64,000 bases of DNA from Actinostola sp. cb2023 (lineage: Eukaryota > Cnidaria > Anthozoa > Actiniaria > Actinostolidae): the NCBI GenBank assembly GCA_033675265.1, contig JAUJYZ010000330.1:240426-304425 (forward strand), given 5' to 3'. Below are positions 1 through 64,000 of the stretch, piece by piece (within the stretch, counting starts at the first letter, position 1; each line of letters begins with the position of its first letter). The notes under the pieces were generated by a model. It searched no databases. It worked only from the letters and a program-made list of their open reading frames with translations, and had not been told where the DNA came from. The translations under genes were made by a program, and so were the position numbers.

Positions 1-3
1 TAT

Positions 4-94
<91 letters not shown>

Positions 95-95
95 T
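1..95. repeat. (ATTT)n microsatellite
   Basis: An uninterrupted tetranucleotide array begins at the window edge and so may extend further left. It has no coding potential. Confidence 0.98.
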
Positions 96-1010
96 CATAA
101 TCCGCAATAGTTTCCCATCACGCGGATGTAATAAAATAACATAATAAAATGCTGTACAAAATAAATGAAAGTAATTAATTAGGAAAATAAGTCAGTCATT
201 GGTCTTGATTATCGGTCAAAGCAGACTTGAAGGAGGTGATATAGACTTTTCTTCGATTCAGTTATATGTGAGTTGGGAGATCGTTCCATTCTTTCACTGT
301 TCTGGCAAATAAGCTAAATTTGTAAGTGTTACTCGAGCTTCCCATGTTAATGAAGCGTTTGGGATGAAAAGAATCCTCATCAAACTCTAACCAGGTGTTG
401 TTGATCTTAAAAGTCCTATCCTGTGTAAATCAAGTGTATGCTGCAAAAATGCCTACTCTCGCGATTCTTTTAGTATCATTGATCGTGCTAATTCCAAATT
501 CCAAATGAAGCCGTGTATATCCATTGGGAAAAGCCCATTCTTAACAGACAAATACGTCACGTTAATCCCTAATGGTTTAAATGTTTATTTTTCTAACAAT
601 ACCCATTATTCCACTATGTATTTAATATTCAATTCAATCTGTGCTTCATCACTGAAGGTGGCAAACGTTATTGCCGAAACATGTCAAAAAAACTAAAACA
701 ATTCGTGTTATTCTTGAAAATATGTATTAACTTACTGCTGTTCAGACCTTTTGGAAATATATATATATGTTAATAAAATATATTACATAGAACAGAGAGA
801 AAAACGTAATTTTATATGGTCATATCAAACACACTTTTCGAAACGCTTTGGCTTTGCTTGTTATTTCGTAACATTTCTTGACATTGACTTGTAATCAAGA
901 AAATGTGCTTGTTACATTGAAGTGAAGCGATTACATGATTGTAATATTGAAGCCGTTCAAGTGAAGGAAAGCGATGCAAATTAAAATACCGTAAATCGTC
1001 TCAGTATTTA
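96..1010. other. AT-rich stretch without a recognisable gene
   Basis: I see no supported gene, RNA or repeat here. The 63-codon frame at 505-696 has no splice context or family resemblance and is most likely chance. Confidence 0.5.
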
Positions 1011-1015
1011 GCGCT

Positions 1016-1155
1016 GCCCACATCAAATAATCGCCTCCCATCTATTAAGCACCTCCCCAGCTTTGCAGCCGTTTTGTACTAACCGCCACTCTCTAATAAG
1101 CGCCCCCTCTAATAAACGTCCCCCTTCAATAAGCGCCCCCCTCTAATAAGCCTCC
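1016..1155. repeat. GC-rich degenerate short repeat (AATAAGCGCCCC units)
   Basis: Several degenerate units of the form CTAATAAGCGCCCC occur in tandem. A similar phrase (CTATTAAGCGGCC) occurs near 41660-41690. It resembles the end of a MITE, but I could not place its partner end. Confidence 0.5.
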
Positions 1156-1179
1156 CACTTTCAGCTCACTAGTTCGTTT

Positions 1180-1336
1180 TTATTGAGGGAGGAAAACCGG
1201 AGTACCCGGAGAAAAACCCTCGAAGCAAGGCAGAGAACGAACTGACAAACTCAAATCACATGTGATCCCAGGTCCGGGTATCGAACCCGGGACACAGAGG
1301 TGACAGACCACTCACCACTCGGCCACCCTTGCTTCC
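1180..1336 (-). mobile_element. tRNA-derived SINE (minus strand)
   Basis: Read on the minus strand from about 1332 down to 1264, the sequence resembles a tRNA. It has an A-box-like TGGCCGAGTGGT, an anticodon-arm-like stretch and a good B box (GGTTCGATACC), preceded by CCCGG and followed by pairing CCGGG. A body follows containing GTACTCCGGTTTTCC on the same strand. An internal pol III promoter plus an unrelated body is the layout of a tRNA-derived SINE. It is unlikely to be a working tRNA, because no clean acceptor stem is visible. Confidence 0.65.
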
Positions 1337-1337
1337 C

Positions 1338-1670
1338 AAGTGAAATGGCGTCGTGAATTTGACGTCGCGACATTGTCACGGTAGTCACGCAATGACCAAA
1401 TGTGATATATTCGTCATCCAACGTCGTGTTTGCTAAATAGAGAGATTTAGCATCGACGACGCGACGTGAGAACGCGACGTTAGATGACCAATGTATCACA
1501 TTTGGTCATTGTGTGACTATCGTGACAACGTCAAGTTCACGACGCCATTTCACTTGTTTTCATGTCCTCTTCATATGACGTTGAAGACGCCAACGGTGGT
1601 TTTCACAGTTATTCGTCAGCGCGCGCGCCTTCCTCTTTCACGTCGCGTCGTGTTTGCTAAATATCTCTAA
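1338..1670. mobile_element. GC-rich MITE, one full copy plus an inverted partial copy
   Basis: From 1439 to 1670 the ends are inverted repeats: AGAGATTTAGCATCGACGAC at the left and the complement of GAGATATTTAGCAAACACGA at the right. The interior is rich in ACGTC/GACGT. Positions 1338-1437 are an inverted partial copy of the same sequence, so the two lie head to head. A third copy is at 7573-7806. No coding potential. Confidence 0.75.
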
Positions 1671-3195
1671 TTCTCTCTAATAAAGAACGCAGGAAGTGAC
1701 GAGAGCACGAAACTAGAAGTGTAGGGAGAAATGACCAGCCTTAGGCACTTCCTAAGTGCTTTATTTTACATAACGCTGATTCGCTCTTGTGATAACCTGG
1801 AATAGAGCGTGGGCTACCTGTGGTTTGTGATTATTTCTGACAATGACAGGGCTACCTGTGATATGTGATTATTTGCAATCATGACGAGCCGCACAGAATT
1901 TAAAGCAATTATAGTTGATCGACAGTTGCTAGGATTAATTCAACAGGATTAAGTAAAGGTAGCTATCAACAGCTACGATAATGCATTATCGTATAATGCA
2001 TGCTGAGCATCGGTCATGAGTCTTTCTCAATCACATTCCCGCGCTTTCTCTACACGACAACATATCGCTCTCTAAAATCTGCCATTTATGGTTTATTTCT
2101 GCACGATATTGGTTGATTTTGCCCAAATAGAGATATTCCATGTTCAAGCTATCTTTGTTGGTACCCAATGTGATTTGAAATTGCATTTTGACACGAAAGA
2201 ATTGATATATAATTTGGCGGGAAGAAATGGCTTCTATTTTGTCCTGGAAGCAGCAGAGAAACTTGGCCCGCAAGAACTGTATCGCCGTGAGTATAGAGTT
2301 TGTTGTATTATCTGGATGCTTCCTGCCTTGGGAAGTCTCGATTTGCTTTAATTTTAACAGCTAGAAGTTGTGTTTATTTATTACATGCAGGACCCCTGCC
2401 GGTCGATGGTCTGCATAAGTCCGTCACTTTATAGACATCGATATCTAATATATAGTGAGAAAAATCGACATATTTCCAATTTAACTGAAAAGACAACAGC
2501 TAATTTCTCAATAATTAAGTAAGGATTATGTCAGAATATGGCATTCTAGTTAATAGAAAACCTATAGTCATATAAATACTACGCAATCAGAATTATGAGC
2601 TTAGAATTATATCGTTGTCCATAGTTGTAACTGCTCTACAGGATCTAAGTAAGTGTATTTCCAAAAGCAGCGCCCGGTACCTTGCAGCTCTACTGAGGAG
2701 CGGTTCTTTCACAAATCTAACCAAAGTATGAAATGACAACAAAAGCCCGGCTCTTCTCTTTACTTTACGTGTTCTTATCCCGGGTGTGTCGCCTGATAAG
2801 AACGAGCAATCGGGTGTGTCGCCTTTGCTCAGTGAGTGTAAAGAGAATTTAGCCAGAATTTCGGATGACTTTCGCTTTTAAATTTGATAAAGATAATACT
2901 AATTAAGAAAATTCAGCAAAGCAAAATCAAATCAATCGCTGTTTTCTTGTCGATTTCATAAGTCGACAACAATATATTTTTTGTTTTTGAACAACGGAAT
3001 TCGGTTTCGTAATAATTTATTATAACGAGAAATGCGAATGCTCTGTGATGAGTTATAGACATGTTCATTATAACAAGCCGCTAGGAAAGTGATAATTGGA
3101 TCAGGCTGCGAGTACAATAGAAACCGTGATTCCCTGCCGAGATTTCCACCAACTTTTTAGCGGTGGAAACGCCTTAGCTAAGCAGTGCGGCTCGC
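1671..3195. other. Mixed intergenic DNA
   Basis: Isolated units of the GGGCTACCTGTG repeat seen at 3200-3424 occur at 1808-1870. A plus-strand frame at 2088-2351 ends at a plausible GTGAGT donor (2288), but its translation resembles nothing I recognise. Nothing else could be supported. Confidence 0.4.
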
Positions 3196-3199
3196 CATG

Positions 3200-3424
3200 A
3201 TGACTGGGCTACCTGTGCTTTGTGATTATTTCTGACAATGACTGGGCTACCTGTGCTTTTTGTGATGATTTGCGATAATGATTGGGCTACCCGTGCTTTG
3301 TGATTATTTCTGAGAATGACTGGGCTACCTGTGCTTTTTGTGATTATTTGCGATAATGACTGGGCTACCTGTGCTTTGTGATTATTTGCGATAATGAATG
3401 GGCTACCTGTGATTTTTGTGGTTA
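3200..3424. repeat. Minisatellite, ~40-bp unit (TGACTGGGCTACCTGTGCTT...)
   Basis: Five to six tandem units carry TGGGCTACCTGTG, then TTTGTGATTATTT, then C/G-NNATAATGACT. Two alternating variants (CTGACAATGA and GCGATAATGA) suggest a higher-order repeat. It lies about 50 bp downstream of the exon 3 donor of copy A. Confidence 0.85.
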
Positions 3425-3478
3425 TCATAGCTCTTCTTCTAGATTATAGCTGTTTATTTGTCTATTGTGTTTACTTAC

Positions 3479-3612
3479 ATCGCAGTGGTCCTTTTACTTT
3501 AAGCAGCAGACAATAAGTCGTCGAATTTCCGCCCTGGGTGATTTTGCATGTGAAGTACAGTTTGATTACATGTCCATATGCTATTTGTGGGTAAACGTTT
3601 TTTATCGCTATC
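3479..3612 (-). pseudogene. Copy A exon 3 (frameshifted ectodomain exon)
   Basis: The exon is bounded by a TTTTACTTTTAG acceptor and a GTAAGT donor on the minus strand. It is homologous to exon 3 of B (30792-30924) and C (50829-50949), sharing the G-x-V-I-K-L and C-x(6-10)-C-x-L-L-K features. It is 134 nt where B has 133, because an A6 run (T6 on the plus strand at 3599-3604) replaces A5. In the frame set by exon 2 the extra base causes a stop near the end of the exon. This may be a genuine lesion or a homopolymer sequencing error. Confidence 0.8.
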
Positions 3613-4302
3613 CTAAAAGTAAAAGGAACGAATAGTAAAAAGGTCATCGTTTATAATTTATAAAACAGCATCAAGTTACTCTAGTATGGTAATAATGACC
3701 ATAACAATAACATGATAATAGCCATATTATGCCTTGGCATGATTTTCAGTTCCAACAAAAGTCTCTTCAACTATGTCTGGGATAGGACAACTATTTGACC
3801 GCTTTGGTGAGGGATTGGTACAAATAAGTCAATGACATTTTTGAAGCTGGCGTGACACACACCTACGCGAAAGTTCCCACTGCCTTGCCCCTCCGTTTTA
3901 GTGTTATTTCCTTTGCTTTAAAACTTGATTACGGATCTTCTCTCCTTAGTCTGTGAGCTGGATATAACTGAAAATCGTGGACAATATTGGAAGCAACAAT
4001 CTTATCATGATATTTACGTATCTAGAGGTATAAATACTTAACAATATATATTGCATGAGCGTGCGTGCGTTGGATATGAGCTGATAAATAACCAACAAGG
4101 CGTTAGCCGTTAGTCAGTTTATTAAAAACCTCAACCTCGGTTATTCCTTTCAGAAACTTTGTTTCCGTGTTTTGAACATTTTGTGACTTCATCCGGTTCT
4201 CGATAAGAGTACAGACAATGGAAAACCATGTTTGATTGTTTAAATAGAGGTATAAATGCAATACATTATCACCGTTATAAGTTAATTACTACTGCTACTT
4301 AC

Positions 4303-4520
4303 AGAGATAATCAATTCTTTTAGACTGGAATCATATAGAGAAGAAATGACCGATCTAGCATCACTTATTTGTGTCCAAGTTCCATTGCAATGAAGATATG
4401 AAAACGTTTCCTCAAGAAAGCAGTTTGCAGCGGTTATGTTTACTGTTCCTATAATGCCTTTTACTGCAGGCACAACCAAAAGTGGACTGTCAACAGTATT
4501 GACTTGAAAGGTTGTACATC
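4303..4520 (-). CDS. Copy A exon 2 (Cys-containing ectodomain exon)
   Basis: This 218-nt exon has a TTTCATTTTCAG acceptor and a GTAAGT donor, entry phase 1 and exit phase 0. The translation begins GCTTFQVNTVDSPLL and contains N-x-T sites and the motif YLHCNGTW, with three cysteines in all. It has the same length as exon 2 of B and differs at a few residues, so it is intact. It presumably forms the second extracellular segment of the receptor family described under genes B and C. The domain family is not recognised. Confidence 0.85.
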
Positions 4521-4612
4521 CTGAAAATGAAAGAACAAACACAATATATATAGAGAGAGAGAGGGCAGAGTAAATGACAAGTTTTAATTATATGTTTTAA
4601 ATAAAAAAAATG

Positions 4613-4680
4613 TAGTGTAATGTAATGTAATGTAATGTAATGTAATGTAATGTAATGTAATGTAATGCAATGTAATGTTA
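4613..4680. repeat. (TAATG)n microsatellite in intron 1 of copy A
   Basis: About 12 units of the TAATG pentamer with one substitution. The duplicate locus has a longer, more degenerate array at the same intron position (32077-32200), so the array predates the duplication and has changed length since. Confidence 0.92.
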
Positions 4681-5156
4681 TAAAAAAATCCCTCCGTTTG
4701 TTTGCAGTTATACCTTCATGATCTAAACAAGAACCGTGTCATAGTGATTGGTTCTAAACCTTTAGTATTAAGTCCTTACGTACAACAAAGTCATTATATA
4801 ATGAGAACATGTTTCGTCCTTATGGACCTTTTCAACTCACATATGTTAACATACTGATTGCAATGTTCTTGTTTTTAACAAGAACATTACGGTGAAATAA
4901 ATCCCAGTAATTCATTCAAATTAAATTGGCCAAATTATGCGAACAATCAGTGACAATTCAGTTAGAATAAAGGCTTGATAAACAGTAACTCACATGATAC
5001 ACTGGGAATTGAGAATATACAGTGTACATCACAATTATGTAGATCACATGCTCCAGTTAAAGAATAAAACTGGACCAGAAGCAAGATCTTATAGTTCTAT
5101 AAACATTTAACAGCACCAAGTACGTTACACCTGTGGTTATTCATAAGTTTACTTAC

Positions 5157-5448
5157 CACTATGTGCTCTTACATCTTTATTTCTCTCACATTTCCACGTA
5201 TTGTCGAAGAATCCAAATACGTTTTGAGTGTCGTTGAAGTTACATTGACATGTACAATTGACTGCAGTACCATTAGCGTTTACAGTGATTTCTTTTCCAC
5301 CCATGTCATTACACTGTTTTGCTGTGTCATTTGAACACATCGAAGCAGGAAGCTTAAATACATCTTGATTTTGACGGGTGATGACGTATTCTTCTGCTGA
5401 GTAACGTTTCCACAGAGATATAACGAGTATTACTACAAATATATTCAT
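5157..5448 (-). CDS. Copy A exon 1: signal peptide and six-Cys N-terminal ectodomain
   Basis: This 292-nt exon starts at ATG 5448 and ends at a GTAAGT donor in phase 1. It encodes a signal peptide (MNIFVVILVISLWKRYSA), then EEYVITR, a D-V-F-K-L-P-A-S-M-C segment, a C-x-C-x-C cluster and an FGFFDNTWKCERN motif ending near H-S-G. Six cysteines are conserved in B, C and D, and several N-glycosylation sequons are present. An upstream GTG at 5478 extends the frame, but the ATG gives the better signal peptide. It is nearly identical to exon 1 of B. Downstream exons (stalk, membrane, tail) are not found to the left and must lie outside the window or be missing. The family is unrecognised, and secretion or surface display is inferred. 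Confidence 0.85.
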
Positions 5449-6060
5449 GGTACTGTACGACCAACTGAACGGTTTCACCTGCCGTGAGAAATGAGTTATT
5501 TTTCTTTGACCTTGTTATCTGCAGTAAAGCAACTATGAAGTTCGTTCCAGTAGCTTCTCGAGTTATGGATATCAAGCAGCACGAATATATCTTTTAAGTT
5601 ATGACAAATATACAATTAATATTTGTACGGTCTCTGAATATTGCCAACGACTTACAAAGAGTCATTCCGAAATGTTTTTTAACGAAGAAAGTCGATGGAG
5701 TTGTTACTTAGAACCTGTGTTACTTCGATTCGCTTTATATATAGAGTTCTCAGCTGAGTTCAAGCAAGTGAGACAATTAGCATAATATGAACATGTTTAG
5801 TCATCCAAATTGACCAGTTGAAATATTTACGTACCAATGAAGTGGAGCAAAATAAAATACTAATTCATTTATATCTATATTTTGAATCCATTTTTTCATG
5901 GAAATCCAATTAGAACACACATGTAAAATATACTTTAAAATCTAAATTTGACTGAGTTAGTTAAATTGATGTGACGCATTAAAGCCTATATAGTTGACGT
6001 GAAAATTTGTCAGTTTTGATCTATATTCACCCACATGCATGGTTAATAATATGATAATTT

Positions 6061-7215
6061 GCAAACAGCTGCCCATACAAACACATACTGATACTGAAGG
6101 GACGCCATTAGTATCCTTTTACGATATCTACAGGATTTGGATTACAATCGTGTTTAATATTAGCAGCTATTGAATATATAGAGATGATTACATATTAAGA
6201 TATGATCATGATATGGTTTTTATTCACGATTAAAAACTCGTGAATACAAATCATATTTAAGAATTGGTTCATGCTTAGCGTGCGTCTATCGAGTTATGGA
6301 TGCACTTGGGAAGTTTGGAGAGCACGAGAGAAGCGTATGAGTTGCCCAATTGAAGCCGAGAGCAACTCTAGCTGCTCGAATTTTAATTGCGACTGAATGT
6401 TAAATTCTCTAATAAGACCTTTTTATATTTTACTGAAACAAACGACGTTTTTGCCGATAAAAAAATGGAAAGTTAGGAAAACCTTAATTGTTGTTCACCC
6501 TTTTCGTATTTAACTTTGATTTTTGCCCTGCAGTGTGACTCGCTAAGAAAAAGTTTCTTCGTCGCGCGTGGTGAAAACATATGCACACGTCATTAGATGG
6601 AGCACGGACGTGTACCATCGAGTTATGGATGCACGCTCGCGCTAATGAATTTGATCGCGCGATAATATGAACTATGTTAAAATATGATTTTAATATGTCA
6701 TGATTTGTTCATCACACATTAAGCATGGCTATACAGTGCAAAAATGTGCTTGATATATCCATCGACTTCTTCGAAGTTCTGCTTTTTTATCGCTTAAAAA
6801 TGATCCAAACTATTTTACGTTTCGGTTGGTCTTCCGAGCAGTGGTTTGTGCTCTCATTTTCTTCAAGAAAACCATAAATATCTTTTGAAATAGGTACAAA
6901 TATCGAACATGAAGTCGATTCACTTCGTCCTCAGCTCGATGGAAAAAGGCGGGAATCCAAACGCGCTCGCGTCATGGTCGAAATATAACAATGATTCTGA
7001 TTGGCCAGAGCAATATCTAACGAAGATTTTGATTGGACGATACGACCCGTGAAGTGATATCGTATCTATTCACGGTAGTGAAATGATATCGTATCACTTC
7101 AAGGATATGGTTTTTATTCACGGCTTCATCACACTGATATCAATCGGCTTATTGTGTGATAAAATTATATAACATTAATAATAATAACATTAAACCATTT
7201 CCTGTTGCGAAAATG
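6061..7215. other. Intergenic DNA upstream of copy A with short repeats
   Basis: The phrase GATATGGTTTTTATTCACG occurs directly repeated at about 6211 and 7106. ATCGAGTTATGGATGCAC occurs at about 6288 and 6619. Short palindromes based on GTGAAGTGATATCGTATC lie at 7050-7110. These look like decayed inverted-repeat elements. No gene is supported. Confidence 0.45.
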
Positions 7216-7217
7216 TT

Positions 7218-7350
7218 TCAGTGAAAATGAACGTATTTGCAGGGAAATAAAACATTACGTATATTTTACACTTTTTTCGTTAATAATCTGAGCTCGTTGC
7301 GTATTCATATAATATATTTTATCTTATTTTTCCAGTCTGGTAATTATCAT
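7218..7350. repeat. Direct repeat shared with 44355-44482
   Basis: About 130 bp (GCAGGGAAATAAAACATTACG through TTTTTCCAGTCTGGTAATTATCA) is matched in the same orientation at 44355-44482. It sits upstream of copy A, and its partner sits upstream of copy B beyond several insertions. It may therefore be a remnant of the same segmental duplication rather than a transposon. Confidence 0.7.
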
Positions 7351-7372
7351 GCAACTTATTGCATGGTTGACC

Positions 7373-8672
7373 ACAGGCAGCCCAACCATTGATTTTGAGG
7401 CTATTTAATAATAAATATAAATACATTTATATTCGCGCGATTCGCGCGTCTTTTTTTCATGGATTTCTTGTGGTAGAGCGCGCGCGCGATATGTTGGGTT
7501 CCCTGTGCATAGAAATGTATGATGTTGAGCTCCCTGTGCGCGTCCCGCAAGAAGCGCCCACACAAGTGTATATTAGAGAGATTTAGCATCGACGACGCGA
7601 AGTGAGAACGCGACGTTGCATGACGAATATATCACATTTGGTCATTGCGTGACTACCGTGACAACGTCGCGACGTCAAGTTCACGACGCCATTTCACTTG
7701 TTTTCACGTCCTCTTCATGACGTTGAGGACGCCAACGGTCGTTTTCACAGTTATTCGTCAGCGCGCGCGCCGTCCTCTTTCACGACGCGTCGTGTTTGTT
7801 AAATAGGGACCTTAAGCATCAGAAAATTCTACGACGCGAACGAGAGGACGACGGCGCGCGCACTGACGAATAATGTTCAAAACGACCGTTGACGTCCGTG
7901 ACGGCAATCTACGACGGCATTTTACCTGTTTTCACGTGATTGCATCCGGTTCTTGCTCGCGTTCGTTCTCTATTATAGATACATTGGATGAATTTGGATA
8001 CCGAATAGCAATCCAGAGGAAGATCACTAGTGATTTTCCTCTGATGTTTCATTGGGTATCAAAGTGCATGCATGTGACTAAAAAGGAAGATTCTCATTGG
8101 AAGTTCACCTAATAAATTATTCATGAATTTGAGAATTATGCTTAGTGAAAATATAAATATTAAAACTTGCAAAAAAGAGCACAATTCAGATTTGCCGAGC
8201 GCTGGCCGATGTCCTCTCGAAGGTAAAATCCGACTGCTTCACGGAAAAGTGCACCAGAGAAGTGCGGCGCACATCAGGCCATGAGGCGCAAAATTAAAAT
8301 TTCTCAGCGTACGGTGAAGTTAGACGACTGACACTTATGAAGTGTTTAGAGAATATAGTCAAGTGTAGCTATCCGAAGAAAATTTGAACTTTCACGTCAT
8401 TTAATTTGACAAAGATTAGGCCTAGGGGCAAAAACGTATTTGTCACGTGACCGAGTTTCATACCTTGTTTCAATATACACATGCACTGCGGGACGCGCGG
8501 GACGCGCACAGGGATCCCAACATCATACATTTCTATGCACAGGGAACCCAATATAATACGTATCGCGCGCGCGCTCTACCACAGAAAACCCATCAAAAAG
8601 ACGCGCGAATATAAATGCATGTATTTATATTTATTATTAAATAGCCTCAAAAGCAATGGTTGGGCTGCCTGT
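7373..8672. mobile_element. Long-TIR element, copy 1 (ACAGGCAGCCCAACC ends)
   Basis: The left end ACAGGCAGCCCAACCATTG and the right end CAATGGTTGGGCTGCCTGT are inverted. Similarity continues inward about 200 bp through the TTGGGTTCCCTGTGCATAGA and GCGCGCGCG segments. Flanks TGGTTGACC and AGGTTGACA agree at 7 of 9 bases, suggesting a decayed 9-bp target duplication. Two further copies are at 52392-54836 and 58654-60478. No transposase is visible, so it is non-autonomous. Long TIRs and 9-bp duplications are typical of Mutator-like elements, but that assignment is inference. Confidence 0.8.
7573..7806. mobile_element. GC-rich MITE nested in the long-TIR element
   Basis: Same family as 1439-1670: it begins AGAGATTTAGCATCGACGAC and ends near CGTCGTGTTTGTTAAATAG. 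Sequence to about 7935 has similar CGACG-rich composition and may be a second diverged copy. Confidence 0.7.
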
Positions 8673-8779
8673 AGGTTGACACATTTTCTTTTGTTATGCA
8701 ATTAATGTTTAATGTTTAATGTTTAATAACTCTTTGTCAACTATACAACCTGATATAATTAATGACCTTTGTTTTACTT

Positions 8780-9243
8780 ACAACCCCATTAATCTTAATA
8801 AATAATGGTCTTGAAACACATAGAAGAACGAACTTCAATATGAGAAGAACACGACGTTTTGGAGTCATCGTGACGCCATTATCAAGTGAATGAGTTAAAA
8901 TTATAAAGAATTAAACGAATAAATTTACATAAGTGTTAGGTAAACAGTTTGGTCCTTGGAGAGTCCGATTGAACGTTTAGGGGTGGTTGTTGTTGCTTAA
9001 TTAAGAGCATCTCATTCCATAAGCAGTCAAATGTTGCTTTGCATTTTTTGATGACAGTAAAGATATTACTCAAGTCCTTGGGGACACTTCCATGTACGTT
9101 CTTGTAGTGTTTTCCAATACTTGAAGACCGATTCTGGTGTTCCTCAACACGCTCGTGTAGTGTCTCTTTGTGTATCCTATATAACTCGTTGTGTTTATTG
9201 TAGTTGTATGAATTTCCTAATCTATTGATCAACCAAGCTTTCG
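8780..9243 (-). mobile_element. Penelope-like retroelement 3' fragment (GIY-YIG C-terminus)
   Basis: The frame at 9232-8936 (minus) encodes HERVEEHQNRSSSIGKHYKN, then a K-K-C-x(5)-D-C-L-x-x-E-M segment and an LNVQSDS ending. This is the pattern I know from the GIY-YIG endonuclease C-terminus of Penelope-like elements and related invertebrate retroelements. No reverse transcriptase domain remains. The downstream sequence (to ~8780) carries the phrase TAATGGCGTCACGATGAC seen in 3' ends of such elements. It is a 5'-truncated copy. Confidence 0.75.
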
Positions 9244-9246
9244 GGC

Positions 9247-9750
9247 TAATAGTACATTAACATTAACATTAACATTAACACATTAACAAATTAACATAAT
9301 TAACATTAACATTAGTCTAACACATTAACACATTAACAAATTAACATTAACATTAACACATTAACACATTAACACATTAACATTAACACATTAACACATT
9401 AACATTAATATTAACATTAACACATTAACATTAATATTAACATTAACATTAACACATTAACACATTAACATTAACATTAACATTATCATTAGTCTAACAC
9501 ATTAACACATTAACAAATTAACATTAACATTAACACATTAACACATTAACACATTAACAAATTAACATTAACATTAACACATCAACACATTAACATTAAC
9601 ATTAACATTAACATTATCATTAGTCTAACACATTAACACATTAACAAATGAACATTAACATTAACACATTAACACATTAACACATTAACAAATTAACATT
9701 AACATTAACACATTAACACATTAACATTAACATTAACATTAACACATTAA
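9247..9750. repeat. Satellite array, (ACATTA)/(ACACATTA)n, block 1
   Basis: Hexamer ACATTA and octamer ACACATTA units alternate irregularly, with occasional variants (ACAAATTA, TTAGTCTAAC). A higher-order pattern of about 120-130 bp is visible from the repeated TTATCATTAGTCTAACAC. It continues as blocks at 10195-10558, 11003-11014, 15499-16072 and 16776-16918, split by inserted elements. Confidence 0.95.
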
Positions 9751-10194
9751 GAGGATATTTATTTCAACATCGCGTAATATCCGCCAAAAGCGCCAAAAAC
9801 GAGCCTTTTTGAACAGTTTGACTTTCGATTTTCGCTTTGGATTAACACTCTAATTTTATTTAAACCAAGCACAAACTATTAAAAACAAAGTAAATTGTCT
9901 GCCTAAAGCTGTTTAAGCGTTGTACAAAGCCACTTTCCTGCTCTTTGTTTCAAATTTGAGGTAATTCAGGGGAAAACATCAGCAATACTAGCAAATATAC
10001 TGATCTAGCCCATGTGGACAGTTTTCAAATCAAATTTTCGCTTTGGATTAACACTCTAATTTCACTTTTACCGTTCAAAAACCATCACAAATACCTTGAA
10101 CTCTTTGCTAATGCAGTTTTAGCCTTGTACAAAACGTATTCTCCATGCTTTTGGTTTTTGGCGCTCAATACGCGCGTTCGTAAAAAATATCCTC
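9751..10194 (+). mobile_element. 444-bp TTAA-flanked MITE, copy 1
   Basis: The ends GAGGATATTT and AAATATCCTC are inverted repeats, and TTAA lies immediately outside both (9747-9750 and 10195-10198). An inverted second copy of the same length lies at 10559-11002. The interior has GCGCCAAAAACG and GGATTAACACTCTAATTT motifs, each present twice. The 70-codon frame inside runs into the satellite and is spurious. Confidence 0.92.
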
Positions 10195-10558
10195 TTAACA
10201 CATTAACATTAACATTAACACATTAACATTAACACATTAACACATTAACATTAACATTAGCACATTAACATTAACACATTAACACATTAACACATTAACA
10301 CATTAACACATTAACACATTAACACATTAACACATTAACACATTAACATTAACATTAGCACATTAACATTAACACATTAACACATTAACACATTAACACA
10401 TTAACACATTAACACATTAACACATTAACACATTAACACATTAACACATTAACACATTAACACATTAACACATTAACACATTAACACATTAACACATTAA
10501 CACATTAACACACATTAACACATTAACACATTAACACATTAACACATTAACACATTAA
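10195..10558. repeat. Satellite array, block 2
   Basis: Mostly pure ACACATTA octamer units between the two 444-bp MITE copies. TTAA occurs in every unit. Confidence 0.95.
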
Positions 10559-11002
10559 GAGGAGATTTTTTACGAACGTGCGTATTGAGCGCCAAAAACC
10601 AATAGCATGGAGAATACGTTTTGTACAAGGCTAAAACTGCTTTAGCAAAGAGTTCAAGTTATTTGGGATGGTTTTTGACCGGTAAAAGTGGAATTAGAGT
10701 GTTAATCCAAAGTGAAAATTTGATTTGAAAACTGTCCACATGGGCTAGATCTGTATATTTTCTATTATTGCTGATGTTTTCCCCTGAATTAGCTCAAATT
10801 TGAAACAAAAAGCAGGAAAATGGCTTTGTACAACGCTAAAACAGCTTTAAACAGATAATTTACTTTGTTTTTAATAGCGTGTGCTTAGTTAAAATAAAAT
10901 TAGAGTGTTAATCCAAAGCGAAAATCGAAAGTCAAACTGTTCAAAAGCGCTCATTTTTGGCGCTTTTCGCGGATATTACGCGATGTTCAAATAAATATCC
11001 TC
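10559..11002 (-). mobile_element. 444-bp TTAA-flanked MITE, copy 2 (inverted)
   Basis: Reverse-complement relative to copy 1, same length, flanked by TTAA at 10555-10558 and 11003-11006. The two copies differ by scattered substitutions. Confidence 0.92.
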
Positions 11003-12229
11003 TTAACACATTAAGTGCAATTGACGGAGAAAACCGGGCAGTCTCTAAAATGTGGGTTGTCCGATTCACTTTATATTTACACCATTTAATCCTCATCGAT
11101 AAATATTACGAACCGTGAAGTATGACGAAAATCGGGCTTTTCGTTTCAGAGATGACCACCCCCCTCAGGTTTTGGCCTCTGAAGGCCGTAAAATTGACTT
11201 GATTCTGGACCAAAATTGAGAGGCTTAAACATTTACTTCGCGAAATAAATGAACTCTCCAATTGCTTCTACATATTTTTGATGGTCAAAATAAGATATTC
11301 ACGGCGACAGATTTTCATTTGGAAAAATCCGGACTTTTATGCAGGCCGTTAAATATCGTTGATCGTCCAGTAACGAGCAGTATGGCAAATTTTGGTCAAC
11401 TTTAAATGCCCGTTTCTCAAAAGTGCGGCAGTTTATTGAAGACTTACTCCGTTTCGTAGTTGTACACGTGTTTCGTGTTCGATTTAAGCAAACTCATGAT
11501 TGGTATCTTTAATTGCGGAAACGCAGCGTGTGTTTGAAGTTCGACTAAATTGCTTCTTTTCCACTAGCCGATTTCCCGCCAAAATTAGTAGTCTCGCCTC
11601 AAGTGAAGCCGTAAATGTCTCTGAGGCTATCGAGAAATAAGTCAGAAGATATTGTATCTCAGTTCTAGATTATTTTGTACATATAATCAGATTATTGGGT
11701 TCATAGGGCATCACTAATGAGGTGTTGACAACTTTTAGTGGAAGCCGAGACTGTACAATTTTGCCGCGAAATGTGATCGATCGGTCCCGCTTAAGGAGTC
11801 ACGCTAGGGAAAAATGGCAAAAATAATGTTAACAATAACGAAACAATGCAAACATTCACGTTGTAAGTGCTTTATTTAATTAGTATATGGTGAAACTGCG
11901 AGGTTGGTTTTATTTTATATCAACTGTATCACGAAAACTTGACTGGTGTTCTTTGAAATTCGTTTATTCGCGGATAGAATACATATCGAAATCTTCAATG
12001 TAACCTTGTGTTAACCGAGACCTTCTAATGATTTTACCCCCATTAAACACCCACCAAGAATAATACACACAGTATTGCTTTGTTTTGAAAAAGGTATTGA
12101 CAGATAAAATAGGTGACGACAGATAAAAAATCAAACACATCAAAATGTAACGTTAGAATTAGCTGTGTTTTTCAACTTTTAAAACTGTTATATATCTAGA
12201 TAACGTACAATTAAACCTAAGGTGATTGT

Positions 12230-12600
12230 GTCCATGATATCGTTTACTATCCGCTTACGGGAGATTACAGTCGAAGCTCTCGTATTCGGAAAAGTGGTCG
12301 TAACTAGAGCTGGTCGCTTACGAGAATGGGCTCTCATAGGCGACCACGCACTAAAACAATAGTGGCTGGTCGCTTACGAGAGCTTTTCATAATGCGCACT
12401 TGCAAACAACGTTTCACACAACAGTATTTTGAGTCTAAGACTTATAGTTATTGAGTGTTGACTAATGGGAATCACATTCTGAATGGTCGCTTACGAGAGC
12501 TTAAAAACAAAGGAACCACGTAGTTGGTACAGTTACCAAAAGTGGTTGCGTTCGCTTACGGGAGCGACCGCTTACGACAGCTTTTAACGACAGACTTTGA
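12230..12600. repeat. Repeats of GGTCGCTTACGAGAGC inside the TTAA element
   Basis: Direct and inverted copies of (T)GGTCGCTTACGAGAGCT and CGCTTACGGGAG occur at about 12250-12600. This is the structure of a decayed inverted-repeat MITE. No coding potential is seen. Confidence 0.55.
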
Positions 12601-12762
12601 GATATTAGCGAGTTTCCAAAGGAATACTATTAACTTTTTCCTTAAATTGGGTCTATATTTCAGTGACAAATCCTTGGAAAGGGTATGAATTTTCCAATTC
12701 TTCATCCTTATATAGGGTCAGGGTTTCGACTTCCCGAGAACACACCCCTATCCTAAATTAGT
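12600..12762. repeat. Direct repeat, left copy (partner 13904-14065)
   Basis: About 160 bp (GATATTAGCGA... through ACACCCCTATCCTAAATT) is repeated directly at 13904-14065 with few differences, bracketing the MITE-filled segment between. Confidence 0.85.
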
Positions 12763-13020
12763 AATACTAAGAGAGCGAATCTCGTACTGATGTGTGGTCG
12801 ATGCTCGTGCCGATAAATCTATTTTTAGTAACACGGTTTTTGCAGTGCGTGCTCGAACGATGGCGTGAGTGGCGTCAGTAGCGCGCGCACGACCACAATT
12901 GTATTCACAAGCACAACAGAATCCTCAAGTGTGCTCACCTTCCGGTTACTACTAAATAATATATTTAGCGCCACGAGCATATCCCAAACATCATTCCGCG
13001 CAATTCGCTCTTAGTATTGT
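12763..13020. mobile_element. MITE with AATACTAAGAGAGCGAAT ends
   Basis: The left end AGTAATACTAAGAGAGCGAA is matched inverted by TTCGCTCTTAGTATTGT near 13020. The interior is non-coding and GC-richer. Confidence 0.65.
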
Positions 13021-13107
13021 GGTCTCTTGCCGTGTATGAAATAATAAAATACGACTTTATATATATATATTTTTTCTGGCTACCACAGGTTATTATTTTT
13101 ATCTCTC

Positions 13108-13216
13108 TGAGCCCGGTGTTCGAAAGGCGACTAGCGCTAATCGACGACTAAATCCTAAGAACACCATTGATTTTAACCCAGGATTTAGACTAACCGCCCT
13201 TCAAACAACCGGGCCC
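13108..13216. mobile_element. Short MITE with CCGGGCCC-type ends
   Basis: GAGCCCGGTGTTCGAAAGG at the left and AAACAACCGGGCCC at the right are imperfect inverted repeats around GGATTTAG-type inner sequence. It is similar in type to 49419-49563. Confidence 0.5.
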
Positions 13217-13360
13217 TTTTCTCTAAGAGAGCGCGAGAGCGTAACATGGATAACTTTGTAACCTCAGGGAAACCCAATCTAATGCCCAGTGTATCTTATT
13301 GCAATCAGGCATATTGACCAATGAAAAATTTAAGAACAGCTGACACACTGTAGAGTTACA

Positions 13361-13850
13361 GTGAACTTTCTCTAAGACGGACACCCTCGGGACCACCACC
13401 AACTGTCTGTCTTAGAGAGGTGTCCGTCTTATGGAGAGTTATGCAATTTAACACCATTAACTAAAACGCACATAGAGGTATAAGTCAAAGCTGACAGACA
13501 ATTTTTTACTCAAGCAGTTAATGGGACAAGAACATTTTGTGTGCAATTCTATTAAAAGTAGTTTACATTTACTGTATGACACGCTATACGTGATCTGTTT
13601 ATTTTCTATCATTGACTTTAGTATCAAACATCTGGCTAGTGTCCGTCTTACAGGGAGTTTTTCGACCTATTTTTACTGACCAAAATTAATTTAAAAAGTG
13701 TCCGTTGTCCGTCTTAGAGAGGTATCCGTCTTATAGAGGGTTTAGATACAGTGAAAGAACGGGTTTTCGGCAGGGACCAGCAAATGATGTCCGTTATAGA
13801 GAGGTGTCCGTCTTATTGAGGCGTCCGTTAGGAGAGAGTTCACTGTATAT
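13361..13850. mobile_element. MITE with TACAGTGAACT ends and TCTAAGACGGACA subterminal repeats
   Basis: The left end TACAGTGAACTTTCTCTAAG is matched inverted by GAGAGAGTTCACTGTA at about 13848. Several internal copies of GTGTCCGTCTTAGAGAGG occur. Related sequence forms the tandem block at 56100-56700. Confidence 0.75.
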
Positions 13851-13903
13851 GTTTATTATGTACGATATTTCGGCTGGCCAAACCAGTCTTCTTCATTGTT
13901 CCT

Positions 13904-14065
13904 GATATTAGCGATTTCCAAAGTAATACTATTATAACTTTTTCCTTAAATTGGGTCTATATTTCAGTGACAAATCCTTGGAAAGGGTACGAATTTTCCA
14001 ATTCTTCATCCTTAAATAGGGTCAAGGTTTCGACATCCCGGGGGCACACCCCTATCCTAAATTTC
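13904..14065. repeat. Direct repeat, right copy (partner 12600-12762)
   Basis: See the partner entry. The two copies flank 1.1 kb of nested MITEs, so they could be an old tandem duplication that was split. Confidence 0.85.
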
Positions 14066-15498
14066 CGGGAGTACCCCCCCCCCTCCCGGTATTCCTCTTA
14101 CGACCTGGCCAGTCACTTGTCATTGCTCGAATATCCGGGCGAATATCACTCTCTTCAAGGACTCCATGTCCTTGAGAATCGATTCTTTTTCTGTAACTGT
14201 CGATTGCAATGTGCTGCGCTGCGCGTGCGGCGACTTCGTTTCCAATCCCGGGTTCCAACTTATACCCAGACTAATAGTCATGTCTTCGTCACAGTTTAAC
14301 AATGGAACAATTATAGAATTGCCACCAAACGAACCACATATTGCATTTTCTGAACCAAACGAACAATTCATAGACGCACTCATGATGGGTTCAAAATGAC
14401 TATGAACAGAGGAAGGAATTGGTATTGCGACAGACAGGGCGACAGACAATGCGACACACTAATAATTTATGCAAATTAAGATTGAGAAATCACCGCATGT
14501 TTTCGAAGCCAATTGAATGAAAAGTAATTAATGGTTTCAATCTATTGATGAGAATAATTTGAATGCACTGGCATTTGTATTCTATTCGCGAATAAACGAA
14601 TTTCAAAGAACACCAGTCACATGTCTGCGCTGTTGAAAACAAGGTTGAAGTTTTCGTGATACAGTTGATATTGTTTCGTTATTGTTAACATTATTTTTGC
14701 CATTTTTCCCTAGCGTGACTCCTTAAGCGGGACCGATCACATTTCGCGGCAAAATTGTACAGTCTCGGCTTCCACTAAAAGTTGTCAACACCTCATTAGT
14801 GATGCCCTATGAACCCAATAATCTGATTATATGTACAAAATAATCTAGAACTGAGATACAATATCTTCTGACTTATTTCTCGATAGCCTCAGAGACATTT
14901 ACGGCTTCACTTGAGGCGAGACTACTAATTTTGGCGGGAAATCGGCTAGTGGAAAAGAAGCAATTTAGTCGAACTTCAAACACACGCTGCGTTTCCGCAA
15001 TTAAAGATACCAATCATGAGTTTGCTTAAATCGAACACGAAACACGTGTACAACTACGAAACGGAGTAAGTCTTCAATAAACTGCCGCACTTTTGAGAAA
15101 CGGGCATTTAAAGTTGACCAAAATTTGCCATACTGCTCGTTACTGGACGATCAACGATATTTAATGGCCTGCATAAAAGTCCGGATTTTTCCAAATGAAA
15201 ATCTGTCGCCGTGAATATCTTATTTCGACCATCAAAAATATGTAGAAGCACTTGGAGAGTTCATTTATTTCGCGAAGTAAATGTTTAAGCCTCTCAATTT
15301 TGGTCCAGAATCAAGTCAATTTTACGGCCTTCAGAGGCCAAAAACTGAGGGGGGTGGTCATCTCGGAAACGAAAAGCCCGATTTTCGTCATACTTCACGG
15401 TTCGTAATATTTACCGATGAGGATTAAATGGTGTAAATATAAAGTGAATCGGACAACCTACATTTTAGAGACTGCCCGGTTTTCTCCGTCAATTGCAC

Positions 15499-16072
15499 TT
15501 AACACATTAACATTAACATTAACACATTAACACATTAACACATTAACACATTAACACATTAACATTAACACTAACATTAACACATTAGCACATTAACATT
15601 AACATTAACACATTAACACATTAACACATTAACACATTAACACATTAACACATTAACACATTAACACATTAACACATTAACACATTAACACATTAACACA
15701 TTAACTCATTAACATTAACATTAACATTAACACATTAACACATTAACACATTAACACATTAACATTAACATTAACACATTAACACATTAACACATTAACA
15801 AATTAACATTAACATTAACACATTAACACATTAACATTAACATTAACACATTAACACATTAACATTAACACATTAACACATTAACATTAACATTAACATT
15901 AACACATTAACACATTAACACATTAACACATTAACACATTAACATTAACATTAACACATTAACATTAACACTAACATTAACACATTAGCACATTAACATT
16001 AACATTAACATTAACACATTAACACATTAACACATTAACACATTAACACATTAACACATTAACATTAACATT
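15499..16072. repeat. Satellite array, block 3
   Basis: ACATTA/ACACATTA units with occasional ACTAACA and TTAGCAC variants, resuming directly after the TTAA element. Confidence 0.95.
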
Positions 16073-16775
16073 CAGGGGCGTGGCGTGCTTTTTTTCCAAT
16101 GTACGCACATAGCAACGAGCGCCGAAGGCGTGAGCTTCTAGGGGGTGTTGGGACATGCCCTCCTGAAAATTTAGAAATCTAGAGCCTCAGAAATACCATT
16201 TTCTTCGTTTTCCAGCGGACTTTCTCGCTATATAGTAAAATGCATTTATCACTCAGTTTTATGGGGGGATTTGTGTAAAGGTTATACAAAGGATTTATGT
16301 AAAAGTTGTGTAAATGATTTATGTATAGGATTTATGTAAAGGTTGTGTAAATGATTTATGTAAACGGGTTATATACCGCTACCGTTATATATAGCGATAT
16401 AATAACCCGAGGCGAAGCCAGTTTTTTGCATGGTATTTATTTTGTTTGAGACTGTACTAACTACAATCATCATTATACATGCCTACAATGACTGACTGAA
16501 AGGGGAAATTTATTGGGGACACAATCTGACGAGCGGCGAAGGCGCGCGCTCGTAGGGGGATGCGGGGGCATGCTCCCCGAAACATTTTCTCCAAAATAGC
16601 ATTTTCCTGCCTTCTGTGAGTAGTTTCCAGCAAGTAATCAGCCGTCAGCTATTAATATTTTGTCTTAAATTTCATTTTATTTTAAATATTTTTATGTTTT
16701 TTTATAATATATATATTTTAAGGATTTTAAATTGTACGCACGTGCGTACGTGCGTATATGCACGCTACGCCCCTG
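16073..16775. mobile_element. 703-bp hAT-like MITE in the satellite
   Basis: The left end CAGGGGCGTGGCGTGC and the right end GCACGCTACGCCCCTG are inverted with one mismatch. CAGGGGCG termini are characteristic of many hAT elements. The expected 8-bp target duplication cannot be read because the flank is tandem ACATTA. Two internal phrases (GCGCCGAAGG... and GGGGCATGC...) are repeated. No transposase is visible. Confidence 0.75.
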
Positions 16776-16918
16776 ACATTAACATTAACACATTAACACA
16801 TTAACATTAACACATTAACACACTAACATTAACACTAACACATTAACATTAACACATTAACACACTAACATTAACATTAACACATTAACATTAACATTAA
16901 CATTAACACTAACACATT
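16776..16918. repeat. Satellite array, block 4
   Basis: Last block of the ACATTA/ACACATTA array, with more ACTAACA variants. Confidence 0.93.
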
Positions 16919-17460
16919 TAAAAAGTGCTACTTGGACGAAAATCGATCGAAATTTAATTTAGCTGAAACTTCATTGAATAATTCTTCAAGGGTCTAATAA
17001 TAACTAGTTAAAACTTTTTTCGATATTCCAGAGGGAAGTACTATATTTTTATGAATCTTTAGAGGTGTCAGTGACGTCATCTACTCAACCCAACATTCAG
17101 CTCCATACATTTCTTTGTATTTTGTGAGTCAAAATATATCAATGTTTTGTTCAGATAACAGCTCTGCATTGAAGACAACTGGTCAGACAATCAATCCTAA
17201 GCACAAATAATGTAAGAAAACTCCTTCACCCAAACTTTTAGCTTCATAGAAATAAAATAATTCAAGAAACTAAACACAAAGAAATGTATGGAGCGAAGCC
17301 GTGTTGATTGTTTGGGTTGAGTAGATGACCTCACTGACACTTCTAAAGATTCATAAAAATGTAATACTTCCCATAGGAATTTTGAGAAAACACATTAACC
17401 AGTAATTGTATGGCCCTTTGAGATTATTTCAGTGAACTTTCAGCTAAATTATTAACATTA
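16919..17460. mobile_element. Inverted-repeat element beside the satellite
   Basis: Arms at about 17025-17120 and 17280-17375 are inverted: TTTATGAATCTTTAGAGGTG against CACTTCTAAAGATTCATAAA, and CATACATTTCTTTG against CAAAGAAATGTATG. The outer ends are unclear. No coding potential. Confidence 0.6.
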
Positions 17461-17485
17461 GCATTAAGATTGTTGGTGTTGGGCT

Positions 17486-17560
17486 ATTAGCCCGAAAGCT
17501 TGGTTAGTTTTGGTTGATCAATAAATTTGGGTCGAGGAAACTCAAAAAACTATACGATAA
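17486..17560 (+). mobile_element. Penelope-type junction fragment
   Basis: CTATTAGCCCGAAAGCTTGG here is the inverse of the sequence at 9224-9247, where the Penelope-like fragment meets the satellite. It probably derives from the same retroelement family. The short frames that follow are not convincing. Confidence 0.5.
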
Positions 17561-17639
17561 TGTCAATACCAACCCACAAACAACTACTGGATTTAACTCG
17601 TTGTTTATTAACTGGTTGAACTTTGTGGGACATGTTGTA

Positions 17640-17880
17640 GGGACAAAATATGTGCCAAACTCGTGCTTCACGGCTTTCAACACAATAGTGCACACGGAGG
17701 GACATGTCGCTGGTACATGACATTGGGACACGTCCCCGCAACATTTCCATGAGTGTGTGTACACGTTGTGATTTTGTCACTGCTACATGTGTCTGGGACA
17801 CATCCCTGCAACATTTTTCTGAGAGTGTGCATGTTGTGATATTGTCCCTGCTAAATGCCCATGGTACACTTCCCTGATAC
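17640..17880. repeat. Degenerate ~60-bp direct repeats (TGGGACACGTCCCCGCAACA type)
   Basis: Three to four diverged units share GGACA-x-GTCCCTGCAACATTT followed by a TGTGTGTAC..GTTGTGATTTTGTC-like phrase. The open frames on both strands here arise from this periodicity and are not supported as genes. Confidence 0.5.
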
Positions 17881-18087
17881 CAGTTCATGGGTCTGTACAG
17901 GTCGACGGTGCTTCTCTTTTATCACACCCATTGCATACATGGTGTGCTGAGTCTGCGTATGTTGCATATGCTTGTGCTTATGCCGCTAGTGTGAACCATG
18001 CTTTAGTATTGTCATATACAATTGTGTAGATATGAAAGATATAAACTTCGTCGGTGTATATAGGTAATAAAATAATTTGAAATAGAA

Positions 18088-18424
18088 AATGTCAGGAGCC
18101 CATAAGTAGGAGCATCCATGTAGCATTACAATCTGTCACGGTGTTTGAACAAGTTTGGCTATTTTTAGAACACGAAATTGACCAATCACTGTTGCTGCAA
18201 ATTCACGAGTTGCTGCAAATAAAACGAGTTGCAACAAATAAAACGAGTTGCTGCAAATAAAACAAGTTGCAGCAAATAAAACGAGTTGCTGCGAATGAAA
18301 CCGGAAGTGCACAGTGATTGGTCAATTTCGAGAAATCGTGTTCTAAAAATAGCCAAACTTGTTCAAACGCCGTGACATAGACCAAATATGTAGCATGGAT
18401 GCTCCTACTTATGGGCTCCTGAAA
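18088..18424. mobile_element. MITE with CAGGAGCCCATAAGTAGGAG ends
   Basis: The left end CAGGAGCCCATAAGTAGGAG is matched inverted by CTCCTACTTATGGGCTCCTG. The arms extend ~110 bp each (including TTTGGCTATTTTTAGAACAC). The centre is a tandem repeat of GAGTTGCTGCAAATAAAAC units (18190-18300). Confidence 0.85.
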
Positions 18425-18429
18425 ATGTG

Positions 18430-18502
18430 TACCTTGAAGGGACTCGAACACACGGCTTCAGGATGCTAGTCTGATCGATGTGTTACCACAACACCACAAG
18501 GT
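18430..18502 (-). other. tRNA-like sequence (pseudo-tRNA or SINE head)
   Basis: The minus strand reads ACCTTGTGGTGTTGTGGTAA, then an anticodon-arm-like region, then GTGTGTTCGAGTCCCTTC and AAGGT. The termini pair (ACCTTG with CAAGGT) and a B-box-like GTTCGAGTCCC is present. The anticodon stem is poor, so I treat it as a tRNA pseudogene or SINE part rather than a functional gene. Confidence 0.45.
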
Positions 18503-18894
18503 ACAACCATGCTGGAAACACAGCCATAGTGAAGTTTATGTGATAACTAAACGCATAGCCTGCTGAACAGGCGTTCTTAGCTTGGAGCCGGAAAGCTGAG
18601 GACCGGCCGGGGAGGATTGGGGCCGGAGAAGAGGGGAGGGGAACGGCATTCCTGATTGGATAGTTTTGATTGACATGGGATTGGGAAAGTTGAACACAGT
18701 AAATAATCGCAGCCAGTAACATGTGTAAATATGAAAGGCATAAACTGTGTTGTCCCCTCAAGGCACAACTTTGTAGCTGTACTTTTGATAAGAGTAATGT
18801 GTCTTTATTTCCAAAATTACAAGCTCAAAAAGTTACAACAGTAGAAAAGTATGGAATATAAAATGGCGATTTAAGCTCATTTACATATATACAA

Positions 18895-19645
18895 TCGATA
18901 ATAATAATAATAACAATAATAAAGTGCATTCTTTAATATTAGTAGTGCTGAATTTACTTGTTAACACAATCGTCTAAGAGCTCAAAAATAAATAATCAAT
19001 GTAAAACAAATCACAAGATAAGAAAATCCCGCATGTTAATCAAAGAAGAAATATTATCATTCACATTATTTTCTCCGGGATTTTAATTGGTCGAGAGACG
19101 ACTACGTCACTGCAGATAACTTCCTACGAATAAGTGTTTTCGTTCTCCTCGACAATGGCAGCTCGATTTTTTTCCAGAGTTGTTGCTTTAGTCGAAAGAA
19201 AATAACGCCCGGTGAATAAAATTATTGAACTCGGTTTTCGCAAAATATCGTGATTTTGTCAGTGTCTCGCAGATAATTATTTGCGAGACTGATAAAGATC
19301 ATTGACTTTCAGCTGGTTTTCCGTCAATCAAATAAAAAGTAATTTTTTTAATTCGTTCTTCTAGCCTAATCGCGCGTTTGTGTTCACTTTCTCTTTGCTG
19401 TGAATTATTTTTAGCACCAAAATTGTCCATATACATTGTATGAAAGGGCCATGTGATAAAAATGCTTATTGACTGAGTTACATCGGGCCGGACGGGAAAA
19501 TATTTGGCTCTTGGTCATTCTGTACGAACCGAGCGCAGGCCCTCCCCGGAACCGAATGACAGATGAGCTCTTTGCTGTACGACATCAAAAAAATATATTG
19601 ATTGGATTTCTATAAAGGAAAAGGTTTACTAAAGACGAAGATTAG
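18895..19645. other. Intergenic region downstream of gene B
   Basis: Includes an (AAT)-type short array at 18898-18920. Around 19225-19300 the phrase TTATTGAACTCGGTTTTCGC resembles the palindromic element near 53541-53670. No gene is supported. Confidence 0.4.
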
Positions 19646-19647
19646 GG

Positions 19648-19653
19648 TTTATT
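19648..19653 (-). terminator. Candidate polyadenylation signal of gene B
   Basis: AATAAA on the minus strand, about 310 bp downstream of the gene B distal stop (19960). Only the hexamer itself supports this. Confidence 0.4.
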
Positions 19654-19959
19654 ATATCCTTCGGTTTTCCACTAAAATGAAAATGGCCTGGGTGCGAGAA
19701 TGGCCATTGGTAAACTCAGAAGAACCGAGACTGTTATCTGGCATGACATAGATCACCAGCATAGAGTAACGCTAGAAATGACCAGTCCAAAAGCTTCGCA
19801 GTAGGATCAACATCACACGTCACAAGATCGTACGCTGTGTATTCTGTGGGGACTGAAAACGAACTAGAATATAAAAGCGACATTCCAAATGGAATGTCGT
19901 TACCAAAAAAGCTTGTTAAAATGGATACTTTTCCTGTCTTAACATGCAACTGCAATTCT

Positions 19960-20584
19960 TTAGTCATGTGAGAGTTCATCCATTTTGAGATAGTTCACTG
20001 GATGGTATGCATCGTCAGAAGACTGCTGACCAGCTTGGTTTAGCTGTTTGTAAATAACTTCTTCGGATGACTGAATGACGTCACCAACAGAGTCATAGAG
20101 CATATCATCATATCCACGATTCACATTACCAGCGTCTGTATTAGGTGAATCCAGGGAACCATTCATTCGATGTTCGTTGGAATCCGGTCCTTCGCCCTGG
20201 CGTGGAGTATCTTCAAGGACATTGTACAAAGGTTCACTTTGTGTGGTGGACTTTGGCGGTTTCTTTGTTTTATCTATTTTTGCGTAAATTGAAGCTTCAT
20301 AATTTGGCGGAGAGCCCAAGTTATTTTTATATTATCAGTTATTCCCAGATTATTGGCCACAGAACGTTCTTTGGATTCACGTCCTTCGAGTACATGATAT
20401 ACTGGTGTCTGGTGTGCAGTATATTCAAGGACATTGTACAAAGGTTCACTTTGTGTGGTGGACTTTGGCGGTTTCTTTGTTTTATCTATCTTTGCGTAAA
20501 TTGGAGCTTCAGAATTTGGCGGAGAACCCAAGTTATTTAGATTATCAGTTTGTCCAAGATTATTGGCCACATAACTTTGAACTT
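19960..20584 (-). CDS. Gene B exon 7: cytoplasmic tail with duplicated tyrosine-motif module
   Basis: The acceptor ATTCAAATTTTAG is followed by an exon entered in phase 1. The tail contains two tandem copies of a module: VANNLG..TDN, then NLGSPPN, IYAKIDKTKKPPKSTTQSEP and LYNVLE. The first copy adds PVYHVLEG. A 2-nt insertion at about 20323-20332 (second module, AATATAAAAATAAC against AATCTAAATAAC) shifts the frame. As read, the protein stops at 20274. If the frame is restored it continues to 19960 and gains IYAKI, LYNVL, MLYDSV, VIYKQL and NYLKM, the last a Y-x-x-M type. These are SH2-ligand-like motifs, and a signalling role is inferred. Confidence 0.8.
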
Positions 20585-20708
20585 CTAAAATTTGAATAAC
20601 AATGAAAGTCGAGTCAACTGTAAACTAGGGATTGTTATTACCAAATATGGAATTGGTCGAGGGCGACATATTTGTAGCTTACAGGTACGACCATCATTGT
20701 ATACATAC

Positions 20709-20746
20709 CGATTCTTTCAGTACTTGTTCTGTCTGTAGCCGCATTT
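20709..20746 (-). CDS. Gene B exon 6: 38-nt micro-exon
   Basis: The acceptor TTTTTAATGCACAG and donor GTATGTAT bound 38 nt encoding NAATDRTSTERI. Entry phase 2 and exit phase 1 fit the preceding membrane exon and the following tail exon exactly with no stop. Gene C has a 26-nt micro-exon with the same phases. It extends the juxtamembrane part of the tail. Confidence 0.75.
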
Positions 20747-20929
20747 CTGTGCATTAAAAAAATGTCAATCATCATTTGACTATTGTAAATTTGTATTTTA
20801 TTGACTTATTAATCTATTGATTACTATATTTTATTGACTACTATAATGTTTATTATTCATTTTGATATTTATTTATTTATATTATTTATATTTTTTTGTT
20901 AACATCCTTGCGATACTTATGGTTTTAAG

Positions 20930-20962
20930 GATAATAAAGATAGATGTAGATGTAGATGTAGA
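20930..20962. repeat. (TAGATG)n short array
   Basis: Four units of AGATGT in intron 5 of gene B. Confidence 0.8.
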
Positions 20963-21377
20963 TCATAGGATGGGCTAATCACTTTATCTTATTTACACTC
21001 GTAGCTTATACAAAAGTACGGGGAGGCTCAACTGATTTCGAATGCCGTCCAGATTTTGCAGGCCCATAAGTCTAGTGTACCGCTTTCCTAATAACACATG
21101 TCACAATATATAACTGTTCTAATTAATGGTATTACCAAACGATTTCATTTTCTAATCCAGAGGGTTCGAGCTTTATCTAAACACCGGCAAAGTTCGTCGT
21201 TGGGATCTTCTACGTGATCACTGTCTCATTACACATGCAGCCTCGGCTAGACAGTTACGACGACAATCCATTTTAGAGGTCAATGTTAATATCGTATATT
21301 TTCAAATAAATATTAAACCATGTCTTAATTGAGATAAGACTGTTCCACTTATTCGTAAATACCATTTTTATGGTTAT

Positions 21378-21379
<2 letters not shown>

Positions 21380-21457
<78 letters not shown>

Positions 21458-21458
21458 G
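21380..21458. repeat. (ATT)n microsatellite
   Basis: Pure trinucleotide array of about 26 units in intron 5 of gene B. Confidence 0.95.
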
Positions 21459-22049
21459 TTACTAAGTCTCGTAGGACTTAATGATGCTTCTCAAGTGTTG
21501 CACTTCGAAGGAACGACGAACTAAAACTTTTACTAAACATAATTTTATTTATAGTTTAAAATACTAGCTAGAGTTCTGTACGATTGCACGTCAAAGGCGT
21601 GAACGTACTAATGTAGTGCGAATTGGATATTATGTGGATGTCATTACAAAACATGATTTATCAAATCTGCCCAAAACATACTGTCAATGTCATTAACGTT
21701 GTCCAGCTAACAAGAGATTAACGCAACAGTAAATGTCACGTATCTCATTCTATATTCGTTTTGCACGCGTGGAATTTTAATAATTTCCATCGCCAACTAT
21801 TCCGGTCATCCTGAGCCGAAATTCACTCAGCGGCTTTCCTTCGGAACATAGACTTCGATTGATCACTCGTATCAGTAAAAATTCGCTCCAAAACAGGTTA
21901 AATAAGGCTCCTTTAGTCAATTAAACACACCGTTGGACATTCAAACAACTACCAAACTGTATGTGTTAGGTATATTTAGAGCCCAATATTATCGAAGAAA
22001 CATTTTAGAAGCGAAATACTAACTCGGTTTGACGATTTTGATCAATAGC

Positions 22050-23362
22050 ACAGGGAGCCCAAGCGCCCTCAGGCCCGGGCGATTTTATATTTTACGCCCA
22101 CTTCAAGATGGCGGATATTTCCGAGATGGCCTGGAATCTACTAATATGAGCAGCTCAACTTCCGGTGAATCGTATTATTTGCACATAGAGTTCAGTATTC
22201 TTGTCATTTTCTTTGTTTTCTTCGATAAATGTTGAATGTTATACATATTTGGAGAAATCGTATGTATTTATTGTTTGAAATAAAACGATCCATTGTGATA
22301 AAGTTGGAGCTTTATTTTCGATTCTCATTTGCTACCGTATTCGTACGCGAGTAGAATTTTAAATGCCAATGCGAAGTCATAAAAGCGGTAAGTATTGTAA
22401 GACAACTATAAACATCAAGACAGCGGCATAAGATAAAACACGCTTTATCCTGGAAAATTCGACTCCTACGAATAACAAATGAGATATATTCGGCGCGTAC
22501 GGCAGTCTGATGTGTCACGCCAGAATTAAATTTATTCAGTCTCGTCAGTACTGTGCCCAGCGTAAACCAAAACTTGGCATCGAAATTTATTAAGCTGTTC
22601 TGAATCGCTTTGTACGTCTTAACAAAGATAGGATAGTTTGGATTCAATACGTTTCTTCCACTTTTCATAAAATCATAGAAATAATCGACTCAACGGTACG
22701 AATAACAAAATCAGAGTCGGCGTACGGTTACCGTACGAATAGCCACTGCATATTTTCATTTACTTACTGGCTATCCAACGGATTGTTCCCCTCAAAACAC
22801 TTTAAGAAAGATCCAGCTTTATTTGAAAGTTTCTACTCATCGATCACTGCGGTATAAAACGCTTGCTTTTTAGTGGGCGTAAAGTGTGAGCTCACTTCGC
22901 ATTTTACGCCCACTAAAAAGCAAGCGTTTTACCGCAGTGATCGATGAGTAGAAACTTTCACATCAAGCTGGATCTTCTTTAAAGTGTTTTGAGGGGAACA
23001 ATCCGTTAGATAGCCATGCAGTAAGTGAATGAAAATAAGCTCCAACTTCATCACAATTGGATAGTTTTATTTCAGACAATAAATACATATAATTGCGGCT
23101 TGTTTGACACGATTTCTCCGCCAAATATGTATAGCCTTCAACATTTATTGCAATTGCAGTTTAGCCAACAAAGGAATTGCCAAGAATTACCCTATGTGAA
23201 CTCGAAGAAAATACGAAGACGATTCACCGGAAGTGGAGTTGCTCATATTAGTAGATTCCAGGCCATCTCGGCCATATCCGCCATCTTGAAGTGGGCGTAA
23301 AATATAAAATCGCCAGGCCCGGACTTGGATAAATCTAACTTACTTGCGACGGTATCCCTGTG
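22050..23362. mobile_element. Long inverted-repeat element with ACAGGGAGCCCAAG end
   Basis: The left arm (22050-22320) contains GCGATTTTATATTTTACGCC, a GATGGCGGATAT phrase and the AGTTGGAGCTTATTTT region. It is matched inverted by 23030-23345. The right terminus is degenerate. The 118-codon minus frame in the unpaired middle (22312-22668) is not convincing. Confidence 0.8.
22755..23025. repeat. Near-perfect 130-bp-arm palindrome
   Basis: The arms meet around 22890-22900 (GTGTGAGCTCAC). CGATCACTGCGGTA..AAACGCTTGCTTTTTAGTGG is mirrored on the other side. It is nested inside the 22050-23362 element and would form a hairpin. Confidence 0.9.
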
Positions 23363-23911
23363 CTTTAACAGCTATCCCATGGATCTTTACGGCAAATGAA
23401 AGATGGATAACTGAGCTTTATTTGGGTACCAAACATGACGATTTTCGGTAAAGTTTCGACTTCAAACTTCACTATGTTTTGCCCATCGGAAACGGACATT
23501 TGGTGTTCTCATTTGGTGATAATGGAGCATTTTCAAAGTCAATAGGGAATGGTGTAATTATCTCCAATCTAGACATGCTTTCGTGAATGGCCTTACTGGT
23601 ATGTTTACTTTATAAACCCATTTTGGCAATTTGGATAGAGTCATCTGTATTTCCACAATTAGACTTGGAACTTCGCACTTTCGCATGTTTTTATCCAAAT
23701 TTACAGATTTTTATTAGCTAGAACAAAGTATATGGAGTAGTAGAATGCTATTCCATCTTGGCAAATTAATTTTCTTCAGAACGTACACTTTTATTTCCCT
23801 TGATTTGCTCGCTTCCCAGTCAAGCCTTGTATTTTTGTTCGCGATTGTCATTATTCGATTGGGGAAGACCGCTGTTCGTCGCGGGCTCAAGATGACCGGA
23901 ATAGTTGGCGA

Positions 23912-23990
23912 TGAAAAGCATAAATCACCTCAGTGTGAGAAAATAATTTTAACAATGCCCGTTTTCACATGCAGAGGTGATTTATGCTTT
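23912..23990. repeat. Small palindrome (AAAAGCATAAATCACCTC ends)
   Basis: AAAAGCATAAATCACCTC and GAGGTGATTTATGCTTTT are perfect inverted ends of a ~79-bp insertion. Confidence 0.85.
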
Positions 23991-24021
23991 TGAAATTAAA
24001 ATTTCATGTATGCAAAACGAA

Positions 24022-24442
24022 TTAGCCATTAACAAAACGAGCAGGGGACTGGGACCAAGTCCGTAAAACTAATTAAATAAGAAACTAGCAAAAATGGGCA
24101 TCATTTTCTGAGAGAGCAGATCAAACTTAGCTAGTCTGGAAAGTTTGGTGAACTTCGGCTTAATAATGACGATGCTAGAGGGCACCAAATATGTCTATTT
24201 TCACATACAAACTCTGTAAATTTTTGACGCTGTCCATCCGAACCATACATTCACTGTAATATTTTGGATGGACAACACAATTTCAAAAGCTTATAATTCC
24301 GACAGAATTCGCTCAAATCACATCAAACTTTGCACAGATGCTAATTTTAACATGCTGTTTCATGTCATGAACTTAATTTCGTAATTGCATTAATTATAAT
24401 AAACTCGTTCCCAGTCCCCTGCTCGTTTTGTTAATGGCTAAT
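24022..24442. mobile_element. 421-bp MITE with TAGCCATTAACAAAACGAGC ends
   Basis: The left end TAGCCATTAACAAAACGAGC continues AGGGGACTGGGA. The right end is its exact inverse (TCCCAGTCCCCT then GCTCGTTTTGTTAATGGCTA). The interior is non-coding. Confidence 0.88.
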
Positions 24443-24519
24443 ATAGAATGAGACACATGACATTTACTGTAGTGTTAATCTCTTTTTAGCTGGACAACGT
24501 TAATGACATTGACTGTATA

Positions 24520-26455
24520 AATGATACGGGGTACGTAGGGCATCCTTCCTCTTTCCCAAATAAACCCATGCCTGCGGCTTGTAGGACACTGGAGCATCGA
24601 AATGACACCATCGGGCAGAATGCTATTGTTTTCGGCGACATTTACTTACTGACGCTAAAATGCGAGCAGTTGGAATAATTAGTGTGGATGATTGACTACG
24701 TTGATTTTGATTGGTTAAAGACTATCACTTCAGGGACTACGGTATTCCCAGCCTACGTTTTGACAGCTGCCAATCTTACTGCTTTGGGAACGTAAAATTC
24801 CCTGTGGTCGTTAAAAATCTCTGATAAACAAATTATAACCTTGCGCCCCGGCTACAAAAACTTATTGCATAATTATTGACTTGTTTATGTATAAAAATTT
24901 CTAAAGCCGATAATAACGACACAACAGTTTTTATAAGAATTATGTTTCTTTACGTTTTTCGATTCGATGTTTATTAGAGAATAACATATAAGATTCACTT
25001 GACAAAGATTTTGAACTTGGCGCTTTTAAAATATAACTGAACTGTATGATCCAATGTCTTCAAGGGAATCTGTCATTGAGTGACGCGAGACTGAGATCAA
25101 GTCATTCTACGAATAACACACTATAACCTAAGAAAACTTATACCATTTGGAAGCTTGCAACTTACACTTTAACTTTCTAAGTCAGTTTCTGATGCGTTTT
25201 TAATGTGTACTACGAAAACCGAAGGATAAAGTTTCATGAACTCGGCTTGTATTTATAAGTGACGCTTTACTATTAGGTAGCCGGCAAGACTGAGATCAAG
25301 TCATTCTACGAATAACACACAACCTAAGAAAACTTATACCATTTGGAAGCTTGCAACTTACACTTTAACTTTCTAAGTCAGTTTCTGATGCGTTTTTAAT
25401 GTGTACGACGAAAAGGTTTAGAAGCGATTGTAGATACTGAATGCATTCTATGTCTTCATTAGAATACTTGGACACGTCGCTAAAGCAATAGCGCCAAGAT
25501 GTGATTGGCTGTTGCTATAAACATTTGCTGCTGTGTTGTTGTTGGTTTTTTTTGCGGCTCAGAGATCATGAATATAAAGGACATAGTAAACAGCTCACAA
25601 CAAATATCATCCTTAGGTTTATGGTTATGACAAGGAACACACAAGTACCATTCGTTTGACGCTGCTCAGTTGTTTTTTGGAAATCGCAGTTAGTATATAA
25701 TTCATATCAAATTCACTTAGTATTCACTTAGCCGGTCATTTTATTTAGGTTCCGAGTAACAGACGGAGTACCAACTCGATTACTCGAGTTAAAGCCAATG
25801 TTCTCAGAGTCACCACGTACCCTTAACAATGCCTTAATCACCTGGTTATGCCCAGAGGCGGAGCTACGGTTTCGGCGGCAAATTTGAAAGCCCATCAAAT
25901 GTGCTCATTAGTATGTAATTTGGTCTAAGAATAAGGTCTACCTAGATTTTTCAATTTTGCTAGTAGAAATATTTGACCAATTTCAATAAAATCAGTTTGG
26001 AAGATAGGGTGGAGTTCATAGAATAACTCCAAGTTTAACCTAAGCGATTGACCAAATAGAAGGCGAGATATTCTTAGCTATAGCAAATTCCCAGCCAATA
26101 ATATCGTAAAATAGCTCATTTTCACAATGGTTTTGCTAGCAGCGAATTTCAACTTTTTATAGTTTTGAAAGATGATTATTGAAGATAAGCATTTCTTCTT
26201 TCAAAGACCGTATTAACCTAAGCGATAAAAATCAAATATCGTCTTAAATCAGGTCACCTTTGCGACACACTTAGCGTTTTTGAGCCATTTTCTTTGCATT
26301 TTCTTGTGTGCGCCGAAGTAGAAAGTTCGAATCCGGCGGCATTGAGGCTAAAAATATCCCGGATGTGTGGCTTCATTCTGCCCGATGCATATTATGACTA
26401 GTCAGTTCAATATATAATTTTGTATTGAAAACATATTGATGCTCGAAACGTGAAA
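24520..26455. other. Intron 5 of gene B, remainder
   Basis: A ~140-bp segment (GACTGAGATCAAGTCATTCT... to ...GCGTTTTTAATGTGTAC) is repeated directly at about 25091-25215 and 25291-25407. The rest holds nothing I can identify. Confidence 0.5.
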
Positions 26456-26460
26456 ATCAC

Positions 26461-26606
26461 CTTTTTCTCCTTATCCTGATGATAAAAAGTATCATAACAA
26501 CGATTGCTATCAACGCTGCTACGCCACCAACTGTGCCTGCGATCACCGCAGTGTTGTCAGCGGATCTAGCACTGTTCCTGCCATCCTTTAAAAACGGCGT
26601 CGTTAC
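26461..26606 (-). CDS. Gene B exon 5: membrane-spanning exon
   Basis: 146 nt; a pyrimidine-rich acceptor (TATCGGTCTTGTTCAAG), entry phase 0, exit phase 2 at GTGATT. It encodes VTTPFLKDGRNSARSADN followed by a hydrophobic helix containing AGTVGGVAALIAIVVMILFI and the basic stop-transfer RIRRKR. The orientation (mucin-like stalk before, basic residues and tail after) gives a type I single-pass topology. The Gly-rich start of the helix (GTVGG) recurs in C as GTVG. The start of the exon was chosen for the VTTP/TTPTTP match with C; an acceptor 21 nt further in (26585) is possible. Confidence 0.8.
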
Positions 26607-26761
26607 CTTGAACAAGACCGATATGAAGGAAAGATAAGACATTAGTAACGTAATGAGATGTATTGTATCATGTGCCACAGTTATTTGAACACAATAGTCC
26701 CTTTTCGCGTTCACAGATACCGTTGTAAAACCGCTGTACTTATTGATATCAGACGCATTTG

Positions 26762-26892
26762 TACAGGGTTAGCCTCGAGTCAGTGTAAATTATTCACAAA
26801 TATCAACAAGAACACGAAAAAATGTTGACATGAAACAATAGAAACATTTTTGAATTGCACGGACTGTTCTCTGAATCGAGGCTAACCCTGTA
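26762..26892. mobile_element. 131-bp MITE with TACAGGGTTAGCCTCGA ends
   Basis: The left end TACAGGGTTAGCCTCGA and right end TCGAGGCTAACCCTGTA are perfect inverted repeats beginning and ending with TA. It lies just upstream of gene B exon 5, inside intron 4. Confidence 0.85.
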
Positions 26893-26974
26893 GTAAATGA
26901 GTCTTTTGTCAAGGACAGCGGACATCTCTAAACAACGCGAAACTGGAGTATTCGTCAGGAAAATGCCGATGATT

Positions 26975-27426
26975 TACCGTAGAATCCCGGTTAATAGGCA
27001 CCCCCCCCCCCCCCCCCCCCCGATTATAAGCCCGCCTGTCTGCTAACAGAATTTTTTTCCCCTTCATTTACTCCTCCCCATACGGGGTACCATATACAGG
27101 AAACAATAATCAGACAATTAGGTGTACTTTGCAAACGAAACTGATGGAGTCCAGTAGTATACGGTAACGCATGCATTGGTTGAAAAGCCGCTCAGATTAT
27201 AGTTTTTTCTGAGCATATTCACGTTTAAAAACTTTTATTGTTATTGTTGCATGAACACTGTTTAACTAAAATGGTCACGATTATAAACATTATTTTTCTT
27301 AAATAGAACGGATTTCAGACGTTTTTTTCCTCCTTTTTACAAGCCTCCCCGATTATAAGCCCACCACAAAACCCTTACGAAGTTATATAAGCCCAGGGCT
27401 TAGCTTATAACCAGGATTCTACGGTA
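26975..27426. mobile_element. 452-bp MITE with TACCGTAGAATCC ends
   Basis: The left end TACCGTAGAATCCCGGTTAA and right end TTATAACCAGGATTCTACGGTA are inverted, with internal inverted GATTATAAGCCC phrases. It contains a run of 21 C residues (27001-27021). Confidence 0.85.
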
Positions 27427-27517
27427 CCAGAGAGAAATTGAGATAAAGACTCCCATAAATTTATTTTAAGCGGCATTAATCCTAGAAAGAGAGAAGTTAG
27501 AAGAAAACAAATTCTGA

Positions 27518-27598
27518 CTCCGATGTCGGTTCGAACCCACGACCCTCAGAATTAATCACTGATTCTCCTACTAGCTGAGCTACAAGGCCAGACGTCTG
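27518..27598 (-). other. tRNA-like sequence (pseudo-tRNA or SINE head)
   Basis: The minus strand shows GGCCTTGTAGCTCAGCTAGT (A-box-like) and GTGGGTTCGAACC (B box) at tRNA spacing. The acceptor and anticodon stems are weak. Probably a tRNA-derived SINE remnant in intron 4 of gene B. Confidence 0.5.
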
Positions 27599-27812
27599 GA
27601 AGAAAGCCATGGGTTGCTATAGCACTAACTTTCCCTCAATTTATATCCGCTTTACTAGTGTTACACGGCCTCCTTTCCAAGTGTTGCGATAATATACCAA
27701 GTGAATTATTTTACTCTTTTAGGTCAGTTTTGATGTTTTCAATCTTGTTTTAATTTTTATCTCATGTACGTATTTTTTTCTTAGAGTCTAATACTAAAAC
27801 AATTGGACTTAC

Positions 27813-28135
27813 ATGCGGTAACTTGGTGCTTTGAGTAGCTATAGAGGTGCTGCGTTTTGTTGGTAACGACGAAGAAGGCGTCGAGGTTGGTGGAATTTGC
27901 GTTGAAGAAGATGAAGAACTAATTATCGATGTACATATTGTCGTTGTTGGGGTATGAGATGAAGAATATGAAAAAGGAGGCGTGGAAGTAGACGTTGTCG
28001 TGGACGTTGGTGGAATTTGCGTTAAAGAGGATGGAGAACTAATTATCGATGTAGATATTGTCGTTGTTGGGGTATGTGTTGAAGAATATGAAAAAGTAAG
28101 CGTGGAAGTAGACGTTGGTGGCATCAAGAGTGGAC
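27813..28135 (-). CDS. Gene B exon 4: Ser/Thr/Pro-rich mucin-like stalk
   Basis: 323 nt, entry phase 1 (forming a Cys codon TGT with the last base of exon 3) and exit phase 0 at GTAAGT. Almost all residues are Ser, Thr, Pro or Ile. Two imperfect repeats of about 38-40 residues share FSYSS.HTPTTTI.TSIISS and S.TQIPPTST. Such a composition is typical of an O-glycosylated extended stalk between ectodomain and membrane. Gene C has a counterpart of 344 nt with the same phases but no close sequence match, as expected for a fast-evolving stalk. Confidence 0.8.
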
Positions 28136-28192
28136 CTTTTTGATAGAAATAACAATAATCAATGCATACAACCAACAAAAAAATGTATGTGT

Positions 28193-29275
28193 CACGTTAC
28201 CAGCAATATGAGACATTTTAATCCCGCGATATTATGACAAGCGGTCTCCCGGCAGTCCGATATTCTCTCAAAATCAAACTACTCTAAGTTTAAATCTATT
28301 GTCGGTTTGTAGGTTGGATAATTCATGACAAAAATTGTGTATAGTACTTATAGCCGTTGCAATTAGATTTTAAGCACGGCATTTAGCCCTGAAGATGGTC
28401 GCTTAGTCCGAAAGCTTGGCAGTTTTTTCATTTAAACTAAGGTTGAAGATACAGCATTTTGTCATACTCTAAGTTTGTTTAGAAATACCAAGCGCTTTGT
28501 TGAGGTGGATAGATTTAAAAATGAAGTGTTCGATTACGCTCGGCACAGAGTACGAACGAGTCACGGAAGGCACTTTGAAAATCTCTATATACCGGCACAA
28601 GAAACCCAATATATGTACTACCTTGATTATCGTTCGAAATTCTTTTTAGGAGCCCCAAGCTTCATAGAACAGTGGTATAGCACGTAAACTTACCAGGATT
28701 CAAACTAATAGCGGCCAAAAATAACCGAAGTCAGAGTAATTTAGCTCTTTCCGTGCTCATTGAGCCTTGACAATGACGACCGGTTCTTGTCGATCAACTC
28801 TAAAAGTGAGCTGTGTTTAGTTACAAAAGGAACCACTTTGGAGATAGTAATGTGAGGATTTTTATGAAGAATCGGATTCACAACAAACAGCAGAACAAAA
28901 CAAGAACGACCGAAAGTTTTGAAGAGTAGCAGCATTGGAAGCAGAAATGACTAAACTTTCATGGTTTCAGTGTATTGTAAGGTACAGAGTACAAACATCA
29001 TGATTTTATAAGTCTACAGAAATCGTTCAAAGGAACCACTTTGTCGAAGAAGAATTCACTTCATTTTTCGTAAGAAAGTGGTGTAAGCAATGATGATTAT
29101 AATTCGAACGACCGAAACGTTGTACTTTCACGCTTTTCATATGGAATAATGCATGATTTAACATTATTCCCCATACATTCTCTCGGTAATATTTGGCCGC
29201 CATTTTGAGCGTCAATTTGTTGTTAATAAGTATGCGCGTCGGCCATCTTGACTCATATTGCTGGTAACGAAATGA
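28193..29275. mobile_element. Putative MITE with CGTTACCAGCAATATGAG ends
   Basis: CGTTACCAGCAATATGAGAC near 28193 is matched inverted by CTCATATTGCTGGTAACG ending near 29275. A Penelope-type 3' phrase (CTGAAGATGGTCGC...CCGAAAGCTTGG) at 28390-28420 and AAAGGAACCACTTTG copies at 28823 and 29026 lie inside. The frames within are short and unsupported. Inside intron 3 of gene B. Confidence 0.55.
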
Positions 29276-29950
29276 TTTAATGATCTGTTTATGAGACAAA
29301 CGAGAAAATAAATGAAAGAATATCTGACCGTTCGGGTCTCCACCAAAACATGAAACTCCCATCTGCAATATATTACAGGATCGACTGGTCTCTAAATCAC
29401 ATAGAATAGGGGGACGAACGTAATTTAATCATCGTTAATGATTGCACGGATATCAGTTATCGTGAAGCTTTTTTCAACCGGCACTATTTAAGGAATGGTC
29501 AAAGCTTAGCGTGCGTCCATCGAGAGAAAAATCAATTACAATTACAGGTTCCTATTTTGCAAACGACAGATGGTGGCTAGAATTTATTTATTTGCTTTTT
29601 GGAATTAGTTCCGAACACTAAATCGGTAAAACAAGAGAAAAATACGTATAGTAGTGAATTACAGTCGTTTTGCTTCTAATGCCCCGTTCACAGCAAGGCT
29701 AAAACACGTTTTAAAGTGGTTTAACTCACAGGTTTAGAAAATTATCTACAATCGCAACGCAACATTTGTCACAAAACTGCTGGTAAACTGTCCTTTGTGT
29801 TGCATAGTATAAATACCAGATAGTTTGATTAAATTATTGTGAAATTAGATGCTCTCAGATTATAGAAGCTAGAAAAACCCAGTTGAACTAAACAAGTTTT
29901 GGTGTGAATGGGGCATAAGTCTTTTCGCCTCCAGTCATGCAGTTCCCTTC

Positions 29951-30082
29951 CAAAACTGTTTGCCTCCAAGGCCGTTCGCTTCTAAAACTGTTTGCCTCCA
30001 AGACCGTTCGCTTCTAAAACTGTTTGCCTCCAAGGCCGTTCGCCTCTAAAACTGTTTGCCTCCAAGGCCGTTCGCTTCTAAA
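29951..30082. repeat. 32-bp minisatellite (CTGTTTGCCTCCAAGGCCGTTCG...)
   Basis: Four units of 32 bp with few differences. Related AGAAGCGAACGG-type phrases recur at 58185-58272. Confidence 0.9.
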
Positions 30083-30756
30083 GATATATACTTCCTAATG
30101 ATGTTCTAAGATAGGCTTGATATATTTTTGATTGTATATAGATGTCCAAAAGACTTCCAATTTTGGAAAATACTGTAGAAATTAAATACGCGCGAAATAC
30201 GCGTGTATACCATATTTGTGTTTCACTAACATAAGAGTTTGAAGAATTTTGTATTTCGCTAAAATAAGAATAACTGGAAAGTGATCATGAGTAATTTCCT
30301 GAACTTAAAATATTGACAGTCAAAACCGGTATTAGCTTCAAGTTTCCGTTAATTATAAAATTCAAAACAAGAATAAATTCACTACTCGAATTCTGATTGG
30401 ATTATTAAACAATTGGCGCCCCTCCTTATATAGACAAGCTCCACATGAGGAGGCTATTGAAATACATTATATACGTTACTCGATATCGTGAGGACAATAT
30501 TTACCTCGATTTACGTGTTATTAACCACAGAGTCTGTGATTCTTTTAATAGACTGGGTAAGACTCGATTGACCGCCATCTAATTGTTTTCAAACATTCAA
30601 AGTAAAATGACTTAGAAGGCCGCCCCGTATGTTCAAGCCAGTTCTATGGACAGTTGTTGATTAAGATATATGTACACACATTGTGTAGTTACTCACTGAC
30701 TCTTTTCTGCTGTTTGTACACACAAAAATATCGAATTATGTTCGATCGCTTTTTTT
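30083..30756. other. Intron 3 of gene B, remainder
   Basis: AT-rich, nothing identifiable. It ends at the left border of the segmental duplication. Confidence 0.4.
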
Positions 30757-30791
30757 CTAGAGCTGTTTATTTGTCTATTGTGTTTACTTAC

Positions 30792-30924
30792 ATCGCAGTG
30801 GTCCTTGTACTTTAAGCAGCAGACAATAAGTCGTCCAACTTCCGCCCTGGGTGATTGTGCATGTGAAGTTCAGTTTGATTACATGTCCATATGCTATTTG
30901 TGGGTAAACGTTTTTACCACTATC
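30792..30924 (-). CDS. Gene B exon 3: ectodomain exon
   Basis: 133 nt, acceptor TTTTACTTTTAG, donor GTAAGT, entry phase 0 and exit phase 1. It encodes DSGKNVYPQIAYGHVIKLNF followed by a T-C segment, an N-glycan-free loop, Y-C-L-L-L-K-V and PLR. It aligns with C exon 3 through G-x-V-I-K-L, two cysteines and L-L-K-(V/I)-(Q/E)-G. The last base begins the Cys codon completed by exon 4. The homologous exon of copy A carries one extra A and is out of frame. Confidence 0.85.
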
Positions 30925-31761
30925 CTAAAAGTAAAAGGAACGAATAGTAAAAAGGACATAGTTCATAATTTTACACTAGTGTGGTAATAATGACCATAAT
31001 TACACTAACATGATAATAGCCATCCTATGCCTTGGCATTATTTTCAGTTCCAACAAAAGTCTCTTCAACTATGTCTAGGATAGGACAACTATTTGACCGC
31101 TTTGGTGAGGAATTGGTACATTGTAAATGAGTTGATGACGGTTTCGTATCGTAGCTTTTCCAATACTAGAATTAGGCCCCAAGAATACATATTTCCAGTT
31201 TTAAGTTCAGAAATCGCATCTTTAGATCGTTTTTGCGAAGTCTGCGCGGCACACCTACGCTAATACGAAATCCCGTCCCTCTGGATTTTTCCAGGGCTAT
31301 TTTCTATGTGGCTTTATAACGTGTTGACGGATCTTCTTTCCTCAGTTTGTGTACTGGATATAACTGAAAATCGTGGAACGTATTTGGAAGCAACAATCTT
31401 ATCATGATATTTACGGATTTTTTAAATTCTCGCGCGCTGATTGGATAAGAGCCATTGTCGATAAGAGGACAGACGCATAGAATGACGTTTCGCTTGCGCA
31501 CGCGCTTTAATCAATGTATTTTTCATTCAAATTTATTTGTCGTATTGGGAGCCTTTTCCGCTTTCCTGATTAAATATTGTTATAAAAATAAAAAATAAAC
31601 CTCACTACGCTCTTTGTTTCCGTGTTTTGAACATTTTGTGACTTCATTCAGTTCTCGATAAGAGTACAGACAATGGAAAACCATGTTTGAATGTTTAAAT
31701 AGAGGTATAAATGCAATACATTATTGATCACCGTTATAAGTTAACTACTACTGCTACTTAC

Positions 31762-31979
31762 AGAGATAATCAATTCTTTTAGACTGGAATCATATAGAGA
31801 AGAAAAGACCGATCTAGCATCACTTATTTGTGTCCAAGTTCCATTGCAATGAAGATATGAAAACGTTTCCTCAAGAACGCAGTTATCAGCGTTTATGTTT
31901 ATTGTTCCTATAATGCCTTCTACTGCAGGCACAACCAAAAGTGGACTGTCAACAGTATTGACTTGAAAGGTTGTACATC
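31762..31979 (-). CDS. Gene B exon 2: ectodomain exon
   Basis: 218 nt, acceptor TTTCATTTTCAG, donor GTAAGT, entry phase 1 and exit phase 0. It starts GCTTFQVNTVDSPLLVVPAV, then a cysteine in DNCVLEE and YLHCNGTW, and ends KELIIS. Same length as the copy A exon. It has three cysteines and at least one N-glycosylation sequon, and no known domain is recognised. Confidence 0.87.
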
Positions 31980-32076
31980 CTGAAAATGAAAGAACAAACG
32001 CAATATATATATAGAGAGAGGGCAGAGTAAATGACAAGTTTTAATTATATGTTTTAATTTAAAAAAATGTAGTGTA

Positions 32077-32200
32077 TTGTAGTGTAATATAATATAGTGT
32101 AGTGTAATACGTAATGTAATGTAATGTAATGTAATGTAATTTAATGTAATGTAATGTTATGTAATGTAATGTAATGTAATGTAATGCAATGTAATGTTAT
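32077..32200. repeat. (TAATG)n microsatellite in intron 1 of gene B
   Basis: Pentamer array with degenerate TAGTG-type units at the left, at the same position as the array in copy A. Confidence 0.92.
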
Positions 32201-32679
32201 AAAAAAAAAACTCCGTTTGTTTGCAGTTATACCTTCATGATCTAAACAAGAACTTGTCATAGTGATTGGTTCTAAACCTTTAGTATTAAGTCCTTACGTA
32301 CAACAAAGTCATTATATAATGAGAACATGTTTCGTCCTTACGAACCTTTTCAACTCGTTACATACATAAGTTAACATACTGGTTGTAATGTTCTTGTTTT
32401 TATCAAGAACATTACGGTGAAATAAATCCCAGTAATTCATTCAAATTAAATTGGCCAAATTATGCGAACAATCTGACAATTCGGTTAGAATAAAGGCTTG
32501 ATAAACAGTAACTCACATGATACACTGGGAATTGAGAATATACAATGTACATCACAATTACGCAGATCACATGCTCCAGATAAAGAATAAAACTGGACCA
32601 GAAGCAAGATCTTATAGTTCTATAAACATTTAACAGCACCAAGTACGTTACACCTGTGGTTATTCATAAGTTTACTTAC

Positions 32680-32971
32680 CACTTTGTGCTCGCACATCTT
32701 TATTTCTCTCACATTTCCACGTATCGTCGAAGAATCCAAACACGTTTTGAGTGTCGTTGAAGTTACATTGACATGTACAATTGACTGCAGCACCATTAGC
32801 GTTTACAGTGATTTCGTTTCCACCCATGTCATTACACTTCTTTGCTGTGTCACTTGAACACATCGAAGCAGGAATCTTAAATACATCTCGATATTGACGG
32901 GTGATGACGTATTCTTCTGCTGAGTAAAGTTTCCACAGAGATATAACGAGTATTACTGTAAATATGTTCAT
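32680..32971 (-). CDS. Gene B exon 1: signal peptide and six-Cys N-terminal ectodomain
   Basis: 292 nt from ATG 32971 to a GTAAGT donor, exit phase 1. Signal peptide MNIFTVILVISLWKLYSA, then EEYVITRQYRDVFKIPASMC, a second Cys in A-K-K-C-N-D-M-G-G, the cluster NCTCQC, and VFGFFDDTWKCERN ending S-G. The six cysteines and the F-G-F-x(2-4)-W-K-C-E motif are shared with A, C and D. Gene B as read joins seven exons (32971 down to a stop ending at 20274) into 487 codons including the stop with all phases consistent. Predicted product: a type I membrane receptor with a 12-Cys ectodomain, mucin-like stalk and tyrosine-motif tail. Ligand and pathway are unknown. Confidence 0.87.
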
Positions 32972-33407
32972 GGTACTGTACGACCAACTGAACGGTTTCA
33001 CCTGCCGTGAGAAATGAGTTATTTTTCTTTGACCTTGTTATCTGCAGTAAAGCAACTATGAAGTTCGTTCCAGTAGCTTCTCGAGTTATGGGTATCAAGC
33101 AGCACGAATATATCTTTTAAGATATGACAAATATACAATTAATATTTGTATGGTCTCTGAATATTGCCAACGACTTACACAAAAGGGTTTTCAAATGGTT
33201 TTTAACGAAGAAAGTCGAGTTGTGCTTATAACTTTGGTTACTTCCGTCGCTTGTCAGTATAGAGTTCTCAGACGGCTGAGTTCCGCATAGCAAGTGCAAC
33301 ACTGATTAGCATAACATGAGCATGTTCAGTCATATCCAAGTTAACCATTGGAAACTATTTACGAATAAAGTGAAACAAAATAAAATACTAATTCATTGAT
33401 ATTTAAC

Positions 33408-33423
33408 AAATAGAAAACGTTTC

Positions 33424-33454
<31 letters not shown>

Positions 33455-34675
33455 GGAAGTTTGGGAGAAGTCGAGAGCTATTGTGTAAAACCGAGCCGTT
33501 ATAGGCGAGGTTTTACACAGAGCTCGAGACTTCTCCCAAACTTTCCCGAGTGTTTATATCAGGCTATGTAAACACGGGAAAACGTTTTCTATTTGTTTTA
33601 TAAAATAACTACAAGGATTTCTTTCCGGTAAAACTCCTTTATTTACGCGAGATTTTAGTGATCAAAATTTCAATTCTCCTGAAAAGCGTCAGAAATCGCC
33701 CATCGTCCAATCAAATCTCACGAAAGAAATCAAAATGGCAAAGCCACTCGACAACTTTTATCTGTGCAGTTTACTGTTTTGACACGAAAAACGATTTGAA
33801 GAATGCTATTTTCTGTCAGAAAATTACAGAAGAATGGCTTGTTGCACTTTGTTTTTGTATCCTGTGAACACGAAACACGAAGAAAAGCTGAGAAAAGCTG
33901 AGCCGAATCACGATCAATGACGAAGAGTCGTCAAACTTTCTGAAATATTTGACATCTTGATGAATGGATCGGAGCACGAAGTCAGGTAGCCAAATATCTA
34001 CAGTTTTTGTCGTATTTTTGAATCTTTTCGTCGCTTTTCTCGACAAGAATGTATAAACGATGGACGTTTCTGAGACATTTGAAGATGTGTTTTCTCTTTG
34101 ACATATTTTACTAGAGATATGAATGTTCTGGCGAACCCGCCGTGTAGCTACAATAATCGCTCTGTTTTTACTCTTTTGTGAGTATAAATACGGCTATCTT
34201 TTCTTGATATTTTCAGTCGTACACTTGAGAAAATATAAGACTTATGTGTAGCTACGTATAACTTACAAAATGTTAGTATGTGATTGAGAAAACTGAGCCG
34301 TTATATTTAGTTTTCTTCGTTATTGTGGACAGAAATAAGTGGACGATTCGTCGAGTTTCTTGCCGGCCCGAGTTTGAATGAACTTGAAGCTCGATTCTTG
34401 CAAAATTAATTTTCGGTTTAAAATCATCAAAATCACATCTAGATAGAACTTGAACTTAACTAAACAAGAAAAACTGTAATTCTATGGCTTTTGTTTAGTA
34501 AATAACACATGTTTGACAACAGAAAAAACATACATTTGTGGTCAGTTATTTTTACAATCAACCACTGCATCGCTTCAAGGTTAAGTTCAAGGTCATGAAC
34601 CATGTTTACATAGCCTCAAATCAACATAGTAATTAACCAATCAGAGCGCGCGTTATATCTAAATTATTTTATAAA
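33408..34675. mobile_element. Insertion in the B-side duplicate, with terminal hairpin
   Basis: It is defined by comparison with copy A, which lacks it. The left part (33411-33593) is a near-perfect palindrome: AGAAAACGTTTCCCGTGTTT ... inverse, with TAGCCTGATATAAACACGAG arms meeting around GAGCCGTTATAGGCGAG. The right end contains CATGTTTACATAGCCTC, which is again part of the hairpin sequence. The 60-80-codon frames inside are unsupported. Confidence 0.75.
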
Positions 34676-34837
34676 TTTAAATATTGAATCAATTTTGTAG
34701 TGGGAATCCAAATAGAACACATATGTAAAATACCTTGTCAAATCTAAATTTCAGTTACTTGTTGTGCGACGTGATATGATATCAGTTTTGATGAATATTC
34801 ACCCATGTGATAGATATGTTTATTATCCAACTATACA

Positions 34838-35130
34838 TAGACGAGTAAAAATTTCGCGCGAGTAGGACTGGAGCGAGTAAAAATATCCAGCGATATTTTT
34901 ACTCGTCTATTTCGCGCGTGCACTTTTATATAAATATCGTTCACGGGATGAGTGTATTTTTCGCATCACAAAAGGGTTGGATAATAAATAACTTATTTAA
35001 CATTTTAGTGTGTAGTAAGGCTGGAAATTTTTACTTGTCTTTGTATTTTGTCTCGCCCTACGGGCTCGACAAAATACTGCAGACTCGTAAAAATATCCAG
35101 CCGTACTACACACTAAAATGTCAAATAAGC
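34838..35130. repeat. Two adjacent palindromic MITE-like sequences
   Basis: 34838-34915: GACGAGTAAAAAT ... ATTTTTACTCGTC around TATCCAGCGATA. 34991-35130: ACTTATTTAACATTTTAGTG and GTACTACACACTAAAATGTC-type inverted arms around TTTTGTCTCGCCCTACGG. Both are hairpin-forming and non-coding. Confidence 0.75.
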
Positions 35131-36748
35131 TGTATTTAGTATTTGCTTAGTATATCGTCGAGATGTAGAACATATATTTGTTTTAAAACATTTACTACTA
35201 TGAGCAGTTATTGTAATTGAACATTCTTCACATAGTTGGATTACATAGTCAATCAGCTACAATTCGATTCAAAACTGTTGAGACAGTTGTGCTTCAAAGG
35301 TGCTTTATATATGACTATGCTCCCATTAAAAACAATGAAAAATTATGTTCATATCAGATATCTCCCCTCCCCTCAGTACAATGTTGATTAGACTTTCACG
35401 CAAAATCCAAAGCACGTGACTATGAATCAACATTGACACAGGGGGGAGGGGGCCTGGAGAGATCGATTTTCATATAACATAAATACTAAGAAATATTCAG
35501 AAATGTCTCAACAAGAAATGCAACGAATTGTAGCTTGAAGTTACCATTGGATCTTAGATACAGTATGTGGTCTTAATTGTGAACAGTTCTAATTATATTG
35601 TGATCACTTTTCAGACAAGTGCCGTTTTTATACCGTAAAGTTAAGATCGACAAAACATATTTTACCGGAGCAAATATTGATTTATTTTCAATCATTCAAT
35701 GCTATTTTGGGCTTCCTGACATTTATTCCGCGCAAAATTTCAACTTTAATTCAAAGTAAGCTGACGTTGTTGTTTACAAATTCGAATTTTAAGCGCGCCT
35801 TTAAGATTCTCAGTGGCAAAGTTCGATATTTTCTTTCTAAAAACGCAAAGTTTGGAGTTTGTTTTTATATGAGCTAAAAGATAAATAATAACACTTTTCT
35901 TTACAAAACAATAATTAGAAAATTGTTGAAAATGAACGAACAACATCGGAATGAAAAATAGTGCGTGTTTTTTCTGACCTTTCACGCTATCAGAATAACT
36001 GCAAAACTTAAAAAAAACGGTAAGAAGGACATTATAGGGTTTGCTTTCTTATGTTTGACAATCTATTTTGCTTGCACTTGTCATTTGCAAGACAGAGAAC
36101 GTTTTTTACAAAACTACCGAAATGCAAATTAGCATTAAATTCAAAATAGCATTCAATAATGTCGCAAAATGGCTCGTTTTGTAGGTAAAATCGATCTAAT
36201 TCTTGACTTTATGATTCACAACGTGCAAAGAATAATGGTTAGTGTAAAATTGTTCAAATGGAGCGCCAAGTTTTGCAGCTTAGGCTGTTATTCTGGTGAT
36301 AGCGTGAAAGGTCAGAAGGTCGCTCATTTCGTCAAGTGTGTTGTATCCGGGACGCTCTAAAATGCGGATTTTAATTTACCCCAAAAACATTTTCGGCCAA
36401 ATCCTAGTTGAAGGAATATTTTTTCCGAAAAATATAGTCTTGATTACCAAAGTGATGTACCAGTGTGGGTTTTTAGCCTCGGAATCTCACCAAATTTTGC
36501 CGTGAGACATTATGTACGCGTGGCATAAATTTGAAAAATCTGTCAAAAATTAGTTTCGAGTTATAGTTAATTCTAACAGCGGTATCCCGCAGAGAAAAGA
36601 TGTTGCTGTTGTCCTATATTGTTAATTGTTTTTGCAGATGAGCTAAAATTTCTCTGTGCGCGCTACAGAAAATTCGCGATTTTGGTGTCTATTTTGACCG
36701 CTCCTGAGCGATAAATGGAAAAAATCGTGCCAAAAATTAAATTATTAA
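35131..36748. other. Intergenic DNA left of the 6.7-kb transposon
   Basis: Imperfect inverted phrases (TCTGACCTTTCACGCTATCA near 35976 against GATAGCGTGAAAGGTCAGAA near 36299) suggest an old ~340-bp element. Otherwise nothing is supported. Confidence 0.45.
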
Positions 36749-37005
36749 GAGTGACTTCCTGTAAGAATCGACCAAAATTTAATAATTCTGGCACAAGTCG
36801 AAAAATCAATTTTGCTCATATTTGGTGTATCGATAGGTTATAGTAAGAAAGTAAACGGTGCGAAGTTAGTTTTGAAAAAAATTAAATCGTTTCGAAGAAA
36901 ACAAGGATTTTCATTATAGCCCTATTTACCGCTAAATCAGCTTCTAATTATGCATATTTTTACCCTAAATATTATCGACTCGCTTTACAAAAGCGTTACA
37001 CAAAT

Positions 37006-37278
37006 TTATTTTGAAACATTTTCTCTGTAATATTTAGACATTTCTCTTCCTTCTTGATGAAAAAAGAATTCAAATTGAATGATAACGAAGGCGGGGGGAA
37101 ATTCTAAACAAAGGCTATACTTTTCGCATTTGCGAAAATCAATTTGTATGGTAAACACACGGTAAAGGTTCGGCATGTGCAACTTCTCGAAATAACGTAA
37201 ACTTTCACCCGAAGCCTTATTAGACATTTGCCTTTCGAAATATAAAGAGAAATCTCTGGGCAAATTACTTTCACGCAC
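37006..37278 (-). repeat. Left TIR segment with 90-codon open frame identical to the right arm
   Basis: The translated frame here is identical, residue for residue, to the frame at 42937-43209 on the plus strand. This shows very high identity of the two TIR arms. I do not claim it is a protein: it is a chance open frame in repeat DNA unless expression shows otherwise. Confidence 0.8.
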
Positions 37279-37869
37279 CCAACGAGGCCCGTTTTTATCC
37301 CATAATTACTCTAATATTTTCGCTCGGTAACGCAAGTATCAGAGTCAACTCGTGACATAAATTTGTCAATAATATATATGGAAATAAATAAAGGGGGAAA
37401 TTGGTCATTTGCTAAATTAACTTTTGTACTTTCAGTTCTATCGGAAGGACGAATATTGCAAAAAAAAAATGTTATTAATATTGATCAACTTTTGTGTTGC
37501 GTGACATGCCCGACAGCGTATGGTATTTTCATATATATTCCGCTGAAAGAAAGTTTATGCTAAAATGTATAGAAATGTACGTATATAGTCTGACAGAAAG
37601 TATAGTTCACCAAACTATCAAACTGTAAATAGACTATATCACCAACAAAACACAAATGTACACAAGAATGTGCCTGGGTACATCATGCGCTACTTGTCGA
37701 TTGAAAGGCGGGAAAATACACCGCATGATTGTAGTTATTGCGAAAAATACAGTACGTTGAAACACCTAAGAAATTATTAGCTTTTAACATTTAGATACTC
37801 ACACTTCTTGCTTAGTGACTCTAATTGTCTGTTAATTTATCGCTCCCTTTACAATCTTCTAACCTACAG

Positions 37870-39894
37870 TCAGCAGGCTTTGGTGAGATGACAGGTGCAT
37901 GACCCCACTAGACGATGAAGTTTCTCTGTGTAGGGCTTCTTGCGCTTCGCTGTAACATCAGTTACATCTATGTCAAAATAAAGACAGATCTCTCGCAAAG
38001 CAGTGACACTGAATGTGACGCTTAGTTTATCAGTGGCCACAAGTTCACAAATATTGTGTGTGTCATAAATGATTGGGTGACTGAGATCTACTTCCTTCGC
38101 CACAAGTGACTTCATGTCTTCTATTGCCTTCTCTTCTTTAGCACTGTTCCCCACATCCTCTGATTCTTCTTTTTCTTCCTCTTCAATGTTTTCAAACGTG
38201 CCGCTTGACGCCAATCTTGAAAAATAGCTTACTATTTGTTGACTTGTCAAAAACTCATCGACTGCAAACAGTCGATCACCTAACACATCTTTAGTACTGC
38301 GCATGTCCTTAGCAACTATGGATGGGTCTAGCTTACGCCCTGTCGTTTTACCGATAAGGAATTTCTTGCGGAGATAATCTCTCTGCGTTGTTGTGAACTT
38401 GACTCTTTTAGTGCTCGATGTTTTTAGTGACCATCCCATTGGGGCAGGAAGTTTATTAGAGCTGGGATGCACATCCAACCCTTGCTGATACGAACTATTC
38501 GTCGCTGCTTGCATTCTTGCGCCTCCCACTTCAAGCCTATTGGCATAGCTACACATTGCTTTGTCTAAGAGTGTTTCTCTCTCCAATTCCCTTCGATGTC
38601 GTCCGCATTCAAGATGATGTTGTAAACTTGAATATCTCTGATATGACTTCACACATCCATCCTCTGGACAACAAAATAGCTTGCTTGTCGCGTTTTTGGA
38701 ACTGATTGGATAACCAGCTACAACCTCATGATCATCCTCCTCTGAGTCATCGCTTTGGACCTCATCACTCTCATCGGTACTGTTTTGATGATCAGGTGAC
38801 ACTTTATTGGAGGACTTTCTAGATTTTGGCAATGCAAACTGGACCTGTGAACTGCTGTTCTCAATGATGGTGATGCTTGGTAGTTGGCTAGAATTAGCGA
38901 ACTTGCTCCAGGGAAGAAGTTTCCCTGGACCGACATTATAAGCCCTCCATATGCGAAGTCCTTCCTCACAATATTCAATATTGGAAACCAAGCTAACACC
39001 TTCCCATTTGAGGGTACGTTTGGTGGATGGTGTGTTGTTTGGTGTGCCACAAAGTGTTACACTGACACTTGGAAGTCCCCCTGACGATTCTATTGCCTCT
39101 TTCATTTGAGCCGCGGTCTCGATATCTTTACCAGAGTTGAGATACAAGCGCATGTGTGATTTTATGGCTGCCGCTTTTCTGTCACATGCCCCTTTCCCAC
39201 CTTGGGGTTCTGAAAAATCCATTCGCATAATTTTGATTCCAGCAGCTTCTGCAATATTTCTGGCAGTAGTAATTGTTAACGCCGAATGATAACAACCTGC
39301 ATTATCTTGTCTATAAAACACAGATTTAAGGTCTGGCATGATGTCTTTTAGTTGCCTCAACACATCTTTCATGATGCACAAAACTGTTATGCTGTCCTGA
39401 GTGCATGTTTGAAACACATGAACAAACGTCGCCATTTCTATCTCATCGGCTTGGCCTCGTCTGAAAGCAACAGTGATATGCCAGGGTAGTCCTCGTTTAG
39501 CAAACCAGTCCCTCTGGCTTTCACGATACTTTCTGGGTAAATACTTCATTGCCCAGTCTTGTACTAGCAAAACGGAGTTCTTGTCTAGATCTTCAAGTAT
39601 ATCCAGCCTTGCATCGTCCTGGTTGAGCGAGCGAAGGAGGTGAGCCTTCCATGCATCGATGTTTTGCTTGGCATGTTTGATGTTGAACAAAAGTTCGTCG
39701 GTCTCTTCAGGTGTCCCTGTTACACTGTCAAGGGCTTTGTCAATCTTATTCAGTGTTAAGGCTAAATGATCACAGCGATCACAGAGGCCATCATGGGCGT
39801 GGTCACAAACCCCATGGAAGTCTGTGTCTTTGGGGTCGCTCAATGCATGTGTTCGGCAATGATCAGGAACGGTTGACGAACAGGAAATATGAAC
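37870..39894 (-). CDS. Transposon gene, last exon: DDE-like catalytic region and C2H2 finger
   Basis: Acceptor TATTATTTTCAG at 39895, stop ending at 37870, about 674 codons. It opens VHISCSSTVPDHC, then a Cys/His cluster (VCDHAHDGLCDRCDHL). Candidate acidic residues lie in LLVQDWAMKYLP, VFYRQDNAGCYHS and DFSEPQGGKGACDRK, roughly 115, 200 and 230-240 residues into the exon; this is the spacing of a DDE/D nuclease. A C2H2 finger (CPEDGC ... HHLECGRH) follows at about 410-432, after an acidic Ser-rich linker. The region resembles a large transposon-derived family I associate with cnidarian genomes. It presumably catalyses element excision and insertion. The exon is intact as read. Confidence 0.8.
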   Translation of the reverse strand, partial: VHISCSSTVPDHCRTHALSDPKDTDFHGVCDHAHDGLCDRCDHLALTLNKIDKALDSVTGTPEETDELLFNIKHAKQNIDAWKAHLLRSLNQDDARLDILEDLDKNSVLLVQDWAMKYLPRKYRESQRDWFAKRGLPWHITVAFRRGQADEIEMATFVHVFQTCTQDSITVLCIMKDVLRQLKDIMPDLKSVFYRQDNAGCYHSALTITTARNIAEAAGIKIMRMDFSEPQGGKGACDRKAAAIKSHMRLYLNSGKDIETAAQMKEAIESSGGLPSVSVTLCGTPNNTPSTKRTLKWEGVSLVSNIEYCEEGLRIWRAYNVGPGKLLPWSKFANSSQLPSITIIENSSSQVQFALPKSRKSSNKVSPDHQNSTDESDEVQSDDSEEDDHEVVAGYPISSKNATSKLFCCPEDGCVKSYQRYSSLQHHLECGRHRRELERETLLDKAMCSYANRLEVGGARMQAATNSSYQQGLDVHPSSNKLPAPMGWSLKTSSTKRVKFTTTQRDYLRKKFLIGKTTGRKLDPSIVAKDMRSTKDVLGDRLFAVDEFLTSQQIVSYFSRLASSGTFENIEEEEKEESEDVGNSAKEEKAIEDMKSLVAKEVDLSHPIIYDTHNICELVATDKLSVTFSVTALREICLYFDIDVTDVTAKRKKPYTEKLHRLVGSCTCHLTKAC

Positions 39895-40464
39895 CTGAAA
39901 ATAATACATCAAATATATATAAGTACTTATATCGATGATTGTACCTTTTTCGGGAAGCAAAAAATAAGCAAAAAATAAGCAAAAAATAAATAAACTACGA
40001 ACGCACGGGTGAAAAAATAGAAATAAAATAAATAAAATGATGCATTACGTATACAAGCATCAAGAGTTCCAGACTTCCGGTATTATTACAAAGGAAACGT
40101 GAGCACCAATTCTAGACACAGGGAGCCCAAGCAATGATTTTTCTCACTTGGTGCTCACTTTTCCTTTGTAATATTCTCACAATGCATTGCGCGCGCACCG
40201 GAAGTCTGGAACTCTTGATGTGTGTATATATATTACGATATCAAGACAAAAGGTTTCAAACGGAGTTGGCATCAATATTAGTTACATGACGACTAATTCT
40301 GACATGCTCTGATATTAAAATGTCGTATACAGCTGTATATGCTTCAATAAACGTTGTCAGCAAATCCCCCATGGAATGTTACATCCCCAGTCTCATTCTT
40401 GTCAGGTGTGCATGTGGGCCGCTGCGGGATTTTCAATCACTCTGAGATTGCTATTTATTCTCAC
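39895..40464 (-). other. Intron of the transposon gene
   Basis: GTGAGAATA donor and TATTATTTTCAG acceptor, phase 0. Joining the exons gives ...KGDFK|VHISC..., which fits the family pattern I recall of a lysine-rich helix followed by the Cys/His cluster. It carries a nested MITE at 40051-40228. Confidence 0.75.
40051..40228. mobile_element. MITE inside the transposon's intron
   Basis: ATACAAGCATCAAGAGTTCC and GGAACTCTTGATGTGTGTAT are inverted ends. Arms continue through CAGACTTCCGG and TTACAAAGGAAA.GTGAGCACCA. The centre contains ACACAGGGAGCCCAAG, the phrase seen at the ends of other elements here. Confidence 0.85.
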
Positions 40465-41523
40465 CTTAAAATCTCCCTTCAGATAGCGCTTGGCCAATTT
40501 TAGTTGATGTTTCGTCTGTTTGGCCCATGACATATCCTGACGCAGATCTCCTAGCCTATCAACGACATCTTCAAGATCATCAAAGCCTTTTGATCCAGAC
40601 TCTGTGATGTAATCAAGGCCCTGAAGTGATGTTCTAACAGATGCAGAGCAAACTTGTAAGATTCGTAAAAGCGAACTCCGACTGAGTGGGCTGAAATGTG
40701 TTTCATTACAGAACTGCAAGTACTGCTTTACGATGCGTTCTGGGACAATCATTCGGATAACATTTGGCACTGTAATTATCTCTTTTGAAGAGAGGGTTAG
40801 CTTTTTCTCGCCAAACGGTAAATCACTGATAACGTGTTGGCTTGTTATGAAGCAAATGAAGTGTTCTACTTTCTCTTGAGGAACACGCATTCTTGTATGA
40901 CTCGATGATGGCACAGGAACGCCTTTGCCATGCAGCAATGAATGTCGCTTTGCGATTTTATAGCGATATCGAGTAAGATCCGGGATGAGCCTTTTTAGGG
41001 TGCTGTAATCGATTTTCTCGACCATAATTGATAATATCTGACGGCGAGTTTCCCACTGGTCAGCTTCATTGTAGCATTCAGCAAGGCTTTCAAGTAGAGC
41101 GTCATCTTTATGAATATATGCGTCATGAGATGACGACACAGATAACTGCTTATTGATTGTTTGTGATCCTACAAGGGACTGCCACAGCAAATCAGGGTCA
41201 TTAGGGACAATAACCTTCAACGATTCTGCAACTGCCTGGCTAGCTTTCTTTATGTAATATCGTTTAGATCGATCTCCAGCTTCATTCCAAGGGGTTGCAA
41301 GACATGATCTGACGGGGCTTATATCTCTTGATACCAAGAACTTATTTAGCTGAAATTTTGAACTTACATCTCTCAACGTTCGTGAGGCGGAGTCATCCTG
41401 AGTGTCTGAAGGTAAAAATGAGCTTGTCATATCCATAGGTACATGTATATCAGCTGTTTGCATCAGAAGTGGTTTGGTGGCTGGAGTACTTGTTGTCAAG
41501 CATATATCATCATCGTCATCCTT
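40465..41523 (-). CDS. Transposon gene, penultimate exon
   Basis: Open from an apparent acceptor (ATGTATTAAG) at about 41524 to the GTGAGA donor at 40464. The frame begins with an acidic run (DDDDDIC) and has no ATG near the start, consistent with an internal exon. It encodes mostly helical sequence with a basic patch (TRYRYKIAKRHSLLHGKG) and CNETHFSPLSRSSLLRILQV, a phrase characteristic of the same cnidarian transposon family as I recall it. A DNA-binding or multimerisation role is plausible but inferred. Confidence 0.7.
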
Positions 41524-41648
41524 AATACATTAAGAAATTGTGGACTATATTAGACTGTCTGTTTCCCCTCTTCACAAAAAAGTTAAACCACAACAACAAC
41601 TGAATAAATTCATGTTGCAGTTACAGGAAAACATATGGGGAGGAATTA

Positions 41649-41812
41649 GTCAAACCTCCATTAAGCGGCCGCACCTCTATTAAGCGGCCATCCTTGGTGA
41701 ATAGCCATGATCGTTTTAAAAATAATCGTTGGCGCCCAATGAAAGGAAACACAAATGGACCTTGGGTGTGGTCAAATTCAACATGTGCGAAAAGTAAGGT
41801 TTGACTGTACTG
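41649..41812. repeat. Degenerate MITE (AGTCAAACCTCCATTAAG / AAGGTTTGACTGTACT)
   Basis: AGTCAAACCT at the left and AGGTTTGACT at the right are inverted ends. CATTAAGCGGCC and CTATTAAGCGGCC are internal repeats. It lies within a presumed intron of the transposon gene. Confidence 0.65.
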
Positions 41813-41879
41813 ATAAGAAAACTACACAAATTATTATTAGTAATAAAACTCACTAAATTTAAATCACTCATGTCGTCCA

Positions 41880-41964
41880 CGAGTAACATTCTTTCTGGTG
41901 TACAGGTAGCCTCTATCTGTGCTACTGTGGGACTTCAATACTTCTCTACAAGATCTACATACAC
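41880..41964 (-). CDS. Transposon gene, small upstream exon (CRSCR motif)
   Basis: After acceptor TTGTTCTGCAG the frame reads VCRSCREVLKSHSSTDRGY and then basic residues. Entry phase 1 matches the donor at 42054 of the upstream exon (joining to G-L-G|V-C-R-S-C). The exact 3' border is uncertain. Confidence 0.55.
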
Positions 41965-42054
41965 CTGCAGAACAATAAGTGTAATTTCATTATTATTTGT
42001 TCTTTCTTTGTTGTAGAGTAATTTCAAAAGGTAGTGAATACATTTGTTGTTTAC

Positions 42055-42465
42055 CTAAGCCTACCGGGACAAAAACGCCTGTCTGATCCATTATTGTCTG
42101 AGATAATAATTTTGAAATTCCTCTATCAGCTTTCGGAAACTTTCCCTTATGATGACGCGATAACTCAGTAGGTACACAACATGTCTTCTTGCTTCTGATC
42201 CAACCAATGCCAAGGTTTGAGCGATGAGATGGACAGATGGTTAGAGAGACGCAATGGTGGAAGGACATATTTCAAATATTCGAGCACGTGCTAGAATTAG
42301 TTCTATTTCATTTTCCACATCTTGAAAGCCAAACAGCGATTTATGTCCAGAGATATCCTTTACGCAGGAAGTTAAAGGTGTTATATCTACTAAATACTTT
42401 ATATTTCTTCTGTCGAATGTACAAGGACCACCAACAAGGGTTCTAAAGGAGCAACACACTTCCAT
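42055..42465 (-). pseudogene. Transposon gene, N-terminal exon with a 1-nt frameshift
   Basis: ATG at 42465 opens MEVCCSFRTLVGGPCTFDRR and continues to ARARIFEICPSTIASL then a stop. A one-base shift at about 42243-42250 (TCTCTCTAACC) restores CPSHRSNLGIGWIRSKKTCC and KADRGISKLL up to the donor GTAAAC at 42054. The reading-frame break makes the element probably inactive as read, unless it is a sequencing error. Cys-rich N-terminus, possibly zinc-binding. Confidence 0.6.
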
Positions 42466-42837
42466 CTTCACAATAACACACTAAGTATACGTTATTGTTC
42501 CCACTCAGCGGCTTGTTGTGCACAATGTATATGCAAATTTTTAAGTTTTTTTCTCAAGACGTCTAATATCGTTTCACAATGTGGAAAATAATATGAAAAA
42601 GGAACAATCAGCCATTTTGTCATCTTTTTAAGATACATACATGCATCTTTCCAAATTCTAGTGAAGAGAAAAGTTTCCATCCGCTGTCGGGCATGTCACG
42701 CAACACAAAAGCTGTTCAGAAATAACATTGATTTTTTGGATTATTTTCGAAATATCCGTCCTTCCGATAGTACTAAAAGTAAATATAGCAAATGAACAAT
42801 TTCACATAATTCAGCTGAGATCTGTTCATATTTTCCG

Positions 42838-43457
42838 ATATATTATTGACAAATTTATGTCACGAGTTGACTCTGATACTTGCGTTACCGAGCGAAAATA
42901 TTAGAGTAATTATGGGATAAAAACGGGCCTCGTTGGGTGCGTGAAAGTAATTTGCCCAGAGATTTCTCTTTATATTTCGAAAGGCAAATGTCTAATAAGG
43001 CTTCGGGTGAAAGTTTACGTTATTTCGAGAAGTTGCACATGCCGAACCTTTACCGTGTGTTTACCATACAAATTGATTTTCGCAAATGCGAAAAGTATAG
43101 CCTTTGTTTAGAATTTCCCCCCGCCTTCGTTATCATTCAATTTGAATTCTTTTTTCATCAAGAAGGAAGAGAAATGTCTAAATATTACAGAGAAAATGTT
43201 TCAAAATAAATTTGTGTAACGCTTTTGTAAAGCGAGTCGATAATATTTAGGGTAAAAATATGCATAATTAGAAGCTGATTTAGCGGTAAATAGGGCTATA
43301 ATGAAAATCCTTGTTTTCTTCGAAACGATTTAATTTTTTTCAAAACTAACTTCGCACCGTTTACTTTCTTACTATAACCTATCGATACACCAAATATGAG
43401 CAAAATTGATTTTTCGACTTGTGCCACGATTTGGTCGATTCTTACAGGAAGTCACTC
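42838..43457 (+). repeat. Right TIR of the 6.7-kb transposon
   Basis: Inverse of 36749-37377. The arms differ near the outer end by a short indel (left GACCAAAATTTAATAATTCT versus right GATTTGGTC). Confidence 0.92.
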
Positions 43458-43461
43458 TTAA

Positions 43462-44354
43462 ATCCAAACGACCTAAAATATACATATTTGGAATTCCGAA
43501 ACAGTAACCAAAGACCTTTATTGTGGCAATTTTTTGGAAATTCGTATTTTTCTATACTTTCTATACTTGTTTTATTGTACATTATTGTTGTTTGGTCTTT
43601 CTCTGAACATTTGCTGTATTTAAACATCGACTTTGAGCGTGCGAACATTTTCTTTTTGCGGTTCGAAAATTATCATTTTCAACCAAAATGTGGGGTGTTT
43701 CTTGGTGCTACAGTCTGCATTGTATTCTTGGTTAGGTGTCTTTATATGCAGGGTATTGTTTTGGTTCAAGTTCATTCTTCTCATTCTTTGTGTTCATTGT
43801 CTAACGTTATCTGGTGTTCTGCAACACCAAGAAACCTCCTAAATGTGCGACAAGAGACTGGTCCCTTGACAATGGCTCGGTGACGTCATAAGACCGAGCG
43901 GGAATTGTCGCACTTTGAAACCCAAAATGCCCAACTTCGCGCGCGAAAAAAAAAATGTTCCTGAAGCTCAATTCACTTTTTATTAACGCCATGTAAACAA
44001 ACAAATAGTAAACTTTCGTAGTAGCAAATAAAAACGGGGTCTGTTTTTTCGTTTCATAGGCACTTTAAGATATAGAGTAAAATTGCCGCTAATGTACCTG
44101 CACTGGTACAATAGCAAATATGGAGAAGGATAATATATATTTAGAAAAGTTCAATAAGAAATACAATGAAACTTAATCACATGTTAGCTGAAGTGTAGAG
44201 CTAATTTATAGCAAAGGTTCAGGATAATCGTAGCATATGTTGACGAGAAATATCATTAAGTGCAAAAAGTGTTCACAATTAGAACCACATACTGTAACCT
44301 GGAAAGTAGTAAAGTGTTTTGGTGAAAATGAATTAATGACGTGTCGGCATTTGC
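43462..44354. other. Intergenic DNA right of the transposon
   Basis: Open frames of up to 154 codons (43419-43883) start inside the TIR and have no support. GCAACACCAAGAAACCTCC and CTTGGTGCTACAGTC phrases suggest an old repeat. No gene is seen. Confidence 0.4.
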
Positions 44355-44482
44355 GTTCATAAAACGTATTTGCAGGGAAATAAAACATTACGTATATTTT
44401 ACACGTTTTATTTAATGATCTGAGTTCATTGCGTATTCTTATAATATATTGTATCTTATTTTTCCAGTCTGGTAATTATCAC
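44355..44482. repeat. Direct repeat shared with 7218-7350
   Basis: Same orientation, about 85-90 percent similar by eye. See the partner entry. Confidence 0.7.
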
Positions 44483-44892
44483 CTCATGATCACGCGCGGG
44501 CTCTCAGGCAATCATTAGTCACGTTTGCATTAACAAACTGTCTTTTCACTAATCCTCTCCTTCGTTTCCTCTACCAGGTTTCGTTATTTTAACCTTTCCT
44601 GATTCATGACTTTGGGATTTTTAATATAGCATAATTTATCATTGGAAATTGCATCGAGGAGATTAGTTTCAACCGAGAGTATTTTTTTTGAATCGAATTC
44701 AGTTGTGAAGACCTGGAGCGACTGCAAAAGCTACGTGAGTGTTATCGAAACATTGAAGTTTATTTAGAGACTAAATCCACTGAGATCGTATGCGTAAAAC
44801 AAGATATTAATTTATACGAGCGAGACTCCTCACATTGACCCGCCAAAATGTGAATCTGATCTGATATATTATATTGTCGTTATTTTTTCATA

Positions 44893-45081
44893 ATAGGCTA
44901 TTTTCATGATGGCGTCATATGACTACAAGTACCAGAATGCTTTGCCCATTCTCTTTTGTTAGATAATTAGCACCAATTGTCTTACTATTCTCATAAGGGA
45001 TTAAAAATCTGAATAAGAAATACAATTTCCAATGCATTCTGGTATTTGTAGTCATATGACGCCATCATGAAAATCGCCTAT
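44893..45081. mobile_element. 189-bp hairpin MITE
   Basis: ATAGGCTATTTTCATGATGG and CCATCATGAAAATCGCCTAT are inverted ends. Arms extend ~55 bp each (CGTCATATGACTACAAGTACCAGAATGC). Confidence 0.88.
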
Positions 45082-47040
45082 TTGCTAGTGATTTCTCTCC
45101 TGAGTACAGTTTTGTGGCATCATGAGACAACACGTTTTGTACATAGGGCCTGACTATGAAGCGGGCTGGTCCGGTTGACCGGGCTGGCGCCCGATTTGCC
45201 GAGATCAATATGAGCTTTGTTTACACGGGCCAGCCCGGACTAAGTCTTCACGCGAAAGTTTGACGCGAAATTCATTTTGCTTTTGTTTATACAAAATGGC
45301 GGCTGGTCATTTGAGGCTCCTTAAAATATTTTCTGTATTATTATTTCAGTTTGGAGTATTCATTATTTATTGCTTCAGCTTCATGGACTAATATTACATC
45401 TATATATGCTTCATAGGAAGCAAACAATTGATAATATTTTAGCTTATTCAGCAATAACAAGAAACAAAATGGTGAGGAAGGCAAAACTCCAACGATTGCG
45501 ATCTATAAGGCGAAAAAAAAAAGGTCACGTTGGTTTCAAGCCGAGAAGGCCGAACTGAGCAGTGTTGGGTTATATGCTGCAACTAGTAACCACAGACGAA
45601 GATTGGAAGAGAAATGTTCGCTTTTCCGGCTCATATATTTCCAATATATCTATTGTCATCCGTTATATCGTATATTGAACCATATTTACCAAATGTATTT
45701 ATATATTGTATTATTATAGTTATTGGAGGGCCACAGGGTCATCAGTTTATACAAACTGTGAGAGTCGTGTCCCCACTAGTGAGATGAGTGTTTGGTGTAT
45801 AGAATATAGAATGTAGTAAGAAGTAAGTGTGAGAGTCGTGTCCCCACTAACAGTACTGCTATTACACGTGACATGTTTCAAAAATAACAATTTTGCACAC
45901 GCGCGCGTTGTACGTCCTCGGCGAAGCCGTTCTAGATCTTAAGGTTTATTGTTAACAGGGACCTGGCAACGGAAAAAATTATTGGATAACTGCACCAGTT
46001 TTATCCGTTGGATAAGACTGACTTATCCAGTGGATAGCGCTATTCACCTTTCGTGCAACCCGGGCCTTGACATTTGGACTCCATTGCTACAGATGAATCA
46101 GTTTCATTGTATAATAAATGTATAATAAATGTAACAATGTTTTCGTGATATCGAATTAATCGAAGGCCACTATATTCTGGTCTGCAAACCAATACAATGT
46201 CTGACCTACTGGAATTGAAGTATTTATTTGCGGCTTCGTGCAGAAAACAATGAAACTGAAAATCAAAAATATACCGTTGAACGACATGTTGTGTACTTCA
46301 GTTGATGGTATAAAGTTCGTTTAGATAAGAGATTGTTGACAAACCCGCAACATTCCACGGAACAGATAAATAAAAAGCTGTGTTGACAATCTCTTGCTAC
46401 CTTATATGGCTATGCCTATGGCAATATAAAGTATATTGTAGTGAAATGTTCGTTATAATTAAAGCAAGTAATGCCACATTTGGTTCCACTTTAAAAAACA
46501 TTGTGTTTCTCATTTTTTTTGTAAGAAAATGACCTGATTTATATATACATAATATTTAAATATTTCCACAAGTGCGCTCACTATATTTCCGTTCTTCGTT
46601 TCGATGGATGATTTCAAAGTGGTTCAATTGTTCGATTCCGTGACAGTGAGAGAAGATTACAATGCAACTGTATGATCTACCGCCAGATGCTTTAACACTC
46701 CGATTGTGTTCTTACCTCAAATAAAACACGATAACAAATCGTTATATTCAAGTTGTCAGTTTTCGGTTGTTTTGTTTGTTAATCGACTGATATGATAGTC
46801 GATATGATAATCAAGTCTTCTGTTAAATCCTTTCCACTCCAAGTAGTCCATGATAAACGTTTAACGAAAGAGAACAATCTCAATCTCAATCTCATGATAT
46901 ATTACATGTAATTTATAATATATGATATGCATGTGAATAGAAACTTTTAAACTCTTATTGTAAACTCTTATTTATATTTATACGGCTCTATGGACGACCA
47001 ATATTGTATTGAAGGGACTCCATAGTTCAATAAAAGTTTT
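45082..47040. other. Intergenic DNA with MITE fragments
   Basis: 45150-45250 is GC-rich with CGGGCTGG repeats, perhaps one end of an element. A basic 62-codon frame at 45370-45558 has no recognised relatives. A TGTGAGAGTCGTGTCCCCACTA phrase is repeated at about 45758 and 45828. 45955-46078 resembles the CCGGGCC-ended short MITEs. The segment ends near 47030-47060 with AATAAAAGTTTTGAGTTGAG repeats, typical of a retroelement 3' tail. Confidence 0.4.
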
Positions 47041-47068
47041 GAGTTGAGTTGAGTTGAGTTCTTCAGAG

Positions 47069-47300
<232 letters not shown>

Positions 47301-47844
47301 TTGTTATTGCTAGTATATACAAGGGCTGATATCCTGTTATATAGACATGATGCTGACGATTATGAAGTACAGAACTGTACCGTAGCAGATAATTGTCTAA
47401 CATACCACAAAACCACAATAGGGATTAGTAAGAATGTATTGATACTAATAATTTAGTTGTATGATATATTAGGTTGGTAGTCCATTTAGAATTAGTTCGT
47501 ATTGATACATGAATAGAATACTTTGCATTACGCAATCCATATATTTAGGCCACTTGGTTTCAGTCTATGCACATGTCAAACTTACAATGAAACCACTTCA
47601 ACGTATACGTTAGTGTTGGTATGTTTACCTGATGACAAACACTTATCTATGATTTTAGTGTGGTGAGTTTGTTCGCGAAACTTAGTATCCCTGCATGGAT
47701 CGTTTCCATGCATACATACAGTTATTTAATGAATTTTCCCGTGGGGCTTTTCAGATTCAATTATACAAATGATCAATTGCGAAATAATTACAAAAATATG
47801 ATGAAGAGTGACTGTATATACATTATTATTATAATATTTCATAC

Positions 47845-48025
47845 ACGATGATGATGATAATGTTGAAAACACGGTGGTAATAATGATGATAGTGAATATG
47901 ATGATGGTGATGGTGATACAGTTCTGATGATGGTTTAAATTGGGATGATATGATAATCATCACGATGATGATGATAACAATGACACTATCATTAATTATG
48001 ATGATGATGATCATCATGTTGATCA
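47845..48025. repeat. Degenerate (GAT)n/(ATG)n microsatellite
   Basis: Imperfect GAT/GTT/ATC trinucleotide array ~180 bp upstream of gene C. Confidence 0.9.
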
Positions 48026-48247
48026 TCATTCCATTGACCTTTCTAGAATTCGGTTGACTGATGGTTCTCTATGCGGAACTCTGGCTGTTGTTATTTCAAA
48101 GTCTGAACATACGCACAACGCATTTGTTCGCCATAAATTTGAAACCTTTGAGCAAAGAGAGATGACAATACAATAACTTGGCTATCCCAAGATCATCGAG
48201 CGTCTTGCATGCTCAGTACATTGGTTATATTAACAATTAACACTACT

Positions 48248-48575
48248 ATGAGTCGAATTATATTTTCGCTTCTTGTATTAACATGGAATTCAGCGTTTAC
48301 ACAGGAATACAACATTACTCGACTAAGTGATGGAATATATACACGTCGACCAGACATCGTTGAAATCCCTCAATCGTTGTGTAGCGATACTAAAGGAGAT
48401 GTAGAATGCCCTCGTCTTGACGGAAGGAAGATTGGCGACTGTAAGTGTGCATGTAGTAATAGAGAAGAATTCACAAGTGGTGACATCAAAGTATTTATTT
48501 ACAATGCCAGTACGTTTGGTTTTTATAACGGGATGTGGAAATGTGAGAAAAACACTGCAGTTCGCCAACATGCAG
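48248..48575 (+). CDS. Gene C exon 1: signal peptide and six-Cys N-terminal ectodomain
   Basis: ATG at 48248 gives the signal peptide MSRIIFSLLVLTWNSAFT. An in-frame ATG at 48209 would add 13 residues. Then QEYNITRL, DIVEIPQSLC, the cluster DCKCAC, and FGFYNGMWKCEKN..VRQHAG at the GTAGGA donor (exit phase 1). The six cysteines align with A and B. The exon is 36 nt longer than theirs, mainly in the loop after the Cys cluster. Gene C is the mirror-oriented paralogue of B. Its eight exons share B's phase pattern but three of them contain indels as read. Confidence 0.87.
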
Positions 48576-49418
48576 GTAGGATATAAGTTGCTTGTTTTTC
48601 TAAGACAATCACTGAAACCCGCGTGCAGCGGTTTTAAAAACTAAAATGGGTTGTTTATATTCCTGTAGCAGTCATTCTTAATCAGTGATAATGAAGGAAA
48701 GAGGTCGAGGGTAGTTGGGAGCTGGGCAAGGGTAGTATGAGGCCCTGGGAGGATAGTGGGGGGTAGGAAAGGAATTGCTAAGGAAAAGGATAATCGAAAC
48801 ATCTTCTAGCTTTCCTTTTCAGCTTTCTTGTCACCCTCAAGTTCAACGCCACTCTGTCAGAACGACTTCAGTCTATCGACTACTCTTTCAGTATGAAATG
48901 ACGTATATACAATAATTGACATGATGATGTCGCTGCATCATGGTTTCCTGTATAACTGTTTAAATTGTTTCATTTGTTTTTCTATATCAAGTTTTGCATG
49001 CCGTAATAAAACACATATTCATATATATATAGCTTACCTAAGCTAACATTGAAACAACACTAATCTGTAAACCACAATATAGCTACAACATTGTGGATTA
49101 CAAACAGCTTCATTGCCCATAATAATAATGGCCGTTCTTATATAGTGCATTTCACATTCGTTCCAATGCGCTTTAACCGATGGAAGACTTTTTCGAGCTG
49201 CATATGAAGGGCGCCTACGGCAGCCAAGCAGAAAAGTTAGAGAGTATATTATGCCTCCAATTTGAAGTAGGCTGTCCATCCCTTCAATTCTCCTCTTGGG
49301 TCAGGGAATGCTTGCGTTGTTCACTGACACTGACACACATGAAGCTTTCAGGGACGATTTCTATTGCAAAACAGAATCTAACACACAACAACTGAATAGT
49401 TTAGGCTATGGTAGACAA

Positions 49419-49563
49419 CTGAGCCCGGTTGTTCGACAGCAGGTTAACGCTAACCCAGGGTTAAATATGGCTAACCTAGGATAAAATCTTACGAATCAAC
49501 CATATAGGTTAGCGAATTTAACCCCGGGTTAGCGTTTACCCATTTTCGAACAACCGGGCCCTG
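49419..49563. mobile_element. Short MITE with GGGCCCGGTTGTTCGA ends
   Basis: AGCCCGGTTGTTCGACAGCA and the inverse of CGAACAACCGGGCCC flank inner inverted GGTTAACGCTAACCC/GGGTTAGCG copies. It lies in intron 1 of gene C, ~75 bp before exon 2. Confidence 0.8.
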
Positions 49564-49639
49564 AACTGTGCACATGGCTAGTACAAAATAAAAACCGGCA
49601 CACACACACATACTGATCAGTTCTCATTTCATATCCTAG

Positions 49640-49892
49640 GATGTTCACTGTCCGTCGGTTTGGACCAAGAGCAGTATAGACCCATTGCCACTTTACCATC
49701 AAGTACCACGGTCGAAACTGAAATTACAAACCTACCAATGGCGATACGATGGACGATACCACCTGTACGGTAGATGCAGGCAGCTCCATGTATATGAAAT
49801 GCAATGGAGACTGGAAACCATTGAATAGCACTGTAGTGTCAAAAAGGTTTAATACCAGAATAGACAATGAAGTTGGTATATTGTATCTAAAG
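49640..49892 (+). pseudogene. Gene C exon 2: ectodomain exon with frameshift
   Basis: Acceptor CATATCCTAG, entry phase 1, donor GTAAGT. It starts GCSLSVGLDQEQYRPIATLP as expected from A and B. The frame meets a TAG at about 49781-49783. The homologous second half (TCTVDAGSSMYMKCNGDWKP, matching NC...YLHCNGTW) is in another frame. The length, 253 nt, is one base short of (or two over) a phase-0 exit, consistent with a single indel around 49725-49745. Either a lesion or an assembly error. Confidence 0.75.
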
Positions 49893-50368
49893 GTAAGTTG
49901 AAGAAATTTAAACGTACGATAACAATGTGAAAATTATCTATAACCATTGTCACAAATGTAAAACATTAATGTCACAAAATACTGCCAGTTACTGTTGCAT
50001 TTTAAACTTTTGTATTCGCGTATTCTTCATTTGCAACCACGTGGTATTTGGCTGTTCGTAAATTTTGCAAACGAGGATTGATCCGAATTTGACATTAATT
50101 TGCGATGAATGAAAATTCAAAGCCTTGCGGATGTGACGTCATGAAATGTGCTCTCTTCACTTTTATACAGCACACTTCCCACCAATCAGAGCGTGCGTGC
50201 GTAATACCGCATCTGTATTATAAAAGTGTATCAATCTTAATACCCATATCATGTATTATTTATATAAATTATTTACTAAATAGTTCATATATTATTTATA
50301 TATATTGTTTCACTACAGCTTGCTATTCTTGGTTTTCAATCAATCCCTTGAGAATCAAGAGATAAAGA

Positions 50369-50452
50369 CATGGCGGCCATGTTGGTTGAACAAACAATAG
50401 ACACTAATGAGCAATCTTTTGTTGAAGTTCAACCAAGATGGCCGCCGTGACG
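50369..50452. repeat. Hairpin (ATGGCGGCCATGTTGGTTGAAC ends)
   Basis: GACATGGCGGCCATGTTGG and CAAGATGGCCGCCGTGAC are inverted ends of an ~84-bp sequence in intron 2 of gene C. Confidence 0.75.
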
Positions 50453-50650
50453 TGTATTGCAAACCAGCAATAGTACTATTTATTACCTATATAATTATCT
50501 ATCCTATTAGAGTAAGTTTTAATTAATAGATATATAATATATATTTCGTGACATGTATTGCAAACCAGCAATAGTACTATTTATTACCTATATAATTATC
50601 TATCCTATTAGAGTAAGTTTTAATTAATAGATATATAATATATATTTTAG
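50453..50650. repeat. Tandem duplication, ~97-bp unit
   Basis: GTATTGCAAACCAGCAATAG through TAGATATATAATATATATTT occurs twice in a row with almost no differences, so it is recent. Confidence 0.92.
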
Positions 50651-50828
50651 CTGGAGTGACACGTTTATCAGCGTATAACTATTATACATTTTTTACCCTA
50701 TTTTGCCCTAATAAAGTTGGTTAGAACAAGCATTGTCATTTTTTATCAGACAGTTGCTGAAAACTGGTTATTCACGAAATCTGATATCGCGTCCATGGAA
50801 TTCAATGTAAAACCTTCTGTATTTGTAG

Positions 50829-50949
50829 GTGGATGGTAGTGGAAGGCTTGCTTACCCTCTACCAAGTGGCCGTGTCATTAAACTCGGGCTGATCTGTAGA
50901 AATGCACAGCGACACTGTATTCTACTGAAAATAGAAGGAAGCATTCAAT
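50829..50949 (+). CDS. Gene C exon 3: ectodomain exon
   Basis: 121 nt, acceptor TCTGTATTTGTAG, donor GTAAGT, entry phase 0 and exit phase 1. It encodes VDGSGRLAYPLPSGRVIKLG, a two-Cys segment (LICRNAQRHC) and ILLKIEGSIQ. It aligns with B exon 3 through Y-P-x-x-x-x-G-x-V-I-K-L and L-L-K-(V/I)-x-G. It is intact. Confidence 0.85.
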
Positions 50950-51106
50950 GTAAGTAAAATAATGATGATAATGACGACAATATTTACACATTTAATATTG
51001 CCATAAAATAATGATGATGATCATATGAGGCATGGGGCGGGCAAGGGGAGGGATATTTAGTTGTTCTAAAAAAAATGTCACAATTCACCTCCACCCCACC
51101 AATAAA

Positions 51107-51203
51107 ATTAATAATAATAATAATTATTATTATAATAGTAATATTGACAATAATAATAATAATAGTAATATTGATAATAATAATAATAATAATAGTAATA
51201 TTG

Positions 51204-51251
<48 letters not shown>

Positions 51252-51302
51252 TTAAAATGCGGTCGTCGAAACGTCCAGCTTATATATATATATTCCTTAT
51301 AA

Positions 51303-51342
<40 letters not shown>

Positions 51343-51345
51343 TAT
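51107..51345. repeat. (AAT)n microsatellites
   Basis: Compound AAT arrays at about 51107-51250 and 51306-51345 with GTAATATTGA interruptions, in intron 3 of gene C. Confidence 0.96.
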
Positions 51346-51510
51346 TATATATATAAATCCGATATACACTCGATTGCAGAAACGCTCTAATGAGGTGCAA
51401 AATGTTAGACATATGCTAAAATACAACTGCTTCAGCACAGAATAGCTAGTGCTGAAAATTATTGTGTTGTCCTTGCTGGATGCGATACTAATCTAAAATT
51501 GATGTTTCAG

Positions 51511-51795
51511 ATACAGTCAATGTCATTAAGCCGGCCATCTCGGAAAAGCACATTTACACATTTGCACTTTTACACATTCGCAAAATCACGTGTCTCATTA
51601 TATATTCGTTTTGCGCACGTGGAACCCAGAGTCAATACGATTACCGACATGGCAGCCGGACAAGTGCAAATACTTCCTTCTCTAGAAGTGCGCGAATGTG
51701 TAGATGTGTAGATGTGTAAATGTGTAAATGTGTAAAGTGCAAATGTGTAAATGTACTTTCCGCGAGGTGGACAACCTTAATGACATTGACTGTAT
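51511..51795. mobile_element. MITE with ATACAGTCAATGTCATTAA ends
   Basis: ATACAGTCAATGTCATTAAG and CCTTAATGACATTGACTGTAT are inverted ends, the same as 21676-24519. Inner edges carry variable repeats of TTTACACATTTGCAC. It ends 140 bp before gene C exon 4. Confidence 0.85.
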
Positions 51796-51935
51796 ATTAG
51801 AAAAAAATAAGCGATGTTTCGCACTTTGCATCTCATTAGATATATTGTATCTCATTAGATGTTTGTATAAATGTATACTACAACCTTTCTGCAAACGAGT
51901 GTATATTGACATAGGTTCTTTCTATGCAATTCTAG

Positions 51936-52279
51936 GTGCAGTATCAACATTGCCATCTAGCTCGTCATCATCAACTCAAGCCTCTACCACGCAGTCCATT
52001 ATAGAGACATCAACATATGCTGCTCAGCGGACCTCATCTTTAACGTCTCTGTCAATCATCCCCACTCGTTCTTCATCAGCATCGACCGAGGTCTCGTCTC
52101 ATCCTGTATCATTGTCATCAGCGACGACTACTTCTTTGCAAACTTCTCCAAAGACTATTTCACCTTCGTCTACATCTGCCGTTGTTGCACTCTCTCCTAC
52201 CAGTACTTCAAATGTACAAACAAGTTCCTATCAAGTGAATTCAACAGTACAGACATCGCCTCATAGGCCAACAAAAACG
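51936..52279 (+). CDS. Gene C exon 4: Ser/Thr-rich mucin-like stalk
   Basis: 344 nt, acceptor TATGCAATTCTAG, entry phase 1 (the joined codon is TGT, Cys, as in B), exit phase 0 at GTAATA. The translation begins AVSTLPSSSSSSTQASTTQS and is dominated by Ser and Thr throughout. Frequent TS, SS and TST runs predict heavy O-glycosylation. It differs in sequence from the B stalk but has the same position, phases and composition. Confidence 0.82.
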
Positions 52280-52391
52280 GTAATAATCCTACAAACTACA
52301 AAACATCATATTTTAATAGATTTACATTACATTTTAATTTTAAAATGTAAAAACAGTAAAAGTATGACGGTGAAAAACTACGGCAGACGTC

Positions 52392-54836
52392 ACAGGCAGC
52401 CCAACCATTGTTTCTGAGGCTATTTATAATTATTAAAAAAATAGATTTGCATGCGCGCGTCTTTTTTTGATGGGTTTCCTGTGGTAGAGCGCGCGCGCGA
52501 TACGTATTATATTGGGTTCCCTGTGCATAGAAATGTATAATGTTGGGATCCCTGTGTACGTCCTGCGGGACGCGCCCGCAGCAATATGTGTATATTTGAA
52601 CAAGGTATGAAACTCGGTCACGTGACAAATACGTTTTTGTTCCTATTTTTTGCCATTATAACGTGAAGATTCGTTTTTTCTTCGAATAACTACACTTTAC
52701 CGTATTCTCTAAACACTTCATAAGTGTCAGTCGTCTAACTTCACCGTACGCTGAGAACATTTAATTTTGATATTTTGCGCCTCATGGACCGATGTACGCC
52801 GCATCTAGCTGGTGCACTTTTCCGTGAAACATTCGGGATTTTACCTTCGAGAGGACATCGGCAAGCGCTCGTCAAATCTGAACTGTGCTCTTTTTGGCAA
52901 GTTTTAATATTGATATGTTCACTAAACATGAGTCAAAACATCTACAATATACTTTATTTGTTTTGTGTTTTGATTTTTATCTACTGAATGCTTCAAAATT
53001 GAGGCATTGTGTTTTAAAATGCTGAATAGTCTCAATATTTAGTACTACACAAGACATTTTTGCTATCAGTGCTTGTACATAAAATGACAAACAAATGTAT
53101 TTATTTAAACAATAAGTTAAAAAAAGTTTACTAAGCTTTTTACACACTGTTTCGCCGTTCTTCTTGTGTAATTTATTCACTATTTTGATCAGTAATACTG
53201 TGAGATAATACGAAACTAAGCTAAAATTAAAGCATGTCACCACAATCATAAGTTGAATGAATAACAAACATATCGGAGTTCGTACAATTTGTATTATTAA
53301 ACATTTTACTCACAATCTCACATCTGATTGGCTGAGAGCATGCAGTTAATTCTCGATAGCATGTGAACTTGACAGGATAAATCTATTATCTGCTACAGAT
53401 AATAGATTTATCCTGTCAAGTTCATTCAAGGCGGGATTCAATGTCATAAAGAGCGGTAGGTTTGCAGTGTCAATGCAAGCCATGGCAGCATTTATAGACC
53501 TGATTATAATTGTGTTCTCACATATACAAAATGTTTAATAAAACAATTATTGAATTCGGTTTTCGCAAGATATCGTAAATTATCAAGACCTCGTGTCTGT
53601 GTTATTCAGCCTACGGCTTCGGCAGATAACACAGAACTCGGTCTTGATAATTTACGATATCATGCTCAACCTCATCCAATAATTGCTTATTAATGGCATT
53701 CGGAAGCGATACTAAGCGTACGTTCTTAGGAAAACCGTATTTAATTACGCTGTGTTTCTTTCAGTTGGTACTGGTTAGTATTTGCTAAATAAGTTGTACT
53801 ATGTCAATGACAGTAATGAAGAAATGTTAATATTTTAGTTCACGGCAGCTTCACGAGTCCATCGCCATTCTCGGTCTCCTTCGATGCCAGTGAATTGAGT
53901 TAGTCTATATTTTTGCTTCAGATGGTTAATGCTGTGTATGTTGGCGTTCCCTTATGTTTTCAGTAAGAACAACTGTAAGAAAGTACAAAAATACGTCAAA
54001 CACTTTCTGATGAGATAGTCAAAATGTTTTAAATAGAGACGAAATACCATCAGTCAGTTGAGAGGTTCCTTGTTGTATTTGATCACTGACAAAACTACAC
54101 AAGTCAAATAGCTCAGTCATAATTTATGAAAAATAATTTGCTGAGGAATATCAAGCAGTCCTTCTGCCCTCGGTATAGGCAAGTCCTTTTATTAGAGAAC
54201 ATTTAGAGCAAATACTACGTTAGACCTCGACAAAACTACTTTTAGTTGAGCTTTACTTTTCAACAAAACTTTCGTGTGTCGAGTCCAACATGCAATTCTC
54301 CACCATTCAAAATGAAAAAAGACTACTTTAAAATCGTCCAATTTCTTCTAAAGTTACTTAAAATTGACGTGAATTGTGAACTTCTAAACTTACCATGGAT
54401 AAGGAATAGAATCCAAACGTTTACACGAAACAGTTTTTGATAACATGAACTTTTCTTCGACGTCCTGCCATTTAGAAAAACTTCAGCTACTTTACCCTGG
54501 GTACCCCCCACGGGCCTGTAGTGTACGTACGGTGGCTTCGGAAAGTAAAATCCGATTATTTCACGGAAAAGTGCACCAGCTGCAGGTACCGCACATCAGG
54601 TCATGATACGCCATCAGTTTCATACCTTGTTTCAATATACACATTGCTGCGGGCGCGTCCCGTAGGACGTACACAGGGATCCCAACATTATACATTTATA
54701 TACACAGGGAACCCAATATAATACGTATCGCGCGCGCGCTCTACCACAGGAAACCCATCAAAAAAAGACGCGCGCATGCAAATCTATTTTTTTAATAATT
54801 ATAAATAGCCTCAGAAACAATGGTTGGGCTGCCTGT
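52392..54836. mobile_element. 2.4-kb long-TIR element, copy 2, with perfect 9-bp target duplication
   Basis: ACAGGCAGCCCAACCATTG at the left and its inverse at the right, with TIRs of about 230 bp (52392-52625 and 54608-54836). GCAGACGTC flanks both ends (52383-52391 and 54837-54845). The interior contains hairpins at 53380-53425 and 53541-53670 and unrelated AT-rich DNA. No transposase frame is seen. It lies in intron 4 of gene C. Confidence 0.92.
53370..53670. repeat. Two hairpins inside the long-TIR element
   Basis: 53373-53425: TGAACTTGACAGGATAAATC and its inverse around TCTGCTACAGA. 53541-53670: AAGATATCGTAAATTATCAA and TTGATAATTTACGATATC with GTGTTAT.CAGCC/GGC..ATAACAC inner arms. Confidence 0.85.
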
Positions 54837-55074
54837 GCAGACGTCAGTGGTACGATACATCCCGGCGTACCGTAAGTTGTTCACAGTCCTATCAAATCTG
54901 CTCTTTTAAATATATAATTTCGCGTGCAGACAAACAGAAAAACAACATACATACAATCATTTATATTTATATCCTTTCAACTATACTACACTCATGTTAG
55001 GTTCATACTCTCATTCATACATCAATCGTCACTTTTCACACGTTCTTTCAACCATTCTCATACTCCTTTCACAG

Positions 55075-55236
55075 ACGACACCAACTACTCCACCAAAGGT
55101 GCGCAAAGCTTCAGGCAAAGGACAAAGCAAAAACAACATGGGTACAGTTGGATTAATTCTCGCGGGAGTAACTGTGTTTGCAAATAATAATAATTGTCTT
55201 GATCGTTATTATAACCAAGCGACGAATAAATGTCAG
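55075..55236 (+). pseudogene. Gene C exon 5: membrane-spanning exon with 1-nt frameshift
   Basis: Acceptor CTCCTTTCACAG, entry phase 0. It encodes TTPTTPPKVRKASGKGQSKN then MGTVGLILAGVTVFA, the first half of a membrane helix. The second half (IIIIVLIVIITKRRINV, a hydrophobic run with KRR stop-transfer) is one base out of frame after an AAA at about 55180. With that base removed, the exon exits in phase 2 at GTAAAA, as in B. As read, the helix breaks into an Asn-rich sequence. Lesion or homopolymer error. Confidence 0.75.
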
Positions 55237-55263
55237 GTAAAAACATATTTATTTATTCCATAA

Positions 55264-55702
55264 TGTTTGTCTGTTTGTCTGTTTGTCTGTTTGTCTGTTT
55301 GTCTGTTTGTCTGTTTGTCTGTTTGTCTGTTTGTCTGTTTGTCTGTTTGTCTGTTTGTCTGTTTGTCTGTTTGTCTGTTTGTCTGTTTGTCTGTTTGTCT
55401 GTTTGTCTGTTTGTCTGTTTGTCTGTTTGTCTGTTTGTCTGTTTGTCTGTTTGTCTGTTTGTCTGTTTGTCTGTTTGTCTGTTTGTCTGTTTGTCTGTTT
55501 GTCTGTTTGTCTGTTTGTCTGTTTGTCTGTTTGTCTGTTTGTCTGTTTGTCTGTTTGTCTGTTTGTCTGTTTGTCTGTTTGTCTGTTTGTCTGTTTGTCT
55601 GTTTGTCTGTTTGTCTGTTTGTCTGTTTGTCTGTTTGTCTGTTTGTCTGTTTGTCTGTTTGTCTTTGTCTGTTTGTCTGTTTGTCTGTTTGTCTGTTTGT
55701 CG
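55264..55702. repeat. (GTCTGTTT)n octamer array, ~55 units
   Basis: Almost perfect octamer repeat with one 4-bp slip near 55662, starting 27 bp after the donor of gene C exon 5. Frames of up to ~200 codons across it (FVCLSVCL or TDKQTNRQ) are artefacts. Confidence 0.98.
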
Positions 55703-55761
55703 CATTGATTGTCTGTTTGTTATCAACATTTTAAAAATATTTTGATTGTATTTCTCATCAG

Positions 55762-55787
55762 TAGCCAGAGCCACAGCAATGTCCAGA
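55762..55787 (+). CDS. Gene C exon 6: 26-nt micro-exon
   Basis: Acceptor GTATTTCTCATCAG and donor GTAAGTATT. Entry phase 2 and exit phase 1 match the 38-nt micro-exon of B. It encodes SQSHSNVQ between split codons with no stop. The agreement of phases with B is the main support. Confidence 0.7.
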
Positions 55788-56099
55788 GTAAGTATTTTAG
55801 TTTTATACAAATGCTGTGATCTACGATGATCACATGCTAAAGAACATGGCAAACTCCTTACCAACCTTCGAATTCACTAGTCGACCCGTCCATGCACCCT
55901 GCTGCTGAAATACAGTCATCTGTCTCTAAGGCTACTGATCGATATATCCGTTGGATATAATAAAATAACTCAAGCAGTTGCTCTCTTGAACATGGCACAA
56001 CGCACCCTGAAAGACTACCTTGATACAAGGTCTCGATTGCCAGTTCCATCCAGACCAAACTGGCATGGCTTCGTTATTAAAACGATCAATTGAAAAGCG

Positions 56100-56700
56100 C
56101 CCTAATATGGACACCCTCAGGACAAACTTTTGCTGTTTGTCCTAGCAGAATATCCGCCTGAAAAAATAGACAATTAATAGTAACATACCAGTCCAAGATG
56201 TCCATCTTAGAGAGGTGATCTGCTTAGGAAAAGCGCACTAATTAATTTGGACACCCTCAGGACAAACTTTTGCTGTTTGCCCTGGCAGAATATCCGCCTG
56301 AAAAAAATAGACAATTAATAGTAACATACCAGTCCAAGATGTCCATCTTAGAGAGGTGATCGGCTTAGGAAAAGCGCACTAATTAATTTGGACACCCTCA
56401 GGACAAACTTTTGCTGTTTGGCCCTGGCAGAATATCCGCCTGAAAAAATAGACAATTAATAGTAACATACCAGTCCAAGATGTCCATCTTAGAGAGGTGA
56501 TCGGTTTAGGAAAAGCGCACTAATTAATTTGGACACCCTCAGGACAAACTTTTGCTGTTTGCCCTAGCAGAGTATCCGCCTGAAAAAATAGACAATTAAT
56601 AGTAAAACAGTTAGTGCAACAGGTACCAGACCAATGTGTCCGTCTTAGAGAGGTGATGGGCTTATAAATATGTCCACCTAGAGAGTTAACTGTACTGAGT
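56100..56700. repeat. Tandem repeat, ~141-bp unit, four copies
   Basis: GGACACCCTCAGGACAAACT recurs at about 56110, 56250, 56390 and 56530, with GTCCATCTTAGAGAGGTGAT in each unit. It derives from the TCTAAGACGGACA MITE family (13361-13850), apparently by expansion of an element's interior. Inside intron 6 of gene C. Confidence 0.92.
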
Positions 56701-56845
56701 GTATATGTAAATAATTTTCTTCATTTATATGACTCACGTCAGGTGAAACGGGCAAATTGTTTTTCTGGAGAGGAACTGAGAACCTTGTCTTTTATTTGCT
56801 CATTCATTCTTTTGAATCTAATTTGAAGAACCTTTGATCCCACAG

Positions 56846-56998
56846 TTGTGGAAAATGACAGTTATGAGCAAGGTATAGACAATTCATTTGAATTCAAAGA
56901 TGGCGATCAACAATCAGTGCACGAATACTATACTACATCACCGACACGACAGGCGCCTGGGAGCCAGAAGAAAGACATCAAGCATCCCTTTAAAGGAG
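56846..56998 (+). CDS. Gene C exon 7: proximal cytoplasmic tail
   Basis: 153 nt, acceptor TTGATCCCACAG, entry phase 1 and exit phase 1 at GTAGTA. It encodes VENDSYEQGIDNSFEFKDGD then HEYYTTSPTRQAPGSQKK. It is hydrophilic and contains tyrosines. B has no separate counterpart. Confidence 0.72.
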
Positions 56999-57330
56999 GT
57001 AGTAATACATATATCTTTATCTATAAATTGTTACCACTGTTGGAAGTGGGAATAGCAATATCTATTTAATACCAAATATGGAATTTTGTTACCAAAGTTA
57101 GGCAAAGAACACAAGACATGGAGCCTGAATTCGCCATATATTTGTTCAGCGCATTCCAATATAGTAATTTAGAGTCCTGGAAACTGGAAACTTACTTGAT
57201 GTGTTCATTTACGAGTGTTATACGTTGCCTTGTGCATTCACCACCCAAATTAATATTTTATTTCTATATGTAATTTTATATCAAACGAAACTACAAATAT
57301 TATAAAACATGCTTTATCTTTTACCCTCAG

Positions 57331-57813
57331 GAAACCGTAACAGCATATCCAATCAATTTTACGGGAGCGTCGAAGTGCTAGACAAGCCACAATCTGACCC
57401 ATCCACAGCTAAACACTTCAATAATGTTCCTGAAGAGTCCATATTCGAGACAATTAAAAGCACTAAAGGGCGAAACGAGCCCAGTGGGCCTAGGGACATT
57501 ATTCGAAACTCTCTGGAAGCCCCCAGTTCGCACGAAGAGCCAAATATATAACGAACCAGAGATTATGATCTGTGAGACTCCTAACGGAACCATATCGCAT
57601 GATGAATCTCGTAGTGAGAACACGTATGACGTACTTGAAAGACCACAACCATCCAGGGAATCTTTGTATGGGGTTCTTATTAGACAAGACGCACCTCACA
57701 TATATGGTACCTTGAAGCAACCTAATTCAGATGATCCCATCTATGATTATTTGGAAGACGGCATAGATGGGACGTTAAATGATGATGACGAAATTTACCA
57801 ATACGTCGCTTGA
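57331..57813 (+). CDS. Gene C exon 8: distal tail with ITAM-like tyrosine motifs (one frameshift)
   Basis: Acceptor ATCTTTTACCCTCAG, entry phase 1 (GGA-AAC-CGT). In the first frame it reads NRNSISNQFYGSVEVLDKPQ then SIFETIKSTKG and stops at 57551. The downstream frame, shifted by one base somewhere around 57450-57510, reads QIYNEP, NTYDVLERPQPSRESLYGVL, IRQDAPHIYGTLKQP, IYDYLED and ends IYQYVA at 57813. YGVLIRQDAPHIYGTL is YxxL-x8-YxxL, an ITAM-type pair, and SLYGVL fits the ITIM pattern. The tyrosine motifs parallel those of B exon 7. The break may be a lesion or an indel error. Confidence 0.75.
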
Positions 57814-57939
57814 TTAAATGAACAGGTTGACAATTTGCAACATAAAAACGATGCATACATGTACTATTTTTGAGGAAGGCTGTTTTAGCTGTAGTCGCGG
57901 CAAATATCCAAAACCATGTAAAGGAATTATTGAAACGTC

Positions 57940-57945
57940 AATAAA
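57940..57945 (+). terminator. Candidate polyadenylation signal of gene C
   Basis: AATAAA 127 bp after the distal stop codon, a typical distance for a short 3' UTR. Confidence 0.5.
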
Positions 57946-57949
57946 AGAT

Positions 57950-58644
57950 TTATGCTTTTTCCGGTTCTAATGAGGCCATTATGCCAGTGTCACATGTAAA
58001 ACACGTGCATGCGTATGCGGAGGGGGTGATAATTATGTCATTTATTTAGCCCCTCTGTAAGGTTCTTAAACAATGCCATATTGTCCTCACGATATCAAGT
58101 ATTTAACATATATAATGTATTTCACTAGCCTCCTCCTAGTATTTCACGATGTTTCTTGAAATTTCTCTTGATATTTCATCAGTTTCATTTAGAAGCGAAC
58201 GGACCTGTCATTAGAAGCGAACGGACTTTTGAGTGTGGAGGCGAAAAGTTTTAGAAGCGAAACGACCTGATACCGGGTGTCGTGGGTTCGAATCCCGCTC
58301 GAGGCGTCTGATTTTTTCCGAACATTTGTTCTGTCTATACTCCTCATAGTTTCTTTATCAAAAAATAATTACGATATCATTAAAGCCAGATTAATTCCAG
58401 TACATAGTATTCTGGTGTTCGCCCCGCAAACCGAGCTCAACATTACAGTGAATTTCACTAATGATATACAGATTCAGGTAAAGGCATAAATGTAATTTAC
58501 ACGAAATTTAAACAACATTTACTCAAACTTTACATGACACATGTAACAATTATTACAGGAATGTGGCATCGTTCATTGCTATCAGTAATGTTTTACATAT
58601 AGTGCGAAGAACGTAACAATACAATTTTACGGTGAATAATAGCT
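57950..58644. other. Intergenic DNA downstream of gene C
   Basis: TTAGAAGCGAACGGAC repeats (58185-58272) are followed by a tRNA-3'-like phrase (GTGGGTTCGAATCCCGC, 58282-58298), probably a SINE tail. Nothing else is supported. Confidence 0.45.
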
Positions 58645-58653
58645 AGAGATACC

Positions 58654-60478
58654 ACAGGCAGCCCAACCAATGTTTCTGAGGCTATTTATGATTATTAAAA
58701 ACATGTATTTGCATGCGCGCGTCTTTTTTGATGGGTTTCCTGTGGTAGAGCGCGCGCGCGAAACGTTGGGTTCCCTGCATAGAAATGTATAATGTTGGGA
58801 TCCCTGTGTACATCCTGCGGGACGCGCCCGCAGCAATGTGTATATTGAAACAAGGTGTGAAACTCCAGTCACGTGATGGCCTGATGTGCGCCACATGTAT
58901 GTGGTGCACTTTTCCGTGAGCCGAAGAGCCGAAGTCGTCGTGCGCTACAGTCCCGTGGGGGGTACCCAGGTCTAAGTCGTTATTTTTTCGCTAATGGCGG
59001 GGCTTGGAAGAGAAGTTCATGTCAAGAAATACTGATTTTTTTTCGGTGTAAACGTTGGGATTCTATTCCCTATTCATGGTAAGTTTAGAAGTTTACAATT
59101 AATGTCAATTTAGAAGAAATTTGACGGTTTTAAAGTAGTCCTTTTTCATTTTGAATGGTGGAGAAAGTTTGGATGTGTTGTGCTCGACACGCGAGAAAAT
59201 TTTGTTGAAAAGTAAGCTGAACTAAACTGTTTGTCAAGGTTTTTCCGTAGTATTTGCTCTAAATGTTCTCTAATAAAAGGACTTGCCTATACTAGGGCAG
59301 AATGGCAGTTTTTTCATATTTGACTTGTGTAGTTGTCAGTGATCGAAATACACTTCAACTAGGAACCTCTTTCAACTGACTGATGGTACTTTATCTGTTT
59401 AAACATTTTGACGGTCTCATCTAGAAAGTGCCGTTTGACGTAATTTTGTACTTTACTTATATTATTGTCATTGAAATAGCACAACACATTTAGCAAATAT
59501 TATCATCATGAGATAAACACAGAGTAATTTCAGTAACCGTATTTTTCGTAAGAACGTAAGTAATCTTATCGCTTCCAACTGCGATGTTTGTTATTCAATC
59601 ATTCACAACTTGTCGATTGTGTATAATATTTATTTAATTATTATCCATGCTATTACAGATCAATATAGTGAATAAATTGCAAAGAAAGAACGGCAAAACA
59701 GTGTGTAAAATGCTAGTAAACTTATTGTTGAAATAAATACGTTTGTTTGTCAGATTTTGTGTACAAGTACTGATAGCAAACGTGTTGTGCAGTACTAAAT
59801 ATTGAGACTATTCAACATTTATAAAACACAATGCGTCAATTTTAAAGCAGTTTAATCGATAAAAATCAAAACACAATACAAATACTTTATAAAAGTCAAA
59901 ACAGAAAACAAATAAAGTATATTGTAGATGTTTTGACTTGTGTTTAGTGAAAATATAAATACTAAAACTTAGAAAACTTGCCAAAAAGAGCACAGTTCAG
60001 ATTTGCCGAGCGCTTGTCGATGCCTTCTCGTCGAAGGTAAAATCCGACTGTTTCACGGAAAAGTGCACCACATACATGCAGCACACATCGGGCCACGACG
60101 CTCAAAATTTCAAAAATTAGTTTCTCAGCGTACGTTGAAGTTAGATGACTGACACTTATAAAGTGTTTCGATAATACGGTAAAGTTTAGTTATTCGTAGA
60201 AAAATTGAATTTTCACGTCACATTGACAAAATTAGGAGCAAAACGTATTTGTCACGTGACTGGAGTTTCATACCTTGTTTCAATATACTCATTGCTGCGG
60301 GCGCGTCCCGCAGGATGTACACAGGGATCCCAACATTATACATGTATATGCACAGGGAACCCAACGTATCGCTCGCGCGCTGTACCACAGGAAAAACCCA
60401 TCAAAAAAAGACTCGCGCATGCAAATACATTTTTTAATAATTATAAATAGCCTCAGAAACAATGGTTGGGCTGCCTGT
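58654..60478. mobile_element. 1.8-kb long-TIR element, copy 3
   Basis: Same ~225-bp TIRs as copies 1 and 2. Flanks AGAGATACC (58645-58653) and GGAGATACC (60479-60487) agree at 8 of 9 bases. The interior 58950-60240 is similar to the interior of copy 2 in inverted orientation (for example the AAAAACTGTTT/CATGGATAAGGAATAGAATCC region), so copies 2 and 3 are full relatives and not only shared ends. Confidence 0.9.
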
Positions 60479-60599
60479 GGAGATACCTTCGAGTTGCGGC
60501 AACTAACTGAACTACTCATTATATACACCATATCCCCTAAGGTACATCATAGCAGTTGGACACTGGCAACGCCTTGACACAACATACTGTGCAACTGTG

Positions 60600-60600
<1 letters not shown>

Positions 60601-60664
<64 letters not shown>

Positions 60665-60690
60665 TATTATTATTATTATTATTATTATTT
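60601..60690. repeat. (ATT)n microsatellite
   Basis: Trinucleotide array with one slip. Confidence 0.96.
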
Positions 60691-60736
60691 ATTCCAAACC
60701 GTTAGAAAATACACTTAGATTTTCAGTATTTTTAAT

Positions 60737-61232
60737 GAGGGTTTATCACGTAATTTCAAAACTTATAGGAGACACAGGACAAAAATATGATTATCCGTAG
60801 ATAGAAAGAGTTCGTTGAAATTAGTACAAATGTGAAGTTTGAAAAATATCGGTTCACGCACAAATTGCGAAGATATGAATGTTCAAAATCGATTTTTTTA
60901 TGACAAAAACCTTTGTTGGTAGGCAAGAGTTGGCTCTGTCGTCGTGTACCGAGTGTAGAGTCGTTTCTTTTGAACATTGTTCCATTGTGAAACACCGTTC
61001 TTTTTTAACCGGTACACGACGGCACTACCCAAGAGTTGCCTACCAGCGTAAATTAATTTCCAAAGGTTTTCATATAAAAATTTCGATTTTTGAAAATTCA
61101 TATCTTTGCAATTTGTGAAGCAATCTTTTCCAAACTTCACATTTTTACTAATTTCAACGAGCGCTTTCCAGCTATGATAATCATGTTTTTGTCCTATGAG
61201 TTTTGAAATTACATGATAAACCCTCATTGAAA
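60737..61232. mobile_element. ~500-bp MITE with AATGAGGGTTTATCA ends
   Basis: TTTTAATGAGGGTTTATCAC and its inverse (ATGATAAACCCTCATT) bound long imperfect arms of about 200 bp, meeting near 60970-60985. The inner edge carries TTGGTAGGCAAGAGTTGGCT and CAAGAGTTGCCTACCAGCG. Non-coding. Confidence 0.85.
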
Positions 61233-61265
61233 CGAAACCAGTTTCCGCGAGAGAGTTCATCTTAT

Positions 61266-61456
61266 TATCTCGAAAACACTAGATAGCAATGACCTAAACC
61301 AGATCAAGATTTGAATAACAATAGGAACTATTGTACAACAATAGGAACTATTGTTAGATATGCATCGTTCTACAAAGGACATGTCTATGTAGAACGAGGC
61401 ATCTATTGTTATCCAAATCTTGACCTGGTTTAGGTCCTTTCTATCTAGTGTTTTCC
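61266..61456. repeat. Hairpin element (CGAAAACACTAGATAG ends)
   Basis: GAAAACACTAGATAGCAATG and the inverse of TTTCTATCTAGTGTTTTC, then CTAAACCAGATCAAGATTTG with its inverse. ACAATAGGAACTATTGTACA is itself palindromic at the left of the loop. Confidence 0.85.
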
Positions 61457-61469
61457 CATTATCGCACAC

Positions 61470-62112
61470 ACACTACCACAGGAAGCCCGTCAAAAGGCTC
61501 GCGCATGATGCATTTCTTTTTACTCTGGATGTTTAACAGTAGTGATAAAGAACTACGATAACAATAGCTTCCGTATAATAGTTAGACTTTCGGTGGTCAT
61601 GAGACACGCGCTGAGCATGCGCATTTATATCATCATATCCCCGATGATGAATCTAAGACCCAAAATCTCTGAATATATACTTATATAAGTATATTTCCAT
61701 CAAACTTAGAAGAAACGTATTGTTTATAATTGTATTACTAGCTAAATCTAAACTTTTAATATTTGACAGTTATTCTAAAGTGGTCTTGGTTGATTTGATT
61801 GACTTGGTTGAGTTCATTTTTTATGCAAATTCGTCATTATTATTTCACATGTGGAGCAATCGAAGCTGTTTTTGAAGAAGACTTAAAACATCGAGAAGAA
61901 ACTAGCCTGTTATGTTCAATATGTCTAATTGACAAACGAAATATACTAGGAAATAATTAACCTAATTGTTGGATACGATTGTTTTAGTTTCACTTTACAT
62001 AAACAACTTGACTGATCTTGAGTGATATCGATTCTTCGTTTATACACGTACTTAATTCAAGCTAGTTCTACACTGTCTGCTGTATTTTTTGTCCAAACCA
62101 ACAAGAAATACC
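61470..62112. other. Region upstream of copy D
   Basis: A fragment resembling the long-TIR family (ACCACAGGAAGCCCGTCAAA) at 61473-61500. No gene is seen. A promoter for D could lie here, but I see no motif I would defend. Confidence 0.35.
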
Positions 62113-62390
62113 ATGAGGTTAGTCACATTATTACTCAGTGTATCCCTGTGGAAACGCTACTCAACAAAACAGTATTTGATCACACGTAAAGACAAAGATG
62201 TATTCAAGCTATCGACGTCCTCGATGTGCCTCAGCAATGTCAATCGAATGCAGCAGCATGGGTGGAAGTCTCGTACAAGAACGCAGATGGATGTCCGTGT
62301 CATTGTGGCATAAACTCTCAGACCACGTTTGGATTTCTCTAAACAATACGTGGAAGTGTGAGAAAAATGCCGAAGTTCGAAAGCACGCAG
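62113..62390 (+). pseudogene. Copy D exon 1 remnant, several frameshifts
   Basis: ATG 62113 opens MRLVTLLLSVSLWKRYSTKQ and YLITRKDKDVFKLSTSSMC, clearly the family's exon 1. The rest is spread over other frames: ECSSMGG, then NADGCPCHCG and TTFGF, then NNTWKCEKNAEVRKHAG before a GTATAC donor (phase 1). At least three indels separate these parts. The six cysteine positions can still be traced, so decay is fairly recent. Confidence 0.82.
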
Positions 62391-62399
62391 GTATACGTA

Positions 62400-63300
62400 A
62401 CATCTATGCAAGCATACTCCATTTATTATTACTTTATTATGTTTATTATTAATAGTTTCATTTCAAGATGACAGTGATATCATGTGATATCTTGTGATAT
62501 TCCAACCGAAGGGTTTTACGTGGTCGAAATGATTGCACAGTATAAGTTCCTTAATATGCTTAATATCTATTAGCATGTTGCACTACACGCATCAATATAC
62601 AGCACCGACGAAAATATTAAACTAATGACGTGATAGACTTTGCCGGTCGGTTTTTGAAACGATGGAACTATACAAGCGACAACCAACTAGTGAAGGGGAA
62701 CTAGTAGTTTTCGGCCCGAAACTTAATAAACACTGACGATATTAGACTTAATTTGTTTGTCTGAAACTTTCGATGTTAACCTGTTTATGTAATCATTATA
62801 TACACATATAAGCAAATATACAGCTGTTGGAAAGGTTACCAGAGAGAAAGGTGATAGGGTGATAGAACTAAAAGTGGTCATTTTTATGACCAGAGTTGAC
62901 TGTGGAATTAGTTGAAAAAAATGGTTCACTTTTAGTTTCGTTCTGGTAATTCATTATATAATTACAACTGAAATCTTTATATAGGAACTATATTGTCAAG
63001 TTATTTGCATATACATAGTCACAAACATACTAGTTCCATACTGGTCTTAGAATGATCATTGTATTCTCCTACCACCACCTTTCTTTCCGACAACCTTAAA
63101 CTTTTAAATAAATTTATGGCCGAATTAGGCCGGTGTATAAGAACAATTGAATCCAACTGCAATATAGATGATCATTGATGATATATTGAAATAAACAGCT
63201 CACAATCAGCTCTAATGTTATTCAGAATGCTCAATTATTTGTGGATGAGACGACGGAAACAAGCAGCAAACATTTTCACCTTTACTGACGATACCAACGT
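62400..63300. other. Presumed intron 1 of copy D
   Basis: AT-rich, a GTGATATC microrepeat at 62475-62500, nothing else identifiable. Confidence 0.35.
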
Positions 63301-63494
63301 CTACTTCAAGTGGTTCATTGTGGCCGTATTATTCGGGGTGTTAAATATACCGAATACAACATCCATATCAACATGTTATCTCTCAGATGCTTCGTATCTA
63401 CTACATTGTGATGGAAACTTGGATACAGAATGACTGCGTGAAAGAGACAGTTTTTAATATTTTTAAACCCAGTGTGTGAAATCGATACTTGAAT
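63300..63494 (+). pseudogene. Copy D exon 2 remnant
   Basis: STCYLSDASYLLHCDGN matches the NC(F/V)LEETFSYLHCNGTW segment of exon 2 in A and B. An extra T then shifts the frame (WIQNDCVKETVF continues in another frame), and a TGA follows before a GTGAGT at 63495. The left border is not clear. Later exons would lie beyond the window. Confidence 0.6.
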
Positions 63495-63659
63495 GTGAGT
63501 ATTGTATTGTAAAGACACACGCTACTCCCAATGTAATAATAGGTTTAATAATTAAAACTTGAACAAGTTTATTTCTGACAAACGGTAATTGACGTTTTGC
63601 TAATTCATTGAACCATGCTCTTGCACTCTCACTTTGGATCCTTGCGTGTACTGAGCCCT

Positions 63660-63690
63660 GTAGTTCTTTCTTTCTTTCTTTCTTTCTTTT
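63660..63690. repeat. (CTTT)n short microsatellite
   Basis: Six to seven TTTC units. Confidence 0.9.
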
Positions 63691-63779
63691 GTTTATCGAC
63701 TGAAAAAAGAGAATTTTGAAATTTGAACAAATAAAATCCCTTAAAACTTTGTAAAATAATATGAGTACCAGACGACTCG

Positions 63780-63835
63780 AATTCATATTTTCATAGACAT
63801 GTTTCGGCGTGTCGCGCCATCTTCAGTATAGAGTT
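63780..63835. mobile_element. Retroelement 3'-end-like phrase
   Basis: TGTTTCGGCGTGTCGCGCCA followed by TCTTCAG resembles the GATGGCG...CGAAAC ends seen with the Penelope-like fragments at 8850 and 28390. Only the phrase supports it. Confidence 0.35.
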
Positions 63836-64000
63836 TACACGGCAATATAGAATTCTATTTAGAGAGAATATTTACACGGGAAGTTGTTAACAATTATACA
63901 TCCAAGTGTAAATCTTCTCTCTAAATATCTTCTGTATTCCTTGTTACACTATATGGCTGAAGACACGCAAAAACATGCTAAGAAAATAAAGACTGTTCCT

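What the first reader, a model, noticed from the sequence alone, without database searches (positions are those of the whole stretch)
3479..63494. Four-member cluster of an unrecognised type I receptor family with tyrosine-motif tails
Seen: copies A and B (minus) and C and D (plus) share exon 1 with a signal peptide, a C-x-C-x-C cluster and an F-G-F-x(2-5)-W-K-C-E motif. B and C continue through Cys ectodomain exons, a Ser/Thr stalk, a membrane helix and a tail full of YxxL/I/V motifs. Known: such tails bind SH2 proteins in immune receptors, and cnidarian allorecognition receptors (Hydractinia Alr) have a comparable layout with unrelated ectodomains. Inferred: a lineage-specific, clustered family for recognition or immunity. 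I do not recognise the ectodomain.
Basis: partly seen in the sequence, partly recalled or inferred. Interest (0 to 1): 0.88.

Follow-up and report, generated by a model that had tools for sequence, protein, structure and literature searches.

The report
Shavenoid-headed ITAM receptor gene family
Four related gene copies in this animal genome (probably a cnidarian), broken in places as assembled, belong to a larger family predicted to make cell-surface proteins with a cysteine-rich head and, in several members, paired tyrosine motifs in the tail, which would likely let them signal like immune receptors and could make them candidates for self or microbe recognition.

Summary
The cluster is real but differs from its description. 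A, B and C share exon 1 (signal peptide, C-x-C-x-C, FGF..WKCE); D is a broken copy. The same genome holds relatives on other contigs with exon 2, usually exon 3, shared splice phases 1-0-1, membrane exons and tyrosine-rich tails; one paralogue reads as an unbroken 325-aa gene. The head is not without relatives: A and B match Pfam Sha_B_N (Shavenoid isoform B N-terminal domain) below its cut-off, and a clear relative in this genome passes it. YxxL/I-x6-8-YxxL/I pairs occur in four of seven tails tested (0 of 2000 shuffles). A's stalk, membrane and tail exons lie left of the window. As assembled, A (one), B (one), C (three) and D (three) change frame, and no exon joining B's membrane and tail exons was found, so no window copy is shown intact. 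A and B differ at dN/dS about 0.9; exon-confined near-identical tracts between other paralogues suggest gene conversion. Best reading: a lineage-expanded family of ITAM-tailed recognition receptors with a Shavenoid-type head. Ligand, signalling and immune role are inferred; species not identified.

The parts
5157..5448 (-). copy A exon 1 (signal peptide and Sha_B_N-like head)
   Evidence: open frame, GT donor; 17.0 bits to Sha_B_N, cut-off 24.4
4303..4520 (-). copy A exon 2
   Evidence: AG/GT; no indel against B
3479..3612 (-). copy A exon 3, one base longer than B, so out of frame as assembled; stalk, membrane and tail frames lie left of the window
32680..32971 (-). copy B exon 1
31762..31979 (-). 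copy B exon 2
30792..30924 (-). copy B exon 3
27813..28135 (-). copy B Ser/Thr stalk exon
26461..26606 (-). copy B membrane exon
   Evidence: A counterpart 85% identical over 40 aa
19960..20584 (-). copy B tail exon with YxxL/I/V motifs; frame change near 20325-20331; join to the membrane exon not found
48248..48575 (+). copy C exon 1
49640..49892 (+). copy C exon 2, frame change between about 49710 and 49760
50829..50949 (+). copy C exon 3
51936..52279 (+). copy C Ser/Thr stalk exon
   Evidence: read
55075..55236 (+). copy C membrane exon, frame change near 55180
   Evidence: read
56829..56998 (+). copy C first cytoplasmic exon
   Evidence: read
57331..57813 (+). copy C tail exon with ITAM-spaced tyrosines; frame change near 57541
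62113..62390 (+). copy D exon 1, three frame changes
   Evidence: read
63338..63428 (+). copy D exon 2 remnant (approximate ends)
   Evidence: read

Best explanation
The window holds four copies, broken in places as assembled, of a multigene family predicted to encode type I membrane receptors whose Cys-rich head starts with a Shavenoid-type (Sha_B_N-like) domain and whose tails would likely signal through paired tyrosine (ITAM-like) motifs. Shown from sequence: head exons with conserved Cys, Trp and Arg and shared splice phases; stalk, membrane and tail exons following in order; ITAM-like spacing in several tails; exon-confined near-identical tracts between some paralogues. Inferred mechanism: the head binds a ligand on another cell or a microbe, clustering exposes the tails to a Src-type kinase, the paired phosphotyrosines recruit an SH2 protein such as Syk, and the cell starts a rejection, phagocytic or defence response; duplication, gene conversion and decay keep the repertoire changing. 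That the ligand concerns self/non-self or microbes is the least supported step.
For: B open over five GT-AG exons; 11 exon-1 places on 5 contigs; shared splice phases in eight genes (misses named in the report); unbroken 325-aa paralogue at C987:403887-398152 with signal, exons 1-3, membrane helix and tail; A tail and C tail related; Yxx[LI]x6-8Yxx[LI] 4 times in seven tails, expected 0.13, 0 of 2000 shuffles; another at C1488:28.6k found by tail similarity; A/B dN/dS about 0.9 with no indel in exons 1-2; exon-confined tracts.
Against: No window copy is shown intact. The unbroken paralogue lacks the strict ITAM spacing, and so does the B tail. Most tails were first picked by a filter on tyrosine motifs, which biases motif counts though not the spacing. 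Frame changes also occur elsewhere in the family (C1488:64k exon 2). dN/dS near 1 also fits relaxed constraint. No expression, polymorphism or ligand evidence. No fold match for exon 1.
Confidence: 0.6

Rival explanations
1. The window cluster is mostly decayed: A-D are pseudogenes of the family and working genes lie on other contigs.
For: Frame changes in all four copies: A one, B one, C three, D three; no linking exon in B; old repeats nearby align without gaps, e.g. 452 bases at 93.8%, so indel errors are not rife everywhere; paralogues at C987, C903 and C1025:142k show unbroken head exons.
Against: B is unbroken through five exons; A/B exons 1-2 have no indel against 15 gaps in introns; C and D lie within 16 kb of the contig end, where assembly may be poorer (inference).
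Confidence: 0.35
2. Adhesion or cytoskeletal proteins working like Drosophila Shavenoid in cell shape, not recognition.
For: Head related to Sha_B_N; Shavenoid acts on actin in fly hairs (passages of PMC9375228).
Against: Multigene turnover, conversion-like tracts and ITAM spacing. Whether fly Shavenoid shares membrane and tail layout was not tested.
Confidence: 0.15
3. Phagocytic or scavenger receptors with ITAM-like tails, of the Draper type, with ligands such as debris or symbionts.
For: ITAM-like tails; Draper signals through Src and Syk-family kinases (reference listed in PMC5978004).
Against: No EGF or other scavenger domain listed by Pfam in five ectodomains at E<=1.
Confidence: 0.2
4. 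Head and tail exons belong to separate neighbouring genes.
For: The B membrane-to-tail join is missing.
Against: The same order on one strand recurs at C987, C903, C687, C923 and C1025, and one gene joins the parts in a single frame.
Confidence: 0.06

Closest known systems
Pfam PF23328 Sha_B_N (Shavenoid isoform B N-terminal domain)
   Same: Exon 1 shares the R..D.F...C...C...C-x-C...C pattern; 13 of 19 exon-1 sequences match at E<=1, 7 of the 19 having been found by that family search itself.
   Different: A and B score below the cut-off and C is not listed. A paper calls sha specific to insects and arthropods (passage of PMC9375228); here the domain heads multigene receptor-like genes.
Hydractinia Alr family
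   Same: Clustered single-pass membrane proteins; ITAM and ITIM motifs reported in candidates (passages of PMC11067881 and PMC12065747).
   Different: [quoted passage not shown] none listed here.
Botryllus fester family and fuhc receptors
   Same: Clustered receptors tied to ITIM and hemITAM signalling (passages of PMC12065747).
   Different: Ig/sushi heads in that source; no such match here.
Oyster CgIgIT2
   Same: Invertebrate single-pass receptor with an ITAM (passage of PMC11999971).
   Different: Five Ig domains.

Membership tests
Sha_B_N (PF23328) | score over the curated cut-off, window copies | tested here: not met
   A 17.0, B 16.4 bits against 24.4; C none; D not scored
Sha_B_N (PF23328) | score over the cut-off in close relatives of the window family | tested here: met
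   C987:432k 25.0 bits; linked to C987:409k and others by its own search
ITAM receptor | [DE]xxYxx[LI]x6-8Yxx[LI] in the tail | tested here: met
   A (outside the window), C (after frame changes), C987:432k; not B, C903 (lacks D/E), C687 or C987:403k
ITAM receptor | single membrane helix between head and tail in one open gene | tested here: met
   C987:403k, 325 aa, whose tail lacks the strict ITAM; not shown for a window copy
ITAM receptor | phosphorylation and SH2 binding | not testable with these tools
   bench assay needed
Hydractinia Alr family | Ig-like V-set/I-set head | tested here: not met
   no Ig family listed at E<=1 in 5 ectodomains, sequence profiles only; fold comparison of exon 1 inconclusive
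Hydractinia Alr family | allelic polymorphism that decides fusion | not testable with these tools
   one assembly only
Fester family | sushi domains | tested here: not met
   no sushi family listed at E<=1 in 5 ectodomains, sequence profiles only

The most novel reading that the evidence does not exclude
A cnidarian self/non-self or microbe recognition receptor complex built on a Shavenoid-type head instead of Ig or sushi domains, wired to ITAM tails and diversified by exon-sized gene conversion: an independent origin of ITAM-based recognition in animals.
Probability: 0.28. Interest if true: 0.85.

Novelty: new variant of a known kind. Interest (0 to 1): 0.6.

Why it matters
Passages read here say that Hydractinia and Botryllus allorecognition receptors, though unrelated, converge on ITAM and ITIM signalling (PMC12065747). 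In the ten paper searches (listings of titles and abstract starts, partly capped) I saw no listed paper that names a receptor family with a Shavenoid-type head. If true, this family gives concrete loci to test for allelic diversity, expression and SH2 binding, and shows a domain described as arthropod-specific (passage of PMC9375228) heading receptor-like genes of a non-arthropod animal.

Full report
Setting. The window is the last 64 kb of contig C1025 of a 424-Mb assembly. The species is unknown. Cys-loop receptor domains are numerous (154 exon-level matches); GFP gave nothing and innexin one sub-threshold match with stops (no control rang). A cnidarian is likely; this rests partly on recalled knowledge.

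Observation. B is a gene of five GT-AG exons, open from the start codon through the membrane helix. C has the same exons in order with three frame changes. A has exons 1-3 in the window; stalk, membrane and tail frames lie about 4 to 9 kb left of its exon 3.

The family. B exon 1 finds 11 places at E<=10 on five contigs, A-D included. Downstream lie exon 2 (C...Y..C[DN]G.W), exon 3 (G..I.....C...K..G), and in several genes membrane exons and tyrosine-rich tails. In the eight genes (B, C, C903, three on C987, C687, C1025:142k) splice phases agree wherever a site was scored: exon 1 donor phase 1 in 7 of 8 (C687 missed), a matching exon 2 acceptor in 8 of 8, exon 2 donor phase 0 in 7 of 8 (C987:403k placed by hand), exon 3 acceptor phase 0 in 6 of 6 anchored, exon 3 donor phase 1 in 5 of 6 (C987:403k by hand), and membrane donor phase 2 in C987:403k, C987:432k and C687 but not scored in C903; B agrees. 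C's membrane exon ends in another phase as assembled. The gene at C987:403887-398152 is unbroken and predicts 325 residues: signal, exons 1-3, membrane helix, tail. Four other ectodomains align with B at 26-29% identity, with invariant Cys, Trp, Arg and Gly.

The head. A and B match Sha_B_N below the cut-off (17.0 and 16.4 against 24.4 bits; C not listed). In the genome 5 of 10 listed Sha_B_N places pass it, one being C987:432k, whose own search finds members of the window family. Of 19 exon-1 sequences (16 from this genome, 3 from ENA contigs; 7 of them found by Sha_B_N itself) 13 match at E<=1. Two places that pass, C923 and C781, also have exon-3-like and membrane frames, and C923 a 582-aa tail frame with 15 Yxx[LIVM]; exon 2 was not identified there. 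The head is most likely a diverged Shavenoid-type domain. AlphaFold2 gives exon 1 a fair model (pLDDT 82.6, pTM 0.69) without a recognised fold.

The tail. In seven tails Yxx[LI]x6-8Yxx[LI] occurs 4 times (expected 0.13) and x9-12 spacing 7 times (expected 0.15); no shuffle of 2000 reaches either. With an acidic residue at -3 it is 3 times (expected 0.02). ITIM-like motifs are less striking: 7 against 2.9, reached by 44 of 2000 shuffles. Most of these tails were picked by a filter on Yxx[LIV] counts, so the motif count is biased; the spacing was not filtered on. The A and C tails are related (E 1.5e-5) and C903 weakly so (E 0.007); a tail at C1488:28.6k, found by similarity to A, carries the same spacing. 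B lacks the strict spacing; C has it only after frame changes; the unbroken C987:403k gene lacks it; no in-frame join of membrane and tail was settled for C987:432k.

Evolution. A and B differ by 24 bases over exons 1 and 2, 19 in codons that change the amino acid; dN 0.048 and dS 0.052, with no indel in 510 bases against 15 gaps in two introns, the second aligning poorly; exon 1 differs more (5.8%) than intron 1 (3.3%). This fits an open frame with free or favoured amino-acid change, or recent relaxation. Two exon-confined tracts, 200 bases at 97.5% (C903 and C1488:136k, exon 1) and 129 at 89% (two C987 genes, exon 2), with poorly aligning flanks, look like gene conversion. ENA relatives are 54 to 98% identical to the nearest copy; alleles, paralogues and other species cannot be told apart.

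Function. A cell-surface receptor is well supported by architecture. ITAM-type signalling is likely from spacing; passages imply Syk in animals with Bcl10, cnidarians among them (PMC5978004). Recognition or immunity is inferred from clustering, turnover and analogy with Alr and fester, whose heads are of other kinds (passages).

Verdict. Real and interesting, partly mis-described; the window copies may be largely decayed. The novelty is the combination of a Shavenoid-type head with ITAM-like tails in a multigene family.

Noticed in passing
window 36745-43461: DNA transposon-like element: inverted ends 36745-37523 and 42677-43461 (91.8%), with minus-strand frames 37870-40044 and 40402-41529; DUF7337 below its cut-off.
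   Followed up: no
window 11011-11847 and 14670-15502: Inverted repeat pair 98.7% identical over 837 columns.
   Followed up: no
window 55250-55730: Long simple-repeat array that is open in several frames, in the C intron after the membrane exon.
   Followed up: no
L034 6676-9999 and L040 2331-8768: Retroelement with a long open frame in an intron of the C903 gene, and related DNA in the C1025:142k locus.
   Followed up: no
L045 1227-1818 (C1488:28.6k) and L046 (C820:341k): Tail-only matches to the A tail (58 and 56% identity); the C1488 one is a 197-aa open frame. They imply further family genes whose heads were not found.
   Followed up: partly
L041 6253-7998 (C923): Tail frame of 582 residues with repeated NYETM units and 15 Yxx[LIVM] sites behind a Sha_B_N gene.
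   Followed up: partly
L036 (C1488:64k) exon 2: Exon 2 has four bases more than its near-identical copy L037 (C1488:136k), so frame changes also occur elsewhere in the family.
   Followed up: no
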